DNA of 64,000 nt, from NCBI GenBank assembly GCA_963281255.1, contig OY725495.1, forward strand, positions 4,588,001 through 4,652,000, read 5' to 3'. Below the pieces are notes generated by a model. The model had not been told where the DNA came from. It searched no databases and worked only from the letters and a program-made list of their open reading frames with translations. The first letter of the stretch is position 1, and each line of letters opens with the position of its first letter. Source of the DNA: Aphrocallistes beatrix. Its lineage: Eukaryota; Porifera; Hexactinellida; Sceptrulophora; Aphrocallistidae. A program made the position numbers and the translations under genes. This document shows, piece by piece, positions 1-64,000 of this stretch.

Positions 1-164
1 TTGTTTGTTTTTGAACACTTTTTAAAGTGCTTATTCTAACATAACTCGCTCTGCCGAAGTGGTTGTTGAAAACTTTTTTAGTCAGAATTATTGCGAAATT
101 CTTTAATCTATTTCTAAGGAATTCTAAATTTAACCTTAGCTGACTGTTCCAATTCAATTTATAG

Positions 165-3100
165 GATTTGGCAGAAGCTCAGAAGATCGCAGCAGCTGGG
201 AAGCTCATCCCGTTGCCAGGAGAATCAGCTAAGGAATGTGCAGATGAATTAGGCGCTACAAGCAAGACAGTAGGCGCCAGTATGGCACAATTGCTAACAG
301 CTGCGAATCAAGGCAATGAATCCTACACTGGAATCGCTTCACGTGACACAGCCAATTCTCTGAGAGTGCTGGCTTCAAGTGTTAGGGGAGTAGCAGCTGG
401 AACTCAGGACTCCCAGCACCAAGACGATATCCTCTCCTCTGCGAAGAAAGTCATGGACCAAAGCGTCATTCTCATTGGTTCGTTATAAATAGATAGCAGC
501 TATTTTTAGGATGTTTATGTTCATGATTAATTCAACATTTCAAATTTTCATTCGGAGAAAGCAAATATTCAAATTTCTTAATTGGAAATGTTAACGGACA
601 AACTGTAACACATTAAAATTGTTGTTTTATTGACTAACTATAGTGGAATTCGCTATTAGCAACTCGAGTTTTGATCATAAAATGGTTGTTAATACGCGAA
701 GTTGTTAATAAGGGAACAGAATTAACACAAAATCTTCACCTGGGACCTGAAGATGAGTTGCTAGTAGAGCAATATTGCTAATAAGGGAGTTGCTAATAAT
801 CAAATTCCACTGTAATTTATCGGTTTCTCTCCTCGCAGTGGAATCTAAGGCAGCGGTAGAGAACCCAAATCTCCTGAACAAACAGAGCAGACTTGCACAA
901 GCCGCACGCGGGGTTTCTCAATCCCTGAACCAAGTTGTCTCCTGTCTTCCTGGTCCCAAGCACGTGGACCAAGCTCTGAAGATAATCGCCACTGCCAGCA
1001 AGCAGATCGACCCGAACAATTCCATCTTCGGGAAGAAACCGGATCAGCCCTACCAGACACTGCAGAATAACCTCAGCCAAGCAGCCGCACATCTCAACGC
1101 CGCTGCATCCCAGCTGGTCGCTTCTTCTAAAGGTGAGGAGTGGGGAATGGGTTTGTTTTAGGCAAGGATTATCTGGGAGCGTGAGACGCTCCTTTAGGCG
1201 AATGTTTTAACCGTAGAATGCCGACTGGGGACGAATGGCGGAACTTTCGTCCCTGGAATTTTCGCCTCCTGAAATGTCCCTTTCGCTCCTACTGATTTCT
1301 CAATCAAAATGCCTCATTTTCTTAGTGGTCTACAGAAGATATCAGGGGGTCCACAGAATATAGAAAAATTGCAATAGGGGGTCCACAGTCAAAAAAGGTT
1401 GAAAACCGCTGTTCTAGGGGGTAAAGCACCTGGACCCCACTGGGGGAATACAACGCCCTCCAGACCCCCCTGCTGCTAGGCTCCCAAAAATGCTGTCCAC
1501 GCCACTGTTTTGACTCGTTTCATATCTTTATAGGCTCATCGGAAGAGTTAGCTGCTTCGGCTACGGAGATCAGCAAGAGGTATGAAGAGCTGCTGATAGC
1601 TGGACTCCAGTTAGCCAGCTGTAGCTCTGATGCGGAGAGTCAGCAGGAAATGTTGGGATACCTTAGGACCATATCCATCTCCAGGTGAGGATATCCACAC
1701 ACTAATATGCTCGAGTAGACTACTGTACGAATATCCAAATACTATTATTTGCTTAGACAAGACTGCAGTAATATTGCTCTATCCTATCTAATGTTAAATC
1801 CCTGGATTTTGATTGGCTGATATATGTTGACACCTTTTGTAAAAGGTGTGAAAATTTCTTAGAATTTGCACCCAGTTTTAAATCTCCACCATATATGGAA
1901 TATATGGTACAAATTTGGTGCATTTTGGTCCAATAGAATTGCCAGGAGCGAGCAGACGTACGGACGTTCGATACCGATCATGACTAAGGCATCTCCTATA
2001 CTAGGAGCTGCACTGAAATATCCTAGCGTTTTAACATTGAAGATATATATGACCAGTGTTTCCCTTAGGATTATTGGAAAGCGCGTTTATTTTGCAATTT
2101 TTGTGCGGTTTATTCTGGTAAATTGCATTATTTAACAACAAAATCACGTTATTCGACAACTAAACGCACTCGGAAGGAAACACTGTATAATTATTACTCA
2201 TCCCATCCTAGCACTAAGCTTCTGTTGGCTGCTAAAGCATTGGCAGCAGACCCCAACGCTCCCAATGCTAAGAACCAACTAGCAGCCGCCGCTAGACTTG
2301 TCACGGACAGCATCAATACTCTCATCAACGTCTGCACTAGCTCCGCTCCTGGACAGAAGGAATGTGATACCGCACTCAGGAATATACAGATGGTGGCTTC
2401 TGTGTTGGACGATCCTAAGGTTAGATTGTTGGTTGTTTATCAATGTTGGAAGTGAATAGACAAACTTTAGAGTTTGATGCGTATGAACTACGTATCACCT
2501 TTCATACAACAACAGTAATCTAGAGTTAATTAACTATTGTAGAAATAGAATACTATTTTGCATAAACAAATGTGAACAAACGAACTATAAAATTTATTTA
2601 TTCTATAAATAAACTTTGCAATGTAAACAAATGTAAACAAACAAACTATAAACATTTGTGTGTTGTATATAAACTTTGAAATATACTTGTAAACAACAGA
2701 ATCTCGAGTTCACTGTATTAGAATACACATTTGCATAAACAAATATAAACAAACGAACTATAAACATTTATATATGAACTTTGCAATGTAAACAACAGTA
2801 ACTTCCAGTTCACTGTAGTAGAGTACAAGAATAAGTAAACAAATGTAAACAAACACAAACATGTTATTTCACATCTAACTCCATGTTTAGGAGCCAGTGA
2901 ATGATTCTAGCTTCTTCGAATGCCTAGAGACGGTACTGGAGAAAAGCAATGTACTCAACGAGTCCGTTACGGAAATCTCCGCGAGTGCTAGAGAAGGCAA
3001 TCATGAGAAATTCTGTGAGAGTATCAGAACTCTCTCTTCCTGTGTCATCGTTCTCTCTGAGTCCTCAGCTCACGCAGCTTATCTAGTCGGAGTATCTGAC

Positions 3101-6100
3101 CCTAGATCTGACCCTGCTATTCCAGGTAATGAGGTGGGAGTAGACTGGACAAAGTATTCGTACACCTCAATATTTTCCATCCAAATTGTTATAATTCTAA
3201 TCAATTTGTCAAAGGCATTTAATTAGTAACAAATACTAAATCTGACTTCAAATTCGTTTTCTTAACATTCAAATTACTCACTTTGTAAGCTTTCAGCCTA
3301 ATTACTCTCCTTCAAGATTTCTGCGAATACCTTTGTCCAGACAGTTTATGGAAGTTTTGTACAATATTGTGTGTGTGGTAGAAGAGTTTTATTTGAATAA
3401 TGAGTACCAGTGAGAGATCTTAGGAAGATCTAGGAGGATATTTCGTATGAATATATGGGGGGAAGAGTTCAATGGACACCCTTCATGAAGTACTATCAAA
3501 ACTAAAACTATCCTACTATAGTGCAGTCGACTCTGCTTAATAGGGTCACATCGGTCAGAGGACATTTTGCCCCGATTAAGCAGAGAACCCTATTAACCGA
3601 AAATATTTTGTATTAGCTTCTATGTGTGAGAGCTATTCCGGTCCTACCAAAAGAGTCCCGATTAAACAGTAGCCTTATTAAGCGGAGTCGACTGTATATG
3701 TTTTTAAGGACGATCTTGGTGTAAAATTACACCCACGATTCGTATTTTTCGGTGGTTAACACTAAGGTCTCAACCTTAAAAACCCAGTACTGTACAGCCT
3801 GTCTCCTCTCCACCTAGGTCTAGTGGACCAGGGACAGTACGCTCGAGCTCAGCACTCCATCTCTCTCGCCTGCCAAACTCTCCTCAACCCTGCCTGTAGT
3901 CAGCAGCAAGTGCTGGCTAGTGCTACCACCATTGCTAAGCACACGAGTCAGCTGTGTACTGTGTGCAAGAGCGCATCTAACAAGACGAATAACCCAGTAG
4001 CCAAGAAGCATTTCATGAACAGTGCTAAAGATGTGAGTTGTTTGTGTCTGGTATTTACTAATAAACAGCCTGTCCACTTCAAAATATGGAAAATAGTCCT
4101 TGTTTAATGAAATGAGAAATATTAATTAGGAAAATAGTGAGTTGGATTCTAAAATCCTAACTTTTTTCTTTTTCAATTTACTGTCCCTCCCTGAATATGT
4201 TTTTTCATGGACGTTAATCCTCCGGCGTTTATTCAGGGAAAGACGGTAATTCCATTTCCTTACTATATCATCCTAGCTCCACTCTTTAATGTCATTATTA
4301 TTATTGTGACTTTTAGGTTGCAAACTCAACTGGAAATCTCGTGAAGAAGATCAAGGACCTGAGTTCTGACTTAACTCCTGAGAACAGAGACGCTTGTTCT
4401 CAAGCGACGAAACCTCTCCTCGAAGCAGTGGATGCTCTGGCTACCTTTGCTTCTTCCCCAGAGTTCGCTAGCACCCCTGCTAGGATCAGCCCCCAGGTTC
4501 GTTGTAAACAACTTGTTTATGTCTACTTTATCAACCAAAGTGTTTAAGTTTAATCGTGAAGTTTATAGCGAATTTGATTACTGACAAAATCTATTCTACT
4601 TCCTAGAAGTAACCTCAACTTTAGATTAAGAATAGTTCTGGAAATAGGATAAAGTTCGATAGATTAGACAAAATGATTATAATTTTGTTTGTATAAGCAG
4701 AATGTGATTATTAAACTCGCCTCGAGGCATTTTCCACCAAATCAATAAGACTTCTCTGAACAAAAATCGACTAAATTGTCAAGTGTGCAAATGTGACTTT
4801 ATTTTACACAATAATCTCATGATTGTTATTGTCATGTTGTATTTTTTCATCGAACTTTTGTTTTATTACTGTTAAGTAATTGCTTATATAATTATAGTAG
4901 GAAGTATTGAATTATATCATGTGAGAAATATGAGACTTAACATACGATAAGATTACTGCTATATATAGTATAACCATCCATTCTAATATAATAAAAATTC
5001 AATTCGAATACATTCAAAAACATTTCAATTCTAATCAATTCACAAAGCTCAAAATATGGCTACACAATTCCCAGAACCAGCACAGCCTATAAACACCATC
5101 GAAGAAGAAATAAACCAATTCTTCGATAGAATAGTTGTCTGTGTTAACTACAGAAGAAGAGCACTCATCGCTGAAGCGAATGAGAAGAAAGAAGAAAAGA
5201 GAGAGAAACTGAAGAGAAAGGAACAGAGCGAGCAACAGCTACTAGCCTTGAAAGCAGAAACAGAGCAAAAGCTGAAAGAGAACTTCCTCAAAGAAACTCA
5301 AGAAAGAATCTTGAAAGATTTAGAAGATAAACTAGCAGAAGTGCGACTCCATCAACCAGAGAAACGCCTGAAGTTTCAGGGAGACTCGGGACAAGTGGAA
5401 CAACTGATCCTAGGTCTGGGAGGAATAATTATCGAGGAGGAAGTGCTAGTAGTCCCCCGCTACCAGGATATGAAAGTAACGGTAGCTGTGGGGAAGAGAG
5501 GATTGGAAGCTGTGGGGAAGAGAGGAGTGGGAGATGGAGAGATCTCAAATCCTCATGGTATCGCAATTGACCAGAACACAAGCAATATTTCAGGAAACAA
5601 GAGTCTTTGAAGATACTGGAAGAGTCTCCATCTTTTCTGAGTCAGGAGAGTTCATAAATAGCTTCGGACAGGAATACATGAGGATCCCATACGGCATTGC
5701 GATACATGGAAACTACGTGTATGTGTCAGATAACGCTTATGATAAAGTGCTCCAATTCGAACAAGGAACTAACATCAGTCTAGTCAAGAGAGTAGGAGGT
5801 CAGGGATTTAAAGATGGAAAGTTCAATCAGCCAAGTCAAATATGCGTTTCCAGGGATGGAGATGTGTACGTAGCTGATTGGAAGAATAATAGGATACAAA
5901 TCCTGGATAGTTCTCTCCATTTCCTACGCAAAATATCTCACAAATCATTGAGCAGACCACATGACATCAAGCTAACAGAAGATGAAGTATATGTGCTTAG
6001 TGATGAAGACAACCCCTGTATCCATGTCTTCTCTCACAACGGAGAGAAGATACGTTCTTTGATAGCACAAGGCATAGACCAGTGTGTTAGTCTGGCTAAT

Positions 6101-9100
6101 TACTTCTGTCTAGATGCAGACAAGAATATAATAATCAGTGATTGGGGAGATTACTGCATTAAAGTATTTTCTGCTGAAGGAACACTCCTGCACAAGATAG
6201 GAGAACGAGGTAATGAGAAAGGAATGTTTCTAGATCCTCTCGGAATCGCTTTGACGAAAGATCTCAAGCTAGTGATCGTGTCTGCTAGTAGGAAATATGG
6301 TCTACAAATATTTTCTTGTTGAATTCATCAAACGTGTGATTTTAGTGCTCTACCTCTGTAGTACATTCCTAGTGATATGATGTGTATATAAGAATGTGTT
6401 AGTTTAAAATTTATGATTTATTGACTCTTAAGGGGACACAATATGAATAAAATAGTGCACAACCTACCATACTAATAACCTTAAATCTACAAATTTTATT
6501 TTTCTAAAGTTAAGAAATTCCCCCGATATATTCAGATTAGAACTTTCAGTTAGTTTTCCTGTTATTCTAATTATAGAAATATAATTTCGCTGAAATTACT
6601 CTTTTATACTTAATTGATTTACATAGAGAAAACTGTGTATTTTTAGCAAAAATTCTAACGAAGTTTATTTTTTGCATTATAATATAGTTTGATGGATCGC
6701 ATTTTTTTAATTTTGAAAGTGTGAAGTTACTCTGCTCGTCCCATCTCGTAGGCACACGATGCGATGACTCCGATCATCATTTCTGGCCGAAACATGATTT
6801 CCAACTCGAACAGTTTGATCAGCACCTCCAAGTCTCTGATCCTACATCCCGACGATCAGAATCTGTGGCAGTTACTAGCTCAGCACTCTAAATCTCTGAC
6901 AGACTCCATCAGGAACTTAGTACAGTCAATCCGTGCCAACTCTCCTGGACAGAAGGAATGTACAAAGGCCGCAGGTGGGAATATATTTAGAATACTACAA
7001 TAACTGACCTAATGCTCCAATCTTCCATCTACTAGCATACTTGCCAACCTGAGCCATGATATAATCGGGATGAAGCTTTGAATTTCGCGGGACATGACGA
7101 GATCAATAGAAATGTACTATACTTAGAATACAAAAAAGCGGAACATAATGGGGAAATTTCATGTAAAAGCGGGGCACTAGAGAAAATTAGCTCAATGGAA
7201 GAGTGAAAAAAGTAGGACCTCCCACAATGGGTTTATCTAGAATTCAACAGTCGGGCACTTTTTTGAAGGTGATGGAAGTTATATGGCACCCAAACATGAG
7301 TTTATCTTGTAATTCAGGGGTGATGACACCAAAATCAAATCACGCAAGCACCTTGGCTCCTCGGACGATGCCAGACTGGCACCTATAAGTGCCGGCCAAC
7401 CACCTAGATAAACCCCTACCTGCCGCCAAAATGGGACAGTTGGCAAGTATGTACTAGTATCCTCAAGAATTGATTAGTAAGCTCACTATATCGTGTAGTG
7501 TAAGCCGAAACGAGTGTGCATCTAGTGTAGGGCATTAGGATCTTTCGATCCATGATCGAAAGATCTGGATCGAGATCGGATCGACGATCCTTTTTAAAAG
7601 TAGGATCGGGATCGGATCGAAACTTTTACTGAATTCGATCCGATCCTTTTTCTTTTTAATCCCCAAGTTGGAGGTGAAAGTGTTGAAATTTATGTTGATT
7701 AAATATATTTTTAATGTGTTTTATGGTTTGAATACTAACTTTAGCACTAAGTACGCACCAGGCTGCTGCAGACGGACGGAATTGCGCGCCGTCCATGCCA
7801 TAAGCCATCTCCTTCCAGGAGCTGTACTAAAAATGAAAGTCATCTGACTATTATTGAAAGGATCTTTTATATGCCAAACTTCTTGATCCAAACTCGTTAA
7901 AATCGTTAAAACTTCGTTACCAGGGTTTGACATTAACATTGGAGTATCACTAAACTTCTATTTTTAGCAACATTTTTAGTACGACTATAGACTTCTGAGT
8001 TCCATCACTGTGTGTCTGTGTAGGAATCCTGAATAGAGCGATCGGAGATATCGACAGAGCTACGCTGGAGGGAATGCAGCAGAATCTTCCTCCCAGACAG
8101 GACCACTCTCTCTCCGGATTCAGAGACCAGCTGCTCAACACGATGGAACAGATCTCCGAACTAATCGACCCGGTCTCTGTAGCCGCTAAGGGCGAAGCAG
8201 AGAACCTAGGACACTCCGTTACTAACCTGGTTTGTTTGTTTGTTTATTTATTTATTTGTTTGTTTGTTTGTTTGTTTGTTTGTTTGTTTGTTTGTTTGTT
8301 TGTTTGTTTGTTTGTTTGTTTGTTTGTTTGTTTGTTTGTTTGTTTGTTTGTTTCAGTTATTTATTACAATTTGACTGAAAACTGAGATTATTTCATTACT
8401 TGACTTCCGACCATTTCAATGGTCCTACCTTTCATAGAATATGTGTGTCGATATTTTTAGATTATGTCTCTAAATTTAGACCAGCCACTTTTCAAGCTTC
8501 ACTAACTTCGCTATTGGGATGGCGTCTCGTGTCAGTTCGTCAGCTGATCAGCAAGCCATCCTCGAACAAGCCAAGACATTGGCTGAAGGAGCACTACAGC
8601 TGATAATGGGCGCCAAAGAAGCTGGAGGGAATAAAGCGGCTTTGGAAGCTTATAGTGAGATTGACCAATCAGCTGAATCAATGAAACAGGTAAGCTATCA
8701 TTGCAATACTGAACTATACAAATTGTTAGGTAAATAATTTGTTGTTATTTATGTTTACACTCATTGACTAGGCAATAGAAGATCTGCACAAGACAGTGCA
8801 AGGTCCCTCAGATCCATTCTACAACGCTAGTGAGAACATAAGTAAGGCTAGGGAGAGGTTGGACGATCCCATCCAGGGGACACTGGAAGACGAGGACTAC
8901 ATTATCTGTCAGGATGGTATCTTCCAAGGAGCAAAGGCTATAGCTAAATTAGTTCAGGAATCCTTAGGTTAGTATCAATTGTAGAACCATGGATGCATAC
9001 TTATCTGTTCCGAGTCTACTATTGTACATAAAAATCAAGACAACTGTCCCATTTTTGGCGGGACGTCACGCTTTTTTATCTATTATTATGGAAAATCTTC

Positions 9101-12100
9101 TCGAGTGTCTGTTTTACGTGAAATTTCTTCATCGCTTTTCTTGATTCTATGTTGGCAAGTTGGTATGCAGGCTTTCATCCAGGCGTACTGGGCGCGCCTA
9201 GAGGCGCGTATTTGATTCCATGGATCATAATTAGGCGTAAGATTTTTTGAGGCAAGGCGCGTAGCATAAAACATCTATAAAAATGCTATATATAAATGAG
9301 TCTAGGCGCGTAGAAAAATGGCGTCCATTTAGACGTATGACTTTGGAAGCGGGATGAAACCCTGCATGCAAGCATGTTCTATTTTAAAAAATTGATATTC
9401 AAATCTAGCTTCGATTCAAAGTTTACTGTTGAATATATCTTCTTTCCTAGGAAAGTCAGGAGGTCAGGGGTCAGAAATGACTTCCATTGCGACACGATTG
9501 GCAGAGACTTACACAGCAATGACTGTAAACACGCGTAAAGCCATCAAACTAGCAGAAACGGAGGAAGTTTCTCTCCGCATCAAGCGCTCTGTTGCTAAGC
9601 TAGGCCACGACTGTGTGGAGTTCACGAAGAATGCCAGTATTTATACGAATCTACCCAACGACCCTGAAGCAAGGAGAGCGCACACTAACTCTGTTAAAGG
9701 AGTCATTGAGAAGGTGGGTTGAATGTTTGTATCAGTCATCCAATAAAATCCATCCCTTTGAAATCTTTTCGACATAATGTCGATCCATGATTTGTCTGCC
9801 ATTCCAGTTGTATATAACTTCTTACACTTCGTCCTCAAAAGTCAAGAAAGTATTTTAATAATCATTAGGTTTAGCTAATACAGTCGAAACCGGTTTTTTT
9901 CTCACTCCGGTTTATCCTTACTTATTGTTTTTTTCTTACTATTTCAGAATCTTAATTATGTAAAAGATTCTAAATCCATATTAATTTCCATCGTTTTTTC
10001 TTACTGTTTGAACCTGTAAAGAAATAGTAAGAAAAAAACGGTTTCGACTGTACGTATTTGAACCCAAATATGATTAAATGATAATGTGACGTGGAGATCT
10101 TAAGGTCCAGGTGTCATCATAATACTATAATGCTTTGAAATAACATTGTCCCGCATGATTGCTTAGTGACTTAGAGGCATTTTTTTTCTATAAAAGTTTA
10201 GCTAAAATAAATTTTTTAAAGAAGTTTGCATTGTTGAAATGAAAGCACTATCAACGATATAACATTTACGTTAAAACCTTCTCAGTTTAATTTTGATTCG
10301 GTGTATTTAGGCGCCAGATGCTATTTATAGTTTGGACGGCAAAATTTGTTGGATTTCCGCGCCCAAATGGCTTGAACAGGAAAGGGCGCTACATTCAGGC
10401 TACAAACTAAAAATATATTTACTCGACATAATGTATATTATTATAAACCAATGCCAGTATCCTAATGAAACCACTGTTGACTCCGCTTAATAGGGTCACA
10501 TCGGTCAGAGGACATTTTGGCCCGATTAAAGGGTCTCCATTTAACCGTATTATTAACCGAAAATATTTTGTGATGGCTTCTATGTGTGAGAGCTATTCTG
10601 GTCCTGCCAAAAGTGGCCTGATTAAGCGGTTGACTCGATTAAACAGTGACCCTATTAAGCAGAGTCGACTGTATTATTATTCCCACATTTCCATCCTTTC
10701 AGGTGAACTATGTGATGACAGCACTACAAGCTGGATCCAAAGGAACGCAGGCTTGTATCAATGCGATCTCAGTCATACAGGGAGTAGTGGGAGACCTGGA
10801 AACGACTGTCATGTTTGCGAATGCTAAAACTCTGAATCCGGAAAGTAAGGAGTCGTTTGGGATCCACAAAGAGAACCTCCTCGGCAGTTGTCAGAAGCTG
10901 GTGGAGGAAACGAAACGTCTGGTTTCTTCTGTGCAAGCAACTCAGGTTTGTGATACGTCCCAATCGCTTATAAGAACGGGACCGATGGAACTATATTCTT
11001 ACGGAGTAAATATTCCAATGTAGTCCTAGATACGTATATAAATGTTATTTTAATGTTACTTACTTAGCTAATTTTGGGATGGAGGATATACCATATATCT
11101 TATTCCATCTAGAGAGATTTCAACAGAGTTTATAATATCAGGCCATAGACACAGGATTTGAAATGTCTGGTTGGGACAAAATTCGGATTAAAAAAGGTCT
11201 TTGAAACCATTCAACCCTACAAAATGATCTTTAAATTGTCAAAAGTGGTCAGTTGTAATAGAGTCGCTAAGGTATCTACTGCACGGCTTATAATATTAAA
11301 GAAGTTTGAATGAGAAAGGACACGAAACGGAAAAAAATGTCTCACATCATTCAAAGATTTAATTAAAACACTTAAAAGTGCGAGGTTCCTGACTATATTT
11401 CCAGGATAGAATAAGTAAACAGACCTAGTTCTGGTAAACAATAATGTTTACAGTGTGTTTACTTGTGATTATGTCAGAACTTCTACTCATGAATAGAGAG
11501 TTCGTTACCTGAGTCTGCAGGCTTCCTTCTTTCAATTTCCTGTATGGATCATTTGTTCTTTGATCGATTCAGACATTTCAATCAGATTTAAAGTTTATAT
11601 TTCTTCAGTTCATTTCTATTTTTAAGGATTGCTACGTTTAAGATTAATCATATTTAAATAGTTCACAGTTTCTTATTAGAAATGTTCACTACTTGAAAGG
11701 TTGAATCATTTTCTGAGTATCTTCATAATTAATAGTGATTCGAATTCATCTTGAATTATCCACTGGCACATTAGTAACCAGCAGAAGTAGACTATTTCAT
11801 CAGCTGTACTATATTTTACTTGAAGTTCCAGGGCTGATTAAAGTAATGTTGCTTTTTAATCAAAAGATGAGGTTTTTTAAATTTAAAACAGATTTTACAA
11901 AAAAAAGAAAAATCTTTTTGACTTACGATTTAGCTAGAGACTGAGTTAAAAGGAGAACTTCAGCATACATGCCAACCGTCTCGCTTTTTCCATTATTTTC
12001 ACGACTGTCGAAATTAAATGTATAATACTTGTCCATTGCGTCCCGCCATATCCCACGAAATTCAACACGGCATCTCGTTTTTGGCGGGACGTCTCACTTT

Positions 12101-15100
12101 TTTACTTTTCTCCTGAGATAATTTTGACAAGTGTTTTTAAATGTAATTTCGATATATAACACTTTGCCATTGCGTCCCGCGAAATTCAGCACCACGTCCC
12201 GCTATTATCATGGCTCAAGTTGGCATGTGTGCATGTATATCAGAGTTCTTAAACTAGGGGGCGTAATACCGGATGAAAATGTGAAGAAACTTGTTGAAAA
12301 GAAACAGTTACATCCTTCACATTGATAGAGTTGTTTGACTTAAATAGATATTCTTAATTATATTAGAAAATAGGTGTGTTCTCCGAGTTTGGTAGTCTGA
12401 AAAAGTGTAGGTGTAGCCGCGTAGGGGGTGTGATAATTCACAGATTGGCCAAGGGGTGCATGGAGTCAAAAAGTTTAAGAACCCCTGATGTATATCAATG
12501 AAATCGTTATTGTTGTCACACTGAGTTATCTCTTGATAGGATGAGCTTTCCAAGACAGCAGTCAACTGTGAAACTCACGTGCAGCAATTAGCTGAGTCTT
12601 CCAAGCTAGCCGCTTCTGCTCTAACAGAGGACGATCCGGAAGCACAGATTCTGCTGCTCAATGCTGTGAAGGATGTGGCACTGGCCATGGGCACTCTTCT
12701 TGAGGCCACTAAGAATGCCAGTGGCAGGAATAGGACCGAAGGACAGATGTTGAAACTAAAGGTAGGAATCTACTATGAGTGTTGAGCCTATACGTACAAT
12801 TTAGTAACTGATGGATGTTCATTATGCAAACCTGTCCATTGGAATTGAAAATAATTGTTCAGACAAACAAATGTTCATATTTGTCTAGATAATGCAAATG
12901 TATATATTCAGCAACTTCACTTCGGTTTTCTCTTTATCCATACTACATGGCTATACAGTGAAAAAAGTGTTTTAATCCATGAAATTTTTATGTTTAGGAA
13001 GCGAGAAAATTGTAATTTCCCCCATTGCCTTGCGATTATGTTATTTATCGATTTAGGGGTATAATGAATAATGATGTATTTATCTCTAAGAACTGTGTCA
13101 TATCCTGACTCGTATATCTCACTGTGTATAGTCTGTACTTAGAGGAGTATATTGTATACAGTAGAACCTCATTAATACAAATACAACGGTCGAAATCTGT
13201 TCGTGTTATCCGGAATTCGTATTAACCGTAGTGTTTACATATATTTACCTCCATAAGGGACAAAGATCTGTTCGTATTATCTGTGTTCTTATAAACAAGG
13301 TTCTACTCTAGCATTGTACAGTCGACTCCGCTTAATAGGGTCACATCGGTCAGAGGACATTTTGTCCCGATTAAGCGGAGAACCCTATTAACCAAAAATA
13401 TTTTGTATTAGCTTCTATGTGTGAGAGCTATTCCGGTCCAGCCAAAAGTGGCCCGATTAAGCGGTTGACCCGATTAAACAGTGAGCCTATTAAGCGGAGT
13501 CGACTGTATTTGAGTTACACATCCATTCACAGGTTGCAGCTAAGAGCATGGTGACCAGTGTCACCTCTCTAATGAAGACAATCACCAGTGTAGAAGACGA
13601 GGCGGGAAGAAGTCAGCGAGCACTAGAGACTGCATTGGAAGCTATTCAGCAGTGTCTGGTTGAGTTTGAGTCTAAGCATCCTTCCCACAAGCGAGCCTCT
13701 CCTGAAGATATGCTGCACTGTTCTAAGGAGCTCACCAAAGCTACAGCCAGGACTGCTAGAGCCGTGCTACCTGGTGACTTTTTGAGTTTGCTAAGTTTGC
13801 CATTAAGTTACCAAAACACAATACGTATTCAATTTCTATTATGTTTACAGTCAGTCCTCTCTAATTGTCCACTTAGGATCCCATTACCCAATGGTGGACA
13901 ATTAGAGAGGACTTAGTGTACTTTCTACCCATTCTGTTATACTGAGTGATGATGTTGTAGTTCGAAGTTATCCAATCATTCTATTGTCCCACGACATAAC
14001 AACATGAATTTAATATATTAGAAACCTTTTGAAATAACAATGTATATTAATCTTACCATCATTGGTTGTGTATACCCAATTACCCATCTATTTAGCAAGA
14101 TAGTATTCATCCATCGAAAAGTAATGGCAAATGAAATCCATTAGTAACTCCATTGCCCATGTATGGTGTTATGACATCGAATTGACAGAAATAGATTCAG
14201 TTCTTTATAATATTGAGTTTAATCTCTGATTGTAAAGAAGTACTTTTCACATCTACTCTCTGCTGACTGACAAATGAAGTTTAATTACGACGACATTCAA
14301 ATATGATTGGTCATAATCGAATGGCGGAAGTTTCGTCGCTGATATTTCATTGAATGAAATTATTGAATCCTCACTTTCATTCTCCCATTCATTCTAACAA
14401 ATAATAAATGACAATCAGCCACACCCTCACGAAATAAAAATACCATTCTCACGTGCCATTTGATATTATTTCAAACTCAAAATCCTCACTCTCACTCTCC
14501 TATCAATTCTATTCAGCTTTAGAACAAATTCATTTTCCAACAGTTTGTAATTCCATTCTCAAATATCAGCGACGAAACATCCGTTTACCGTCATAATCTG
14601 ATCTTATGAGCAATATTACAGCTACATTCGACTCCGCTTAATAGGACCACATCGGTCAGAGGACATTTTAACCCGATTAAGCGGAGAACCCTATTAACCG
14701 AAAATATTCTGTAATAGCTTCCATGTGTGAGAGCTATTCCGGTCCTGCTAAAAGTGGTCCTATATTATTTGAGTCGGCTGTACTTTATTCATGAATATTT
14801 ACACAGGACAACAGAAGCAGGAAGAACTCACAGCCGCAGCGAATGATGGTCGAAACGCAGTCACGAGTCTACTCCCAATCGTCAAGTCTATCTCCCAGGA
14901 TATCGAGAACCAGGATCTGAAGGCCCGCTGTCTTCAGGCGGGGAGGGAGTCTGCCAAGAACTACTCAGCGCTGCTTAGCTTCGTTAAGACGGGAACCGCG
15001 AGGAAAGATAGTCAGACACAGCTGAGAACTCTGTCCCATGATGTAGCCAATAGTATCGCAGAGATTGTACAGGTTAGCTGTGTAGCAATAATAATAACTT

Positions 15101-16593
15101 TAAATGGATATAAGCACTGTTATTAAGAATCTACGGAGATGGTATATCTTATATATTAAAACGCAATGGTTTGTTTGTTCTTGTTTGTGCGAATTGATTG
15201 AGGAACTGGGAGGTGCTAGAAACGAGAAATTTGGCACACAGGTAATTAATAATGAAACTTGAAGGGAGTTCGAAGATCTAAGCGAAATGTTCACACCTCG
15301 CCGAGATAGGTGACAAAATGTGCTGACCAATCAAATTCGATTATTTTATAATGCAAATATATTGGGATCAAATAGTAGTGACTTATGCATAGTTTTGAAT
15401 GCGGAAATGTTTAAAGTGTAGATTAAGGAGTTTAATGCTAGAATAGGGTTTTAGTTAATAAAGACAAACTTAGAAGAATCGCCATCTTCCTTCCTATTCC
15501 TGAACCATTCCCTACTCTCATCCAAAACATCAGATGCAGTTATAAATACGTAGTAACATTCTACATTTAGAAATGACGTAAAACTTGCTTATAAAATACT
15601 TTTAATTTTCTTTAATTGCGCTTAACTCCTACATTCCTCACGTTGCTAGGTAGCAGAGGCGATAAAGGAGTACCTGGGCTACGCTCACCCAGACAACCCC
15701 GCCGTGCAGGCAGAGAGGGAGCTGTTGATGGCAGCCGCCGCCATCGACATGGCAGCCAAGAAACTGGCAGAGGCTAGACCCATCCCGAAAGACCTCCCTG
15801 AGTTGAGTGGGGAAATGAAGTTTGAAGAGGCAATCTTGCACGCAGCCAAAGCCATTGCCAGAGCCACTCGCGCTCTTGTGCAAGCAGCGACTGATGCTCA
15901 GCATGAACTGATGAGACAAGGACGTATGAAGGTTTGTTTGTTTGTTTGTTTGTTTGTTTGTTTGTTTGTTTGTTTGTTAGTTAGTTAGTTGTTTGTTTGT
16001 TGTTTGTCTGTTTGTCTGTTTGTTTAGTTCCTTATTTGTGCTTTTAATATCACAGTATGCTAGGTAAACTAGAGCCACACTGTTGTTGTTGTTGTTGTTA
16101 TTGTTTATTTTTATAGGCGGGGTATGGAGACGAGAACAGCATCTGGTCGGAGGGCCTGGTGTCTGCAGCCAAACTTGTGGCTCAATCCACTTCACAGCTC
16201 TGTGAAGCAGCAAACGCCTGTGTAACCAGCACCGTTCCTGAATCTCAAGATCGTCTGGTCGCCTCCGCTAAATCCATCGCTAAGCACACGGCGCAGTTAT
16301 TGATGGCTTGTCGAGTCAAGGCGGATCCTAACTCAGAGACGAACTTGAGACTCAGGAGAGCTGGCGTTGAGGTCAAGAAAGCGACGGACAGTTTGGTCGA
16401 CGCGGCTTTAGAAGCTAAGATGATCATCGAAACTTCTGCGGCTTCTGAGAATCTCACCGATGATAGGGGGGCGTTCAAGCAAGAGTTGGAGGCCATGTCT
16501 GATATTGCGAAGAAGGAGCGCGAGTTGGAAGCTGCCAGAATGGTCCTTCAAAATATAAAACATTTTCGCAAGGACCTCAAACCCCAATTCTAA
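165..16593 (+). CDS. TLN: Talin, C-terminal rod (18 exons; 5' part lies before the window)
   Basis: Talin links integrin tails to actin at adhesions. Exons placed by frame and splice sites: 165-477, 839-1132, 1534-1684, 2212-2419, 2891-3125, 3818-4032, 4317-4496, 6752-6974, 8024-8229, 8480-8689, 8772-8967, 9451-9713, 10703-10945, 12540-12761, 13533-13773, 14807-15072, 15650-15931, 16117-16593. Every junction phase agrees and the total is 4,425 nt, one open frame of 1,474 residues plus stop. Recognisable talin rod signatures include SSTKLLLAAKALAADPNAPN, YLVGVSDP, LLEAVDALATFASSPEF, KTLAEGALQL and ALQAGSKGTQACI. The alanine-rich helical bundles run in the vertebrate order with no obvious loss. 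The FERM head and early rod must lie upstream. One intron (4497-6751) hosts an NHL gene, and most other long introns hold MITEs. The exons 1534-1684 and 8772-8967 are short but clearly homologous. Identity is secure; individual exon edges are predictions. Confidence 0.96.
641..812. mobile_element. TA-flanked pogo-like MITE, family 4 (talin intron)
   Basis: Terminal inverted repeats of the type TAGTGGAATTCGCTATTAGC at the left and its complement ending TTCCACTG at the right, with flanking TA. The inner ends repeat GTTGCTAATAAGGGA. No coding capacity. Related fragments lie near 31870-31925 and 41350-41435. Confidence 0.75.
1203..1420. repeat. Repeat fragments in a talin intron
   Basis: The stretch 1203-1325 shares ACGAATGGCGGAACTTTCGT-type sequence and ATTTCTCAATCAAAATGCCT with a repeat at 20370-20490. 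The part 1325-1420 (GGTCTACAGAAGATATCAGG, GGTCCACAGAATATAG) is shared with 56270-56365. Both look like non-autonomous transposon pieces; ends are not clear. Confidence 0.55.
1800..2030. repeat. Partial copy of a ~440-bp dispersed repeat
   Basis: Carries ACACCTTTTGTAAAAGGTGT, GGTCCAATAGAATTGCCAGG and ends in a hairpin, CTCCTATACTAGGAG. Longer copies are at 52979-53420 (inverted) and 63150-63590. The small open frame 1866-2135 lies inside the repeat and is not a gene. Confidence 0.65.
2520..2880. repeat. AT-rich direct repeats (AAACAAATGTAAACAAACAA type)
   Basis: Four or five imperfect copies of a 60-140 base unit containing ATAAACAAATGTAAACAAAC and TATAAACATTT, within the talin intron 2420-2890. 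No gene or regulatory function can be read from them. Confidence 0.5.
3524..3694. mobile_element. TA-flanked pogo-like MITE, family 1 copy a
   Basis: Starts CAGTCGACTCTGCTTAATAG and ends with the complement, TAAGCGGAGTCGACTG, next to TA. Shares the interior GAGAGCTATTCCGGTCCT with copies at 10472, 13319 and 14625. All four are in talin introns. Confidence 0.85.
5056..6322 (+). pseudogene. NHL-propeller gene (type C) nested in a talin intron, one frameshift
   Basis: Lies wholly inside the talin intron 4497-6751, on the same strand. The first frame (5056-5610) starts MATQFPEPAQP, then has a charged coiled coil (about residues 15-105, EEKREKLKRKEQSEQQLLAL) and the start of an NHL blade, ISNPHGIAID. 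The sequence then changes frame near 5590 and continues to 6322 with at least four more blades: YGIAIHGNYVYVSDNAYDKV, VCVSRDGDVYVADWKNNRIQ, HDIKLTEDEVYVLSD and FCLDADKNIIISDWGDYCI. The order coiled coil then propeller matches the type A genes, but the sequence is far diverged. A 24-base tandem duplication (GCTGTGGGGAAGAGAGGA unit) lies just before the frameshift. Either a recent pseudogene, a base error in the assembly, or a very small unrecognised intron. Confidence 0.75.
7036..7451. mobile_element. Transposon with CATACTTGCCAAC termini, 6-bp target duplication
   Basis: Inverted ends CATACTTGCCAAC and GTTGGCAAGTATG, flanked by TACTAG on both sides (7030-7035 and 7452-7457). The interior has the family hallmark AATTTCGCGGGACATG. 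Inserted in a talin intron. Related copies occur at about 9040-9185, 11967-12235, 17503-17700, 54034-54140, 55508-55712 and 63664-63842. Confidence 0.75.
7535..7655. repeat. GATC-rich repeat
   Basis: Short reiterated GGATCG/CGATCC units (for example GGATCGGGATCGGATCG), partly palindromic. It may be a degraded transposon end; no gene seen. Confidence 0.4.
8230..8353 (+). repeat. (GTTT)n microsatellite beginning exactly at a talin 5' splice site
   Basis: About 30 GTTT units with a few ATTT variants. The exon ends at CTG (8229) and the first GT of the array is the predicted donor. The same arrangement recurs at 15932 and 58179. Confidence 0.9.
9184..9345. repeat. AGGCGCGTA-rich repeat
   Basis: Several copies of AGGCGCGTA and AGGCGTA in both orientations within a talin intron, giving a foldback-like structure. 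No coding content. Confidence 0.4.
9881..10050. mobile_element. TA-flanked pogo-like MITE, family 3
   Basis: Left end CAGTCGAAACCGGTTTTTTT, right end AAAACGGTTTCGACTG, each next to TA. Talin intron. Confidence 0.85.
10472..10671. mobile_element. TA-flanked pogo-like MITE, family 1 copy b
   Basis: Full-length relative of the 3524 copy: inner GGTCACATCGGTCAGAGGAC, right end AGCAGAGTCGACTG followed by TA. The left end is slightly mutated. It ends about 30 bases before a talin exon. Confidence 0.85.
11967..12235. mobile_element. CATACATGCCAAC-family repeat
   Basis: Begins CATACATGCCAACCGTCTCG and ends GGCTCAAGTTGGCATGTG, with GCGTCCCGC blocks inside. Talin intron. Confidence 0.65.
12241..12487. 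mobile_element. hAT-type MITE with perfect 8-bp target duplication
   Basis: Ends CAGAGTTCTTAAACT and AGTTTAAGAACCCCTG are inverted repeats. ATGTATAT flanks the element on both sides (12233-12240 and 12488-12495). An 8-bp duplication and CAG ends are typical of hAT elements. It lies about 50 bases before a talin exon. Confidence 0.85.
13159..13308. mobile_element. TA-flanked pogo-like MITE, family 2
   Basis: Left end CAGTAGAACCTCATTAATAC after TA; right end AAACAAGGTTCTACT. Distinct terminal sequence from the neighbouring family 1 copy. Confidence 0.75.
13319..13506. mobile_element. TA-flanked pogo-like MITE, family 1 copy c
   Basis: Best-preserved copy: left CAGTCGACTCCGCTTAATAG, right CTATTAAGCGGAGTCGACTG, flanked by TA. 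It ends about 25 bases before the talin exon at 13533. Confidence 0.9.
13849..13916. mobile_element. Very short palindromic MITE
   Basis: AGTCCTCTCTAATTGTCCAC and GTGGACAATTAGAGAGGACT form arms of about 20 bases around a short spacer. Talin intron, just downstream of an exon. Confidence 0.65.
14300..14590. repeat. Inverted repeat element
   Basis: CGAATGGCGGAAGTTTCGTC at the left is matched by GACGAAACATCCGTTTACCG at the right, with CTCACTCTC-type spacers. Shares ends with the repeats at 1203 and 20370. Confidence 0.5.
14625..14780. mobile_element. TA-flanked pogo-like MITE, family 1 copy d (internal deletion)
   Basis: Left CATTCGACTCCGCTTAATAG, right GAGTCGGCTG next to TA. About 40 bases shorter than the other copies near the right end. 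It ends 26 bases before a talin exon. Confidence 0.8.
15932..16024 (+). repeat. (GTTT)n microsatellite beginning at a talin 5' splice site
   Basis: Starts directly after the AAG that ends exon 15650-15931, so the first GT is the predicted donor. The array degrades into TTAG and GTCT variants; a TTG run follows near 16081. Confidence 0.9.
16117..16593 (+). CDS. TLN: Talin terminal exon: I/LWEQ (THATCH) core and dimerisation helix
   Basis: This 158-codon exon follows a TTTTTATAG acceptor and ends with TAA at 16591-16593. It encodes the main part of the I/LWEQ actin-binding bundle: IWSEGLVSAAKLVAQSTSQL, then a segment with AKSIAKHTAQLLMACRVKAD, then NLRLRRAGVEVKKATDSLVD. The final helix, KERELEAARMVLQNIKHF, matches the talin dimerisation helix. 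In this family the module binds F-actin and the last helix makes an antiparallel dimer. The protein ends soon after the helix, as in other talins. The preceding exon (15650-15931) supplies the first helices of the same module. Confidence 0.96.
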   Translation, partial: AGYGDENSIWSEGLVSAAKLVAQSTSQLCEAANACVTSTVPESQDRLVASAKSIAKHTAQLLMACRVKADPNSETNLRLRRAGVEVKKATDSLVDAALEAKMIIETSAASENLTDDRGAFKQELEAMSDIAKKERELEAARMVLQNIKHFRKDLKPQF

Positions 16594-16884
16594 TCATTTA
16601 TTTACTTATTTACTCAACCCTAAAAATAGTATCGTAGGGATGTCCTTTAGTTAGGAACTCAACTTTATAGCCTACCATTTCTAAATGTAAATCTATTTTA
16701 TTTTTATTACTCTAATATTTACCCTAGGGATTATACCAATTCTATTGTCAATCTGTTAGACTCATTCTTCGAGACATGGGAACAAAGCTAGCTTCCTATA
16801 GTGTCTTAATGCATTCCCTGTGTATAGCAAAACTTTAGAATCATAATTGAAAATACATAAAACAGTGAATTTTCAAGATAAATG

Positions 16885-17126
16885 TAGCGTAAACTAGGGC
16901 GACTTTGGCCCTAAGAGGTGACTTTGTCCCACAATAGCAATTTTAACAAAATATCGAACTAATGAATCAACGTAATCACAATCGCTAATATACGTACTGA
17001 ATGAAACTCTCGATATATCCAAAGGTATTTAAAATTCAGTATTTCTAATTTGGAGTATATATTATTAAAATTGCTATTGTGGGACAAAGTCACCTCTTAG
17101 GGCCAAAGTCGCCCCAGTTGACGGTA
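16885..17126. mobile_element. Long-TIR MITE downstream of talin
   Basis: Arms of over 50 bases: CTAAGAGGTGACTTTGTCCC at the left pairs with GGGACAAAGTCACCTCTTAG at the right. TA at both ends. One arm recurs at about 59030-59100. It fills the middle of the talin to GRIPAP1 interval; 16594-16884 shows nothing else that I can name. Confidence 0.85.
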
Positions 17127-17502
17127 TTGAAATTCCTTCCTTAAACTGTCTGAAGGGCTAACAGTCAATGATTTCGTCTGGTTAGCATTGCATTTTGTAA
17201 TTAACTGATCAAATACATATCCATGGTCCCCCTAAAAGGCGCTTAGCCTAGAAGGAAACTAAGTTGTCTAAATATATAATTATGATGATTGGATATTTGT
17301 TGAACAAGAATATCCCGCCTAAGATGACTAATGATGTTGGCCATCACATTATACGTGCTTAATTTAGAACTTGAGCTATTTAGGGAATAAAGTCTCATCT
17401 TTATGAAATCCAATTCGTTCAGTCATATCATGTTAAATGATTCAATATGCTCACAATTCCAAATACGAACAAACCCTGTGATACGAGATAGGAATGGCAG
17501 TA

Positions 17503-17700
17503 GCATACATACCAACTTGAGCCGTGATAAAAGCGGACGCAGCGTTGAATTTCGCGGGACATGGCGGGACGCAATAGAAAAGTATTATACATAGAATTAA
17601 ACAAGCGGGACATAATGGGGAAATTCCATGTAAAAGCGGGATACTCAAGAAAATTAGCTCAATAGAAGAGTGAAAAAACGGGACAATAGGCAAGTCCGGA
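17503..17700. mobile_element. CATACATGCCAAC-family repeat
   Basis: Begins CATACATACCAACTTGAGCC and contains AATTTCGCGGGACATGGCGG. Same family as the element at 7036. It lies 230 bases upstream of the GRIPAP1-like start. Confidence 0.7.
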
Positions 17701-17921
17701 TCTTTGAGGTTCACAATTAAATATTTACATACGTGGTTAGGTTTGTGCTATATTTAGATGTTGACTTCTATTTATAGGTACATTTAGCCGAGTAACAGAT
17801 AGTTAATCATGGAATGTACTGTGTATTCATTGCATTGGTTTCCGCTGATAATAATAACATTTGAATTGTCTCAGAGTAGCCTTAGTATTTAGTTCTATTA
17901 CACTCGTCACTCACACATTCC

Positions 17922-17931
17922 GTGACGTCAC
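17922..17931. promoter_or_regulatory. CRE palindrome GTGACGTCAC before the GRIPAP1-like ATG
   Basis: A perfect 10-base palindrome containing the full CREB/ATF core TGACGTCA ends one base before the chosen ATG. The match is seen. Its use as a promoter element is inferred, and its position implies a very short leader or a role downstream of the start site. Confidence 0.45.
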
Positions 17932-17932
17932 G

Positions 17933-20152
17933 ATGGAAGTGAAGGAAGAAGAACTAATGAGGATGCAGGGTTCCCTCATCGAGCTTAGAACAGAGAATTA
18001 TGATTTGAAAGATGCGAACAAACGTCTTTCAAGTGAGAGTTCTAAGCTTAGGGACACGTGTATGCAGTTAGAGAAGGATTGCGAAAAGGCAAATCGAACT
18101 GTGAGTCGGAGCAAGAAAGCGAGAGATGTTCAGGCGTTGGAGGAAGAATTGGAACGCATGCACGCCACAGTTGGGGATTTTGAACAGAACGCAACCCACC
18201 AGAATCAAACTCTGTTGGACGAACTGGCGAAGTGTTTAGAAGAAAACGAGCGACTCAAAAAGCAACTTGAAAAGGGGGACAGAATCCCGAGTAGCGATTT
18301 TAAAGTTTTACAAGAAGAAATCGAGCATTTGAAAGCCGAAAATTCCGTTTTGAAATCATCTTTTCAGAAAGATGGCGATACTGGATCGAGCGAAGAAGTG
18401 GAATTGAAAGTAGCGACTCAAACTGAGGAAATAAAAGCACTGCACGGAAAACTCTCCCTCAGTAGCGAAAAATCGGACGAAGAAATATCTAAGTTGAAGG
18501 AGCAACTGAAAACTTTGGAAAATAAAATCGATCACAAACAGGAACTCATCTTGAAACTTCAAAATGAGAAGGAACAACTCGGGACTAACCTAAAAACCCA
18601 AATTACAGAACTGGAAACTGAACTCAAAAGCGCGCGTGAAACTTCTACGGAGCTGGAGCAGAAACTGACTCAGTCTCATTCAGATTCGGGCGGGAAAATA
18701 AACGAATTAGAGCATGAGGTTGAGAAATTACGCGCCAGAACCGCTTCCATAGGAGCAGATTCAGCGAAAGAATTTGAAACTCTCAAAAACGAACATCAAA
18801 AACTGCGGAAAGATTCTAAGAAAGAGAACGAAGCGATTGTCGCACTTCAAAATGAGAAATCTTCAATTGAAGAAAGGTTGAACAGTTCTTACGAACACAT
18901 CGAAAAACTCCGGAAAAGTCTCAGCTCTTGTGGGGAAGAATCCCAGAATTTTCAGGAAAAGTTGAAGATTTCAACGGAAAGAGTCGGCACACTTGAAACG
19001 GAATTAAATGACACTCGCAAAGAGGTTGAGAGACTTAGTACTGAGTCTGCACAGGCGAAGAAACTAGCTGAAAGTCGGAAAAATATGCTCGATAGACAAT
19101 CGATTGAGAACCAAGAGCGAATTCAAGAGGAACATCAGAAGTTTAAGGAAAAGGAAAAATCTAATGAAATTGCAATTGAAGATGCCCGAAAGGAGAAATC
19201 GCAACTTGAATCTCAGATCCGTGAACTGAAAGACAAACTTGAAGACCGAATCAATCAGGAGAGAACTGTCAAGAAACTAGAAACGCAGAGAAGTGAGTTG
19301 GAGAGCAAAATCGAGACTTTGGAAAACATAATATCAGAAAGAGAATCAGAATTTCAAATTGAAATCGAGACTTTGAATTCAAATCACGGAACTGAACTGG
19401 AAACGTTGAGGAAAGAAATTGAAAAACTTTCCGCAACAGTCGACGAAAAGGAAAGATTCATCTTGAAATTCGGACAAGAAAAAGAGGAATTGAAAATCAG
19501 TTTCAAAGTCGGTGAGAGGAAGAATCTACTAATGATCAAGGAACTAAAAAAGCAGTTACAGGTTGAACAGAAGCGATCTCAGAAATTCCAAGACATGCTT
19601 GTAGAATTGCGTAACCCTAGTTTAACGGAGAGTATCGGAGATGAAGACACGAGCTCAGTTGGAGGAAGGAACTGTGACAGTTCTCTCTCTTGGCATACCA
19701 AATCTGGATCGAACTTAACTCTCAATAACGCTGATACTCCGATCCAGGAGGAAACGAGAGATTTGATCGACCGCCTGACCAACAGCCAACAGCAGAAATG
19801 GGTGTTAGAACAGAGGTGTAGCCATCTGGAAGACTCAAATGCCGCTCTTAACAACGATCTGTTGCAAAAGGAATTCTTGATTAAGAATTACGTCATTAAA
19901 AGTAAAGCGGACTTAAATCCGCGCCCGAAACCATTGCCCGCGCAGAAATCTGTCTCAAGGAAACTACTAAGTTTGGTGATTCCAGAGGAAGACGAATTCA
20001 AAGATGAATCGTTCAGGAAAGTCCAAAGAGCCCTCGAAGAAGAAATGACGAAAAACATTCACCTCAAAGAAAATCTGGAATCCCTTACGACTGAAATGGC
20101 CGAACTGGAAAGTAAACTTCAAGCGTTCGAAGCGAAACCGAGCGAGAATTAA
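17933..20152 (+). CDS. GRIPAP1: GRIPAP1/GRASP-1-like coiled-coil protein, single exon
   Basis: 739 residues from the ATG at 17933. The open frame extends 24 codons further upstream, but MEVKEEELMRMQGSLIELRT lines up with the start of GRIPAP1 (the RMQ..L.ELRT.NY pattern), so the inner ATG is preferred. Almost the whole protein is predicted coiled coil rich in E, K, L and Q. Near the C-terminus, a low-charge segment (SIGDEDTSSVGGRNCDSS) leads to a second conserved block, ETRDLIDRLTNSQQQKWVLE and LLQKEFLIKNYVIKSKAD, which matches the GRIPAP1 C-terminal coil (RLTELQ..QW.LE...IE.YV..S). In vertebrates this protein is a Rab4 effector that works in recycling endosomes and receptor traffic. The absence of introns contrasts with 18 exons in neighbouring talin. 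No frame damage is seen. Coiled-coil similarity can mislead, but two separate blocks match. Confidence 0.8.
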   Translation: MEVKEEELMRMQGSLIELRTENYDLKDANKRLSSESSKLRDTCMQLEKDCEKANRTVSRSKKARDVQALEEELERMHATVGDFEQNATHQNQTLLDELAKCLEENERLKKQLEKGDRIPSSDFKVLQEEIEHLKAENSVLKSSFQKDGDTGSSEEVELKVATQTEEIKALHGKLSLSSEKSDEEISKLKEQLKTLENKIDHKQELILKLQNEKEQLGTNLKTQITELETELKSARETSTELEQKLTQSHSDSGGKINELEHEVEKLRARTASIGADSAKEFETLKNEHQKLRKDSKKENEAIVALQNEKSSIEERLNSSYEHIEKLRKSLSSCGEESQNFQEKLKISTERVGTLETELNDTRKEVERLSTESAQAKKLAESRKNMLDRQSIENQERIQEEHQKFKEKEKSNEIAIEDARKEKSQLESQIRELKDKLEDRINQERTVKKLETQRSELESKIETLENIISERESEFQIEIETLNSNHGTELETLRKEIEKLSATVDEKERFILKFGQEKEELKISFKVGERKNLLMIKELKKQLQVEQKRSQKFQDMLVELRNPSLTESIGDEDTSSVGGRNCDSSLSWHTKSGSNLTLNNADTPIQEETRDLIDRLTNSQQQKWVLEQRCSHLEDSNAALNNDLLQKEFLIKNYVIKSKADLNPRPKPLPAQKSVSRKLLSLVIPEEDEFKDESFRKVQRALEEEMTKNIHLKENLESLTTEMAELESKLQAFEAKPSEN

Positions 20153-23100
20153 GTTCCTTGTTTCCACTCTATAATTTTGTATCTAGACAGACCTAAATGT
20201 GTACATTTACCTAACAACCGTGTGTATGGATAAGTTATTTTATAGTTGTAGTCTTGAATTGGAAATGAGATACTTTGATCTAACGTCTAATTCTATCAGT
20301 AGGAATCTGTTCGAGGCAGATAATCCAGGACACTGCACTGGTAGAGACCTAGTGCATCTGATGCTGGTACTAACAGTTCCACTGGGGGGCATCCCTCCGA
20401 ATGGCGGACACTTCGTTGCTCGCACATTTCGTCGCCGGAAATGTCCCTTTAGCACTTACTGATTTCTCAATCAAAATGCCTCATTTTCACCTTTTTTCAA
20501 ACATACTCCACTCCAAAAGCCTCACTTTCCGTTCCTTACATATTAGTGCCCGTTTATTTTAGTCTCTAATGAGACAAAAATTCGGGGACGAAAATTCCAG
20601 GGACGAAATGTTCGATTATTAATAATAATATAAATTAAGTCAAATTTTTGCTCTATAGATGGTTAGAATAGCTGTATATCGATATTTCAGCGTCTAAAAT
20701 TTGAAATTTTCTGGGGGGCAAGTCCCCAGACCCCACTTATTTGCCCGCTTCGCTCCTCCGGACCTCCAATCCAGAATCCTGGCTACACCCCTGCATTAAC
20801 GCTGGTCTTCTAATCCTAGGACAGTCGAATTTAAGTTGCCCCCCCTAAATGTAAATCTCCGGAGCCTGCCACATCATACCAACCTCAAAGAAAATAAGCG
20901 GGACATAAGTAATATTTTATCGGGACATTGAGTTATTTAAGATTGTCAATTTCGTTATTCTAATACAAGGCATATCCTGGGTGTGAACACTGTAGTAGCT
21001 TTGGGTTAGGTCTCAGGATTTGTAGACCCATTTTGGACAAATCGTATTTGTCTAATAGAAGATGATAACCACAACAAATTATTGGTAGTGCCAAGGTTCT
21101 GTTAATCCTAACGGCTAAACCTATCTAATAGCCTGCTAACCCTGAAAAAATGCCCTCTGTGACTAATAGGCATACCATACTGTATGAATACCAGATGTCC
21201 TTCTGGTCACATCATGGGAAGAGATGTTGACAATCTTATTGAAACTGTCCAGAGGTTATTTCATGACAATGACTATTCACGTTATCTCAGTGAATATCGG
21301 TAACTGCTTCGTGGATTTAACACCTTCTCAATAAATTAGCGTCTCTTATCACATTCACCTATCCTTTGTCTGTGACAGACAGCCGTTAAAATCAACATTT
21401 TCCTCACCTAATAATTCCCAAATTCCTCACAACCATACATAGTACTCTTTTGTCTCCTCTGCTATGAGATAAATCGCTATTGTGTTCCATTAAGCTGAAG
21501 CCAACAGCCAATCAACCATATGCTCTCAATATGCTTAAAACACGGCTTCCAATCTTAACCATTATATTGAAGCCATTTTTAAGTCAGTACTATGGAAACG
21601 CATTGACACTCTCTCCCCTCTTCAAACACTGCTTTTCGCTGCAGACTTATTTACGTAGGCTTGTAGCTGAACTCTGTGTTGAGCAGCCAATTACCTTTTG
21701 TCTTATTTGGATATCATTCATGTTGGTTAACATTGTTATTTGGATGACGGTCTACTTTAATATACTTCAATTGTGATTACAATGGAGGGATTAGTTGGAT
21801 TATGACCTAGGAAGAGAGATTATGGACTAAATTGTAAACACAGGCTACGTCAATCCGACTGTATTCTTTGGACGAATATCTGGTCTGAGTTCATTTCATA
21901 ATTATGTGGGTTAATTGCTAAAACATTTTTCACCTCTGTGACTCAGAAAAGATATGTCAAATCCAACTTGATTTTAAGCTCCTCAGAAGAATATATAACC
22001 CCGGGGCAAAAAATATCCCTCGAAATCCTTATTCATTTCTATTAGGAAAGGCATTCCAATACTGTTTTCCCGAAACCTAGGACAGTTGCCCCATCTACCC
22101 ATCATCCTGATTCCACTAGGTTTGGGTAAAATCCGTTCTTCATAAGCAGAAGAAATAACTAAAATTTTACATATCAAATAAGTTATTATTTTGGTTAATA
22201 GCCTTGTTTTACACGGCTCAATTCTATCCAATCAATTGGCTGTATTCGATAAAATTTAATTCAACAGGAATTCATCAACCTTATTTATATACACATTTAT
22301 TTGCAAACTGGAATAGAAGTGTTCGAGTGGTATTACGTTCAGCAGTTAGATTCTGTCGTCTTCCACTGATAGGTCGTCCTAACACTTGTATATTGCTGAT
22401 ATATCTCTGGAGTAAGTTCCATTGAATCTGTGATTGTCGTTAAGGAACTTTGCTAAAGTATGCGTTTTAAAATTTGTGTTTATTTTATTATTTTGGGAAT
22501 GTAAATACAGTGGAGTATCCGAATAACGGACACATTGAGGACATGGCTTTGTCCGTTGTAGAGAGATGTCTGCTTCTCAGATATTCCTTAACTACTACTC
22601 GTACGTACGTATATGGTAAATTCAATACATTCCACGAGGTTTATCCGTTGTTGAGGAGTTGTCCGCTTTTCGGAGTGTCCAGTTTTGGGAGACTCCACTG
22701 TACACCAATTATATTTCCGTTTACAATTTATTTTTAGTGCTATGGTGCATTCCAATTTGTCTTATGCGTTGTTATATTTTAACTTATTTAAAAAGTATTT
22801 AATTTGCTATTTTAGCGATTGTTTAGAAAGATCAACAATTAAGATTATACCTTTTAAATGTCTGTTCATGAAAGGCGTAAACTGATCGGTAGGAAGTTAT
22901 ATTTTTAAATACGTTTGCTGTGTCCAAAAATAGTATTATAAAGAACCATACTCAGTACATAATTCTCCTTTTTCACGAGATTTCAAAATAAGTTGAAATA
23001 CGTAGTATTTCCACTATTGAATTGCTACACCGAACTCGTCTGCCATTCAGAATTGAAGTTGTTTTATCATTCTAACACTTATCACTGTATGTTTGTAGAT

Positions 23101-23865
23101 TGTCATTTACTTGAAATCACTTCAAGTAATCATGTGGAATATTTCCAGCTTGTAAAACGAGTACTTCCATTGTGAGGACATAATAAACTTGTACTAATTG
23201 TCAAACTTTTATGGTTTGGTTTTATTCAGTTACAACGAACTCGCCAGCTGTACAGTTTAAGAATATTTCTAAGTAAATTATGTATTTGGTGCAGCTATAT
23301 TTTGTTCGCATCATACAAGTGCGTGTAGACCTGATTTCTATCTGAAACTGATTCTAATTTTGGAAAATATGCAGAATTAATGTAAATCTGAATTAGTTCC
23401 CACAATTAGATAGCATTAGAATCTCAACTATAATGAGTTGTTGGCTGGACTATCTTCAGACAATCTTTAGAACTACGAAACATTATTTTGATAATTCTGT
23501 GTCTACGTTTCTGCCATTAAAAATTTCCTTATACGGAATTTTAGAAACGCAGTTTCCATGAAAAATAGTTATTAATTGCTAAAAACAACAACAAACACAT
23601 ATTAGAATAAATATATCGATTCTCTTTAGGGTTAGTAAGTAATAAATATTTGAAGTTATTTTGAATCAATTAAATATGAATATATTCTTAAATTTCACTT
23701 GAGTTGTATTATTAACTAAATAACATTGACGTCACCATTCTAAATACGACTCTATTTCCTGTTTAAAATATAAACTCCAATAGTTAGCAGTATATACCAC
23801 AATATTTATTACATGTACACTGGCAATATATCATATCCATGATGTGTCAAAAAGTGTCACTAAAA
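20153..23865. other. Gene-poor interval with repeats
   Basis: No supportable gene. Contents: a repeat at 20370-20620 shared with 1203-1320; a transposon-like end near 20710-20810 (GGGGGGCAAGTCCCCAGACC); a trace of the GCGGGACATAA family near 20895; a TA-flanked MITE at 22508-22700. The remaining open frames (for example 21480-21776) are AT-rich and lack splice or domain signals. The MBL gene ends at 23866. Confidence 0.6.
22508..22700. mobile_element. TA-flanked pogo-like MITE, family 6
   Basis: Left CAGTGGAGTATCCGAATAAC, right GGGAGACTCCACTG, next to TA. The interior has TTGTCCGTTGTAGAGAG and GTTGTCCGCTTTTCGG. Confidence 0.8.
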
Positions 23866-24906
23866 TTATGAATATATAGGCACATCTATCTGAATGATTT
23901 CAATCTGCTTTGGGTAAGGAGCTGTCGTGTAGACATCGTACACCCAGCTCGTGTATTGCATTATAGCCTTGGCGTTGTTGTTGAAGCAAGCGTAGCTTCC
24001 AGATTTTGATCTTTTCCCGATGGTTCCAATGGACAATAGTCTGTTTATAGTCGTGCAATCGGGCCCGCTTGAAGAACTGGGGTACTGATTGCTCGTGAAG
24101 GCGTAAACTGGTTGAATCGCTTGCAAAAACTCGAAACTATTGGCTGCCTGTCCAATGCCTCGGTTAGAAATCTTGTAATGAGTGGATTGGATTGGATCTC
24201 CTTCCCACTGCCACTCATTCATGACTAAACTCTCAATATCCGTTCCTTGGAAATCCCCGGGCATAAAAAACTTGAAACCTCTTTTCGCAACGGAAATTTG
24301 GAGGAGAAGACTACGCCCGTCAGAATCCGATCCCAGATTGGCTCCCAGGAACCTGAACTTGACGGTATTGTTGTATCCACGACACATCGGTGGAGCTGTT
24401 TTGACGTTACACTGTGTGATGCACGGCTGTTGATTATTAACGTACTGCAGAACATGGGTGCGCTGGTTCACCCATGTTATAAAGTTTGAACTTTGGTAAT
24501 CCTCCTTTCGCCCTCCGAGAATAATTCGGTTTATGGTTGTATCGGACTGGAACACTTTCGGGATATAATTGTAGTGGTCTGAACTCCCCTTCGTTACGAC
24601 AATGGTACTGACGAGTCCGACATTGCTTCCAAGCCAAGTCTTGACTTGGTATTCGTTCCATCCGTAACCGGCATTCTTCGTCCCCATGTCAATCACTATC
24701 AGTTCTCCGCCTGGACATTGGACAATCGTTGCATCTCCATCTCCGACCGGAAGTGCGTAGATGTGGAGATGTTGATCTGGGCTGGGCATTATCCCAAGTG
24801 TTGGTACCCTTTTAGGCCGAGTTATTTCGAGGTCCATGTCAATATCTTGACACCTTATGTAGGTAAATAAAATGATAAACAAGTAGGGGATGAGTAAACA
24901 GTTCAT
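23866..24906 (-). CDS. Secreted ComEC-type metallo-beta-lactamase-fold protein
   Basis: 346 residues. An N-terminal signal peptide (MNCLLIPYLFIILFTYIRC) suggests secretion. The core reads LPVGDGDATIVQCPGGELIV then IDMG, which is the ComEC-type opening of the metallo-beta-lactamase fold (VGQGDA...IDTG). The next motif, normally HxHxDH, is TKGSSDHYNYIP: only the DH pair remains. A later GD step (FKFFMPGDFQG) and a following histidine (STHYKIS) are kept. Cysteines near the middle (CITQC, MCRGY) and end (PDCTT, YACFN) suit an extracellular protein. The loss of the first two histidines suggests altered metal binding or a non-catalytic role. Substrate unknown. Single exon, opposite in strand to all other genes here, and not related to the NHL genes next door. 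Confidence 0.75.
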   Translation of the reverse strand: MNCLLIPYLFIILFTYIRCQDIDMDLEITRPKRVPTLGIMPSPDQHLHIYALPVGDGDATIVQCPGGELIVIDMGTKNAGYGWNEYQVKTWLGSNVGLVSTIVVTKGSSDHYNYIPKVFQSDTTINRIILGGRKEDYQSSNFITWVNQRTHVLQYVNNQQPCITQCNVKTAPPMCRGYNNTVKFRFLGANLGSDSDGRSLLLQISVAKRGFKFFMPGDFQGTDIESLVMNEWQWEGDPIQSTHYKISNRGIGQAANSFEFLQAIQPVYAFTSNQYPSSSSGPDCTTINRLLSIGTIGKRSKSGSYACFNNNAKAIMQYTSWVYDVYTTAPYPKQIEIIQIDVPIYS

Positions 24907-25680
24907 TTCGCCGACTATTCACTTCTCTGTTTCTCTCCTGGTTTTATATCTTGTGACTTGGATGGTCCAAATGGATGGAAGCTTAGGAATATACTACTTT
25001 ACAGAAACCAGTTTTTGTCTATTGAGTAAAGGCTTCTTGTTCGTACTTCAATTGTATTACCAATTTTCGCTTAAATTTGGTTTTTGACAAAGCATATATT
25101 TCTAATAATGGGTTTCCTAGCGTTTTCGCTAACTTGATTTGGCGCTCTATTGTGTGTATTGTGAATTTCTTTGTGTTGTATCATTAACACTTGTTAGCAT
25201 CGACTTGTTAACATTAAAACCAGATTGTGGATCTTGATATCTTTGTAGAAAAGCTTTGATGTATTTTAAATCACACAATACATAAACGTATCATAATAAT
25301 GATGGTAAACTATTGACTAAATAATAATTAGATAAACTAAACTAATGTATTTCAACCAGGAATCCATCAGAGATTAACCGAAACCGTATATTATGGTTAA
25401 TTGAAAAGGGGCACGCAAGTTGAGAAAGGTTAACAGCAACTGACCTAGACTGATGGGTAGCATAGTGAGGGAACTACATCCTACGTCCAAGATTATAATC
25501 TGGATATATCACTGTAGAAAAGAAGGAAGGATTTGAATCTAAAAGAGAGGATGTGGCTCTTGTAATCAACTCAACGAATTTGCATTATTATTTAAACCTT
25601 AACAATGATCAAATATAGTCAAATATAAAGCAGATAACATTGAAAGTATTTCTGAATGTAAAGTTCCACAAGGAGATATC
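24907..25680. other. Interval between the MBL gene and the NHL array
   Basis: AT-rich. From about 25480 it is homologous to the upstream regions of the other type A NHL genes (GATTATAATCTGGATATATC). The bidirectional promoter zone of the MBL gene must lie at its left edge. Nothing else recognised. Confidence 0.5.
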
Positions 25681-25703
25681 CTTTCAGAAACATGACACAC
25701 TCC

Positions 25704-25826
25704 TTCTTCGAAGAAACTAGCCACAAACCTACCAGTCATTCTCTAATCAGTCTCTCCCTCTCACTACGACACAACACACACTATCAGCCAATGATACCAA
25801 CACACTTCTCATCTGATATAAATATA
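25704..25826 (+). promoter_or_regulatory. Promoter of NHL gene A1: TTCNNNGAA site and TATA box
   Basis: TTCTTCGAAGAA at 25704-25715 includes TTCGAAGAA, a STAT-type TTCNNNGAA site. TATAAATATA at 25817-25826 lies 60 bases before the ATG. Both are at matching places in all five full promoters (TATA at 25817, 34795, 46301, 51668, 59903). The half-sites are constant while the three spacer bases vary. Confidence 0.65.
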
Positions 25827-25876
25827 CTCTCAGTAAACAATTCATTATTAAAGAAAATCAAACAAAGAAACAATCA

Positions 25877-27055
25877 ATGGCTTCAAGATTCCCTGAGAGC
25901 GAACCTTCCCTCCATTCCAATCCATTTGAAAGAGCAGAACTCCTCATCAAATCCACCTTCAACTCCCTGATGAAGAAACTGGAAGAGAGGAGGGACCAGC
26001 TGCTGGTAGAGCTGCATGAGATGAGTGCTAACTACTTCAGCAAAGAGGAGACGAGACAGAAACAGATGAAGGATCTGGATCAGCTGATTGCAAAGATTCA
26101 AGAAGCGACTATTGAGCAGAATCTCATCGTCGACCTACAAGAACAACAAATTCAAAAGATGAAAAAGGAAAAGAGACAATTTCAAAAACCAACTCCTATC
26201 CCACTACCTCACTTCGACACATCTCTCCTGGAGGATCTACTACAAAAGATAGAGAAGTTTGGATCTCTACAAGATGTAGCTCCCATATACCGCACGAAAG
26301 TACATCCTATTAAGTCTATAGGCAAGTATAGGGAGGGTAGAATAGAACTACATGAGCCACGTGGTGTAGCAATTGATGGGAAAGGAAATATATTCATAGC
26401 TGACTTGGGGAACAGTATAATTCAGTTAATTAGCTTGGAGGGTCAGTTCATTAGAGAATTTGGCAATGAAGAGTTAAAATGGCCTCACGCCATAGCTCTA
26501 TACAATGATTGGTTGTTTGTAACTGATTTTAAACTGAATAAAGTACTAAAATATAAAACACAAAACTATAAATTAGAATGTAAGAGTGAGTTAGAATTTG
26601 ATTGTCCATTAGGTATAACAGTAGATAATAATGAAGTGTTTGTAGCAGATTGTTATAATAATAGAATAGTAGTGTTAAGCTTAGATCTAAAATTTATTAG
26701 AGAATTAGGTAATGAGAAGTTAGTAAAGCCAAGAGATGTTAAAGTAAATAATAATAAAGTGTTTGTAGCTGATAATGGTGAACATCATAATGTACATGTA
26801 TTTTCTAAGTTAGGAGATTTACTGAATAGTATTATAAACTTGAGAGTTGGAACTAGTTTTATGTTTCTATGTTTAGATAAGTTTAATAATATTCTAATTA
26901 GTGATAATTCAGGTAAAATAATTCAAATATACACATTAGATGGTCTGTTAATTCATAGTATTGAGTGTCATTATTATCCCACAGGAATAGCAGTAACTCA
27001 AAATAAAATTATTAATTGTTCTGATTTATATAATGGTGAATTAAACTTGTATTAG
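25877..27055 (+). CDS. NHL-propeller gene A1 (coiled coil + six NHL blades)
   Basis: 392 residues, intact. Residues about 18-105 form a TRIM-like coiled coil (KSTFNSLMKKLEERRDQLLV; QKQMKDLDQLIAKIQ). A proline-rich hinge (PTPIPLPHFDTS) follows, then six NHL blades from about residue 160: GVAIDGKGNIFIAD, IALYNDWLFVTD, GITVDNNEVFVAD, DVKVNNNKVFVAD, LCLDKFNNILISD and GIAVTQ. No RING, B-box, signal peptide or membrane segment, so it is probably cytosolic. Blade-edge residues (after AD; before P) differ from those of sister copies. The first third uses mixed codons; the propeller is extremely AT-rich. ATTAAA at 27101 is a likely poly(A) signal. The ligand is unknown; in other families NHL propellers bind RNA or protein. 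Confidence 0.88.
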   Translation: MASRFPESEPSLHSNPFERAELLIKSTFNSLMKKLEERRDQLLVELHEMSANYFSKEETRQKQMKDLDQLIAKIQEATIEQNLIVDLQEQQIQKMKKEKRQFQKPTPIPLPHFDTSLLEDLLQKIEKFGSLQDVAPIYRTKVHPIKSIGKYREGRIELHEPRGVAIDGKGNIFIADLGNSIIQLISLEGQFIREFGNEELKWPHAIALYNDWLFVTDFKLNKVLKYKTQNYKLECKSELEFDCPLGITVDNNEVFVADCYNNRIVVLSLDLKFIRELGNEKLVKPRDVKVNNNKVFVADNGEHHNVHVFSKLGDLLNSIINLRVGTSFMFLCLDKFNNILISDNSGKIIQIYTLDGLLIHSIECHYYPTGIAVTQNKIINCSDLYNGELNLY

Positions 27056-27462
27056 ATTATATTATTTATTCATATTTTAATTTGTTTTGTTTATTTCTTT
27101 ATTAAATCTTGTTACCAGTATATGCATATTTTCAATCATTCTGCATGACGAAATTTAATCTGATTTATTAATGGGTGAAATTAAAATTATTTTTAAAAAT
27201 AAACTCAATCTGTACTGCACAATAATGTCCACGGCAGACCGATAGTATACTAGTACTGCTCAAGAATGTCAATTTGATGTGTTGTCTTCTGTTCCTTATT
27301 TAATGACAAATTTGAATGTTGTCCATTGTTTAGTCAATACAAATAATTGTCAACTCTTTCCGTTACTGAGTGTTCGCTATACACAATCTTGTGCTGTAGC
27401 TTATATGAGCCCTTAAGACCTGAGTCTAAAATATCATAGCTTCTTGAGTTGCTTCATTCTAG
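27056..27462. repeat. 3' flank of A1, homologous to 61142-62397
   Basis: Shares GCACAATAATGTC, AGACCGATAGTAT and CAATCTTGTGCTGTAGCTTA with the region after A5. It is part of the segmental duplication described under findings. At 27444-27451 it carries the empty target site of the satellite transposon present only at 61602-62378. Confidence 0.75.
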
Positions 27463-27697
27463 AATCTCCTTTTCTGGTGAATGTGAGTGGAGACGCAATA
27501 AATGATCTCTCCAAGTTGAAGGTAGAAGGAGAAGGTCTAAAAGGAGGAAATACCAATGAGCCATTGCGTATCCAGGTTGTGCCTGAGACTGGAGCTGGTG
27601 CTGGACCGTTATCCATCAAAATAGCAGGTCCCACCAAACCCAGTATAGTGGCAGAGGAAGCAGAAGACTCTAGCATCACAGTCACCTACACTTGCAG
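27463..27697 (+). pseudogene. Orphan duplicate of a filamin-repeat exon
   Basis: 235 bases between a TTCATTCTAG acceptor and a GCAG/GTAGTG donor. It is a near-identical copy of filamin exon 62398-62632 (I see a D/E change in SGDAIND and very few base changes). The frame is intact and encodes most of a filamin Ig-like repeat (SPFLVNVSGD; GPTKPSIVAE). There is no matching exon on either side, so it is most simply an exon carried along with the NHL duplication, although capture by a distant transcript cannot be excluded. Confidence 0.75.
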
Positions 27698-28079
27698 GTA
27701 GTGTGAGGTTGATGGAGATTGTATAATACAGTAAACCCTCCATTATTCGAACAGGCGAGTCTTAATTTCGCTTTACTATTTTTAAACAGTTCAGTTAAAA
27801 TTTGTTTAAACCCCGAGTAACAGCCTAAATTAACCTCTCTACCCATTTTAAACCTGTAATCTGTATGATCTGGCTAGCTCATATTAAGCCCATAAGTCCG
27901 GGGTTAAATAAAGGTAACCCAGATTATAGCGCAGAGTTAATGGTCAACAAATTACAATGTTATCTGTTTGTAGGATGAAGCAATGCGTGTGTGGTGGGAC
28001 AGTTACGATGTCTATATTTGTGTTCTACTATAAATGCAGAAGACATATTTACTTGTTTGATCTACAAATATACTTAGGC

Positions 28080-28950
28080 ATTACTACCATTGTTTTGATG
28101 GATGATCAACTCTACAATCAAATATTGCATTTTATATCAACGAACAAATATCCAGGAGAGATCTATAAACTTCCTCCTGAAAATCGAGTCAATGCAAAAT
28201 ATTCTATAACCCTGTAACTGTAACAGTGGTCATTTTGGTCGTGACACTACTAGAAGATCGTATCAGGATTCCACTGGAAAGGTAAATATTTACTAATACT
28301 AAATTTAACATTCATTCCGGGAGCAAACTTTCTCAACCAATAGGTAGAGCAATACAACTGTTGGCTATTAAAGCATACGTAAATTCCTTAATTGGCAATG
28401 CTAACTTACTTCCAATCAATCGTTAGACCGTTGTTAATACAGCTGGGTTTATTTTGCAATACGTGTTGTCAAATTTCCCAGATTTGGAATTGTAACAGAC
28501 AAATTTTACAAAGTTTCATGATTCCCAAATGTATTTTTAGATATGAAGCAAGAAATTGAGATATAATGTAAACAATGCATCAAGTGTTTTGAAGTTAAAC
28601 CAAAACTTAAGATGGACCTTCCTCCGCTGTCTTGGATACGCATTTCATCTCAAGTATGGAGTCTTGTAGGAATTGATCTCATTGGACACTTACAGAGACA
28701 ACAAATATATTGTAGCTATTTCAGTCCACTTTTCCAAGTGTTCAGAAGCTACTGCCATTCCTGACAAAACTTCTAAATCTGTAGCTGATTTCTATGCATA
28801 GGTAGTTTACAGATTGAGATGTATGGACACTGAATCACTGATAAGTGATCAAGGAAGAGAGTTTGTGAACGAAGTTATTGATTATCTTCTTGACATTCTG
28901 CAGACGTAGCATCGAATTTCTTCTGCTTATCATCCTGAATGGCTTACGTA
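28080..28950 (+). pseudogene. Retroelement integrase remnant
   Basis: Broken pieces in shifting frames read as an integrase core: VWSLVGIDLIG, then KYIVVAIS and CSEATAIPDKTSKSVADF, then ESLISDQGREFVNEVIDYL and SSAYHPE. This matches the D..D pattern of Ty3/gypsy-type integrases and their domesticated relatives. An upstream piece (DQLYNQILHFISTNKYPG) probably belongs to the same element. Stops and frameshifts show it is dead. Confidence 0.6.
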
Positions 28951-29902
28951 CATATCCTGCATCTTTTACATTGACTAAAACAACAGAAACTAAATCGTAT
29001 TTGGAAAATTTAGCTGAACTCTTCAAACACAGTCTCAATATACAATGATACTAGAAGCATAGACAATTTTTGTTCCTTTCTGTTCATTAGTATCTTATAT
29101 TTATTATTGTATTAGCAGCTGATTTAGAGGAATTATTAATCACTAATTTCATTTGTAATTATTTGCACAATGTATAAACTAGGCTAGCCAAGATTATACT
29201 CGAGTTAAACTGAATGGGGGTTAATCTGGGCTGCTACACTGGGACGAGCTTGAATGCCTAATTCTCGGAACGGGAGAGGATCATTCCTGAAAACTTTGTC
29301 AGTACATAATATGCGGGACGGGGCAAAATATCTAATTACACAGTTGTGTCGATTCAGTGTATTGTGGCACTTAGTTAGTTCTCCCTTTATTCACTAGACT
29401 ACGTATATTATATTTCAAGTAACTATGTATGTTATCCATTATATTCATATTCATTCTACAATTTCACAATATAATTACTACTATATAATTATTCTGGTAT
29501 AATGACTCTGCTTAATCAGAACACATTGGTTCTTGATACTTTGTCCCGATTATAGCGATAGTTATTTATAAACGGATCCGTGCTTAGCTTTATTTCATTA
29601 ACAATAATACTAACATTCATTAGAAATAGGAGTAGCATTAATCCAAGCTGACATACCACTATTTATTTATCAGACATAATTAAAATTCACTAAATGCATA
29701 AGTTTTCAATGAGAAGATTCCAATTTTTCAACAGTAACCTAAACCATGGATATAAATCGAATGTCCCAATCACCATAATTGTTCTATCACAACAATCCTA
29801 AATGCAAATCGAAAGCTGATCCCCTGAGCTATACAATGGACAAATCGAAAATAGTATATTTTCACTAACTTCTGAATACAGATCACGGATGAGTACTTAT
29901 GA
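28951..29902. other. Interval with no gene seen
   Basis: AT-rich. Around 29503-29565 there is a decayed half of the family 1 MITE (GACTCTGCTTAATCAG; TTTGTCCCGATTATAGCG). Nothing else recognised. Confidence 0.5.
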
Positions 29903-30409
29903 AAATATAAAACACAAAACTATAAATTAGAATGTAAGAGTGAGTTAGAACTTAATTGTCTATTAGGTATAACAGTAGATAATAATGAAGTGTTTGTAGC
30001 AGATTCTAATAATGATATAATAGTAGTGTTAAGCTTAGATCTTAAATTTATTAGAGAATCAGGAAATAAGAAGTTAGTAATGCCAAGCGATGTTAAAGTA
30101 AATAATAATAAAGTGTTTGTAGCTGATAATAGTAAACATCATAATGTACATGTATTTTCTAAGTTAGGAGATTTACTGAATAGTATTATAAACTTGAGAG
30201 ATGAAAATCTTGGTATATTTCTATGCTTTGATAAGTTTAATAATATTCTAATTAGTGATTGGTCAGCTAAAATACTACAAATATACACATTAGAAGGTCT
30301 GTTAATTCATAGTATTGAGTGTGGTTATAGACCGGCAGGAATAGCAGTAACTCAAGAAAATGTAATTTTTTCTGTTGATTATTCTAATCATAAATTAAAC
30401 TTGCATTAA
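29903..30409 (+). pseudogene. 5'-truncated NHL A copy
   Basis: Starts abruptly inside the second blade at KYKTQNYKLECKSELE and runs to the normal end (HKLNLH). It lacks promoter, coiled coil, hinge and the first blade. The remaining frame is open, and its blade-edge residues again differ from all other copies (SN after VAD; R before P; M before P). The sequence upstream of the break is unrelated. Confidence 0.8.
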
Positions 30410-30479
30410 ATTATATTTTTTATTCGTATTTTAATTTTGTTGTGTTTATTTCTTTATTAAATCTTGCTACCAGTATATA

Positions 30480-30560
30480 TCTTACAAGCACGCTTCGCTT
30501 GCTTGCGCTGCGCGGCTTACGGACACTGTGTGTCCGCAGAGTCGCCCTGCGGGCGCCTGG
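30480..30560. repeat. GC-rich repeat tip (CTTGCGCTGCGCGGC)
   Basis: AAGCACGCTTCGCTTGCTTG followed by CGCTGCGCGGC. The same signature occurs near 33716 and 45222, and inverted near 39628 and 42128, each close to an NHL gene. It is probably the end of a non-autonomous element. Confidence 0.55.
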
Positions 30561-30609
30561 AGTCCCTCAATCTAACATATTTTGGAATTCTTTCCTTTAT
30601 ATAACTATT

Positions 30610-31010
30610 GTAAACAAAGGTCGACAAATAATTTCTCATATGGATCTGAAAATATGATATTCGAAATCTACACCCCTGAAAACCCCATGACAACCGTTGA
30701 AAGCAAGTTTCTAGCATATCTTTGAGATTTGTTTACTTTATGTATCTAATGTAAACAAAAGTAAACAAATAATTTATCATATAAATCTAAAAATATGATA
30801 TTCGAAATCCACACCCCTGAAAACCCCATGTCAACCGTTGAAAGCAAGTTTCTAGCATATTTTTGCAATTTGTTTACTTTATGTATCTATTGTAAACAAA
30901 GGTAAACAAATATTTTATCATATAAATCTGAAAATATGATATTCGAAATCTACACCCCTGAAAACCCCATGTCAGCCGTTGGAAGCTAGTCTCTAGCATT
31001 ATTTTCAAAA
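30610..31010. repeat. Three tandem copies of a 141-bp unit
   Basis: Units start with GTAAACAAAGG or a close variant at 30610, 30751 and 30892. Each contains ATATGATATTCGAAATC and ACACCCCTGAAAACCCCATG. Non-coding. Confidence 0.85.
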
Positions 31011-31353
31011 TTAATCAAATGGTGTGAAAATATGTATATAAAGATGTGAAAATATATAGATAATTTTTTATTGCCATACACTATAATACATTTAAGCGAT
31101 CAAACATAAGTTGTGGCTTTGAAGTATTAATAACAATGACGATATATTGTAGTGTTGTACTTGTATAATGATTTCTATTGTGATAGTGTAGGTCATTTAT
31201 TTAGTATAGAAAAGGTGTGAAAAATTGTTTTCCTTTTTTTGCAGAGGTGTGAAAATTTCGCTTAGATCTTAGAACTTAATCGTAGATTCATCATTTGAAA
31301 CCTACATGCCAATTTTCGTATCTCTACGACTTGCCAATTCTTCAATCAATTCG

Positions 31354-31391
31354 AACAAACAAACAAACAAACAAACAAACAAACAAACAAA
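31354..31391. repeat. (CAAA)n microsatellite
   Basis: About nine CAAA units, the complement of the GTTT arrays found at splice donors elsewhere in the window. Confidence 0.9.
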
Positions 31392-31624
31392 TCCTAGCAT
31401 TTTAATATATAAGATTTTCAATCAATCTACATAACAAATAGTTAACCTGATTCATTAATGAGTGAAATTGAAAGTATTATATAAAACAATAAAACCAAAA
31501 TCTTTGTTTTTATGTTTATTTGTTTCTAACGTAGTGAGTTGATGTGTTTTCGAAAAAACTCAGTCCGTACCGCACAATAATGTCTAACGGTAGACCGATA
31601 GCATAGTACCGCTCCTCTAGAATA

Positions 31625-31830
31625 TAGTTTGGATGGAAACTTCATCACTCAGTTTGAATGTGCGTCTATATGTTCTAATGAAATACATGATTACACCCCT
31701 GCACTTTGTTTTGCAGTCAGTGAAATGAACGGAGACATCTATGCCTGTGATACACATCATCATATAGTTCTGGTTGTAGTGTTCTATCACGGGTGTGGCA
31801 CAGACTTCACAGGTTCACTGTTCAATATAT
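31625..31830 (+). pseudogene. Fragment of an NHL B gene fused to a repeat
   Basis: Codes for DGNFITQFECASICSNEIHD and the third blade (CFAVSEMNGDIYACD), then leaves B homology at HHHIVL and passes into GTAGTGTTCTATCACGGGTG. The same joint occurs in the broken B4 copy near 50948, so one derives from the other or they share a source. Upstream sequence is the 3' flank of an A gene. Confidence 0.75.
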
Positions 31831-32520
31831 AAATAGTACATCTGTCTGTCATAGGTTTTGCCTCTTTTTAACTCGAGTTTTGCTCATAAAATAGTTGCTA
31901 ATACGCGAAGTTGCTAATAAGGGAATATAATCGATGCAAAAAAAAATTTAAAAGTTAAATTTGGAGTTAAGGGGCTTAGCCCTAAATTTATATTGCGTCT
32001 ATCTCCATCTTCCAATTCAGGAGAGACTCGAACTAATAACAGCTACCGCAGCGCCACTGGGGCTTGACATCCTTTCCAAATTGTTCTGGAATGGTGATGC
32101 ATTTTTAATTGAAAAATTGATTCGGGCAAACCAAAATTCCATGGAAAATTGGTCTATAGTAGGACTAAAATTTTCAGGGGAGAACCAATTTTCCAGTGAC
32201 AGGACTAACGCCTACAAGTAGTAGGACTAATGCCAATTTTAGGAGTTGGACTGACGTCTACATGTGGAGTAGGACTAACCAGGGGCGCAGAACTTTTCGA
32301 AATCTAAGGACAATTTCGGGGTTCCAGGGGGGCTCGACCATAAATTTTGTATTGCGTCTATGGGCCATCTTCGATTCCAGTGGAGGCTCAAGCCCCCCTG
32401 CCCCCCCAGTTCGGCGCCTATGGGACTAACGACGCGTCTCCAAGAAGTTTGGTTATATCCTTAGTGCTTCTTAATTAATATTTAACAGTGAAATAATCCA
32501 TCATATATGTGATTATCTCC
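31831..32520. repeat. Repeat cluster upstream of B1
   Basis: 31865-31925 matches MITE family 4. The stretch 31960-32430 contains two related blocks (TTATATTGCGTCTATCTCCA and TTGTATTGCGTCTATGGGCC) and GTAGGACTAA reiterations, apparently degraded transposon ends. No gene. Confidence 0.5.
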
Positions 32521-32564
32521 CAATTATTGATTATATTTTCTTCTCCGTTTTTATAGTATTAGTG

Positions 32565-33497
32565 ATGGCGACTCCTGATATGAACGGGAATGAAGAAGTT
32601 ACAGATGAAACAGATAAGCTCGTTGTCAGTGAGTCTACTGCCGAAGTGCCTAGAATGCCTACAGTATCTTATAAGGGCAGATATATCCATAGTGTGAAAG
32701 TAGAGTTGATAAATTGTTTATTTCGATGTCCCAATGCAGTAGCAGTGGATTTCCTGTCTGGAAATATTTATGTAGCAGATGGATATGATGGAACATTCGT
32801 CTTTGATAATAATGGAATGAAATTGTTCCGTGTTTTGGTGGATACTAGAACGGCTTTTCATGAGTCTCTGTTTGCTTGTATTGTTATCTCAAGAAATAGA
32901 GTATTTATCACTCAGTATAAGTCTAGACGTGTATTAATTTTTAGTTTGGATGGAAACTTCATCACTCATTTTAAATTTCGTGAAATACATCGAGAGACCC
33001 TCGCAATTTGTTTTGCAGTCAGTGAAATGAACGGAGACATCTATGTCTGTGATACAATTCATCATAGAGTTCTGATATTCTCAAACGAGTCTCCAACATT
33101 GCAATCTTATTTTGGATCCGAAATAGTGAAACATCCTTGTGACGTCAAGGTTACTAACGAATTCATTTATGTATTTTCCGAAGAATTCTCGCCTAATCAG
33201 TACCTTCTACACTCTTTCACTCATGACTTCATTCCATCACAAACCATTCCTGTTCTTTCTATAGCCAAATACTTGAAATCTCCTCCTACCTTCTGTGTAG
33301 ATGGATCTGGTAACTTTTTTATTTATGATTGGGAAGAACGAGCTTTGGTTATTATCAATTGCCATGGTGAATTAGTTCAGACCACTCCTTATGACTTTCA
33401 ATGTCCCATCGGAATTACACTGGACGTAGAAGGTAGAATCCTACTTTTGTTTTGCGAAAGTTCACATATTACACGCCTCAATTATGAATACCCTTAA
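32565..33497 (+). CDS. NHL-propeller gene B1
   Basis: 310 residues from the ATG at 32565 (MATPDMNGNEEV). A short acidic N-terminus, then six NHL-type blades: NAVAVDFLSGNIYVAD, CIVISRNRVFITQ, CFAVSEMNGDIYVCD, CDVKVTNEFIYVFS, FCVDGSGNFFIYD and IGITLDVEGRILLL. No coiled coil, RING, signal peptide or membrane span. A pyrimidine tract and AG (GTTTTTATAG) end 9 bases before the ATG, so the start may follow a splice acceptor. Nearly identical to B3 in its last 93 codons and 3' flank, but with 17 substitutions before that. Ligand unknown. Confidence 0.85.
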   Translation: MATPDMNGNEEVTDETDKLVVSESTAEVPRMPTVSYKGRYIHSVKVELINCLFRCPNAVAVDFLSGNIYVADGYDGTFVFDNNGMKLFRVLVDTRTAFHESLFACIVISRNRVFITQYKSRRVLIFSLDGNFITHFKFREIHRETLAICFAVSEMNGDIYVCDTIHHRVLIFSNESPTLQSYFGSEIVKHPCDVKVTNEFIYVFSEEFSPNQYLLHSFTHDFIPSQTIPVLSIAKYLKSPPTFCVDGSGNFFIYDWEERALVIINCHGELVQTTPYDFQCPIGITLDVEGRILLLFCESSHITRLNYEYP

Positions 33498-34680
33498 TAC
33501 ATCCTTAGTTCTGTTTCCTTAGCTGACTATTAATAGAATTTCTCATTCTTCTATATATCCCTAGTTTGTCTGTGATTCTGTTTATTACTATGTAGCGTTT
33601 ACTGTTTGTTTATTTGTCACTTTATTTTATCATTTCTTAGTCAAATACAATATACTTATGTGACTAATGAAAATGAATTTCTCTGTTACCTTCTTTGTAT
33701 AAATATAATAAGATACAAGCATGCTTCGGTTGCTTGCGCTGCGCGGCTGGTGGACAATTTGTGGCCACCTGTGGTCACCATTGATTAATTATATGGGAGA
33801 CAACATCTCTAAATACGTATGTCATAATGCTATAATCGATATCGCACGAAAAATCACTTTAATTTTTCAATTTTTAAAATTTGAAGTGTAATGATGACGT
33901 CATAACAGAGTGATGAGTCATCCTTTTTTGACAATAGTTGGATTATATGTGAGTAATATTAATAGACATAATCTATCAGAATTTCAGGCTTCTATCTCCT
34001 ATAATGGCTGAGTTATCCTCGAATAACTGTATTGCTTAACTTCCAAACTGTGACAATGACGTCATAATTCCATGATGAGTCGACATTTTCGTCGGAGCTC
34101 AGAACTTAGTGGAGCCATAGCCAAAAGAATCCCACATGTCAAAAATCAGCTTACTACAGCTTAGCAGTTTCTTCAATCAATTTATTATATATATTTTAAC
34201 TAATTTGATCCTATAGGACAACCAGGTTTTTAAGCAGGGTAGGTTAGACCCCCGTCCATTGTAGCATTTGCAATACTGCATAATATAATGGTAACATGAT
34301 GACTAGACATTACACGAGAATCATATTTTAAGGCTATGTTTCTTAACCTGGGTCCATCAGGAGTATCAGGGCCCGAAACTGTTTTTCATTAAAAAGAAAA
34401 GAGACCCTAAAGTTGTTAAGAATCACTGACCTAGACTAGTGGTGGGGAATAAGCCTCCTACGTACAAGATTATAATCTGAATATATCACTGTAGACAAGA
34501 AGGAGGATTGAATTCTAAAAGATAGGATGTAGCATTTGTAATCAACTCAACAAATTTGCATAATTATTTAAACCTTATTCTAAAAACATTCTAATAGAGT
34601 GTAAAGTAGAGATCATTGAAGTAAATTCTGAGTGTAGATAAAGTTCCACAAGGAGATATCCTTTCAGAAACATGACACAC
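33498..34680. repeat. B1-A2 spacer, duplicated at 44996-46190
   Basis: About 940 bases after B1 are almost identical to those after B3 (one substitution noticed). Includes CTTGCGCTGCGCGGC, two GACGTCATAA blocks and TAGGTTAGACCCCCGTCCAT. It ends in the promoter of A2. No gene; the short frame 33606-33788 is duplicated with the spacer and has no domain. Confidence 0.8.
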
Positions 34681-34686
34681 TCCTGT

Positions 34687-34804
34687 TTCAAGGAAACTAG
34701 CCACAAACCTACCAGTCATTCCCTAATCAGTCTCTCCCTCTCACTACGACACAACATACACTATCAGCTCATGATACCAACACACTTCTCATCGTATAAA
34801 TATA
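34687..34804 (+). promoter_or_regulatory. Promoter of NHL gene A2
   Basis: TTCAAGGAA at 34687-34695 and TATAAATATA at 34795-34804, 60 bases before the ATG, as in the other A genes. Confidence 0.6.
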
Positions 34805-34854
34805 CACTCAGTAAACAATTCATTATTAACTCAAATAAAACAAAGAAACAATCA

Positions 34855-36035
34855 ATGGCTTCAAGATTCCTTGAGAGCGAACCTTCCCTCAATTCCAACC
34901 TATTTGAAAGAGCAGAACTCCTCATCAAATCCACCTTCAACTCCCTGATGAAGAAACTGGAAGAGAGGAGGGACCAGCTGCTGGTAGAGCTGCATGAGAT
35001 GAGTGCTAACTACTTCAGCAAAGAGGAGACGAGACAGAAACAGATGAAGGATCTGGATCAGCTGATTGCGAAGATACAAGATGCAACTATTGAGCAGAAT
35101 TTAATAGTCGACCTACAAAAACAACATATCGAGAAAACGAAAGAGAGGAAGGAAGAATTCCAAAAACCAACTCCTATCCCATTTCCCCACTTCGACACAT
35201 CTCTCCTGGAGGATCTACTACAAAAGATAGAGAAGTTTGGATCTCTACAAGATGTAGCTCCCGCATACCGCACGAAAGTACATCCAATTAGGTCTATAGG
35301 AAAGAAAGAGAAGGGTAGAGTAGAACTAAATGGTCCACGTGGTGTAGCAATAGATGGGAAAGGAACTATATTCATAGCTGACATGTGGAACAGTAGAATT
35401 CAGTTAGTTAGCTTGGAGGGTCAGTTCATTAGAGAATTTGGTAAGAGAGAATTAATTTGGCCTCACTCCATAGCTCTATACAATGATTGGTTATTTGTAA
35501 CTGATTTTAATGTGAATAAAGTCCTAAAATATAAAACACAAACTATAAATTAGAATGTAAGAGTGAGTTAGAACTTAATTATCCATTTGGTATAACAGTA
35601 GATAATAATGAAGTGTTTGTAGCAGATTATTATAATAATAGAATAGTAGTGTTAAGCTTAGATCTTAAATTTATTAGAGAATTAGGAAATAAGAAGTTAG
35701 TAAAGCCACAAGATGTTAAAGTAAATAATAATAAAGTGATTGTAGCTGATAATAGTAAACATCATAATATACATATATTTTCTAAGTTAGGAGATTTACT
35801 GAATAGTATTATAAACTTGAGAGGTGGAGGAACTGATCGGATATTTCTATGTTTAGATAAGTTTAATAATATTCTAATTAGTGATTGGTCAGGTAAAATA
35901 GTACAAATATACACATTAGAAGGTCTGTTAATTCATAGTATTGAGTGTGATTATGAACCTACAGGAATAGCAGTAACTCAAGATAATATTATTATTTGTG
36001 TTGATATAGATAATAGTAAATTAAACTTGTATTAG
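34855..36035 (+). pseudogene. NHL-propeller gene A2, 1-base frameshift
   Basis: The start, coiled coil, hinge and first two blades are intact. At about 35539 the sequence ACACAAACT has one A fewer than ACACAAAACT of the sister copies; the frame then stops within a few codons. The rest (open from 35613) continues the propeller to LNLY and the usual end. One extra codon is present (LRGGGT). The defect is in a short A run, so a base-calling error is possible. Otherwise it would encode 393 residues. Confidence 0.85.
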
Positions 36036-38010
36036 ATTTTATTATTTTTTTATAGTTTAATTTTGTAGTTGTTTATTTAACTATTAAATCTTGACACCAG
36101 TATATTTCTTATTTCAACAATCAACTTATCAGTGAAACTTTAATTTTATTTATTTATTGTTGGGGGCCAAAAGCTATTTTTATCGGAAATATAACTTATA
36201 TCACATCACGCCGATGTCTTCAAAATACTTAGAATACACCTTCAATGCCTTTATTTTGAATGTTTCGAATTTTGAATTAAAGAAGTACTCTTCCCTCTGA
36301 CTAGAATTCATAGCTGCCCCTTTGGTGCGTTTTGTTGACGGAAATTTAAGTATTGCTTTCCCTGATTCATACTTTATCTTTGCTGGTGTAGCTTAATATT
36401 ATTAACAGATAGGGTATTAGTTGATCGTGAAAGAGAACATCGCGATCCCAAAATTTCAATATTTTCCCGATTGTTTTGTTACTTGAAACATAATTTTTAT
36501 TGGAACCAGTAGTATTTTGTGGATGACGCTACAACTCTCCTTGATAATCTACTTTGGTATTATTTACTCAATTTTATAAAACCTTTATCAATTTAATGTT
36601 GTTTTCATTCACATTTCAATATTATTCTTATTACATAGCTCTAATCAAGCAGAAACTATTTTATTGATGATTACCTTTCTACAAAAGCAAAACTCACGAA
36701 TCTATATGCCAAATTCCTTCTTGATCCAAACTAGTTAAAATCGTTAAAACTTCGTAACCAGGCTTTAACCCTTAACATTGGAGTACCTCTCCACTTCTAT
36801 TTTTTAGCAAACACCACTGATCGAAACTTGAATTCGAAATACCAATCGAGCTTAGCTATCAGAATGCGTAATAGTCTTTTAGTGCTGGAATAAGACTCAA
36901 ATTGGTGACTGAATAGAAAAGTAGAATAATTTAATGATAATGTGGAGAGAAAACTATACAAATTTCCAAATGTTATCGAGCTAAAAAATAAAACTCACAA
37001 AGCGCTCTCTTCTCAAATTGCACAGTAACTGACAAATACACGCTAACTCTAAGAAGGTGGATTTAGCCAATCGAATCAAGTTACCATCATCGCAATGGAA
37101 TTTGATGGGCAGTAGCTGTAGGAGTTCCATCACTGAACTAACTTGTATTAACTATGTCAGACAAATTCTTATCATAGAAATGAATTTTCTACTCTCCTCT
37201 AGCATTATTAAATCCTTTTAACATGGAGGCCGACATGTTTAGTGCAATTCTTATCATAAGAAATTCCTTATGGAATTGACAGTGGTGTTGACATCCGTCT
37301 GCACGTTCAAGGATATTTACTCGGGCAAATTGCACTAATTTTGAACAAATATTCCTTATATGGCGAACTCCAAGTTCTATGTCATGTTTATATGATCATA
37401 TTTCACACCTGTGACTTCATGATTTGGGCCGTGGCCACCAATGCAGTTGGTTCCGTTTCAAACTGAATATTCAATCCCGTTAGCTCCATTCCATATGGTT
37501 AGACTGGATTCAAACGTATCTCGATATCCATAGTTCTATAACAACAGAACTTCCTCCAGCCGGAAGTAAAGGAAGTTAGTGAGGTTGTCTGAGATGTGAG
37601 TAGAACTGAATTTCAGCTGCTGCATGCTGCTATGGACCATGGAGTGGAGAGCTCGCAAAACTCTTCCGTTTCCAGAACAAACATACCTTTATATCTACTC
37701 CAAACTCCTTTATTCGTCTCTATTAGACATTGCATTTGATTAATGAATCCTTCTCTATAGCAACGTTGGAATGTGGCAACTTTCTTTGAGAATATTTTAA
37801 TGTGCTTCCAATTCAATTGAACTCAATTGTTTGAAGACCTCTACTTAAGCACTTATAGAGGTTCCACTCTATCTAAGAATGAGTTTAGTTATATCCATAG
37901 TCCTTCTAAATGAATATTCAATAATGAAATAATCCATCATATATGTAATTATCTCAATATACAATACTCGATAGCCGATATTATTTAATTATATTGTCTT
38001 CTCCGTTTTT
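36036..38010. repeat. A2-B2 spacer, homologous to 47570-49640
   Basis: Shares ATCGCGATCCCAAAATTTCA, GGAATTTGATGGGCAGTAGC, TTCCTCCAGC and many further blocks with the A3-B4 spacer, and in part with 43480-44060 before B3. No gene recognised. It presumably holds the B2 promoter. Confidence 0.7.
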
Positions 38011-38022
38011 GTAGTATTAGTG

Positions 38023-38952
38023 ATGGCAACTCCTGATATGAACGTGAATGAAAAAGTTACAGATGAAACAGGTATGCTCGTTGTCAGTGAGTCTACTGCC
38101 GAAGTGCCTAGAATTCCTACAATATCTTATGAGGGCAGATATATCCATAGTGTGAGTGTATGTTTGAGAGAATGCATTTTTAAATACCCAAAAGCAGTAG
38201 CAGTGGACTTCCTGTCTGGGAATATTTATGCATCTGATGGATTTTATGGAGTGTTCGTATATAACAATGATGGAAGGTATTTGTACGATTTTGGAGAGGA
38301 GTTTAGAGTGAAGATGGATGGTCCTCGTTGTATGGTTATCTCAGGAAATAGAGTATTTATAACTCAGTTTAGGTCCTATTGTGTGTTAATTTATAGTTTG
38401 GATGGAAACTTCATCACTCAGTTTGAATGTGCGACTATATGTTCTAATGAAATACAAGATTACACCCCCGCACTTTGTTTTGCAGTCAGTGAAATGAACG
38501 GAGACATCTATGTCTGTGATACAAACCATCATAAAGTTCTGATATTCTCAAACGAGTTTCCAACATTGCAATATCATTTTGGAACCGGAATAGTGAAGTA
38601 TCCATTTGACGTCAGAGTTACTAACGAGTTCATTTATGTGTTTTCAAACGTTTCCTCGTCGAAGCAATTCCTACACTCTTTCACTCATGACTTCATTCCA
38701 TCTCAAAACATTCCTCTTCTCTCTATTGCCAGACACTTGAAATCTCCTCTTACCTTCTGTGTAGATGGATCTGGTAACTTTGCTATCTATGATAGGAATG
38801 AACGAGCTTTAGTTATTATTAACCGTCACGGTGAATTAGTGCAGTCTACTCCTTATGACTTTGAAAGTCCAATTGGAATTACACTGGACTTAGAAGGTAG
38901 AATACTACTTGTATCCGCACATCGAAATGTTGGACGCTTCCATAAAGATTAA
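38023..38952 (+). CDS. NHL-propeller gene B2
   Basis: 309 residues, intact. Same layout as B1: a short N-terminus (MATPDMNVNEKV), then blades including KAVAVDFLSGNIYASD, CMVISGNRVFITQ, CFAVSEMNGDIYVCD, FDVRVTNEFIYVFS, FCVDGSGNFAIYD and IGITLDLEGRILLV. It differs from B1 and B3 in the first two blades and the C-terminal tail (SAHRNVGRFHKD), and is closest to broken B4. An AG acceptor-like site (GTTTTTGTAG) lies 9 bases before the ATG. Confidence 0.85.
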   Translation: MATPDMNVNEKVTDETGMLVVSESTAEVPRIPTISYEGRYIHSVSVCLRECIFKYPKAVAVDFLSGNIYASDGFYGVFVYNNDGRYLYDFGEEFRVKMDGPRCMVISGNRVFITQFRSYCVLIYSLDGNFITQFECATICSNEIQDYTPALCFAVSEMNGDIYVCDTNHHKVLIFSNEFPTLQYHFGTGIVKYPFDVRVTNEFIYVFSNVSSSKQFLHSFTHDFIPSQNIPLLSIARHLKSPLTFCVDGSGNFAIYDRNERALVIINRHGELVQSTPYDFESPIGITLDLEGRILLVSAHRNVGRFHKD

Positions 38953-39225
38953 TACATCCTTAGTTCCATCTCCTTAGCTGACTATCACTTAGCAATAGAA
39001 TTTTCATTCTTCTATATATTCTTAGTTTGTATGTGATTCTGTTTATTTATTTTATCACTATTTATTTCTTCATTATTATTTCATAGAGAATCATTGTGGA
39101 ATCATAGTGGAATGGAATGACGTCATTGTCACCTTTTGAAAATATGAGATTTCAGTTTTTCGACTATAACTCAGTCATTTTAAGTGATAGAAGGCTAAAG
39201 TTTTAATACGTTGTAGAATGTGTAT

Positions 39226-39409
39226 CAGTCAGGGTCGCTTATTATGAACCCGCTTAATATGAACATTCGTTCATTATGAACTAACCTCCTGGTCCCAATT
39301 TCATTTTTAGATAGGATTTGTATTCAATCAAGTTCGCTTAATATGAAGTATCTCTATTATGAACAGATTTTTTGGTCCCCTGGTGGTTCACAATAAGCGA
39401 CCCTGACTG
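39226..39409. mobile_element. TA-flanked pogo-like MITE, family 5 copy a
   Basis: Left CAGTCAGGGTCGCTTATTAT, right AATAAGCGACCCTGACTG, next to TA. A second copy is at 41457-41640. Confidence 0.85.
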
Positions 39410-39956
39410 TATTAATATTCTTCACATATGATATAACTATCATCAAAAATGATTACTCATTGCTCTGTTATGACGTCATCATTGCGCATCGACATTTTAA
39501 AAATTGACAAATTTTTCGTGCGAAATCGATTGTTAAGAATAGAACAGTCGTATTTAGAGATTCTCCCTTATAATTAATCAATGTTACCCCAGGGGCCTAC
39601 AAGGCACCTCCAGCCTACACTTCCGCCAGTCGCGCAGCGAAACCAAGCGAAGCGAACTAGTTAATAATAATTTTAAACTAACTCAAAGTCAAAGCTAAGC
39701 ATAAGATTTGTTTGAAGCTAATCTGAAATTTAGATGATAATCACAAATTAGACATAATCTACGTTGGATCACGGACACCTATATAGGTGTCCATAGTAGG
39801 TTGTAACTCGTTTTGTTTGTTTTTAGTTTTTTTTAGATTATATTTTCAAAGTGCACTAAACGATTTGAAATGAAACTTTAGAACGTTGCTGATTTATACA
39901 TCTTCTCAAAGTGCCTCATACCACACAGTTTTTATCAAACAAGCGTACGAATCAAT

Positions 39957-41135
39957 ATGGCAGCTAAATATCCACAGGAAATACCAGAACTTGAAACTGA
40001 ATCATTGGATACTGTTGAAATATCCGTAAGGAAGACATTCAACTCTCTGATACAGCAACTGATAGAGAGGAGGGACCGACTGATTAAGCAGATTTGCAAG
40101 ATAAGAAATGAATATAACCTCAAAGAAACAGAGCGAACTGAATATCTTGAAAGCATTGAAAAACAGATCAGAGAGATGAAAGAGAAGAACGCTGATCACC
40201 CCTTTTCAAAAATAGACAAATAGACGATTAAATACTGGACGGCACAGAAAGAGGAATGCAAACACCCGAATCCCATCCCTATGCCTCCTCGCTTCGACAC
40301 ATCTCATCTTGACGAGCTACGAGATCAGATAGAGAGGTTTGGAGAACAAGACAAATCAACTCAAATATACACCTCCAAATTAGGCCCTTTTACGTCTATA
40401 GGCAAGAAAGGTAGAGGTAAAGTAGAACTAGTTGATCCACGTGGTGTAGCGATAGATGGGAAAGGGAATATATTCATTGCTGACAAGGGGAACAGTAGAT
40501 TTCAGGTAGTTAGCTTGGAGGGTCAGTTCATTGAAGAATTTGGTAAGGGAGAGTTAAGTGAGCCTTACTCCATAGCTCTATACAACGATTGGTTGTTTGC
40601 AACAGATTGTAATCTGCATAAAGTCCTAAAATATAAAACACAAAACTATAAATTAGAATGTGAGAGTAAGTTAAAACTTCATAGGCCATTTGGTATTACA
40701 GTAGATAATAATGAAGTGTTTGTAGCAGATTGTCTTAATAATAGAATAGTAGTATTAAACTTAGATCTAAAATTTATTAGAGCAATAGGAAATAAGAAGT
40801 TAGTAAAGCCAAGAGATGTTAAAGTAAATAATAATAAAGTGTTTGTAGCTGATAGTAGTGAACATCATAATGTACATGTATTTTCTAAGTTAGGAGATTT
40901 ACTGAATAGTATTATAAACTTGAGAGATGGAACTAGTTTTATATTTCTATGTTTAGATAAGTTTAATAATATTCTAATTAGTGATTGTTTAGGTAAAATA
41001 ATACAAATATACACATTAGAAGGTCTGTTAATTCATAGTATTAAGTGTGATTATTGTCCCAAAGGAATAGCAGTAACTCAAGATAATATTATTATTTGTG
41101 TTGAGTTTTTTAATGGTAAATTGAACTTATATTAG
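39957..41135 (+). pseudogene. NHL-propeller gene A' (divergent), single in-frame TAG
   Basis: Frame and length (1,179 bases) equal those of the intact A genes, but TAG at 40221-40223 interrupts it after residue 88, beside a short direct duplication (AAATAGACAAATAGAC). N-terminus MAAKYPQEIPELETESLD; the coiled coil (FNSLIQQLIERRDRLIKQI) is diverged, while the propeller from about 40380 matches the A family closely (GVAIDGKGNIFIADKGNSRF). It lacks the A-type TATA promoter. The N-terminal part and the propeller seem to have different histories, as after gene conversion. A methionine at 40281 could start a 284-residue product without the coiled coil. Confidence 0.8.
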
Positions 41136-44060
41136 ATTCTATTTCTGTTTTTTTGATTTATTTGTGTGATTATAATATTCAATAAATAAACTATTATATT
41201 TTGATTCTTATTTAAACTGTAATTATAGAATAATTTCACATAGAATCAGAGACGGCGGTAGTGTTCTATCACAGGTGTGGTACAGGCTTTACCAGACTGT
41301 TTAATATATAAATCGTACATTTGTCCGCCATCTTTTGCCTCTTTTTGAAGTAACTACAGTGAAATTCGCTTATTAGCAACTCGAGGTCGTTCATAAAATT
41401 GTTGCTAATACGCGAAGTTCCTAATTGGTTAGGTTCAAATTGTGCTATATGATATACATTCAGGGTCGCTTATTGTGAATCACCAGGGGACCAAAAAATC
41501 TGTTCATAATAGAGATACTTCATATTAAGCGAACTTGATTCAATACAAATCCTATCTAAAAATGAAATTGGGACCAGGAAGTTAGTTCATAATAAACGAA
41601 TGTTCATATTAAACGAGTTCATAATAAGCGAGCCTGACTGTATTAGCATTCGTTGTAAATATTTATGCTAGAAAGATGTGTTCACTTACAAAAAAGATGT
41701 TAAAACACAGACACTAGGTGTGATGTAAATATTCATACTATTTTTTCAGTATTTAGGATGCATTCGCAGACATAGTTATAATTAGACAGACAAAATCATG
41801 ATACCCTTAAAATGGATGAATAATGGCTGAAAAACTGAAATTTCAACTATAAAAAAGGCAGCAATGACGCCATAATTCCATGATGAGTCGGCATTTTCGT
41901 CTGAGGTCAGAACTTAGTGGAGTCATATTAAAAAAAAACTCGCAGAAGTCAAAAATCAGTTATGATATCATCATTAGGCATCGAGATTTGACAAATTTGG
42001 GGATTTTTCGAGCGATGTCGATTATAACAGTATGATAAACGTATTTAGAGATGTTGTATACCATATAATTAATCACTGTGAACCTAAGCGCCCACAGGGA
42101 GCTTCTACCGGAAACTTTGTGTTCGCTAGTCGAGCAGCGCAAACAAGCGAAGCGCGCTAGTAGGTTGTAATCAAAATGTCAGCATTTATTAGAGACGGCT
42201 ATCTTTTGAATAATTGATTTGCACACATCAACTTGATTAATCGATTGTTTTAAAAATATCTACCATATAATTATTCAGTAATAATTGATTTAATTAGAGA
42301 GTAAAAAATCCCGTTTTTTTGGAAATCAGCAATACAATCACAAATTTATAAGATATCGTAAATCGAGTGGTCCTACGTTTATCGCACAATGATATTGAAC
42401 AACTGTTGCAAATTTCAGCCTTCTAGCTCAAACCAAATTTGACTTTTTTTTTTTAAAGACGGTCAATTTTGGAATTTAAGTCCCGAGATATAGGGAATCG
42501 GGATTCAAAGTTTTAATGTTAAGAACGATGTAAAATGAGCTATTAAGGATAAATAAAAGCTTTCATGGGCATTTGATCGCATTTATACTGATGAATTAGA
42601 TATTTTCCAACAAATTTTGGTGAAAATAGCAAAAGTATAGTGAAAATCCACAAATTATCTTGAGGCCCCTAACCGCAAATATTTTGAACCAATTGGGAAA
42701 TATAATTCATACTCCTAGCACTGCAAAGTATAATCCATCGGTTTAGAATGAATAACGAGCTTCTAAAAAGTATATTAAGAAGTTAGAGTGAGAGTCTCCG
42801 ACTTTTAGTTTTCAAGTTAGGATTTTCAAAAATGCTACGTCATCACGTGATAAAATTTAAAACTTAGCATTCCATATGACGTAGTATACTTATTATCAAA
42901 GAATCATTTATATACTGTTATAAAAGTATATTAGGGTTTGAGAGCTAAGAATTTGGGTATATATTTCCAGAGATAGGGAGGAATCTGTTTTTGGACCATA
43001 AATGGGGGGGTTTGAACGAATCTGGGAGGTAAAAGGCCAGAACTTCCAAAATAATATTGAAAAGTACTCCAATTTTTCTGTACACATTGTTAGTGACAAT
43101 TGCATTGATTTTTCATTTTAATAGCTACATTTGGGCACATATTCCATGACTCGATTCGCCATTTTCTAATATAATCAAAGTTCTCCATGGAATTTGTATT
43201 ACAATAAAACCAATGATATATCGAGAAATACGTATATATTTTTGATTAAGAGATGTTTGAGGAACCTATATATTATAATACTATATACATCCTATCGTTT
43301 AAGATTATAATAGATTAATTATCTTCAAAAGATTTTAAGATTCGACATCGACCTCTTTCAGAGGTAAAACGTCCGAACTTTACCTATAATATACGATAAC
43401 TAACGAACAAATGGTCAGATTTGACAATTTTTTAAAAAGAATCAAAATTATATTTTAGATACGATAGCTAATATTTCGCACCTGTGACTTCATGATTTGG
43501 GTCGTGGCCATCAGTACAGTTTTTATTCAATTTTATTCCATTAACTCCATTTTATATGGTTAGACAAGATTCAAACGTGTTACGATATCTATGGTTAATA
43601 ACAACATAACTTCCTCCAGCAGGAAGTAAGGGAAGTTAGTGAGCTTGTCTGAGTGTGGGTAAGAACTGAATGTCAGCGGCTGCATATTGCTATGGACCAT
43701 GGAGTAGATAGCTCGCAAAACTCTTCTGTATCCAGAACAAGACATTCCAGTTATATCTACTCCAAACACCTTTAATCGTCTCTATTTACATTACATTTGA
43801 TTAATGAATCCTTCTCCATAGCAACGTTGTAATGTGGCAACTTTCTTTCAGAATATTTTAATGTGCTTCCAATTCTATTGCTTGAAGTACTCCACTGATG
43901 CAATTATGGAGGTTCTATTCTCTCATTAGGAAGTTTAGTTATATCCTTAGTACTTCTTAATGAATATTTAACAGTGAAATAATCCATCATATACGTAATT
44001 ATCTCAATTCACATTACTCGATAGCTGATATTAATTATATTTTCTTCTCCGTTTTTGTAG
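41136..44060. other. Repeat-rich spacer without a gene
   Basis: Holds a repeat with GTAGTGTTCTATCACAGGTG (41260), a family 4 MITE piece (41350-41435), MITE family 5 copy b (41457-41640), an inverted GCGCAAACAAGCGAAGCGCG element end (42130) and GACGTCAT blocks. From about 43480 it is homologous to the region before B2 and B4. Nothing in 42200-43450 is recognised. Confidence 0.6.
41457..41640. mobile_element. TA-flanked pogo-like MITE, family 5 copy b
   Basis: Left CATTCAGGGTCGCTTATTGT, right ATAATAAGCGAGCCTGACTG, next to TA; orientation opposite to copy a. Confidence 0.85.
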
Positions 44061-44068
44061 TATTAGTG

Positions 44069-44995
44069 ATGGCAACTCCTGATATGAACCTGAATGAAGA
44101 AGTTACAGATGAAACAGGTAAGCTCGCTGTCAGTGAGTCTACTGCCGAAGTGCCTAGAATGCCTACAGTATCTTATGAGGGCAGATATATCCATAGTGTG
44201 AGAGTAGAGTTGATAAATTGTTTATTTCGATGTCCCAATGCAGTAGCAGTGGATTTCCTGTCTGGAAATATTTATGTAGCAGATGGATATGATGGAATAT
44301 TCGTCTTTGATAATAATGGAATGGAATTGTTCGATGTTTTGGTGGATACTAGAACGATTTTTCATGAGTCTCTGTTTGCTTGTATTGTTATCTCAAGAAA
44401 TAGAATATTTATCACTCAGTATAAGTCTAGACGTGTATTAATTTTTAGTTTGGATGGAAACTTCATCACTCATTTTAAATTTCGTGAAATACATCGAGAG
44501 ACCCTCGCAATTTGTTTTGCAGTCAGTGAAATGAACGGAGACATCTATGTCTGTGATACACTTCATCATAGAGTTCTGATATTCTCAAACGAGTCTCCAA
44601 AATTGCAATCTTATTTTGGAATAGTGAAACATCCTTGTGACGTCAGAATTACTGACGAATTCATTTATGTATTTTCCGAAGAATTCTCGCCTAATCAGTA
44701 CATTGTACACTCTTTCACTCATGACTTCATTCCATCACAAACCATTCCTGTTCTTTCTATAGCCAAATACTTGAAATCTCCTCCTACCTTCTGTGTAGAT
44801 GGATCTGGTAACTTTTTTATTTATGATTGGGAAGAACGAGCTTTGGTTATTATCAATTGCCATGGTGAATTAGTTCAGACCACTCCTTATGACTTTCAAT
44901 GTCCCATCGGAATTACACTGGACGTAGAAGGTAGAATCCTACTTTTGTTTTGCGAAAGTTCACATATTACACGCCTCAATTATGAATACCCTTAA
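44069..44995 (+). CDS. NHL-propeller gene B3
   Basis: 308 residues, intact. Sister of B1 by an 11.5-kb duplication. It lacks two residues (SE after SYFG) and differs from B1 at 17 other positions, all before about codon 217. The six blades are as in B1. The replaced residues fall mainly between or at the edges of blade cores (for example T/I and K/E in the first blade region, R/D and A/I in the next). Acceptor-like AG 9 bases before the ATG. Confidence 0.85.
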   Translation: MATPDMNLNEEVTDETGKLAVSESTAEVPRMPTVSYEGRYIHSVRVELINCLFRCPNAVAVDFLSGNIYVADGYDGIFVFDNNGMELFDVLVDTRTIFHESLFACIVISRNRIFITQYKSRRVLIFSLDGNFITHFKFREIHRETLAICFAVSEMNGDIYVCDTLHHRVLIFSNESPKLQSYFGIVKHPCDVRITDEFIYVFSEEFSPNQYIVHSFTHDFIPSQTIPVLSIAKYLKSPPTFCVDGSGNFFIYDWEERALVIINCHGELVQTTPYDFQCPIGITLDVEGRILLLFCESSHITRLNYEYP

Positions 44996-46190
44996 TACAT
45001 CCTTAGTTCTGTTTCCTTAGCTGACTATTAATAGAATTTCTCATTCTTCTATATATCCCTAGTTTGTCTGTGATTCTGTTTATTACTATGTAGCGTTTAC
45101 TGTTTGTTTATTTGTCACTTTATTTTATCATTTCTTAGTCAAATACAATATACTTATGTGACTAATGAAAATGAATTTCTCTGTTACCTTCTTTGTATAA
45201 ATATAATAAGATACAAGCATGCTTCGGTTGCTTGCGCTGCGCGGCTGGTGGACAATTTGTGGCCACCTGTGGTCACCATTGATTAATTATATGGGAGACA
45301 ACATCTCTAAATACGTATGTCATAATGCTATAATCGATATCGCACGAAAAATCACTTTAATTTTTCAATTTTTAAAATTTGAAGTGTAATGATGACGTCA
45401 TAACAGAGTGATGAGTCATCCTTTTTTGACAATAGTTGGGTTATATGTGAGTAATATTAATAGACATAATCTATCAGAATTTCAGGCTTCTATCTCCTAT
45501 AATGGCTGAGTTATCCTCGAATAACTGTATTGCTTAACTTCCAAACTGTGACAATGACGTCATAATTCCATGATGAGTCGACATTTTCGTCGGAGCTCAG
45601 AACTTAGTGGAGCCATAGCCAAAAGAATCCCACATGTCAAAAATCAGCTTACTACAGCTTAGCAGTTTCTTCAATCAATTTATTATATATATTTTAACTA
45701 ATTTGATCCTATAGGACAACCAGGTTTTTAAGCAGGGTAGGTTAGACCCCCGTCCATTGTAGCATTTGCAATACTGCATAATATAATGGTAACATGATGA
45801 CTAGACATTACACGAGAATCATATTTTAAGGCTATGTTTCTTAACCTGGGTCCATCAGGAGTATCAGGGCCCGAAACTGTTTTTCATTAAAAAGAAAAGA
45901 GACCCGAAAGTTACAATGTTAAGAACCACTCACCTAGACTAGTGGTGGGGAATTGGCCTCCTACGTACAAGATTATAATCTGGATATATCACTGTAGACA
46001 AGAAGGAGGATTGAATTCTAAAAGATAGGATGTGGCTCTTGTAATCAACTCAAAAAATTTACATAATTATTTAAACCTTATTCTAAAAACAGTATAATAG
46101 AGTGTAAGATAGAGTTCATTGAAAGTAAAATCTGAGTGTAGATCAAGTTCCACAAGGAGATATCCTTTCAGAAACATGACACACTCCTGC
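44996..46190. repeat. B3-A3 spacer, duplicate of 33498-34680
   Basis: See the entry at 33498. The copies are nearly identical up to about 45905, then differ by a few bases and short indels. No gene. Confidence 0.8.
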
Positions 46191-46310
46191 TTCAAGGAAA
46201 CTAGCCACAAACCTACCAGTCATTCTCTAATCAGTCTCTCCCTCTCACTACGACATAACACACACTATCAGCTCATGATACCAACACACTTCTCTTCTGA
46301 TATAAATATA
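46191..46310 (+). promoter_or_regulatory. Promoter of NHL gene A3
   Basis: TTCAAGGAA at 46191-46199 and TATAAATATA at 46301-46310, 60 bases before the ATG. Confidence 0.6.
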
Positions 46311-46360
46311 CTCTCAGTAAACAACTCATTATTAACTCAAATAAAAGAAAGAACCAATCA

Positions 46361-47569
46361 ATGGCTTCAAGATTTCCTGAGAGCGAACCTTCCATCAATT
46401 CCAACCCATTCGAAAGAGCAGAACTCCTCATCAAATCCACCTTCAACTCCCTGATGAAGAAACTGGAAGAGAGGATGGACCAGCTGCTGGTAGAGCTGCA
46501 TGAGATGAGTGCTAACTACTTCAGCAAAGAGGAGACGAGACAGAAACAGATAAAGGATCTGGATCAGCTGATTGTAAAGATTCAAGAGGCGACTATTGAG
46601 CAGAATTTAATAGTCGACTTACAAAAACAACATATTGAGAAGGCGAAAGAGAAGAAGGAAGAATTCCAACAACCAACTCCTATCCCACTTCCCCACCTCG
46701 ACACACCTCTCCTGGAGGATCTGCTACAAAAGATAGAGAAGTTTGGATCTCTACAAGATGTAGCTCCCATATACCGCACGAAAGTACATCCTATTAGGTC
46801 TATAGGCAAGTATGGGAAGGGTAGAGAACTAAATGGTCCATATGGTGTAGCGATAGATGGGAAAGGAAATATATTCATAGCTGACATGTGGAACAGTAGA
46901 ATTCAGTTGGTTAGCTTGGAGAGTCAGTTCATTAGAGAATTTGGCAAGAAAGAGTTAAGTTGGCCTTACTCCATAGCTCTATACGATGATTGGTTGTTTG
47001 TAACTGACTTAGATCTGCATAAAGTCCTAAAATATAAAAGACAAAACTATAAATTAGAATGTAAGAGTGAGTTAAAATTTAATCGTCCATTAGGTATAAC
47101 AGTAGATAATAATGAAGTGTTTGTAGCAGATTGTTGTAATAATAGAATAGTAGTGTTAAGCTTAGATCTTAAATTTATTAGAGAATTAGGAAATAAGAAG
47201 TTAGTAGACCCACAAGATGTTAAAGTAAATAATAATAAAGTATTTGTAGCTGATAATAGTGAACATCATAATGTACATGTATTTACTAAGTTAGGAGATT
47301 TACTGAATAGTATTATAAACTTGAGAGATGGAACTGATGATATATTTCTATGTTTAGATAAGTTTAATAATATTCTAATTAGTGATTGGTCAGGTAAAAT
47401 GATACAAATATACACATTAGAAGGTCTGTTAATTCATAGTATTGAGTGTCATTATTTTCCTACAGGAATAGCAGTAACTCAAGATAATATTATTATTTGT
47501 GTTGATTATTCTAATAATAAATTAAACTTGTATTATATTATATTATTTATTTATGATTTAATTTTGTAG
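46361..47569 (+). CDS. NHL-propeller gene A3, stop codon lost
   Basis: 402 residues. Full coiled coil, hinge and six blades. The usual ending LNLY-stop has changed from TAG to TAT, adding a hydrophobic tail (YIILFIYDLIL) read from the old 3' flank. Two codons are missing before the first blade (GRELNGP in place of GRVELNGP-type sequence). Blade-edge residues include MW after IAD, CC after VAD, D before P in the fourth blade and F before P in the last. A TATA promoter is present, so expression is plausible. Confidence 0.85.
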   Translation: MASRFPESEPSINSNPFERAELLIKSTFNSLMKKLEERMDQLLVELHEMSANYFSKEETRQKQIKDLDQLIVKIQEATIEQNLIVDLQKQHIEKAKEKKEEFQQPTPIPLPHLDTPLLEDLLQKIEKFGSLQDVAPIYRTKVHPIRSIGKYGKGRELNGPYGVAIDGKGNIFIADMWNSRIQLVSLESQFIREFGKKELSWPYSIALYDDWLFVTDLDLHKVLKYKRQNYKLECKSELKFNRPLGITVDNNEVFVADCCNNRIVVLSLDLKFIRELGNKKLVDPQDVKVNNNKVFVADNSEHHNVHVFTKLGDLLNSIINLRDGTDDIFLCLDKFNNILISDWSGKMIQIYTLEGLLIHSIECHYFPTGIAVTQDNIIICVDYSNNKLNLYYIILFIYDLIL

Positions 47570-49640
47570 TTGTTTATTTAACTATTAAATCTTGACACCA
47601 GTATATTTTAACAATAAACTTATCAGTGAAACTCTAATATAATTTATTTATTGTTGGGAACTAAAAGCTATTTTTATCGGAAATAGAAGTTTTATCACAT
47701 CATGCTGATGTCTTCAAAATACTTAGAATACACTTTTAATGCCTTTATTTTGAATGTTTCGAGTTTTCAATTAAAGAAGTGCTCTTCCCGCTGACTAGAA
47801 TTCATACAGCTGCTCCTTTGGTGCGTTTTGTTGACGGAAATTTGATTATTGCTTTCCCTGATTCATACTTTAACTGGTGTAGCTTAATATTATTAACAGA
47901 TAGGGCATTAGTTGATGGTGAAAGAGAACATCGCGATCCCAAAATTTCAATATTTTCCCGATTGTTTTGTTACTTGAAACATAATTTTTATTGGAACCAG
48001 TGGTGTTTTATGGATGACGCTACAATTCTCCCTTGATCATCTACTTTGGTATTATTTACTCAATTTTATAAAACTTTTATCAATTTAATGATGTTTTCAT
48101 TCAAGTTTAAATATTTTCAGGTAGAAATAAAAATTTTTCAAACTTAAATATACTTCACATTTAAACATAATTCTAATTACATAGCTCTAATCAAGAAGCA
48201 AAACTATTTTATTGATGATTACCTTTCTACAAAAGCAAAAACTCACGAATCTATATGCCAAATTCCTTCTTGATCCAAACTAGTTAAAATCGTTGAATCC
48301 TGGTCACCAGGGTTATGACCCCTACCATTGTAGCACCTCCATAGGCGTAGCCAATGGGCCTGCAGAGCCTGCCCGCAGGCCCAGTTAAGACGGACCGTAG
48401 CTACGCCCCTAAGTACCTCTCCACTTCCTTTTTAGCAAACACCGCTGATCGAAACTAAAATTCGAAATACCAATCAAGCTGAGCTATCAGAATACTTAAT
48501 AGTCTTTTAGTGCTGGAATAAGACTCAAATTGGTAATTGAATAGAAAGGTAGAATAAGTCAATGATGATGTGGAGAGAATACAAATTTCCAAAAGAAATC
48601 TGACTAAAAAAATAAAACTCAGAAAGCGCTCTCTTCTCAAATTGCACAGTAACTGACAAATTCATGCTAACTATAAGAAGGTGGATTTAGCCAATCGAAT
48701 CAAGTTACCATCATCGCAATGGAATTTGATGGGCAGTAGCTGTAGGAGTTCCATCACTGAACTAACTTGTATTAACTATGTCAGGCAAATTATTATCATA
48801 GAAATGAATTCTACTCTCTTCTAGCATTATTAAATCCTTTTAACATGGAGGCCGACATGTTTAGTGCAATTCCCACCACAAGAAATTCCTTATGGAATTG
48901 ACAGTGGTGTTGACATCCGTCTGTACGTTCCTGTGAAATCTACTGGAGCAAATTTCACTAATTTTGAACAAAATTCCTTATATGGAGATCTGGATCTAGA
49001 TCTAATTTCTATATCTTGTTTATATGATCATATTTCACACCTTTGACTTTATTATATTCTTGATCAAGGTCCATAGACACCAGTACAGTTGGTTCTGTTT
49101 CAACTTGACCGATTTTGATTAAATTTATCTAAAAACTCCATTCCATATGGTTAGGCTGGATTCAAACGTATCACGATATCCATGGTTCTATAACAGCAGA
49201 ACTTCCTCCAGCAGGAAGTAAGGGAAGTTAGTGAGGTTGTCTGAGATGTGAGTAAGAACTGAATGTCAGCTGCTGCATATTGCTATGGACCATGGAGTAG
49301 ATAACTCGCAAAACTCTTCTTTATCCAGAACAAGACATACCTGTTGTATCTGCTCCAAACGCCTTTATTCGTCTCTATTATACATTGCATTTGATTAATG
49401 AATCCTTATCCATAGCAACGTTGGAATGTGGCAACTTTCTTTGAGAATATTTTAGTGTCCTCCACTTATGCAATTATGGAGGTTCTACTGTTTCTGAGAA
49501 TTAGGAAGGTTAGTTATGTCCTTGGTGCTTCTTAATTAATATTCAATAATGAAATAATCCATCATATATGTAATTATCTCAATTTACAATACTCGATAGC
49601 CGATATTATTTAATCATATTTTCTTCTCCGTTTTTATAGT
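47570..49640. repeat. A3-B4 spacer, homologous to 36036-38010
   Basis: Same order of blocks as after A2. An insertion near 48300-48410 (AGCCTGCCCGCAGGCCCAG) looks like a small element. No gene. Confidence 0.7.
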
Positions 49641-49647
49641 ATTAGTG

Positions 49648-51012
49648 ATGGCGACTCCTGATATGAACGTGAATGAAAAAGTTACAGACGAAACAGGTAA
49701 GCTCGTTGTCAGTGAGTCTACTGCCGAAGTGCCTAGAATTCCTACAGTATCTTATGAGGGCAGATACAGGGACGGATCCAGGATTTCACGAAAGGGGGGG
49801 CCCAAAGCAAGTGGAACGAGCGACTCTTGGGGGGTCTGGGGGTTCTCCCTCCACAAAATTCTTTGAATAATTATATTAAAACCCATATCGAATGACCATT
49901 TGCATATACTATACAAGATTCATAATATTTTTTAGTATGTAATACTGTGCCACTGTATTACCACTAGAGACTGAAAACTAGCAGCTGCTGATGGCTAGCA
50001 CTCACTCTCATCACCTGCGTTATCTAATAGATTTCTTAACTTCATCAAGCGTGGTCTTTTGATGGCAAACCGATCTACAATCTCAGAATACGTGAGATTA
50101 ATGTCTTTGTGGACATAAAGAAGAATTAAATCATTTAATCGTTCTTCACCCATTGAGCTACGGAGTTCCGTCTTTACATATGCCAGGGCAGAATTGGCCC
50201 TCTCAACAGTAGCAGACGTCACTGGTGCTACTAACAAAAGGTCGATGTTTTTCTAGATTGCCTTTCTAGATTGGCCTAAAGAAAATGGGGCCCCCAAATA
50301 TGTAACAAGGAATATACTACTACGAGAACGAGTGCATTAGGCTAGTTCTCGAAGGGGGGCCCAGGCCCCCTGGGCCCCCCCTGGATCCGCCAATGAGAAC
50401 GAGTGCATTAGGCTAGTCCTCGAAGGGGGGGCCCAGGCCCCCTGGGCCCCCCCCTGGATCCGCCTATGAGAACGAGTGCATTAGGCTAGTCCTCGAAGGG
50501 GGGCCCAGGCCCCCTGGCCCCCCCCCTGGATCCGCCTATGAGATACATCCATAGTGTAAGCGAATATTTGAGAGAATGCATATTTAAATACGCAAAAGCA
50601 GTACGTAGCAGTGGACTTTCTGTCTGGGAATATTTATGCATCTGATGGATTTGATGGAGTGTTCGTATATGACAATGATGGAAGGTATTTGTACGATTTT
50701 GGGGAGGAGTTTAGAGTGAAGATGGATGGTCCTCGTTGTATGGTTATCTCAGGAAATAGAGTATTTATAACTCAGTTTAGGTCCTATTGTGTGTTAATTT
50801 ATAGTTTGGATGGAAACTTCATCACTCAGTTTGAATGTGCGTCTATATGTTCTAATGAAATACATGATTACACCCCTGCACTTTGTTTTGCAGTCAGTGA
50901 AATGAACGGAGACATCTATGCCTGTGATACACATCATCATATAGTTCTGGTTGTAGTGTTCTATCACGGGTGTGGCACAGACTTCACAGGTTCACTGTTC
51001 AATATCAGCTAA
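49648..51012 (+). pseudogene. NHL-propeller gene B4, broken by a hAT element
   Basis: Starts like B2 (MATPDMNVNEKV) and runs to EGRY, where a 774-base element interrupts it (49767-50540). B homology resumes at IHSV, a 4-base insertion near 50600 (CAGTACGTAGCAG) shifts the frame, and blades 1-3 follow to about 50946. There the gene is cut and joined to GTTGTAGTGTTCTATC, and then to the upstream region of an A gene. Blades 4-6 are missing. Clearly dead, by at least three separate lesions. Confidence 0.85.
49767..50540. mobile_element. hAT-family element with transposase remnant
   Basis: Ends CAGGGACGGATCCAGG and CCTGGATCCGCCTATG are imperfect inverted repeats. AGATA is present on both sides. 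The minus strand 49995-50237 encodes a hAT C-terminal dimerisation segment (SATVERANSALAYVKTELRS; EERLNDLILLYVHKDI). The right part holds three tandem ~72-bp units (GAACGAGTGCATTAGGCTAG followed by a C/G-rich palindrome). Most of the transposase is missing. Confidence 0.8.
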
Positions 51013-51540
51013 CTACAGCCTAGCAGTTTCTCCAATCAATATATTGTATATATTTTGACTAATTTTTTCCTATAGGACAACCAGGTTTTTAAGCAGGGTA
51101 GGTTAGACCCCCGTCCATTGTAGTATTTGCAATATTGCATATTATAATGATAACATGATGATAAGACATTACACGAGAATCATATTTTAAGGCCATGTTT
51201 CTTAACCTGGGTCCATCAGTAGTATCATGACCCGAAACTGTTTTTCATTAAAAAGGAAAGAGACCCGAAAGTTACAATGTTAAGAACGACTGACCTAGAC
51301 TAGTGGTGGGGAATTGGCCTCCTATGTGCAAGATTATAATCTGAATATATCACTGTAGACAAGAAGGAGGATTGAATTCTAAAAGATAGGATGTAGCATT
51401 TGTAATCAACTCAACAAATTTGCATAATTATTTAAACCTTATTCTAAAAACATTCTAATATAGTGTAAAGTAGAGAACATTGAAAGTAAATTCTGAGTGT
51501 AGATAAAGTTCCACAAGGAGATATCCTTTCTGAAACATGA
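51013..51540. repeat. Upstream region of A4
   Basis: Homologous to 34160-34670 and 45650-46180, including TAGGTTAGACCCCCGTCCAT and TCTTAACCTGGGTCCATCAG. No gene. Confidence 0.7.
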
Positions 51541-51551
51541 CACACTCCTGC

Positions 51552-51677
51552 TTCAAGGAAACTAGCCACAGCCACAAACCTACCAGTCATTCTCTAATCA
51601 GTCTCTCCCTCACACTACGACACAACACACACTATCAGCTCATGATACCAACACACTTCTCATCTGATATAAATATA
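51552..51677 (+). promoter_or_regulatory. Promoter of NHL gene A4
   Basis: TTCAAGGAA at 51552-51560 and TATAAATATA at 51668-51677, 60 bases before the ATG. Confidence 0.6.
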
Positions 51678-51727
51678 CTCTCAGTAAACAATTCATTATT
51701 AACTCAAATAAAACAAAGAAACAATCA

Positions 51728-52906
51728 ATGGCATCAAGATTCCCTGAGAGCGAACCTTCCCTCCATTCCAACCCATTTGAAAGAGCAGAACTCCTCATCA
51801 AATCCACCTTCAACTCCCTGATGAAGAAACTGGAAGAGAGGATGGACCAGTTGCTGGTAGAGCTGCATGAGATGAGTGCTAACTACTTCAGCAAAGAGGA
51901 GACGAGACAGAAACAGATGAAGGATCTGGATCAGCTGATTGCGAAGATTCAAGAGGCGAGTTTAGAGCAGAATCTCATAGTCGATCTACAAAAACAACAA
52001 ATTCAAAAGATGAAAAATGAAAAGGGACAATTTCAACAACCAACTCCCATCCCATTTCCTCACTTCGACACATCTCTCTTGGAGGATCTACTTCAACAGA
52101 TAGAGAAGTTTGGATCTCTACAAGATGTAGCTCCCATATACCGCACGAAAGTACATCCTATTAGGTCTATAGGAAAGAAAGGGAAGGGTAGAGTAGAACT
52201 AAGTGGTCCACGTGGTGTAGCGATAGATGGGAAAGGAACTATATTCATAGCTGACATGTGGAACAGTAGAATTCAGTTAGTTAACTTGAAGGGTCAGTTC
52301 ATTAAAGAATTTGGTAAGGAAGAGTTAATTTGGCCTCACTCCATAGCTCTATACAACGATTGGTTGTTCGTAACTGATTTAGATCTGAATAAAGTCCTAA
52401 AATATACAACACAAAACTATAAATTAGAATGTAAGAGTGAGTTAGAACTTGATTATCCATTTGGTATAACAGTAGATAATAATGAAGTGTTTGTAGCAGA
52501 TTATAATAATAATAGAATAGTAATGTTAAGCTTAAATCTTAAATTTATTAGAGAATTAGGAAATGAGAAGTTAGTAAAGCCACAAGATGTTAAAGTAAAT
52601 AATAATAAAGTGTTTGTAGCTGATAATAGTGAACATCATAATATACATATATTTTCTAAGTTAGGAGATTTACTGAATAGTATTATAAGCTTGAGAGTTG
52701 GAACTGGTGATATATTTCTATGTTTAGATAAGTTTAATAATATTCTAATTAGTGATTGGTCAGGTAAAATAATACAAATATATACATTAGAAGGTCTGTT
52801 AATTCATAGTATTGAGTGTGATTATAAACCTACAGGAATAGCAGTAACTCAAGATAATATCATTATTTGTGCTGATTGGAGTAGCGATAAATTAAACTTG
52901 TATTAG
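51728..52906 (+). CDS. NHL-propeller gene A4
   Basis: 392 residues, intact. Coiled coil, hinge PTPIPFPHFDTS and six blades as in A1. Variable sites: MW after the first IAD, YN after VAD, WS after ISD, K before P in the last blade, VGTGD in the fifth. The second blade has Y before P (ELDYPFGI). Conserved TATA promoter and an ATTAAA poly(A) signal about 50 bases after the stop. It is one of three copies with neither a nonsense nor a frame defect. Confidence 0.88.
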   Translation: MASRFPESEPSLHSNPFERAELLIKSTFNSLMKKLEERMDQLLVELHEMSANYFSKEETRQKQMKDLDQLIAKIQEASLEQNLIVDLQKQQIQKMKNEKGQFQQPTPIPFPHFDTSLLEDLLQQIEKFGSLQDVAPIYRTKVHPIRSIGKKGKGRVELSGPRGVAIDGKGTIFIADMWNSRIQLVNLKGQFIKEFGKEELIWPHSIALYNDWLFVTDLDLNKVLKYTTQNYKLECKSELELDYPFGITVDNNEVFVADYNNNRIVMLSLNLKFIRELGNEKLVKPQDVKVNNNKVFVADNSEHHNIHIFSKLGDLLNSIISLRVGTGDIFLCLDKFNNILISDWSGKIIQIYTLEGLLIHSIECDYKPTGIAVTQDNIIICADWSSDKLNLY

Positions 52907-52978
52907 ATTTTGTTATTTATTTACATTTAATTTTGTAGTTGTTTATTTATCTATTAAATCTTTCCACCAATATAATAT

Positions 52979-53420
52979 TAATTCATCAAGCTCCTAGTAT
53001 AGGAGATGCCTTATGTCATGATCAGCGTGCGACATCCGTCTGCTCGCTATGGGAATTCTATTGGACCAAACTGCACGGAATTTGGACCTTATACTCCTTA
53101 TATGGTGGAGATTTGAACCTGTGGGTCCCAATTCTGAAAATTTTTAGACATTTTCACAAAAGGTGTTTAATTGTATGACCAATCAGCATCCAAGGATTTA
53201 ACATTACAGTTGGCTTTCATTTTATTGACTAATAGGAATATACCTAACTCAATGCATGTAAATGAATCACAATGACTCTCTAAACTTGAAATATGATTGG
53301 TTTACATGGAGAAAATAGTTTAAAACACAATTAAGGATTATATAATGCAAGTGCCCTACGAGTCAAGTCACTTAATGGAGCTGCACTATCAGTCTGTCGA
53401 CTGACATTTTTAAATCATTG
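52979..53420. repeat. ~440-bp dispersed repeat (inverted relative to 63150-63590)
   Basis: Begins with the hairpin CTCCTAGTATAGGAG and carries CTATTGGACCAAACTGCACG and TTAATGGAGCTGCACTATCA. The opposite-strand copy lies beyond filamin exon 62970-63138. It may be Helitron-like (a hairpin near one end), but no terminus is proven. Confidence 0.65.
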
Positions 53421-53705
53421 AAGCCATTTCTGATTTCTCATGAGTGGAACCATAGGAGATATGGAGGATGAAGAGTAGACACTTTTATCTTCAGAGTTTC
53501 CATTGATATATATTCCATTGTGCTTAGATTCCTTATGAGTTTAAGGAACTAGCTCATTCCAGCACTGTTAGAGATTCTACTGAGATGTTCGACTAGGTTG
53601 CACTGGTACATCACAATGACAACCTAATAGTCTTTGTGTAGGAAAGTTCTTTTAAAACTTTTCATACTTTTATAGAAGCAGTTTTTTATAGTAAAGTCTC
53701 AGTCC

Positions 53706-54044
53706 CTAATGAGAAACCTGATTAGAAATAATTATTTCTATCATTTTCCATCTCGGCAACATATCGAGAGAATTAGCATTATAAACAGGGGTGTAGTGTC
53801 CCTCACTAATTTTCAAAGAGATAGCATGTTTACCATTTTCATTGATTGATTGGTACATATCTTTTTGATGAATGTTAATTCTCTCTATTTCCTTGAGTTG
53901 CCTTATTCTTTCTTTTTTGTTGGAGCGGCGATCGCAGAACTTTTTGTAACAACATTTATAAGTTTTCCCGACCAACTTTTTGATGTGCAGACGCTCCCTC
54001 GATTTAATATTGATCACTACACCACTGATTACAATGAATGCCAA
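53706..54044 (-). CDS. Unidentified open frame, possible exon
   Basis: 112 codons with a lysine/glutamate-rich stretch (KKERIRQLKEIERINIHQKD) followed by MYQSINENGKHAISLKISEG and a short tail. Its composition is more protein-like than other spurious frames here, but I recognise no family and see no promoter or clear splice partners. It could be an exon or decayed piece of a coiled-coil protein, or chance. Confidence 0.2.
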   Translation of the reverse strand: MAFIVISGVVINIKSRERLHIKKLVGKTYKCCYKKFCDRRSNKKERIRQLKEIERINIHQKDMYQSINENGKHAISLKISEGHYTPVYNANSLDMLPRWKMIEIIISNQVSH

Positions 54045-54189
54045 CTGTCTCGTTATATTTCTCCATTATGTCCCACTTTTGGTATTCCTTGTATGATACT
54101 ATTCTATTGCGTCCCGCCATGTCCCCTTAATTCATACTGCATCATAGTTTAAGATGAGAATGTATATTTTGATCCGTAAATATATAAAA

Positions 54190-54330
54190 TGTTGATCAGA
54201 AAATATGTAGAATTTTGATCAGGAAACCAATGTGGAACTTTGATCGGAAATGTGGAATTTCAATATTAATTAATACAAATGCCACATTTCTGCTCAAAGT
54301 TCAACATTGGTTTTCTGATCAAAATATACT
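54190..54330. repeat. Imperfect long palindrome
   Basis: GATCAGGAAACCAATGTGGA and further bases at the left pair with CAACATTGGTTTTCTGATC at the right around an AT-rich centre. Foldback element or cruciform-prone site. Confidence 0.7.
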
Positions 54331-54898
54331 GTGTCTTTTAAGATGGCATAATTACTATTTGCACAATTGTGTAGTTTGGTGGTAGTTTAATATGTGAGGA
54401 GTGTAGACTCGGGATTATGATTGGTAAGGGTTTGAGTCAAGATCTAGGATCGGTGGGGACATTTAGGAAGATTTGTATTTCGAGTCATAGAAGATTCTCG
54501 CTTTCAACAAATTAGTGTTAGGGACACCAACCCATTAAAGTCTATGCCATAAATCTCAGTATTGAGGTGATGAATTGTTGGAATTTGAATCTATCGTGTC
54601 TGTATGTGTGGAATGTTTTCTCAATTAATCACGTTATCAGATATAAAACTGTTGGATATATCCAATTACAAAATAAAATAATATGAAGTACTGAAAAAGT
54701 TCATTTCTATAATTTAGTCCTATTCTTCACTGCCTTCTGTGAGAATATGGTAAATGGCGCTGAATTAATGCGAAGCTAAGAGTGTAGCATGAATTAATGT
54801 GCAGAGTCAACTCTCAAATCTCGTCGTGTCCCACGATTTTCGCTGTTATGAGACCATTACTCACTATTATCTCACGAATTAGAACACTGTTCGTAATA

Positions 54899-55066
54899 CA
54901 GTAGAACTCGGATAAGACGTACCCCTTCGGGAAGGAATTATTAGTACGTACTATCCGTAAGTACGCACTAACCGAGTTTGTACTACATAGAAATCTATAT
55001 TATAGATAAATTTTGGTTCAGAGAAATGAGTACTAAACCGAAGAACGTATTATCTGAGTACTACTG
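54899..55066. mobile_element. TA-flanked pogo-like MITE, family 7
   Basis: Left CAGTAGAACTCGGATAAGAC after TA; right GAGTACTACTG before TA. It lies 110 bases before the first filamin-gene exon. Confidence 0.75.
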
Positions 55067-55177
55067 TACTATTTCCACATCTCACCATCTACCACATGTC
55101 ATCACACGTTTAGTTAGATTACAAGTTGAGAGAGGCTTATGCTACCAGACTAACTTTCTGTTATTCCGTTTTCTCAG

Positions 55178-58100
55178 ATGTCAGGTAACCTTCCTAGTGA
55201 TACCGAAGAGCTGCTAGCACAGCTAGAGAGAATTGGACAGGGAGATTTCGGGAATTCTCTCTCAGATTTTCCTCCTCCCCCTCCTCTCCCTCCCTCAGAG
55301 GATCTTCCAGACCCTCCAACCGACCTCCCTCCCGCACCAGACCTGACAGACCAGTTCGAGAGTGTGGTCACTTTCTCGAAAGGTAACAACCAATCATTCT
55401 TGATCAGTTGCGTTTTATCGATTTTGATACTATTATTAGTCCAAAATGGAAAATACTTATACAGTAATCGTCAGTAATACTTTCCTATCGTGACCGCAAC
55501 GATTATACTTGCCAACTGTCCCGTTTTTCCGCTTTTTTCACTCTTCTATTGAGCTAATTTTCTTGAATATCCAGCTTTTACATGAAATTTGCCCATTGTG
55601 TCCCGCTTTTTAGGATTCTATTTATAGTACTATTCTATTGCGTCCCGCCATGTCCCACGAAATTCAACGCTGCGCTTTTATTTGGTTTGTAGGCTCAGGT
55701 TGGTTTGTATGTTATCGGTGATAATCGGTGAGGATTTGCGGGGTTGTTAAGAATGCCTTTTTTAATTTTGGGAAATCCCCGAGCATTTACTATTAAATAA
55801 TCTAAACTCCACATTGATCCATGGTACCACTGATCTCTGTGTAAGTGCACTAAATATAGATTTAGATATCTATTCTTGACATTCTATTGGTCCATTGGCA
55901 CATCCTTGGTTCTCTTACGGAGCATAACAGTGAATCACCAGCTAGAGGTGTGAAAGGAGTGCTGTAGTCTCTTAGTGGGTATAGAGGCTTTGCCCTAGGA
56001 ACTGACAACTGTGTTCTTATTGATCCTGACTTAGAGAATGTCTCCCTTGTTTCTCTCCACTAGCTAAGCCACTGATGGCATTCCTAATATCCTTGACAGT
56101 ACGGATAATTACTAATCTCCTTTCCCGGAATTAGAGTCTCGATTTGTTCTCGTCCTTTTCCGTTCTGTTCCATAATCCTTACTCAATTCTATTCGTGAAT
56201 ACCAGCTGTAACTAAATATCCCCTCTCTGTCAAAATAAGGATTAAATCTAATACAGTGGTTCCCATGGACTCCTTAGTGGTCCACAGAAAATATCAAGGG
56301 GTCCACAGAATATAGGAAAATTGCTAGAAAGGTCTACAGCCGAAATAGTTTGAAAACCGATACTCTAATGCGTGTGTACACTCATCCATGGTCCATGCCT
56401 ATTTCCTGATTGGAATGTGTACTGAGTTAATTGTGTCTATTTATAGGTTCTAACAGCTCAGCTAACAAGTCCCCAGACCTCCCACCACCTCCCTCTCAGA
56501 CCACCCACGACGTTCACAAGCCAATCGGAGGTGTCACTGTGAATGTGAGGTCTACGAAACTCGCGCCTAAAGTAGCCTCCAAGACTGAGAAAGCGCGCGC
56601 GATTGGTCGTGCCTCCGCCCTGGGGGGTCTGGCTACTTCGGGCGGTTCCGGGGAAGAAGGGTTCGTTTCTGTGTCCGCTCTGAAGAGACAGTTTGAGACT
56701 GGGCCTAACCGGCTGACTGGAACCACGATAGCGCCTATTGCCAACATGCCTCAAGTCCCAGGTTAGTTAGCAACAGGAAGGGTCAATGGAATGCATATTC
56801 TACTCTCGATTTATTCAAATATTCCTAAACGTATTTGTGGTTTAAAATTTGAGCGCTTCTTCATGACCGCCTTCAATCTGATTTGTAAAGAGTAGAGTAT
56901 TATTGTACAGCCCTCCAGATGGCATGCCTAATTTACGGGACGGGACGGCATCCCGTCCCGTAAATTAGGCACCTAGATTTTCCGGGACGGTCCCGTAAAT
57001 TAGGTATGCCCCCTCCAGAGATACGCTCATAGTTTCAAACCCATAAATTTCTATTCGCCTAAATCTATAAAAAGCACTTATAATATAGAGTAAATTGCGT
57101 GTTCTATATTTTCACGCTAATATTCTAAATTTTCAAACACTTTCGAGCTTAAAATCATACGCATCCTAGATAATTCCTTGGAAAGATGCACATCACGAAT
57201 ATTAGGGAATAGAATGGAATTTATGAGTTATGAAATGTTTAATTGGGATTAACATTGTTATCCTGGCTAATCATGATTATGTTATGATGACACAGCGAAA
57301 TGTCAAGTCCTCTGGGCATAGCTAATTTACAGAAAGGAACCATTCTGGGAAATCTGAGTACCTAATTTACGGAACTCGACAGAACGGTTCCGGAATTTTA
57401 ATTAAATGCCTAATTTACGAAATATTCTGTAAATTAGGCATTTAAAATCCCGGAACCGTTCCGTCGAATCCCGTAAATTAGGTATTCAGATTTCCCTGAA
57501 AGGTTCCGTTCCATTTCGTAAATTTGATATGTTCAATGATCTTACCATCTTAAAATATATAAGACAGTTAGTTAATGCAAAAAGTCACCATGGACGAGAT
57601 AGGAGTGTGTTTCCCATTCTTTCTGGGAATTTCCCATCCCATCTACTTGTACTATACCATATTAACCTCATTACTTGAGTAGAACAGTCACTGAAGTAAG
57701 CCAGATTCTAACTCAGTGCATATTCTTTCCATTCCTGGTATTTATAGGTCCCGCGGTCCCACATCGCGTCTCCTCTCAGCCTCAGCCAATCAAATCTCCG
57801 CAGAGACCGCCTCTCCCTGCCGAGTTCGCTCCGGCCAAGACAACGCCAGCTGTCACCTCGAAGGCCGCCGAATCATTGGACGATCTCCTCTCGGACCTGA
57901 ACCAGGTCGCAACCGGAACAGATTTCCCGCCGCCGCCGCCAATGGCGACCGGCACAGGAGCTAAATATAGCGCAGAGGGTCCCGGCATTTCTGGCGCAAT
58001 TCCCGCGAAAGTTGGCACTTGGTTCCAGGTGTCGGGGGGTGAGGTGGAGCCCGATGAGGTGGCTGTGAATGTGATTGGTCCTTCAGGGCCTACTCATTCT

Positions 58101-58178
58101 AAAATTACCAAATCAGCTGACGGAGTCCGTGTCAATTATACGCCCACTGTAGCTGGAGAGTATTCTGTTGAAACCAAG
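55178..58178 (+). CDS. N-terminal adhesion-motif exons (1-3) of the filamin-repeat protein
   Basis: Exon 1 (55178-55382) holds the first LD-like helix and FPPPPP site. Exon 2 (56447-56761) has PDLPPPPSQ, a basic Gly/Ser/Ala stretch and SVSALKRQFETG, a short amphipathic segment I cannot assign. Exon 3 (57748-58178) holds the second LD helix and FPPPPP site, then the beginning of the first filamin repeat (GISGAIPAKVGTWFQVSG; YTPTVAGEYSVET). The LD plus FPPPPP pair is therefore repeated. Confidence 0.75.
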
Positions 58179-61100
58179 GTTTGTTTGTTTGTTTGTTTGT
58201 TTGTTTGTTTGTTGGTTGGTTGGTTGGTTGGTTGGTTTTGGTTGGTTAATTTTTATTTATTTAGTTATTTATTTCCAGAAATTGATATTGATCTATTTTA
58301 GAAAGAGTTCTAAATTTAGGTTGGTGGTCAGCACATTCCAGGATCTCCCTTCATTGTTACGGTGGATTTCGCGGAATTCACAGACAAATGCACAGCTGAT
58401 GGAATGGGACTAATCAGCGGAAAAACAGGTTTGACTTTCATTCCAGAATTGTTTGATTGCGAATCAAATGCGTAGCTTTTGATTGGAGAGTCGAATTATA
58501 CAATTGATATCTATAAATTATTTACAAGCGTATTTGGTATACTGGCGCGGCGTACTTGACCTGTCAACACCTTTTTTCTGTTGAGTCACCCTTTGGGTAC
58601 CTAGAGATATCAGAGAGTTTAGAGGTGTTTACTGTTAATTTATTTCACCATTGCCTAATTAAATCTAGCCTCACTGTAAAATAACTAATTTGGACCAAGG
58701 ACGAGGATATCTTGAACCGATCAAAATTGATAATTTCGGATCATTGTGGTTATATACTAAAAATGGCGCTAGATTTTTGCTAGCTCATTTCTGATTAAGT
58801 CATTTTAGGCGGGGAAACAGAAGTGCGGGGTATTTGTTTTAAATAAAAATGACCCCAGGTAATTTTTAATTAGAGTCGCTACAGTCTATTTTCTGACGAG
58901 CTAATGACCTATTTAAAATCCATAAACTGTGTTCCTAGAGCTTCATTCACTCACTAAATACCTGTGGATTTATTGAGAGTTTCATCCAACATATTATCAA
59001 TGTGATTACATTGATTCATAAGTTTGAGTATATTTTATTAAAATTGCTATTGTGGGACAAAGTCACCTCTTGGGGCCAAAATCGTCCCAGTTTACGGTAT
59101 AATGATCAGAACTGTCCCGCTTATCCTTACTATTAAAACTCGATTAATGTTTGTGTATATATACATTATCACATTTTTAAAAGTTAAGCAATACAGTTAT
59201 TCGAGCATAACTCAGCCATTATAAAGATTTGCTAATAGAGTTCAACTGTATTGTCTGAATAGGAGAAGCTAGCAGCTTCGTGATTCGCTGTGGACCCGAT
59301 GCAGTCGTTGCTAGGCTGAGAGTGCACATACTCGGACCGAGCAAGGCAGAGCCAATCGAAATGAGTGAAGAGGATAAGATCATTAACGTCACTTACCACC
59401 CCACTTCTCCGGGACAGTACAGGATCAAGATCATATGGGCAGAAGCACATATCGCAGGTATGTGTGGTGTTTTTGTTTGTTTGTTTACTATGTTTACTGG
59501 GTATACTAACAATGTTTGTTTGTTTTTTTAATATTTTTTGAGTTATCTGTTATGATATAATAACATCCATGGTCCAAGAATACATTTGAGTAAAGATAGC
59601 TTGCAACAGCTCTAATCGTCATTAAGATTAGAGAGGATGTGGCCCTATAAATTTGCATAATTATTCAAACTTTAATGAATTCTAAATATAATCAAAATAT
59701 GATATTAAAGTAGAGAGCATTGAAAGTAATTTCTGAGTATAAAAGCAAATTCCACAAGGAGATATCCTTTCAGAGACATGACACACTCCTGCTTCAGGGA
59801 ATCTAGCCACAAACCTACCAGTCATTCTCTAATCAGTCTCTCCCTCTCACTACGACACAACACACACTATCAGCTCATGATACCAACACACTTCTCATCT
59901 GATATAAATATACACTCAGTAAACAATTCATTATTAACTACAATATAAGAACGAAACAATCAATGGCTTCAAGATTCCCTGAGAGCGAACCTTCCCTCCA
60001 TTCCAACCCATTTGAGAGAGCAGAACTCCTCATCAAATCCACCTTCAACTCCCTGATGAAGAAACTGGAAGAGAGGAGGGACCAGCTGCTGGTAGAGCTG
60101 CATGAGATGAGTGCTAACTACTTCAGCAAAGAGGAGACGAGACAGAAACAGATGAAGGATCTGGATCAGCTGATTGCAAAGATACAAGAGGCGACAATAG
60201 AACAGAACCTCATAGTCGACCTACAAGAACAGGAAATTCAAAAGATGCAGAAACGGAAAGAAAAATTTCAACAACCAACTCCTATCCCACTTCCTCACTT
60301 CGACACATCTCTCCTGGAGGATCTGCTACAAAAGATAGAGAAGTTTGGATCTCTACAAGATGTAGCTCCCATATACCGCACGAAAGTACATCCTATTAGG
60401 TCTATAGGCAAGGAAGGGAAGGGTAGAGTAGAACTAGATCATCCACGTGGTGTAGCAATAGATGGGAAAGGAAATATATTCATAGCTGACACAGGGAACG
60501 GTAGAATTCAGTTAGTTAGCTTGGAGGGTCAGTTCATTGGAGAATTTGGTAAGAAAGAGTTAGGTATTCCTTACTCCATAGCTCTATACAATGATTGGTT
60601 GTTAGTAACTGATTTAGATCTGAGTAAAGTCCTAAAATATAAAACACAAAACTATAAATTAGAATGTAAAAGTGAGTTAAAACTTAATATGTCATTAGGT
60701 ATAACAGTAGATAATAATGAAGTGTTTGTAGCAGATTGTAAAAATAATAGAATAGTAGTGTTAAGCTTAGATCTTAAATTAATTAGAGAATTAGGAAATA
60801 AGAAGTTAGTACAGCCAAGTGATGTTAAAGTAAATAATAATAAAGTGTTTGTAGCTGATAGTAGTAAACATCATAATGTACATGTATTTTCTAAGTTAGG
60901 AGATTTACTGAATAGTATTATAAACTTGAGAGATGGAACTGGTGATATATTTCTATGTTTAGATAAGTTTAATAATATTCTAATTAGTGATATGTTAGGT
61001 CAAATACTACAAATATACACATTAGAAGGTCTGTTAATTCATAGTATTGAGTGTGATTATGGACCTACAGGAATAGCAGTAACTCAAGATAATATTATTA

Positions 61101-63138
61101 TTTGTGTTGATTTTTCTAATAGTAAATTAAACCTGTATTAGATTTTATTGTTTATTCATTCTTTAATTTTGTAATTGTTTTTATCTATTAAATATTGCTA
61201 CTAGTATATATCTTATTTTCATCAATCTACATAAAAATATTTAATATGATTTATTAATGAGTGAAATTGAAATTATTACATTAAAACAATAAAACCAAAA
61301 TCTTAGTTTATATATTTTTTGTTTCTAACGTACTGAGTCGATGTGTTTTCGAAAAAAACTCAACCTTTACTGTACAATAATGTCTGACGGTAGACCGATA
61401 GTATCGTACTGCTCCTCTAGGATGCCAATTTGATGCGTTATCTTCTGTTAATTCATTAATAACAAATTTGAATGTTGTCCATGGTTTAGTCAATACAAAT
61501 ATTTGTCAACTCCAATCGTTACTTCTCTAGTCGCACAATCTTGTGCTGTAGCTTATATGAGTCCTTAAAACTTGTGTCTAATATCATAACTTCTTGATTT
61601 ACAGGGTTGCCGTGGGAATGGGAATCTGTGGGTATTCCCATATGGGATGGGAATGGGAATGACTTTAAGCCTATGGGTATTCCCACATGTGGGTTCTGTG
61701 TGGTTTTCTATGGGATACTGTGGTTTTCTATGGGATACTGTAGTTTTCTATGGGATACTGTGGTTTTCTATGGGATACTGTAGTTTTCTATGGGATACTG
61801 TGGTTTTTTGTGGGATACTGTAGTTTTCTATGGGATACTGTGGTTTTCTATGGGATACTGTGGGTTTTTGTGGGATACTGTGGTTTTCTATGGGATACTG
61901 TAGTTTTCTATGGGATACTGTGGTTTTTTGTGGGATACTGTAGTTTTCTATGGGATACTGTGGTTTTCTATGGGATACTGTGGGTTTTTGTGGGATACTG
62001 TGGTTTTCTATGGGATACTGTAGTTTTCTATGGGATACTGTGGTTTTTTGTGGGATACTGTAGTTTTCTATGGGATACTGTGGTTTTCTATGGGATACTG
62101 TGGGTTTTTGTGGGATACTGTGGTTTTCTATGGGATACTGTAGTTTTCTATGGGATACTGTGGTTTTTTGTGGGATACTGTAGTTTTCTATGGGATACTG
62201 TGGTTTTCTATGGGATACTGTGGGTTTTTGTGGGATACTGTGGTTTTCTATGGGATACTGTGGGTTTTTGTGGGATACTGTGGTTTTCTATGGGATACTG
62301 TGGGTTTTTGTGAGTATTCCCACAGAAATCCTGTGGGAATGGGATGGGTATTGAAATTCCATTCCCACGGCAACCCTGTTGATTTGCTTCATTCTAGGAT
62401 CTCCTTTTCTGGTGAATGTGAGTGGAGAAGCAATAAATGATCTCTCCAAGTTAAAGGTAGAAGGAGAAGGTCTAAAAGGAGGAAATACCAATGAGCCATT
62501 GCGTATCCAGGTTGTGCCTGAGACTGGAGCTGGTGCTGGACCGTTATCCATCAAAATAGCAGGTCCCACCAAACCCAGTATAGTGGCAGAGGAAGCAGAA
62601 GACTCTAGCATCACAGTCACCTACACTTGCAGGTAGTATGAGGGATGATGGAGATTGTATAATACTCAAATTTCATTGGTCAATTACATGTTGTCTCCTT
62701 TCTCGGAGAGGTGTGAGCTTTTTGTTTTATAAACAAATAAATCCTTCCCCCAGTCTAAAATTGGTTCAATTTTCGTCAATATGATTCCTACCATCGCGTC
62801 CGTTTAATTCCAGACAAGCAGACAAACAAACAAACAAACAAACAAACAAAAATAAACAAACAAACAAGCCTTCGAGATTTAATTATATAGTCAATTATTT
62901 ATTATTTAGTATTATTGAAAAATATATTCATGAAAAAGTGATTGATTCTCATTTCTATGCTATTTATAGAGACCCAGGACAGTATGACATCCATCTGAGA
63001 TGGGGCAACGATGACATTCCAGGCTTCCCAATGGGAGTTAAGGTGGTGGGGGAAGGGAGAGTGTCAGATGGCAGTTTATGTACCGCACACGGAGAAGGAA
63101 TGGTACAAGGAGAAGTGAACCATCCAGCTGAGTTTGAA
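55178..63138 (+). CDS. LD-motif / FPPPP / filamin-repeat scaffold protein (7 exons seen; continues past the window)
   Basis: Predicted exons: 55178-55382, 56447-56761, 57748-58178, 58320-58428, 59263-59457, 62398-62632, 62970-63138. All phases agree (1,659 nt, 553 codons), and the last ends at a GTGAGT donor, so more lies downstream. The N-terminal half is disordered and proline-rich. It has a LD-like helix (TEELLAQLERIG) plus SDFPPPPPLP, and later a strong LD motif (SLDDLLSDLNQ) plus TDFPPPPPMA. Filamin-type Ig repeats follow, with the family marks PGSPFIVTVDF, TSPGQYRIKI, AGSPFLVNVSG and DPGQYDIHLRW. LD motifs bind focal-adhesion partners in paxillin; DFPPPP is the Ena/VASP EVH1 ligand; filamin repeats bind adhesion receptors. 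No actin-binding CH domain is seen. ATG 55178 directly follows an acceptor (TTTTCTCAG), so exon 1 could be internal. An NHL gene and a satellite transposon lie in intron 59458-62397. Confidence 0.82.
55508..55712. mobile_element. CATACATGCCAAC-family repeat in intron 1
   Basis: TACTTGCCAACTGTCCCG at the left, GGCTCAGGTTGGTTTGTATG at the right, with GCGTCCCGCCATGTCCCACG inside. Confidence 0.7.
56920..57010. mobile_element. Foldback element with 9-bp target duplication (MULE-like)
   Basis: GCATGCCTAATTTACGGGAC at the left and GTCCCGTAAATTAGGTATGC at the right, with a further inner copy. CCCTCCAGA flanks it on both sides (56911-56919 and 57011-57019). A 9-bp duplication is typical of Mutator-like elements. 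Confidence 0.75.
57316..57531. mobile_element. ~215-bp palindromic foldback element
   Basis: Two arms of about 100 bases meet at ATGCCTAATTTACGAAATAT and its complement. Arms contain CTAATTTACGGAACTCGAC and CGGTTCCGG. It shares the CTAATTTACGG motif with the element at 56920. Confidence 0.75.
58179..58245 (+). repeat. (GTTT)n/(GGTT)n microsatellite beginning at a filamin-gene 5' splice site
   Basis: Exon 3 ends AACCAAG and the array starts with the donor GT, as at talin positions 8230 and 15932. The intron is only 141 bases. Confidence 0.9.
59030..59100. repeat. Half copy of the long-TIR MITE of 16885-17126
   Basis: ATTGCTATTGTGGGACAAAG and AAGTCACCTCTTGGGGCC, ending TTTACGGTA. One arm only. 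Confidence 0.8.
59793..59912 (+). promoter_or_regulatory. Promoter of NHL gene A5
   Basis: TTCAGGGAA at 59793-59801 and TATAAATATA at 59903-59912, 60 bases before the ATG. The promoter is inside a filamin-gene intron. Confidence 0.6.
59963..61141 (+). CDS. NHL-propeller gene A5, nested in a filamin-gene intron
   Basis: 392 residues, intact, same strand as its host. Coiled coil, hinge and six blades as in A1. Variable sites: TG after the first IAD, IP in place of WP before the second blade, M before S in the third blade (LNMSLGI, losing the usual P), CK after VAD, Q before P in the fourth, ML after ISD, G before P in the sixth. It has its own TATA promoter, so it is likely transcribed independently of the host. 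The flanking region and next host exon were duplicated to or from 25.6-27.7 kb. Confidence 0.88.
   Translation: MASRFPESEPSLHSNPFERAELLIKSTFNSLMKKLEERRDQLLVELHEMSANYFSKEETRQKQMKDLDQLIAKIQEATIEQNLIVDLQEQEIQKMQKRKEKFQQPTPIPLPHFDTSLLEDLLQKIEKFGSLQDVAPIYRTKVHPIRSIGKEGKGRVELDHPRGVAIDGKGNIFIADTGNGRIQLVSLEGQFIGEFGKKELGIPYSIALYNDWLLVTDLDLSKVLKYKTQNYKLECKSELKLNMSLGITVDNNEVFVADCKNNRIVVLSLDLKLIRELGNKKLVQPSDVKVNNNKVFVADSSKHHNVHVFSKLGDLLNSIINLRDGTGDIFLCLDKFNNILISDMLGQILQIYTLEGLLIHSIECDYGPTGIAVTQDNIIICVDFSNSKLNLY
61602..62378. mobile_element. hAT-type MITE filled with a 20-bp satellite
   Basis: Ends CAGGGTTGCCGTGGGAATGG and CATTCCCACGGCAACCCTG are inverted repeats. The flanks TTGATTTA (61594-61601) and TTGATTTG (62379-62386) are an 8-base target duplication with one mismatch. 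The paralogous site at 27444-27451 (TTGAGTTG) is empty. The interior is the tandem array described separately. The right end lies 19 bases before the acceptor of the next filamin-gene exon. Confidence 0.88.
61690..62322. repeat. 20-bp satellite with a 120-bp higher-order repeat
   Basis: Monomer TGGGATACTGTGGTTTTCTA with variants TAG, GGG and TTTTTG. Six monomers in a fixed order form a 120-bp unit repeated about four times (for example from 61801, 61921, 62041, 62161). The 187-codon open frame across it is a by-product of the array. Confidence 0.92.
62817..62866. repeat. (CAAA)n microsatellite
   Basis: About a dozen CAAA units in the intron before exon 62970-63138. Confidence 0.9.
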
Positions 63139-64000
63139 GTGAGTGTGTCTCTAGCATTAAAAAATGTCAGTCGACAGAGTGATAGTGCAGCTCCATTAAG
63201 GAACTTGACTTGTAGGGCATTTGCATAATATAATCCTTAATTGAGTTTTAAACAGTTTCTCCATGTCAACCAATCAGATTTCAAGTTTAGAGAGTCATTG
63301 TAATTCATTTAATGCATTGAGTTAGGTATAATCAAATCCAACTGTAATGTTAAACCATGGATTCTGATTGGTGATACATTTTGACACCTTTTGTGAAAAT
63401 GTGTAAAGTTTTTCAGAGTTTGGACCCAGGTTCAAATCTCAACCAACCATATAAGGAATATATGGTCCAAATTTGGTGCAATTTGGTCCAATAGAATTTC
63501 CAGGAGCGAGCAGACGGAAGTACGTACGTACATGTGGACGTACGTCGCACGCCGATCATGACATAAGACATCTCCTATACTAGGAGCTGAAATAAAATTT
63601 GTGTTTCCATCCTCTATTTATACTCTGTCACTGAGCCTATGCAATAGCTATCATTATTCTTCCATACATGACAACTGTCCAGTTTTTGGCGAGACTTCCC
63701 ACTTTCCGCTTTTCTATTAATCTAATTTTCACAATGTCCCGGATTTTTCCATTCCATGGATAATACTTTCTATTGCATTCTGCCTTGTCCCGCGGAATTC
63801 AACTTCGTCTCGCTTTTATCATTGCTCAAGTTTGCATGTATGTCCATAGTTCAAATTTAAACCTTGTCTCTTAGACAAAGTGTTTACCTGAAAACTGTAA
63901 TTCCATGTAATCTTAAGGTCAAATGGAGTTAAAATTATAAGATTAACATTTTCGAGTCAGTCATAAGATACTCCAGTGTCCAACAATCAGTTTCTACCAC
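63139..64000. other. Filamin-gene intron to the window edge
   Basis: Begins with GTGAGT. Holds the ~440-bp dispersed repeat (63150-63590) and a CATACATG-family repeat (63664-63842). No further exon found before 64000. Confidence 0.65.
63150..63590. repeat. ~440-bp dispersed repeat
   Basis: Full copy matching 52979-53420 in reverse: GTCGACAGAGTGATAGTGCA at the left, GGTCCAATAGAATTTCCAGG, and the hairpin CTCCTATACTAGGAG at the right. Confidence 0.7.

Follow-up and report, generated by a model that had tools for sequence, protein, structure and literature searches.

One face of the NHL propellers of a glass sponge is under diversifying selection: a possible germline-encoded recognition repertoire

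In the glass sponge Aphrocallistes beatrix, diversifying selection acts on the codons of a defined register of the NHL propeller in several separate paralogue groups, and purifying selection acts elsewhere. We give a probability of roughly 0.6 to the reading that these genes form a repertoire of recognition proteins which are encoded in the germline and act inside the cell, working like the fungal HNWD propellers or the fish finTRIMs. The pattern, a frame which is kept and one face under strong selection, is as expected for inherited recognition proteins, here on a scaffold better known from the control of development. We infer a ligand and an immune role for the NHL propellers.

The NHL genes of the window and their relatives

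The window, i.e. the whole stretch of 64,000 nucleotides that was analysed, holds group A (NHL-A) and group B (NHL-B) sequences (Table 1). The cox1 of this sponge shows 95% identity to that of Aphrocallistes vastus. All seven NHL-A copies counted in a preliminary description of this DNA are present, but only four are intact genes (those starting at 25877, 46361, 51728 and 59963), the other three being broken. Unlike the other window copies, copy 4 has its A-type propeller joined to the N-terminal part of another subfamily. The codon pairs listed after VAD (TGTTAT, TCTAAT, TATTAT, TGTCTT, TGTTGT, TATAAT and TGTAAA) and the residues listed before the proline of the last blade (Y, R, E, C, F, K and G) were found as described. 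The same was true of the framework sequence said to be common to all copies, the 20-mer GATAATAATGAAGTGTTTGT, which was present with zero mismatches in 7/7 window copies (at 26624, 29978, 35601, 40704, 47105, 52475 and 60710); with up to 3 mismatches, 14 matches were obtained versus a mean of 0.02 after shuffling. Variation does occur over the interval 25877-61141 to which it had been assigned, but its extent is far larger, two genome searches with different queries having returned 107 and 128 matches in A. beatrix. Several family copies are broken, an observation which counts against reading the family as a recognition repertoire.

Table 1. Features of the window (Aphrocallistes beatrix OY725495.1).
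Feature	Coordinates	Strand	Remarks
NHL-A copy 1	25877..27055	+	intact, 392 aa; locus L006
NHL-A copy 2	29902..30409	+	broken, 3' half only; end counted by hand
NHL-B gene	32562..33497	+	NHL propeller protein, 311 aa
NHL-A copy 3	34855..36035	+	broken, frameshift near 35550; ends counted by hand
NHL-B gene	38020..38952	+	128 genome matches when used as query
NHL-A copy 4	39957..41135	+	broken, in-frame TAG, mosaic; locus L017
NHL-B gene	44066..44995	+	
NHL-A copy 5	46361..47569	+	intact, displaced stop, 402 aa; locus L004
NHL-B fragment	50541..50949	+	
NHL-A copy 6	51728..52906	+	intact, 392 aa; locus L005
Upstream block of NHL-A copy 7	59650..59962	+	also retained beside group-A genes of other contigs
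NHL-A copy 7	59963..61141	+	intact, 392 aa; locus L001; numbering reference
Propeller coding part of NHL-A copy 7, codons 141-385	60383..61117	+	holds the 30-codon variable register

Codon n of NHL-A copy 7 starts at 59963+3(n-1). In this numbering, the variable register comprises six sets of five codons: 159, 160, 162, 177 and 178; 201, 202, 204, 218 and 219; 242, 243, 245, 259 and 260; 283, 284, 286, 300 and 301; 326, 327, 329, 344 and 345; and 366, 367, 369, 384 and 385.

A group-A gene consists of a single exon encoding a long alpha-helical N-terminus followed by an NHL propeller, which has six blades like that of TRIM-NHL proteins. In the AlphaFold model of NHL-A copy 7 (mean pLDDT 90.6), helices are found at residues 16-76 and 82-102, and the helical N-terminus of group A is probably a dimerising coiled coil. 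The relatives with solved structures are mRNA or developmental regulators and not immune proteins, according to the accessible portions of their sources, a point against the recognition reading. Neither RING nor B-box was detected in Pfam scans of five group A/C proteins of the genome and two database relatives, and group A has no space for an upstream coding exon because a TATA box lies about 60 bp before the ATG. The B30.2 domain was absent from the Pfam scans, which gave NHL instead; NOD domain and WD40 repeats were not found, NHL repeats being all that exceeded the Pfam cut-off in group A. Inspection of the protein by eye and of the AlphaFold model showed no signal peptide or membrane segment.

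The block upstream of group-A genes is conserved in 13/13 copies and contains, in addition to the TATA box, TTCNNNGAA about 170 bp before the ATG. A promoter motif common to all groups was rejected, TTCNNNGAA being present in 13/13 upstream regions of group A, 0/8 of group B and 0/4 of group D; it was found in 1/8 of the group C upstream regions examined, at a different place. Retroposition as the copy mechanism was also rejected, since the copied unit takes in about 250-400 bp 5' of the ATG including the TATA box. The whole-gene tree was rejected at P < 0.05 for 5/7 segments in group A and 4/7 in group C, and the copies are mosaics.

Selection on the register codons

Codon tests were performed on samples of copies from each cluster. 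Group A was represented by 13 of 24 extracted loci, after exclusion of L014, whose end differs, and of 10 loci with less than 75% identity to copy 7. The codon sets also lack L009, L016, L017 and L027-L029, which contain stops or are partial matches, as well as the three window copies that are broken. Group B comprised 8 of 20 loci, the remainder being more diverged or truncated (L032), group C all 14 C6 loci (the six C17 loci stood outside the selection tests), group E 20/20 loci, and group F 17/20, L120 having been dropped by length and L130 and L131 belonging to another cluster. Two sets of database proteins were also assembled, one of 45 (45/47 of P0028-P0074, 386-396 residues, P0041 and P0057 dropped) and one of 68 C-like proteins (68/80 of P0281-P0360, 405-415 residues, minus P0340 and P0356).

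Codon models M1a and M2a were run in our own Python implementation, with branch lengths fixed in proportion. On the whole-gene tree of the 13 intact group-A paralogues, M2a was favoured over M1a with a 2dlnL of 215, 7% of codons being at an omega of 5.8; the corresponding values were 331 for group C (14 copies) and 105 for group B (8 copies). Recombination inflates this test: eight null simulations with mosaic ancestry, made with group-A settings only and analysed on one tree, gave 2dlnL from 3.7 to 19.6. When recombination was controlled by using one tree per segment, M2a was still favoured, with 2dlnL of 113 (A), 225 (C) and 64 (B), as well as 117 in group F (17 copies) and 78.5 in group E (20 copies). 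The register was enriched in positive sites, with P = 3e-11 for the 13 copies of group A. Without any tree, pN/pS in the register was 1.93 [1.44-2.65] in A, 1.37 [1.02-1.96] in C and 1.79 [1.22-3.14] in B, against 0.50, 0.31 and 0.42, respectively, in the propeller outside it. The diversifying selection proposed in the preliminary description for these kinds of site is thus borne out by segment trees, null simulations and tree-free counts.

Two other proposals did not hold. Silent change is not near zero in group A, where pS reached 0.153 at propeller codons not belonging to the register and 0.246 at N-terminal codons, and homogenisation is not needed to keep the framework, the low pN of 0.076 at those propeller codons corresponding to ordinary purifying selection. 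Outside the register, sites above 0.9 were found in the N-terminal part at codons 73 and 124 in group A (only 124 with segment trees), with 2 in C and 1 in B. Group E gave a significant M2a test yet just 2 sites above 0.9, and in group F, as judged by eye, 10/22 sites were located outside the register, 4 of these being N-terminal.

Position and make-up of the variable face

On the whole tree, 20/22 positive propeller sites fell in d-a or b-c loops, one at P+1 and one on the other side; with segment trees (15 sites), 12 were in these loops, 2 at P+1 and 1 on the other side. The positive site on the opposite side is 357. Strand order in the AlphaFold model, together with known propeller topology, places the d-a and b-c loops on the same side. 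In this model the selected sites cluster on one propeller face, as had been proposed, and this is the side where LIN41 and Brat bind RNA. Every register was unique within its own set (13/13, 8/8, 14/14 and 45/45), with 58-69% differing positions in registers versus 10-16% in frameworks. Registers are enriched in Tyr, Trp, Ser, Arg and Cys, more weakly in Asn, and depleted in Lys; enrichment in Tyr, Trp, Ser, Arg, Cys and Asn is what antibody-like binding sites typically show.

Variation at these positions recurs in the 45 database proteins (best own-genome identity 45.5-51.9%) and in the 68 C-like ones (49.2-56.1%). Three of these proteins compared with the whole A. beatrix genome gave best identities of 53, 52 and 56%; since neither set exceeds 56% identity to any own-genome copy with which it was compared, both probably come from other species. 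Of the database proteins P0001-P0026, which best match own-genome copies, 14/26 showed 100% identity to such a copy across the alignment, 10 of them at full length. In 8 pairs picked for differing, 11/46 propeller differences fell in the register versus 5.5 expected (P = 0.017). This allelic evidence is weak, the pairs having been preselected for differing, some of them possibly being paralogues, and 14/26 of the proteins P0001-P0026 being identical to an own-genome copy.

Alternative explanations and known recognition systems

An explanation by relaxed constraint on surface loops or by a local mutation hotspot there, combined with recombination artefacts in the tests, appears very improbable. 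Recombination is indeed present, as seen from the rejected tree segments, and register pS is mildly raised (0.266 versus 0.151 elsewhere in group C), so that some local mutational effect may add to register variation. However, in groups A, C and B register pS was just 1.2-1.8 times that of the remaining propeller when pN was 5-8 times higher, a pattern beyond a mutation hotspot alone, and neither a hotspot nor template-directed mutagenesis was retained as the whole cause. A pure recombination artefact was likewise rejected: the segment-tree 2dlnL of 64-225 is far above the simulated null, pN/pS exceeds 1 without any tree, and the opposite-side loops show pN/pS of only 0.56 (A), 0.26 (C) and 0.25 (B) with low entropy.

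The propellers might instead be sequence- or shape-specific RNA binders of TRIM-NHL type, whose paralogues diversified for cellular, viral or transposon RNAs via the face used by LIN41 and Brat; we hold this to be possible but rather doubtful. The best structure matches were Thin, LIN41/TRIM71, TRIM2/3 and Brat, and the RNA contacts named in the accessible text of the structural sources (DrLIN41 14/14, Brat 3/3) map onto the selected registers (P-2, P-1, P+1, D+1 or D+2). A phosphate-binding face should nevertheless be basic, while the 30 register residues are depleted in Lys, though enriched in Arg, and have a net charge from -6 to +5 with group means of -0.2 to +0.8; this charge argues against one uniform RNA-backbone ligand. 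Furthermore, LIN41 keeps its contact residues, the majority being identical between species in the portion available of PMC5908797. Allorecognition, in which propellers or their complexes would tell self from non-self at sponge contact or fusion, seems improbable to us. It would agree with the high diversity between copies, some of it between assemblies of the same or very close species, and with the HNWD propellers, of the same logic, which include heterokaryon-incompatibility genes (PMC4986451, accessible part). A protein with no visible signal peptide or membrane segment would, however, need to act post-fusion, and the 14/26 identical database proteins indicate low allelic diversity, unless both assemblies derive from one individual.

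For the germline recognition repertoire that we favour, the helical part would pair two propellers, allowing cooperative binding, and the variable face would bind ligands that change, most likely viral or microbial proteins in the cytoplasm. The set would be renewed by duplication, recombination and selection. As a syncytial animal has no cell borders to stop intracellular infection, such a repertoire would be valuable to it.

TRIM-NHL proteins are few conserved genes; in contrast to LIN41/TRIM71, Brat, Thin and TRIM2/3, the present set is expanded and hypervariable, and RING and B-box were not found in it. Lamprey VLRs carry hypervariable recognition residues on a conserved LRR scaffold and are assembled somatically, whereas complete germline ORFs exist for this family, on a propeller; the likeness to VLRs suggested beforehand applies only in the sense of a germline repertoire and no further. 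Tachylectin-2 is also a propeller. The tachylectin-2-like protein of a coral is a positively selected recognition protein and putative lectin of a non-bilaterian, which the available portion of PMC2880987 does not describe as an intracellular multigene repertoire. According to the accessible text of PMC4986451, the HNWD/NWD NLRs of Podospora anserina have a WD40 propeller with four positions per repeat positively selected on the interaction face, conserved repeats and exchange among family members. The likeness is that in each blade positive selection acts on a few hypervariable positions of the interaction face; HNWD, however, has WD40 within a NOD receptor and diversity among the repeats of one gene, whereas here an NHL propeller with only a helical N-terminal part varies among many short genes. 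Fish finTRIMs and primate TRIM5alpha combine a coiled coil and a C-terminal recognition domain with expansion and M2a/M8-selected ligand-loop sites (PMC2657112, in the part available). They share with the sponge genes the gene expansion and the concentration of positive selection in ligand-face loops, but carry B30.2, RING and B-boxes where we found NHL and detected neither RING nor B-boxes.

No title found in the literature searched, which missed most subscription journals, has an NHL repertoire in sponges as its subject; in the accessible text of the genome papers, NHL is mentioned 0 times for A. vastus, as are NHL and TRIM for Oopsacas minuta. Whether hundreds of germline NHL-propeller genes in glass sponges form an intracellular, paratope-like immune repertoire, and so an independent animal recognition system, is in our estimation evenly balanced. 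It is an open question by what means early-branching animals, which lack antibodies, recognise the diversity of their antagonists. Here the register of a conserved propeller places about 30 positions round one face, and it is mainly this face that selection has varied among natural sets of paralogues. Ligand hunting thereby becomes directly testable, and the paralogue sets are a natural library in which a stable scaffold presents different binding faces. Our results suggest that NHL, a fold known from RNA recognition during development, was taken up for diversifying recognition, and in a syncytial sponge they also suggest that defence inside the cell is an important layer.

Codon selection and ancestry of the NHL genes

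The codons and residues given in the preliminary description for the NHL-A genes, which encode a helical N-terminus and a six-blade NHL propeller, were every one confirmed as written. Its core idea, a variable repertoire on a propeller scaffold, stood, but its argument from near-zero silent change did not: silent change was ordinary in 13 intact group-A paralogues (pS 0.153 in the propeller once the register of variable codons described below is set aside, and 0.246 in the N-terminal part). With a pN of 0.076 for the conserved frame of the propeller in these paralogues, the group-A framework is conserved through purifying selection.

Codon models were compared on these 13 copies (contigs C9, C3, C4, C13 and C14; at least 75% identity to copy 7, an intact NHL-A gene of the window). 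M0 gave an omega of 0.62 and, on the whole-gene tree, M2a was favoured over M1a with a 2dlnL of 215, omega being 0.21 for 68% of codons and 5.8 for 7%. The whole-gene tree was rejected (P < 0.05) by five of seven segments, a count biased towards rejection because the best segment tree was picked from the same data; group-A ancestry is mosaic. The diversifying selection claimed earlier held under recombination control, since a separate tree for each of the seven segments still gave a 2dlnL of 113. Simulations of mosaic ancestry without positive selection (eight data sets, group-A settings, one tree) yielded 3.7-19.6, indicating that recombination inflates the test, yet far below the observed value. 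In agreement with group A, segment trees favoured M2a in four other paralogue groups of the same genome: C (2dlnL 225; 14 copies, contig C6), B (64; 8 copies, contigs C1 and C14), F (117; 17 copies, contig C3) and E (78.5; 20 copies, contig C12).

The variable side of the propeller

A 30-codon register was drawn up from the conserved Pro and Asp anchors, though after the group-A segment-tree sites had been seen; it comprises P-2, P-1, P+1, D+1 and D+2 in each of the six blades, and was set by alignment in blade 5, which has no Pro. It holds 15 of the 22 group-A propeller sites above 0.9 on the whole tree (P = 3e-11) and 12 of 15 with segment trees, as well as 12/16 sites in group C (P = 3e-10; three of the other four are insertions relative to A) and 4/5 in group B (P = 8e-4). 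Group E had just two sites above 0.9, both at D+1/D+2, and of the 22 sites of group F, assigned by eye, the register holds 12 and a d-a loop another, with four N-terminal and five elsewhere. N-terminal codons above 0.9 in group A were 73 and 124 on the whole tree, and 124 alone with segment trees.

In propeller topology, the d-a and b-c loops lie on one side. When the variable sites were placed on a structure model, as the preliminary description had envisaged, 20 of the 22 whole-tree sites of group A fell in these loops by the predicted strands, the remaining ones being 204, at P+1, and 357, in an other-side loop; of the 15 segment-tree sites 12 did so, leaving 204 and 369 at P+1, plus 357. 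Mean entropy in group A was 1.11 in d-a/b-c loops, 0.42 in other-side loops and 0.34 in strands, and the two loop classes ranked alike in groups B, C and S. Tree-free pN/pS in the register was 1.93 [1.44-2.65] for A, 1.37 [1.02-1.96] for C and 1.79 [1.22-3.14] for B, and 0.56, 0.26 and 0.25, respectively, in other-side loops. On the predicted model, diversifying selection is thus confined mainly to one propeller side.

Extent, copying and surroundings of the genes

Genome searches, fragments included, returned at least 107 matches with copy 7, at least 128 with an NHL-B gene (by eye, no place in common with the copy-7 search) and at least 101 with a group-C gene, some also found with copy 7. 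NHL-B relatives form large clusters on contigs C12 (3.8-4.3 Mb), C3 and C2, and sampled C12 and C3 copies also display the hypervariable pattern. In 15 group-C relatives on contigs C1, C12 and C15, the match begins only at residue 79-80 and an in-frame TAG, possibly a stop they share or part of a read-through intron, is present in all 15 (E 1e-121 to 2e-105).

The same positions vary in 45 database proteins 43-49% identical to copy 7, with a rank correlation of 0.56 between their propeller entropy and that of group A. Among 68 C-like proteins, mean entropy was 2.42 in the register versus 0.83, and the register takes 21 of the top 30 sites. Best identities to 104 own-genome proteins were 45.5-51.9% (the 45) and 49.2-56.1% (the 68), and three of these proteins reached 53, 52 and 56% against the whole genome; both sets therefore very likely come from other species. 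One C-like protein (51%) is named Oopsacas minuta, another glass sponge.

Of 26 further database proteins, 20 were 97-100% identical to an own-genome copy, 14 of the 26 being 100% identical over the aligned length, which shows that this species or a very close one has been assembled a second time. Across eight differing pairs, the register has 11 of 46 propeller differences, with 5.5 expected (P = 0.017), which is modest within-species evidence for register variation. For one of these proteins (P0005, 361 aa), this genome has an interrupted counterpart, whose closest pieces (95% and 89%) are two fragments that overlap, at C9:4678 kb.

Across contigs, group-A copies have in common a conserved block that takes in about 250-400 bp 5' of the ATG and includes a TATA box near -60, and their homology mostly stops within about 150 bp 3' of the stop codon. 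Upstream sequence copied along with the gene speaks for DNA-level duplication, and constraint on the block suggests that group-A genes are in use. Within this block, TTCNNNGAA lies about 170 bp before the ATG in 13/13 group-A upstream regions (e.g. window 59650-59962), and was not found in the examined upstream regions of groups B and D; its half-sites agree with the STAT consensus.

Neighbouring features of the NHL-A genes (window positions)
Feature	Position	Strand	Remarks
Coiled-coil/NHL gene	5056-6322 (5056-5610 + 5534-6322)		two overlapping frames
346-aa protein	23866-24906	minus	signal-peptide-like start by eye
NHL-B genes	32562-33497, 38020-38952, 44066-44995		interleaved with NHL-A
Segmental duplication	32444-36789 + 43930-48339		4.4 kb, 93% identity; one NHL-B and one NHL-A each
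Piece of filamin-repeat gene	57675-58301		Pfam Filamin
Minisatellite	61699-62308		60-bp units, about 10 copies; 3' of NHL-A copy 7

The coiled-coil/NHL gene is possibly frameshifted or spliced. One NHL-A of the segmental duplication is frameshifted and the other intact. A Pfam scan of the 346-aa protein gave no match, and the minisatellite yields a repetitive 187-aa ORF that is probably spurious.

Possible ligands and function

The available text of PMC5908797 names 14 RNA-contacting residues of zebrafish LIN41, ten also with human numbers. Placed on human TRIM71 chain 7qrx (numbering 590-868) and checked by hand, these ten carried the expected letters, as did the other four by the same shift of 44, and all 14 lie at register positions: P-2 (1), P-1 (4), P+1 (2), D+1 (3) and D+2 (4). 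The Brat RNA contacts R875, F916 and N933, as given in the available part of PMC13245067, correspond to P+1, P-1 and D+1. Selection in the sponge therefore acts on positions where these NHL domains touch ligands, and the propellers may have diversified towards RNA targets, a possibility that we consider rather unlikely. Tyr makes up 10-14% of the register versus 1-3%, Trp, Ser, Arg and Cys are also abundant, Lys, Glu and aliphatics are scarce, and individual registers carry net charges between -6 and +5, averaging about zero in each group. This composition probably resembles a general protein-binding surface more than a phosphate-binding one. A repertoire serving allorecognition appears improbable. 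That the register variation is neutral or artefactual we hold to be very improbable.

Beyond the architecture, one-side diversifying selection, mosaic ancestry and expansion of the NHL genes, which our data demonstrate, a defence role is proposed as the most probable reading, in which the helical parts would pair propellers, the proteins, in which no signal or membrane segment was seen by eye, would reside in the cytoplasm and the variable face would bind ligands that evolve. The mode of working would be alike in fungal HNWD propellers and finTRIM B30.2 loops, as far as the available texts describe them (PMC4986451 and PMC2657112, respectively). The sponge proteins are members of neither family, having no NOD or WD40 and no B30.2, and are not TRIM by domain content, because Pfam scans of five group-A/C proteins and two database relatives found neither RING nor B-box. 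In the available text of PMC10282587, the A. vastus genome holds another single-exon expansion, of AIG1-domain genes, and a section heading of PMC10280926 terms O. minuta a syncytial sponge; a syncytial body may be linked to intracellular defence. The signal in the NHL repertoire is real, strong and large-scale, and the repertoire would be a known kind of system on a new scaffold and in a new lineage.
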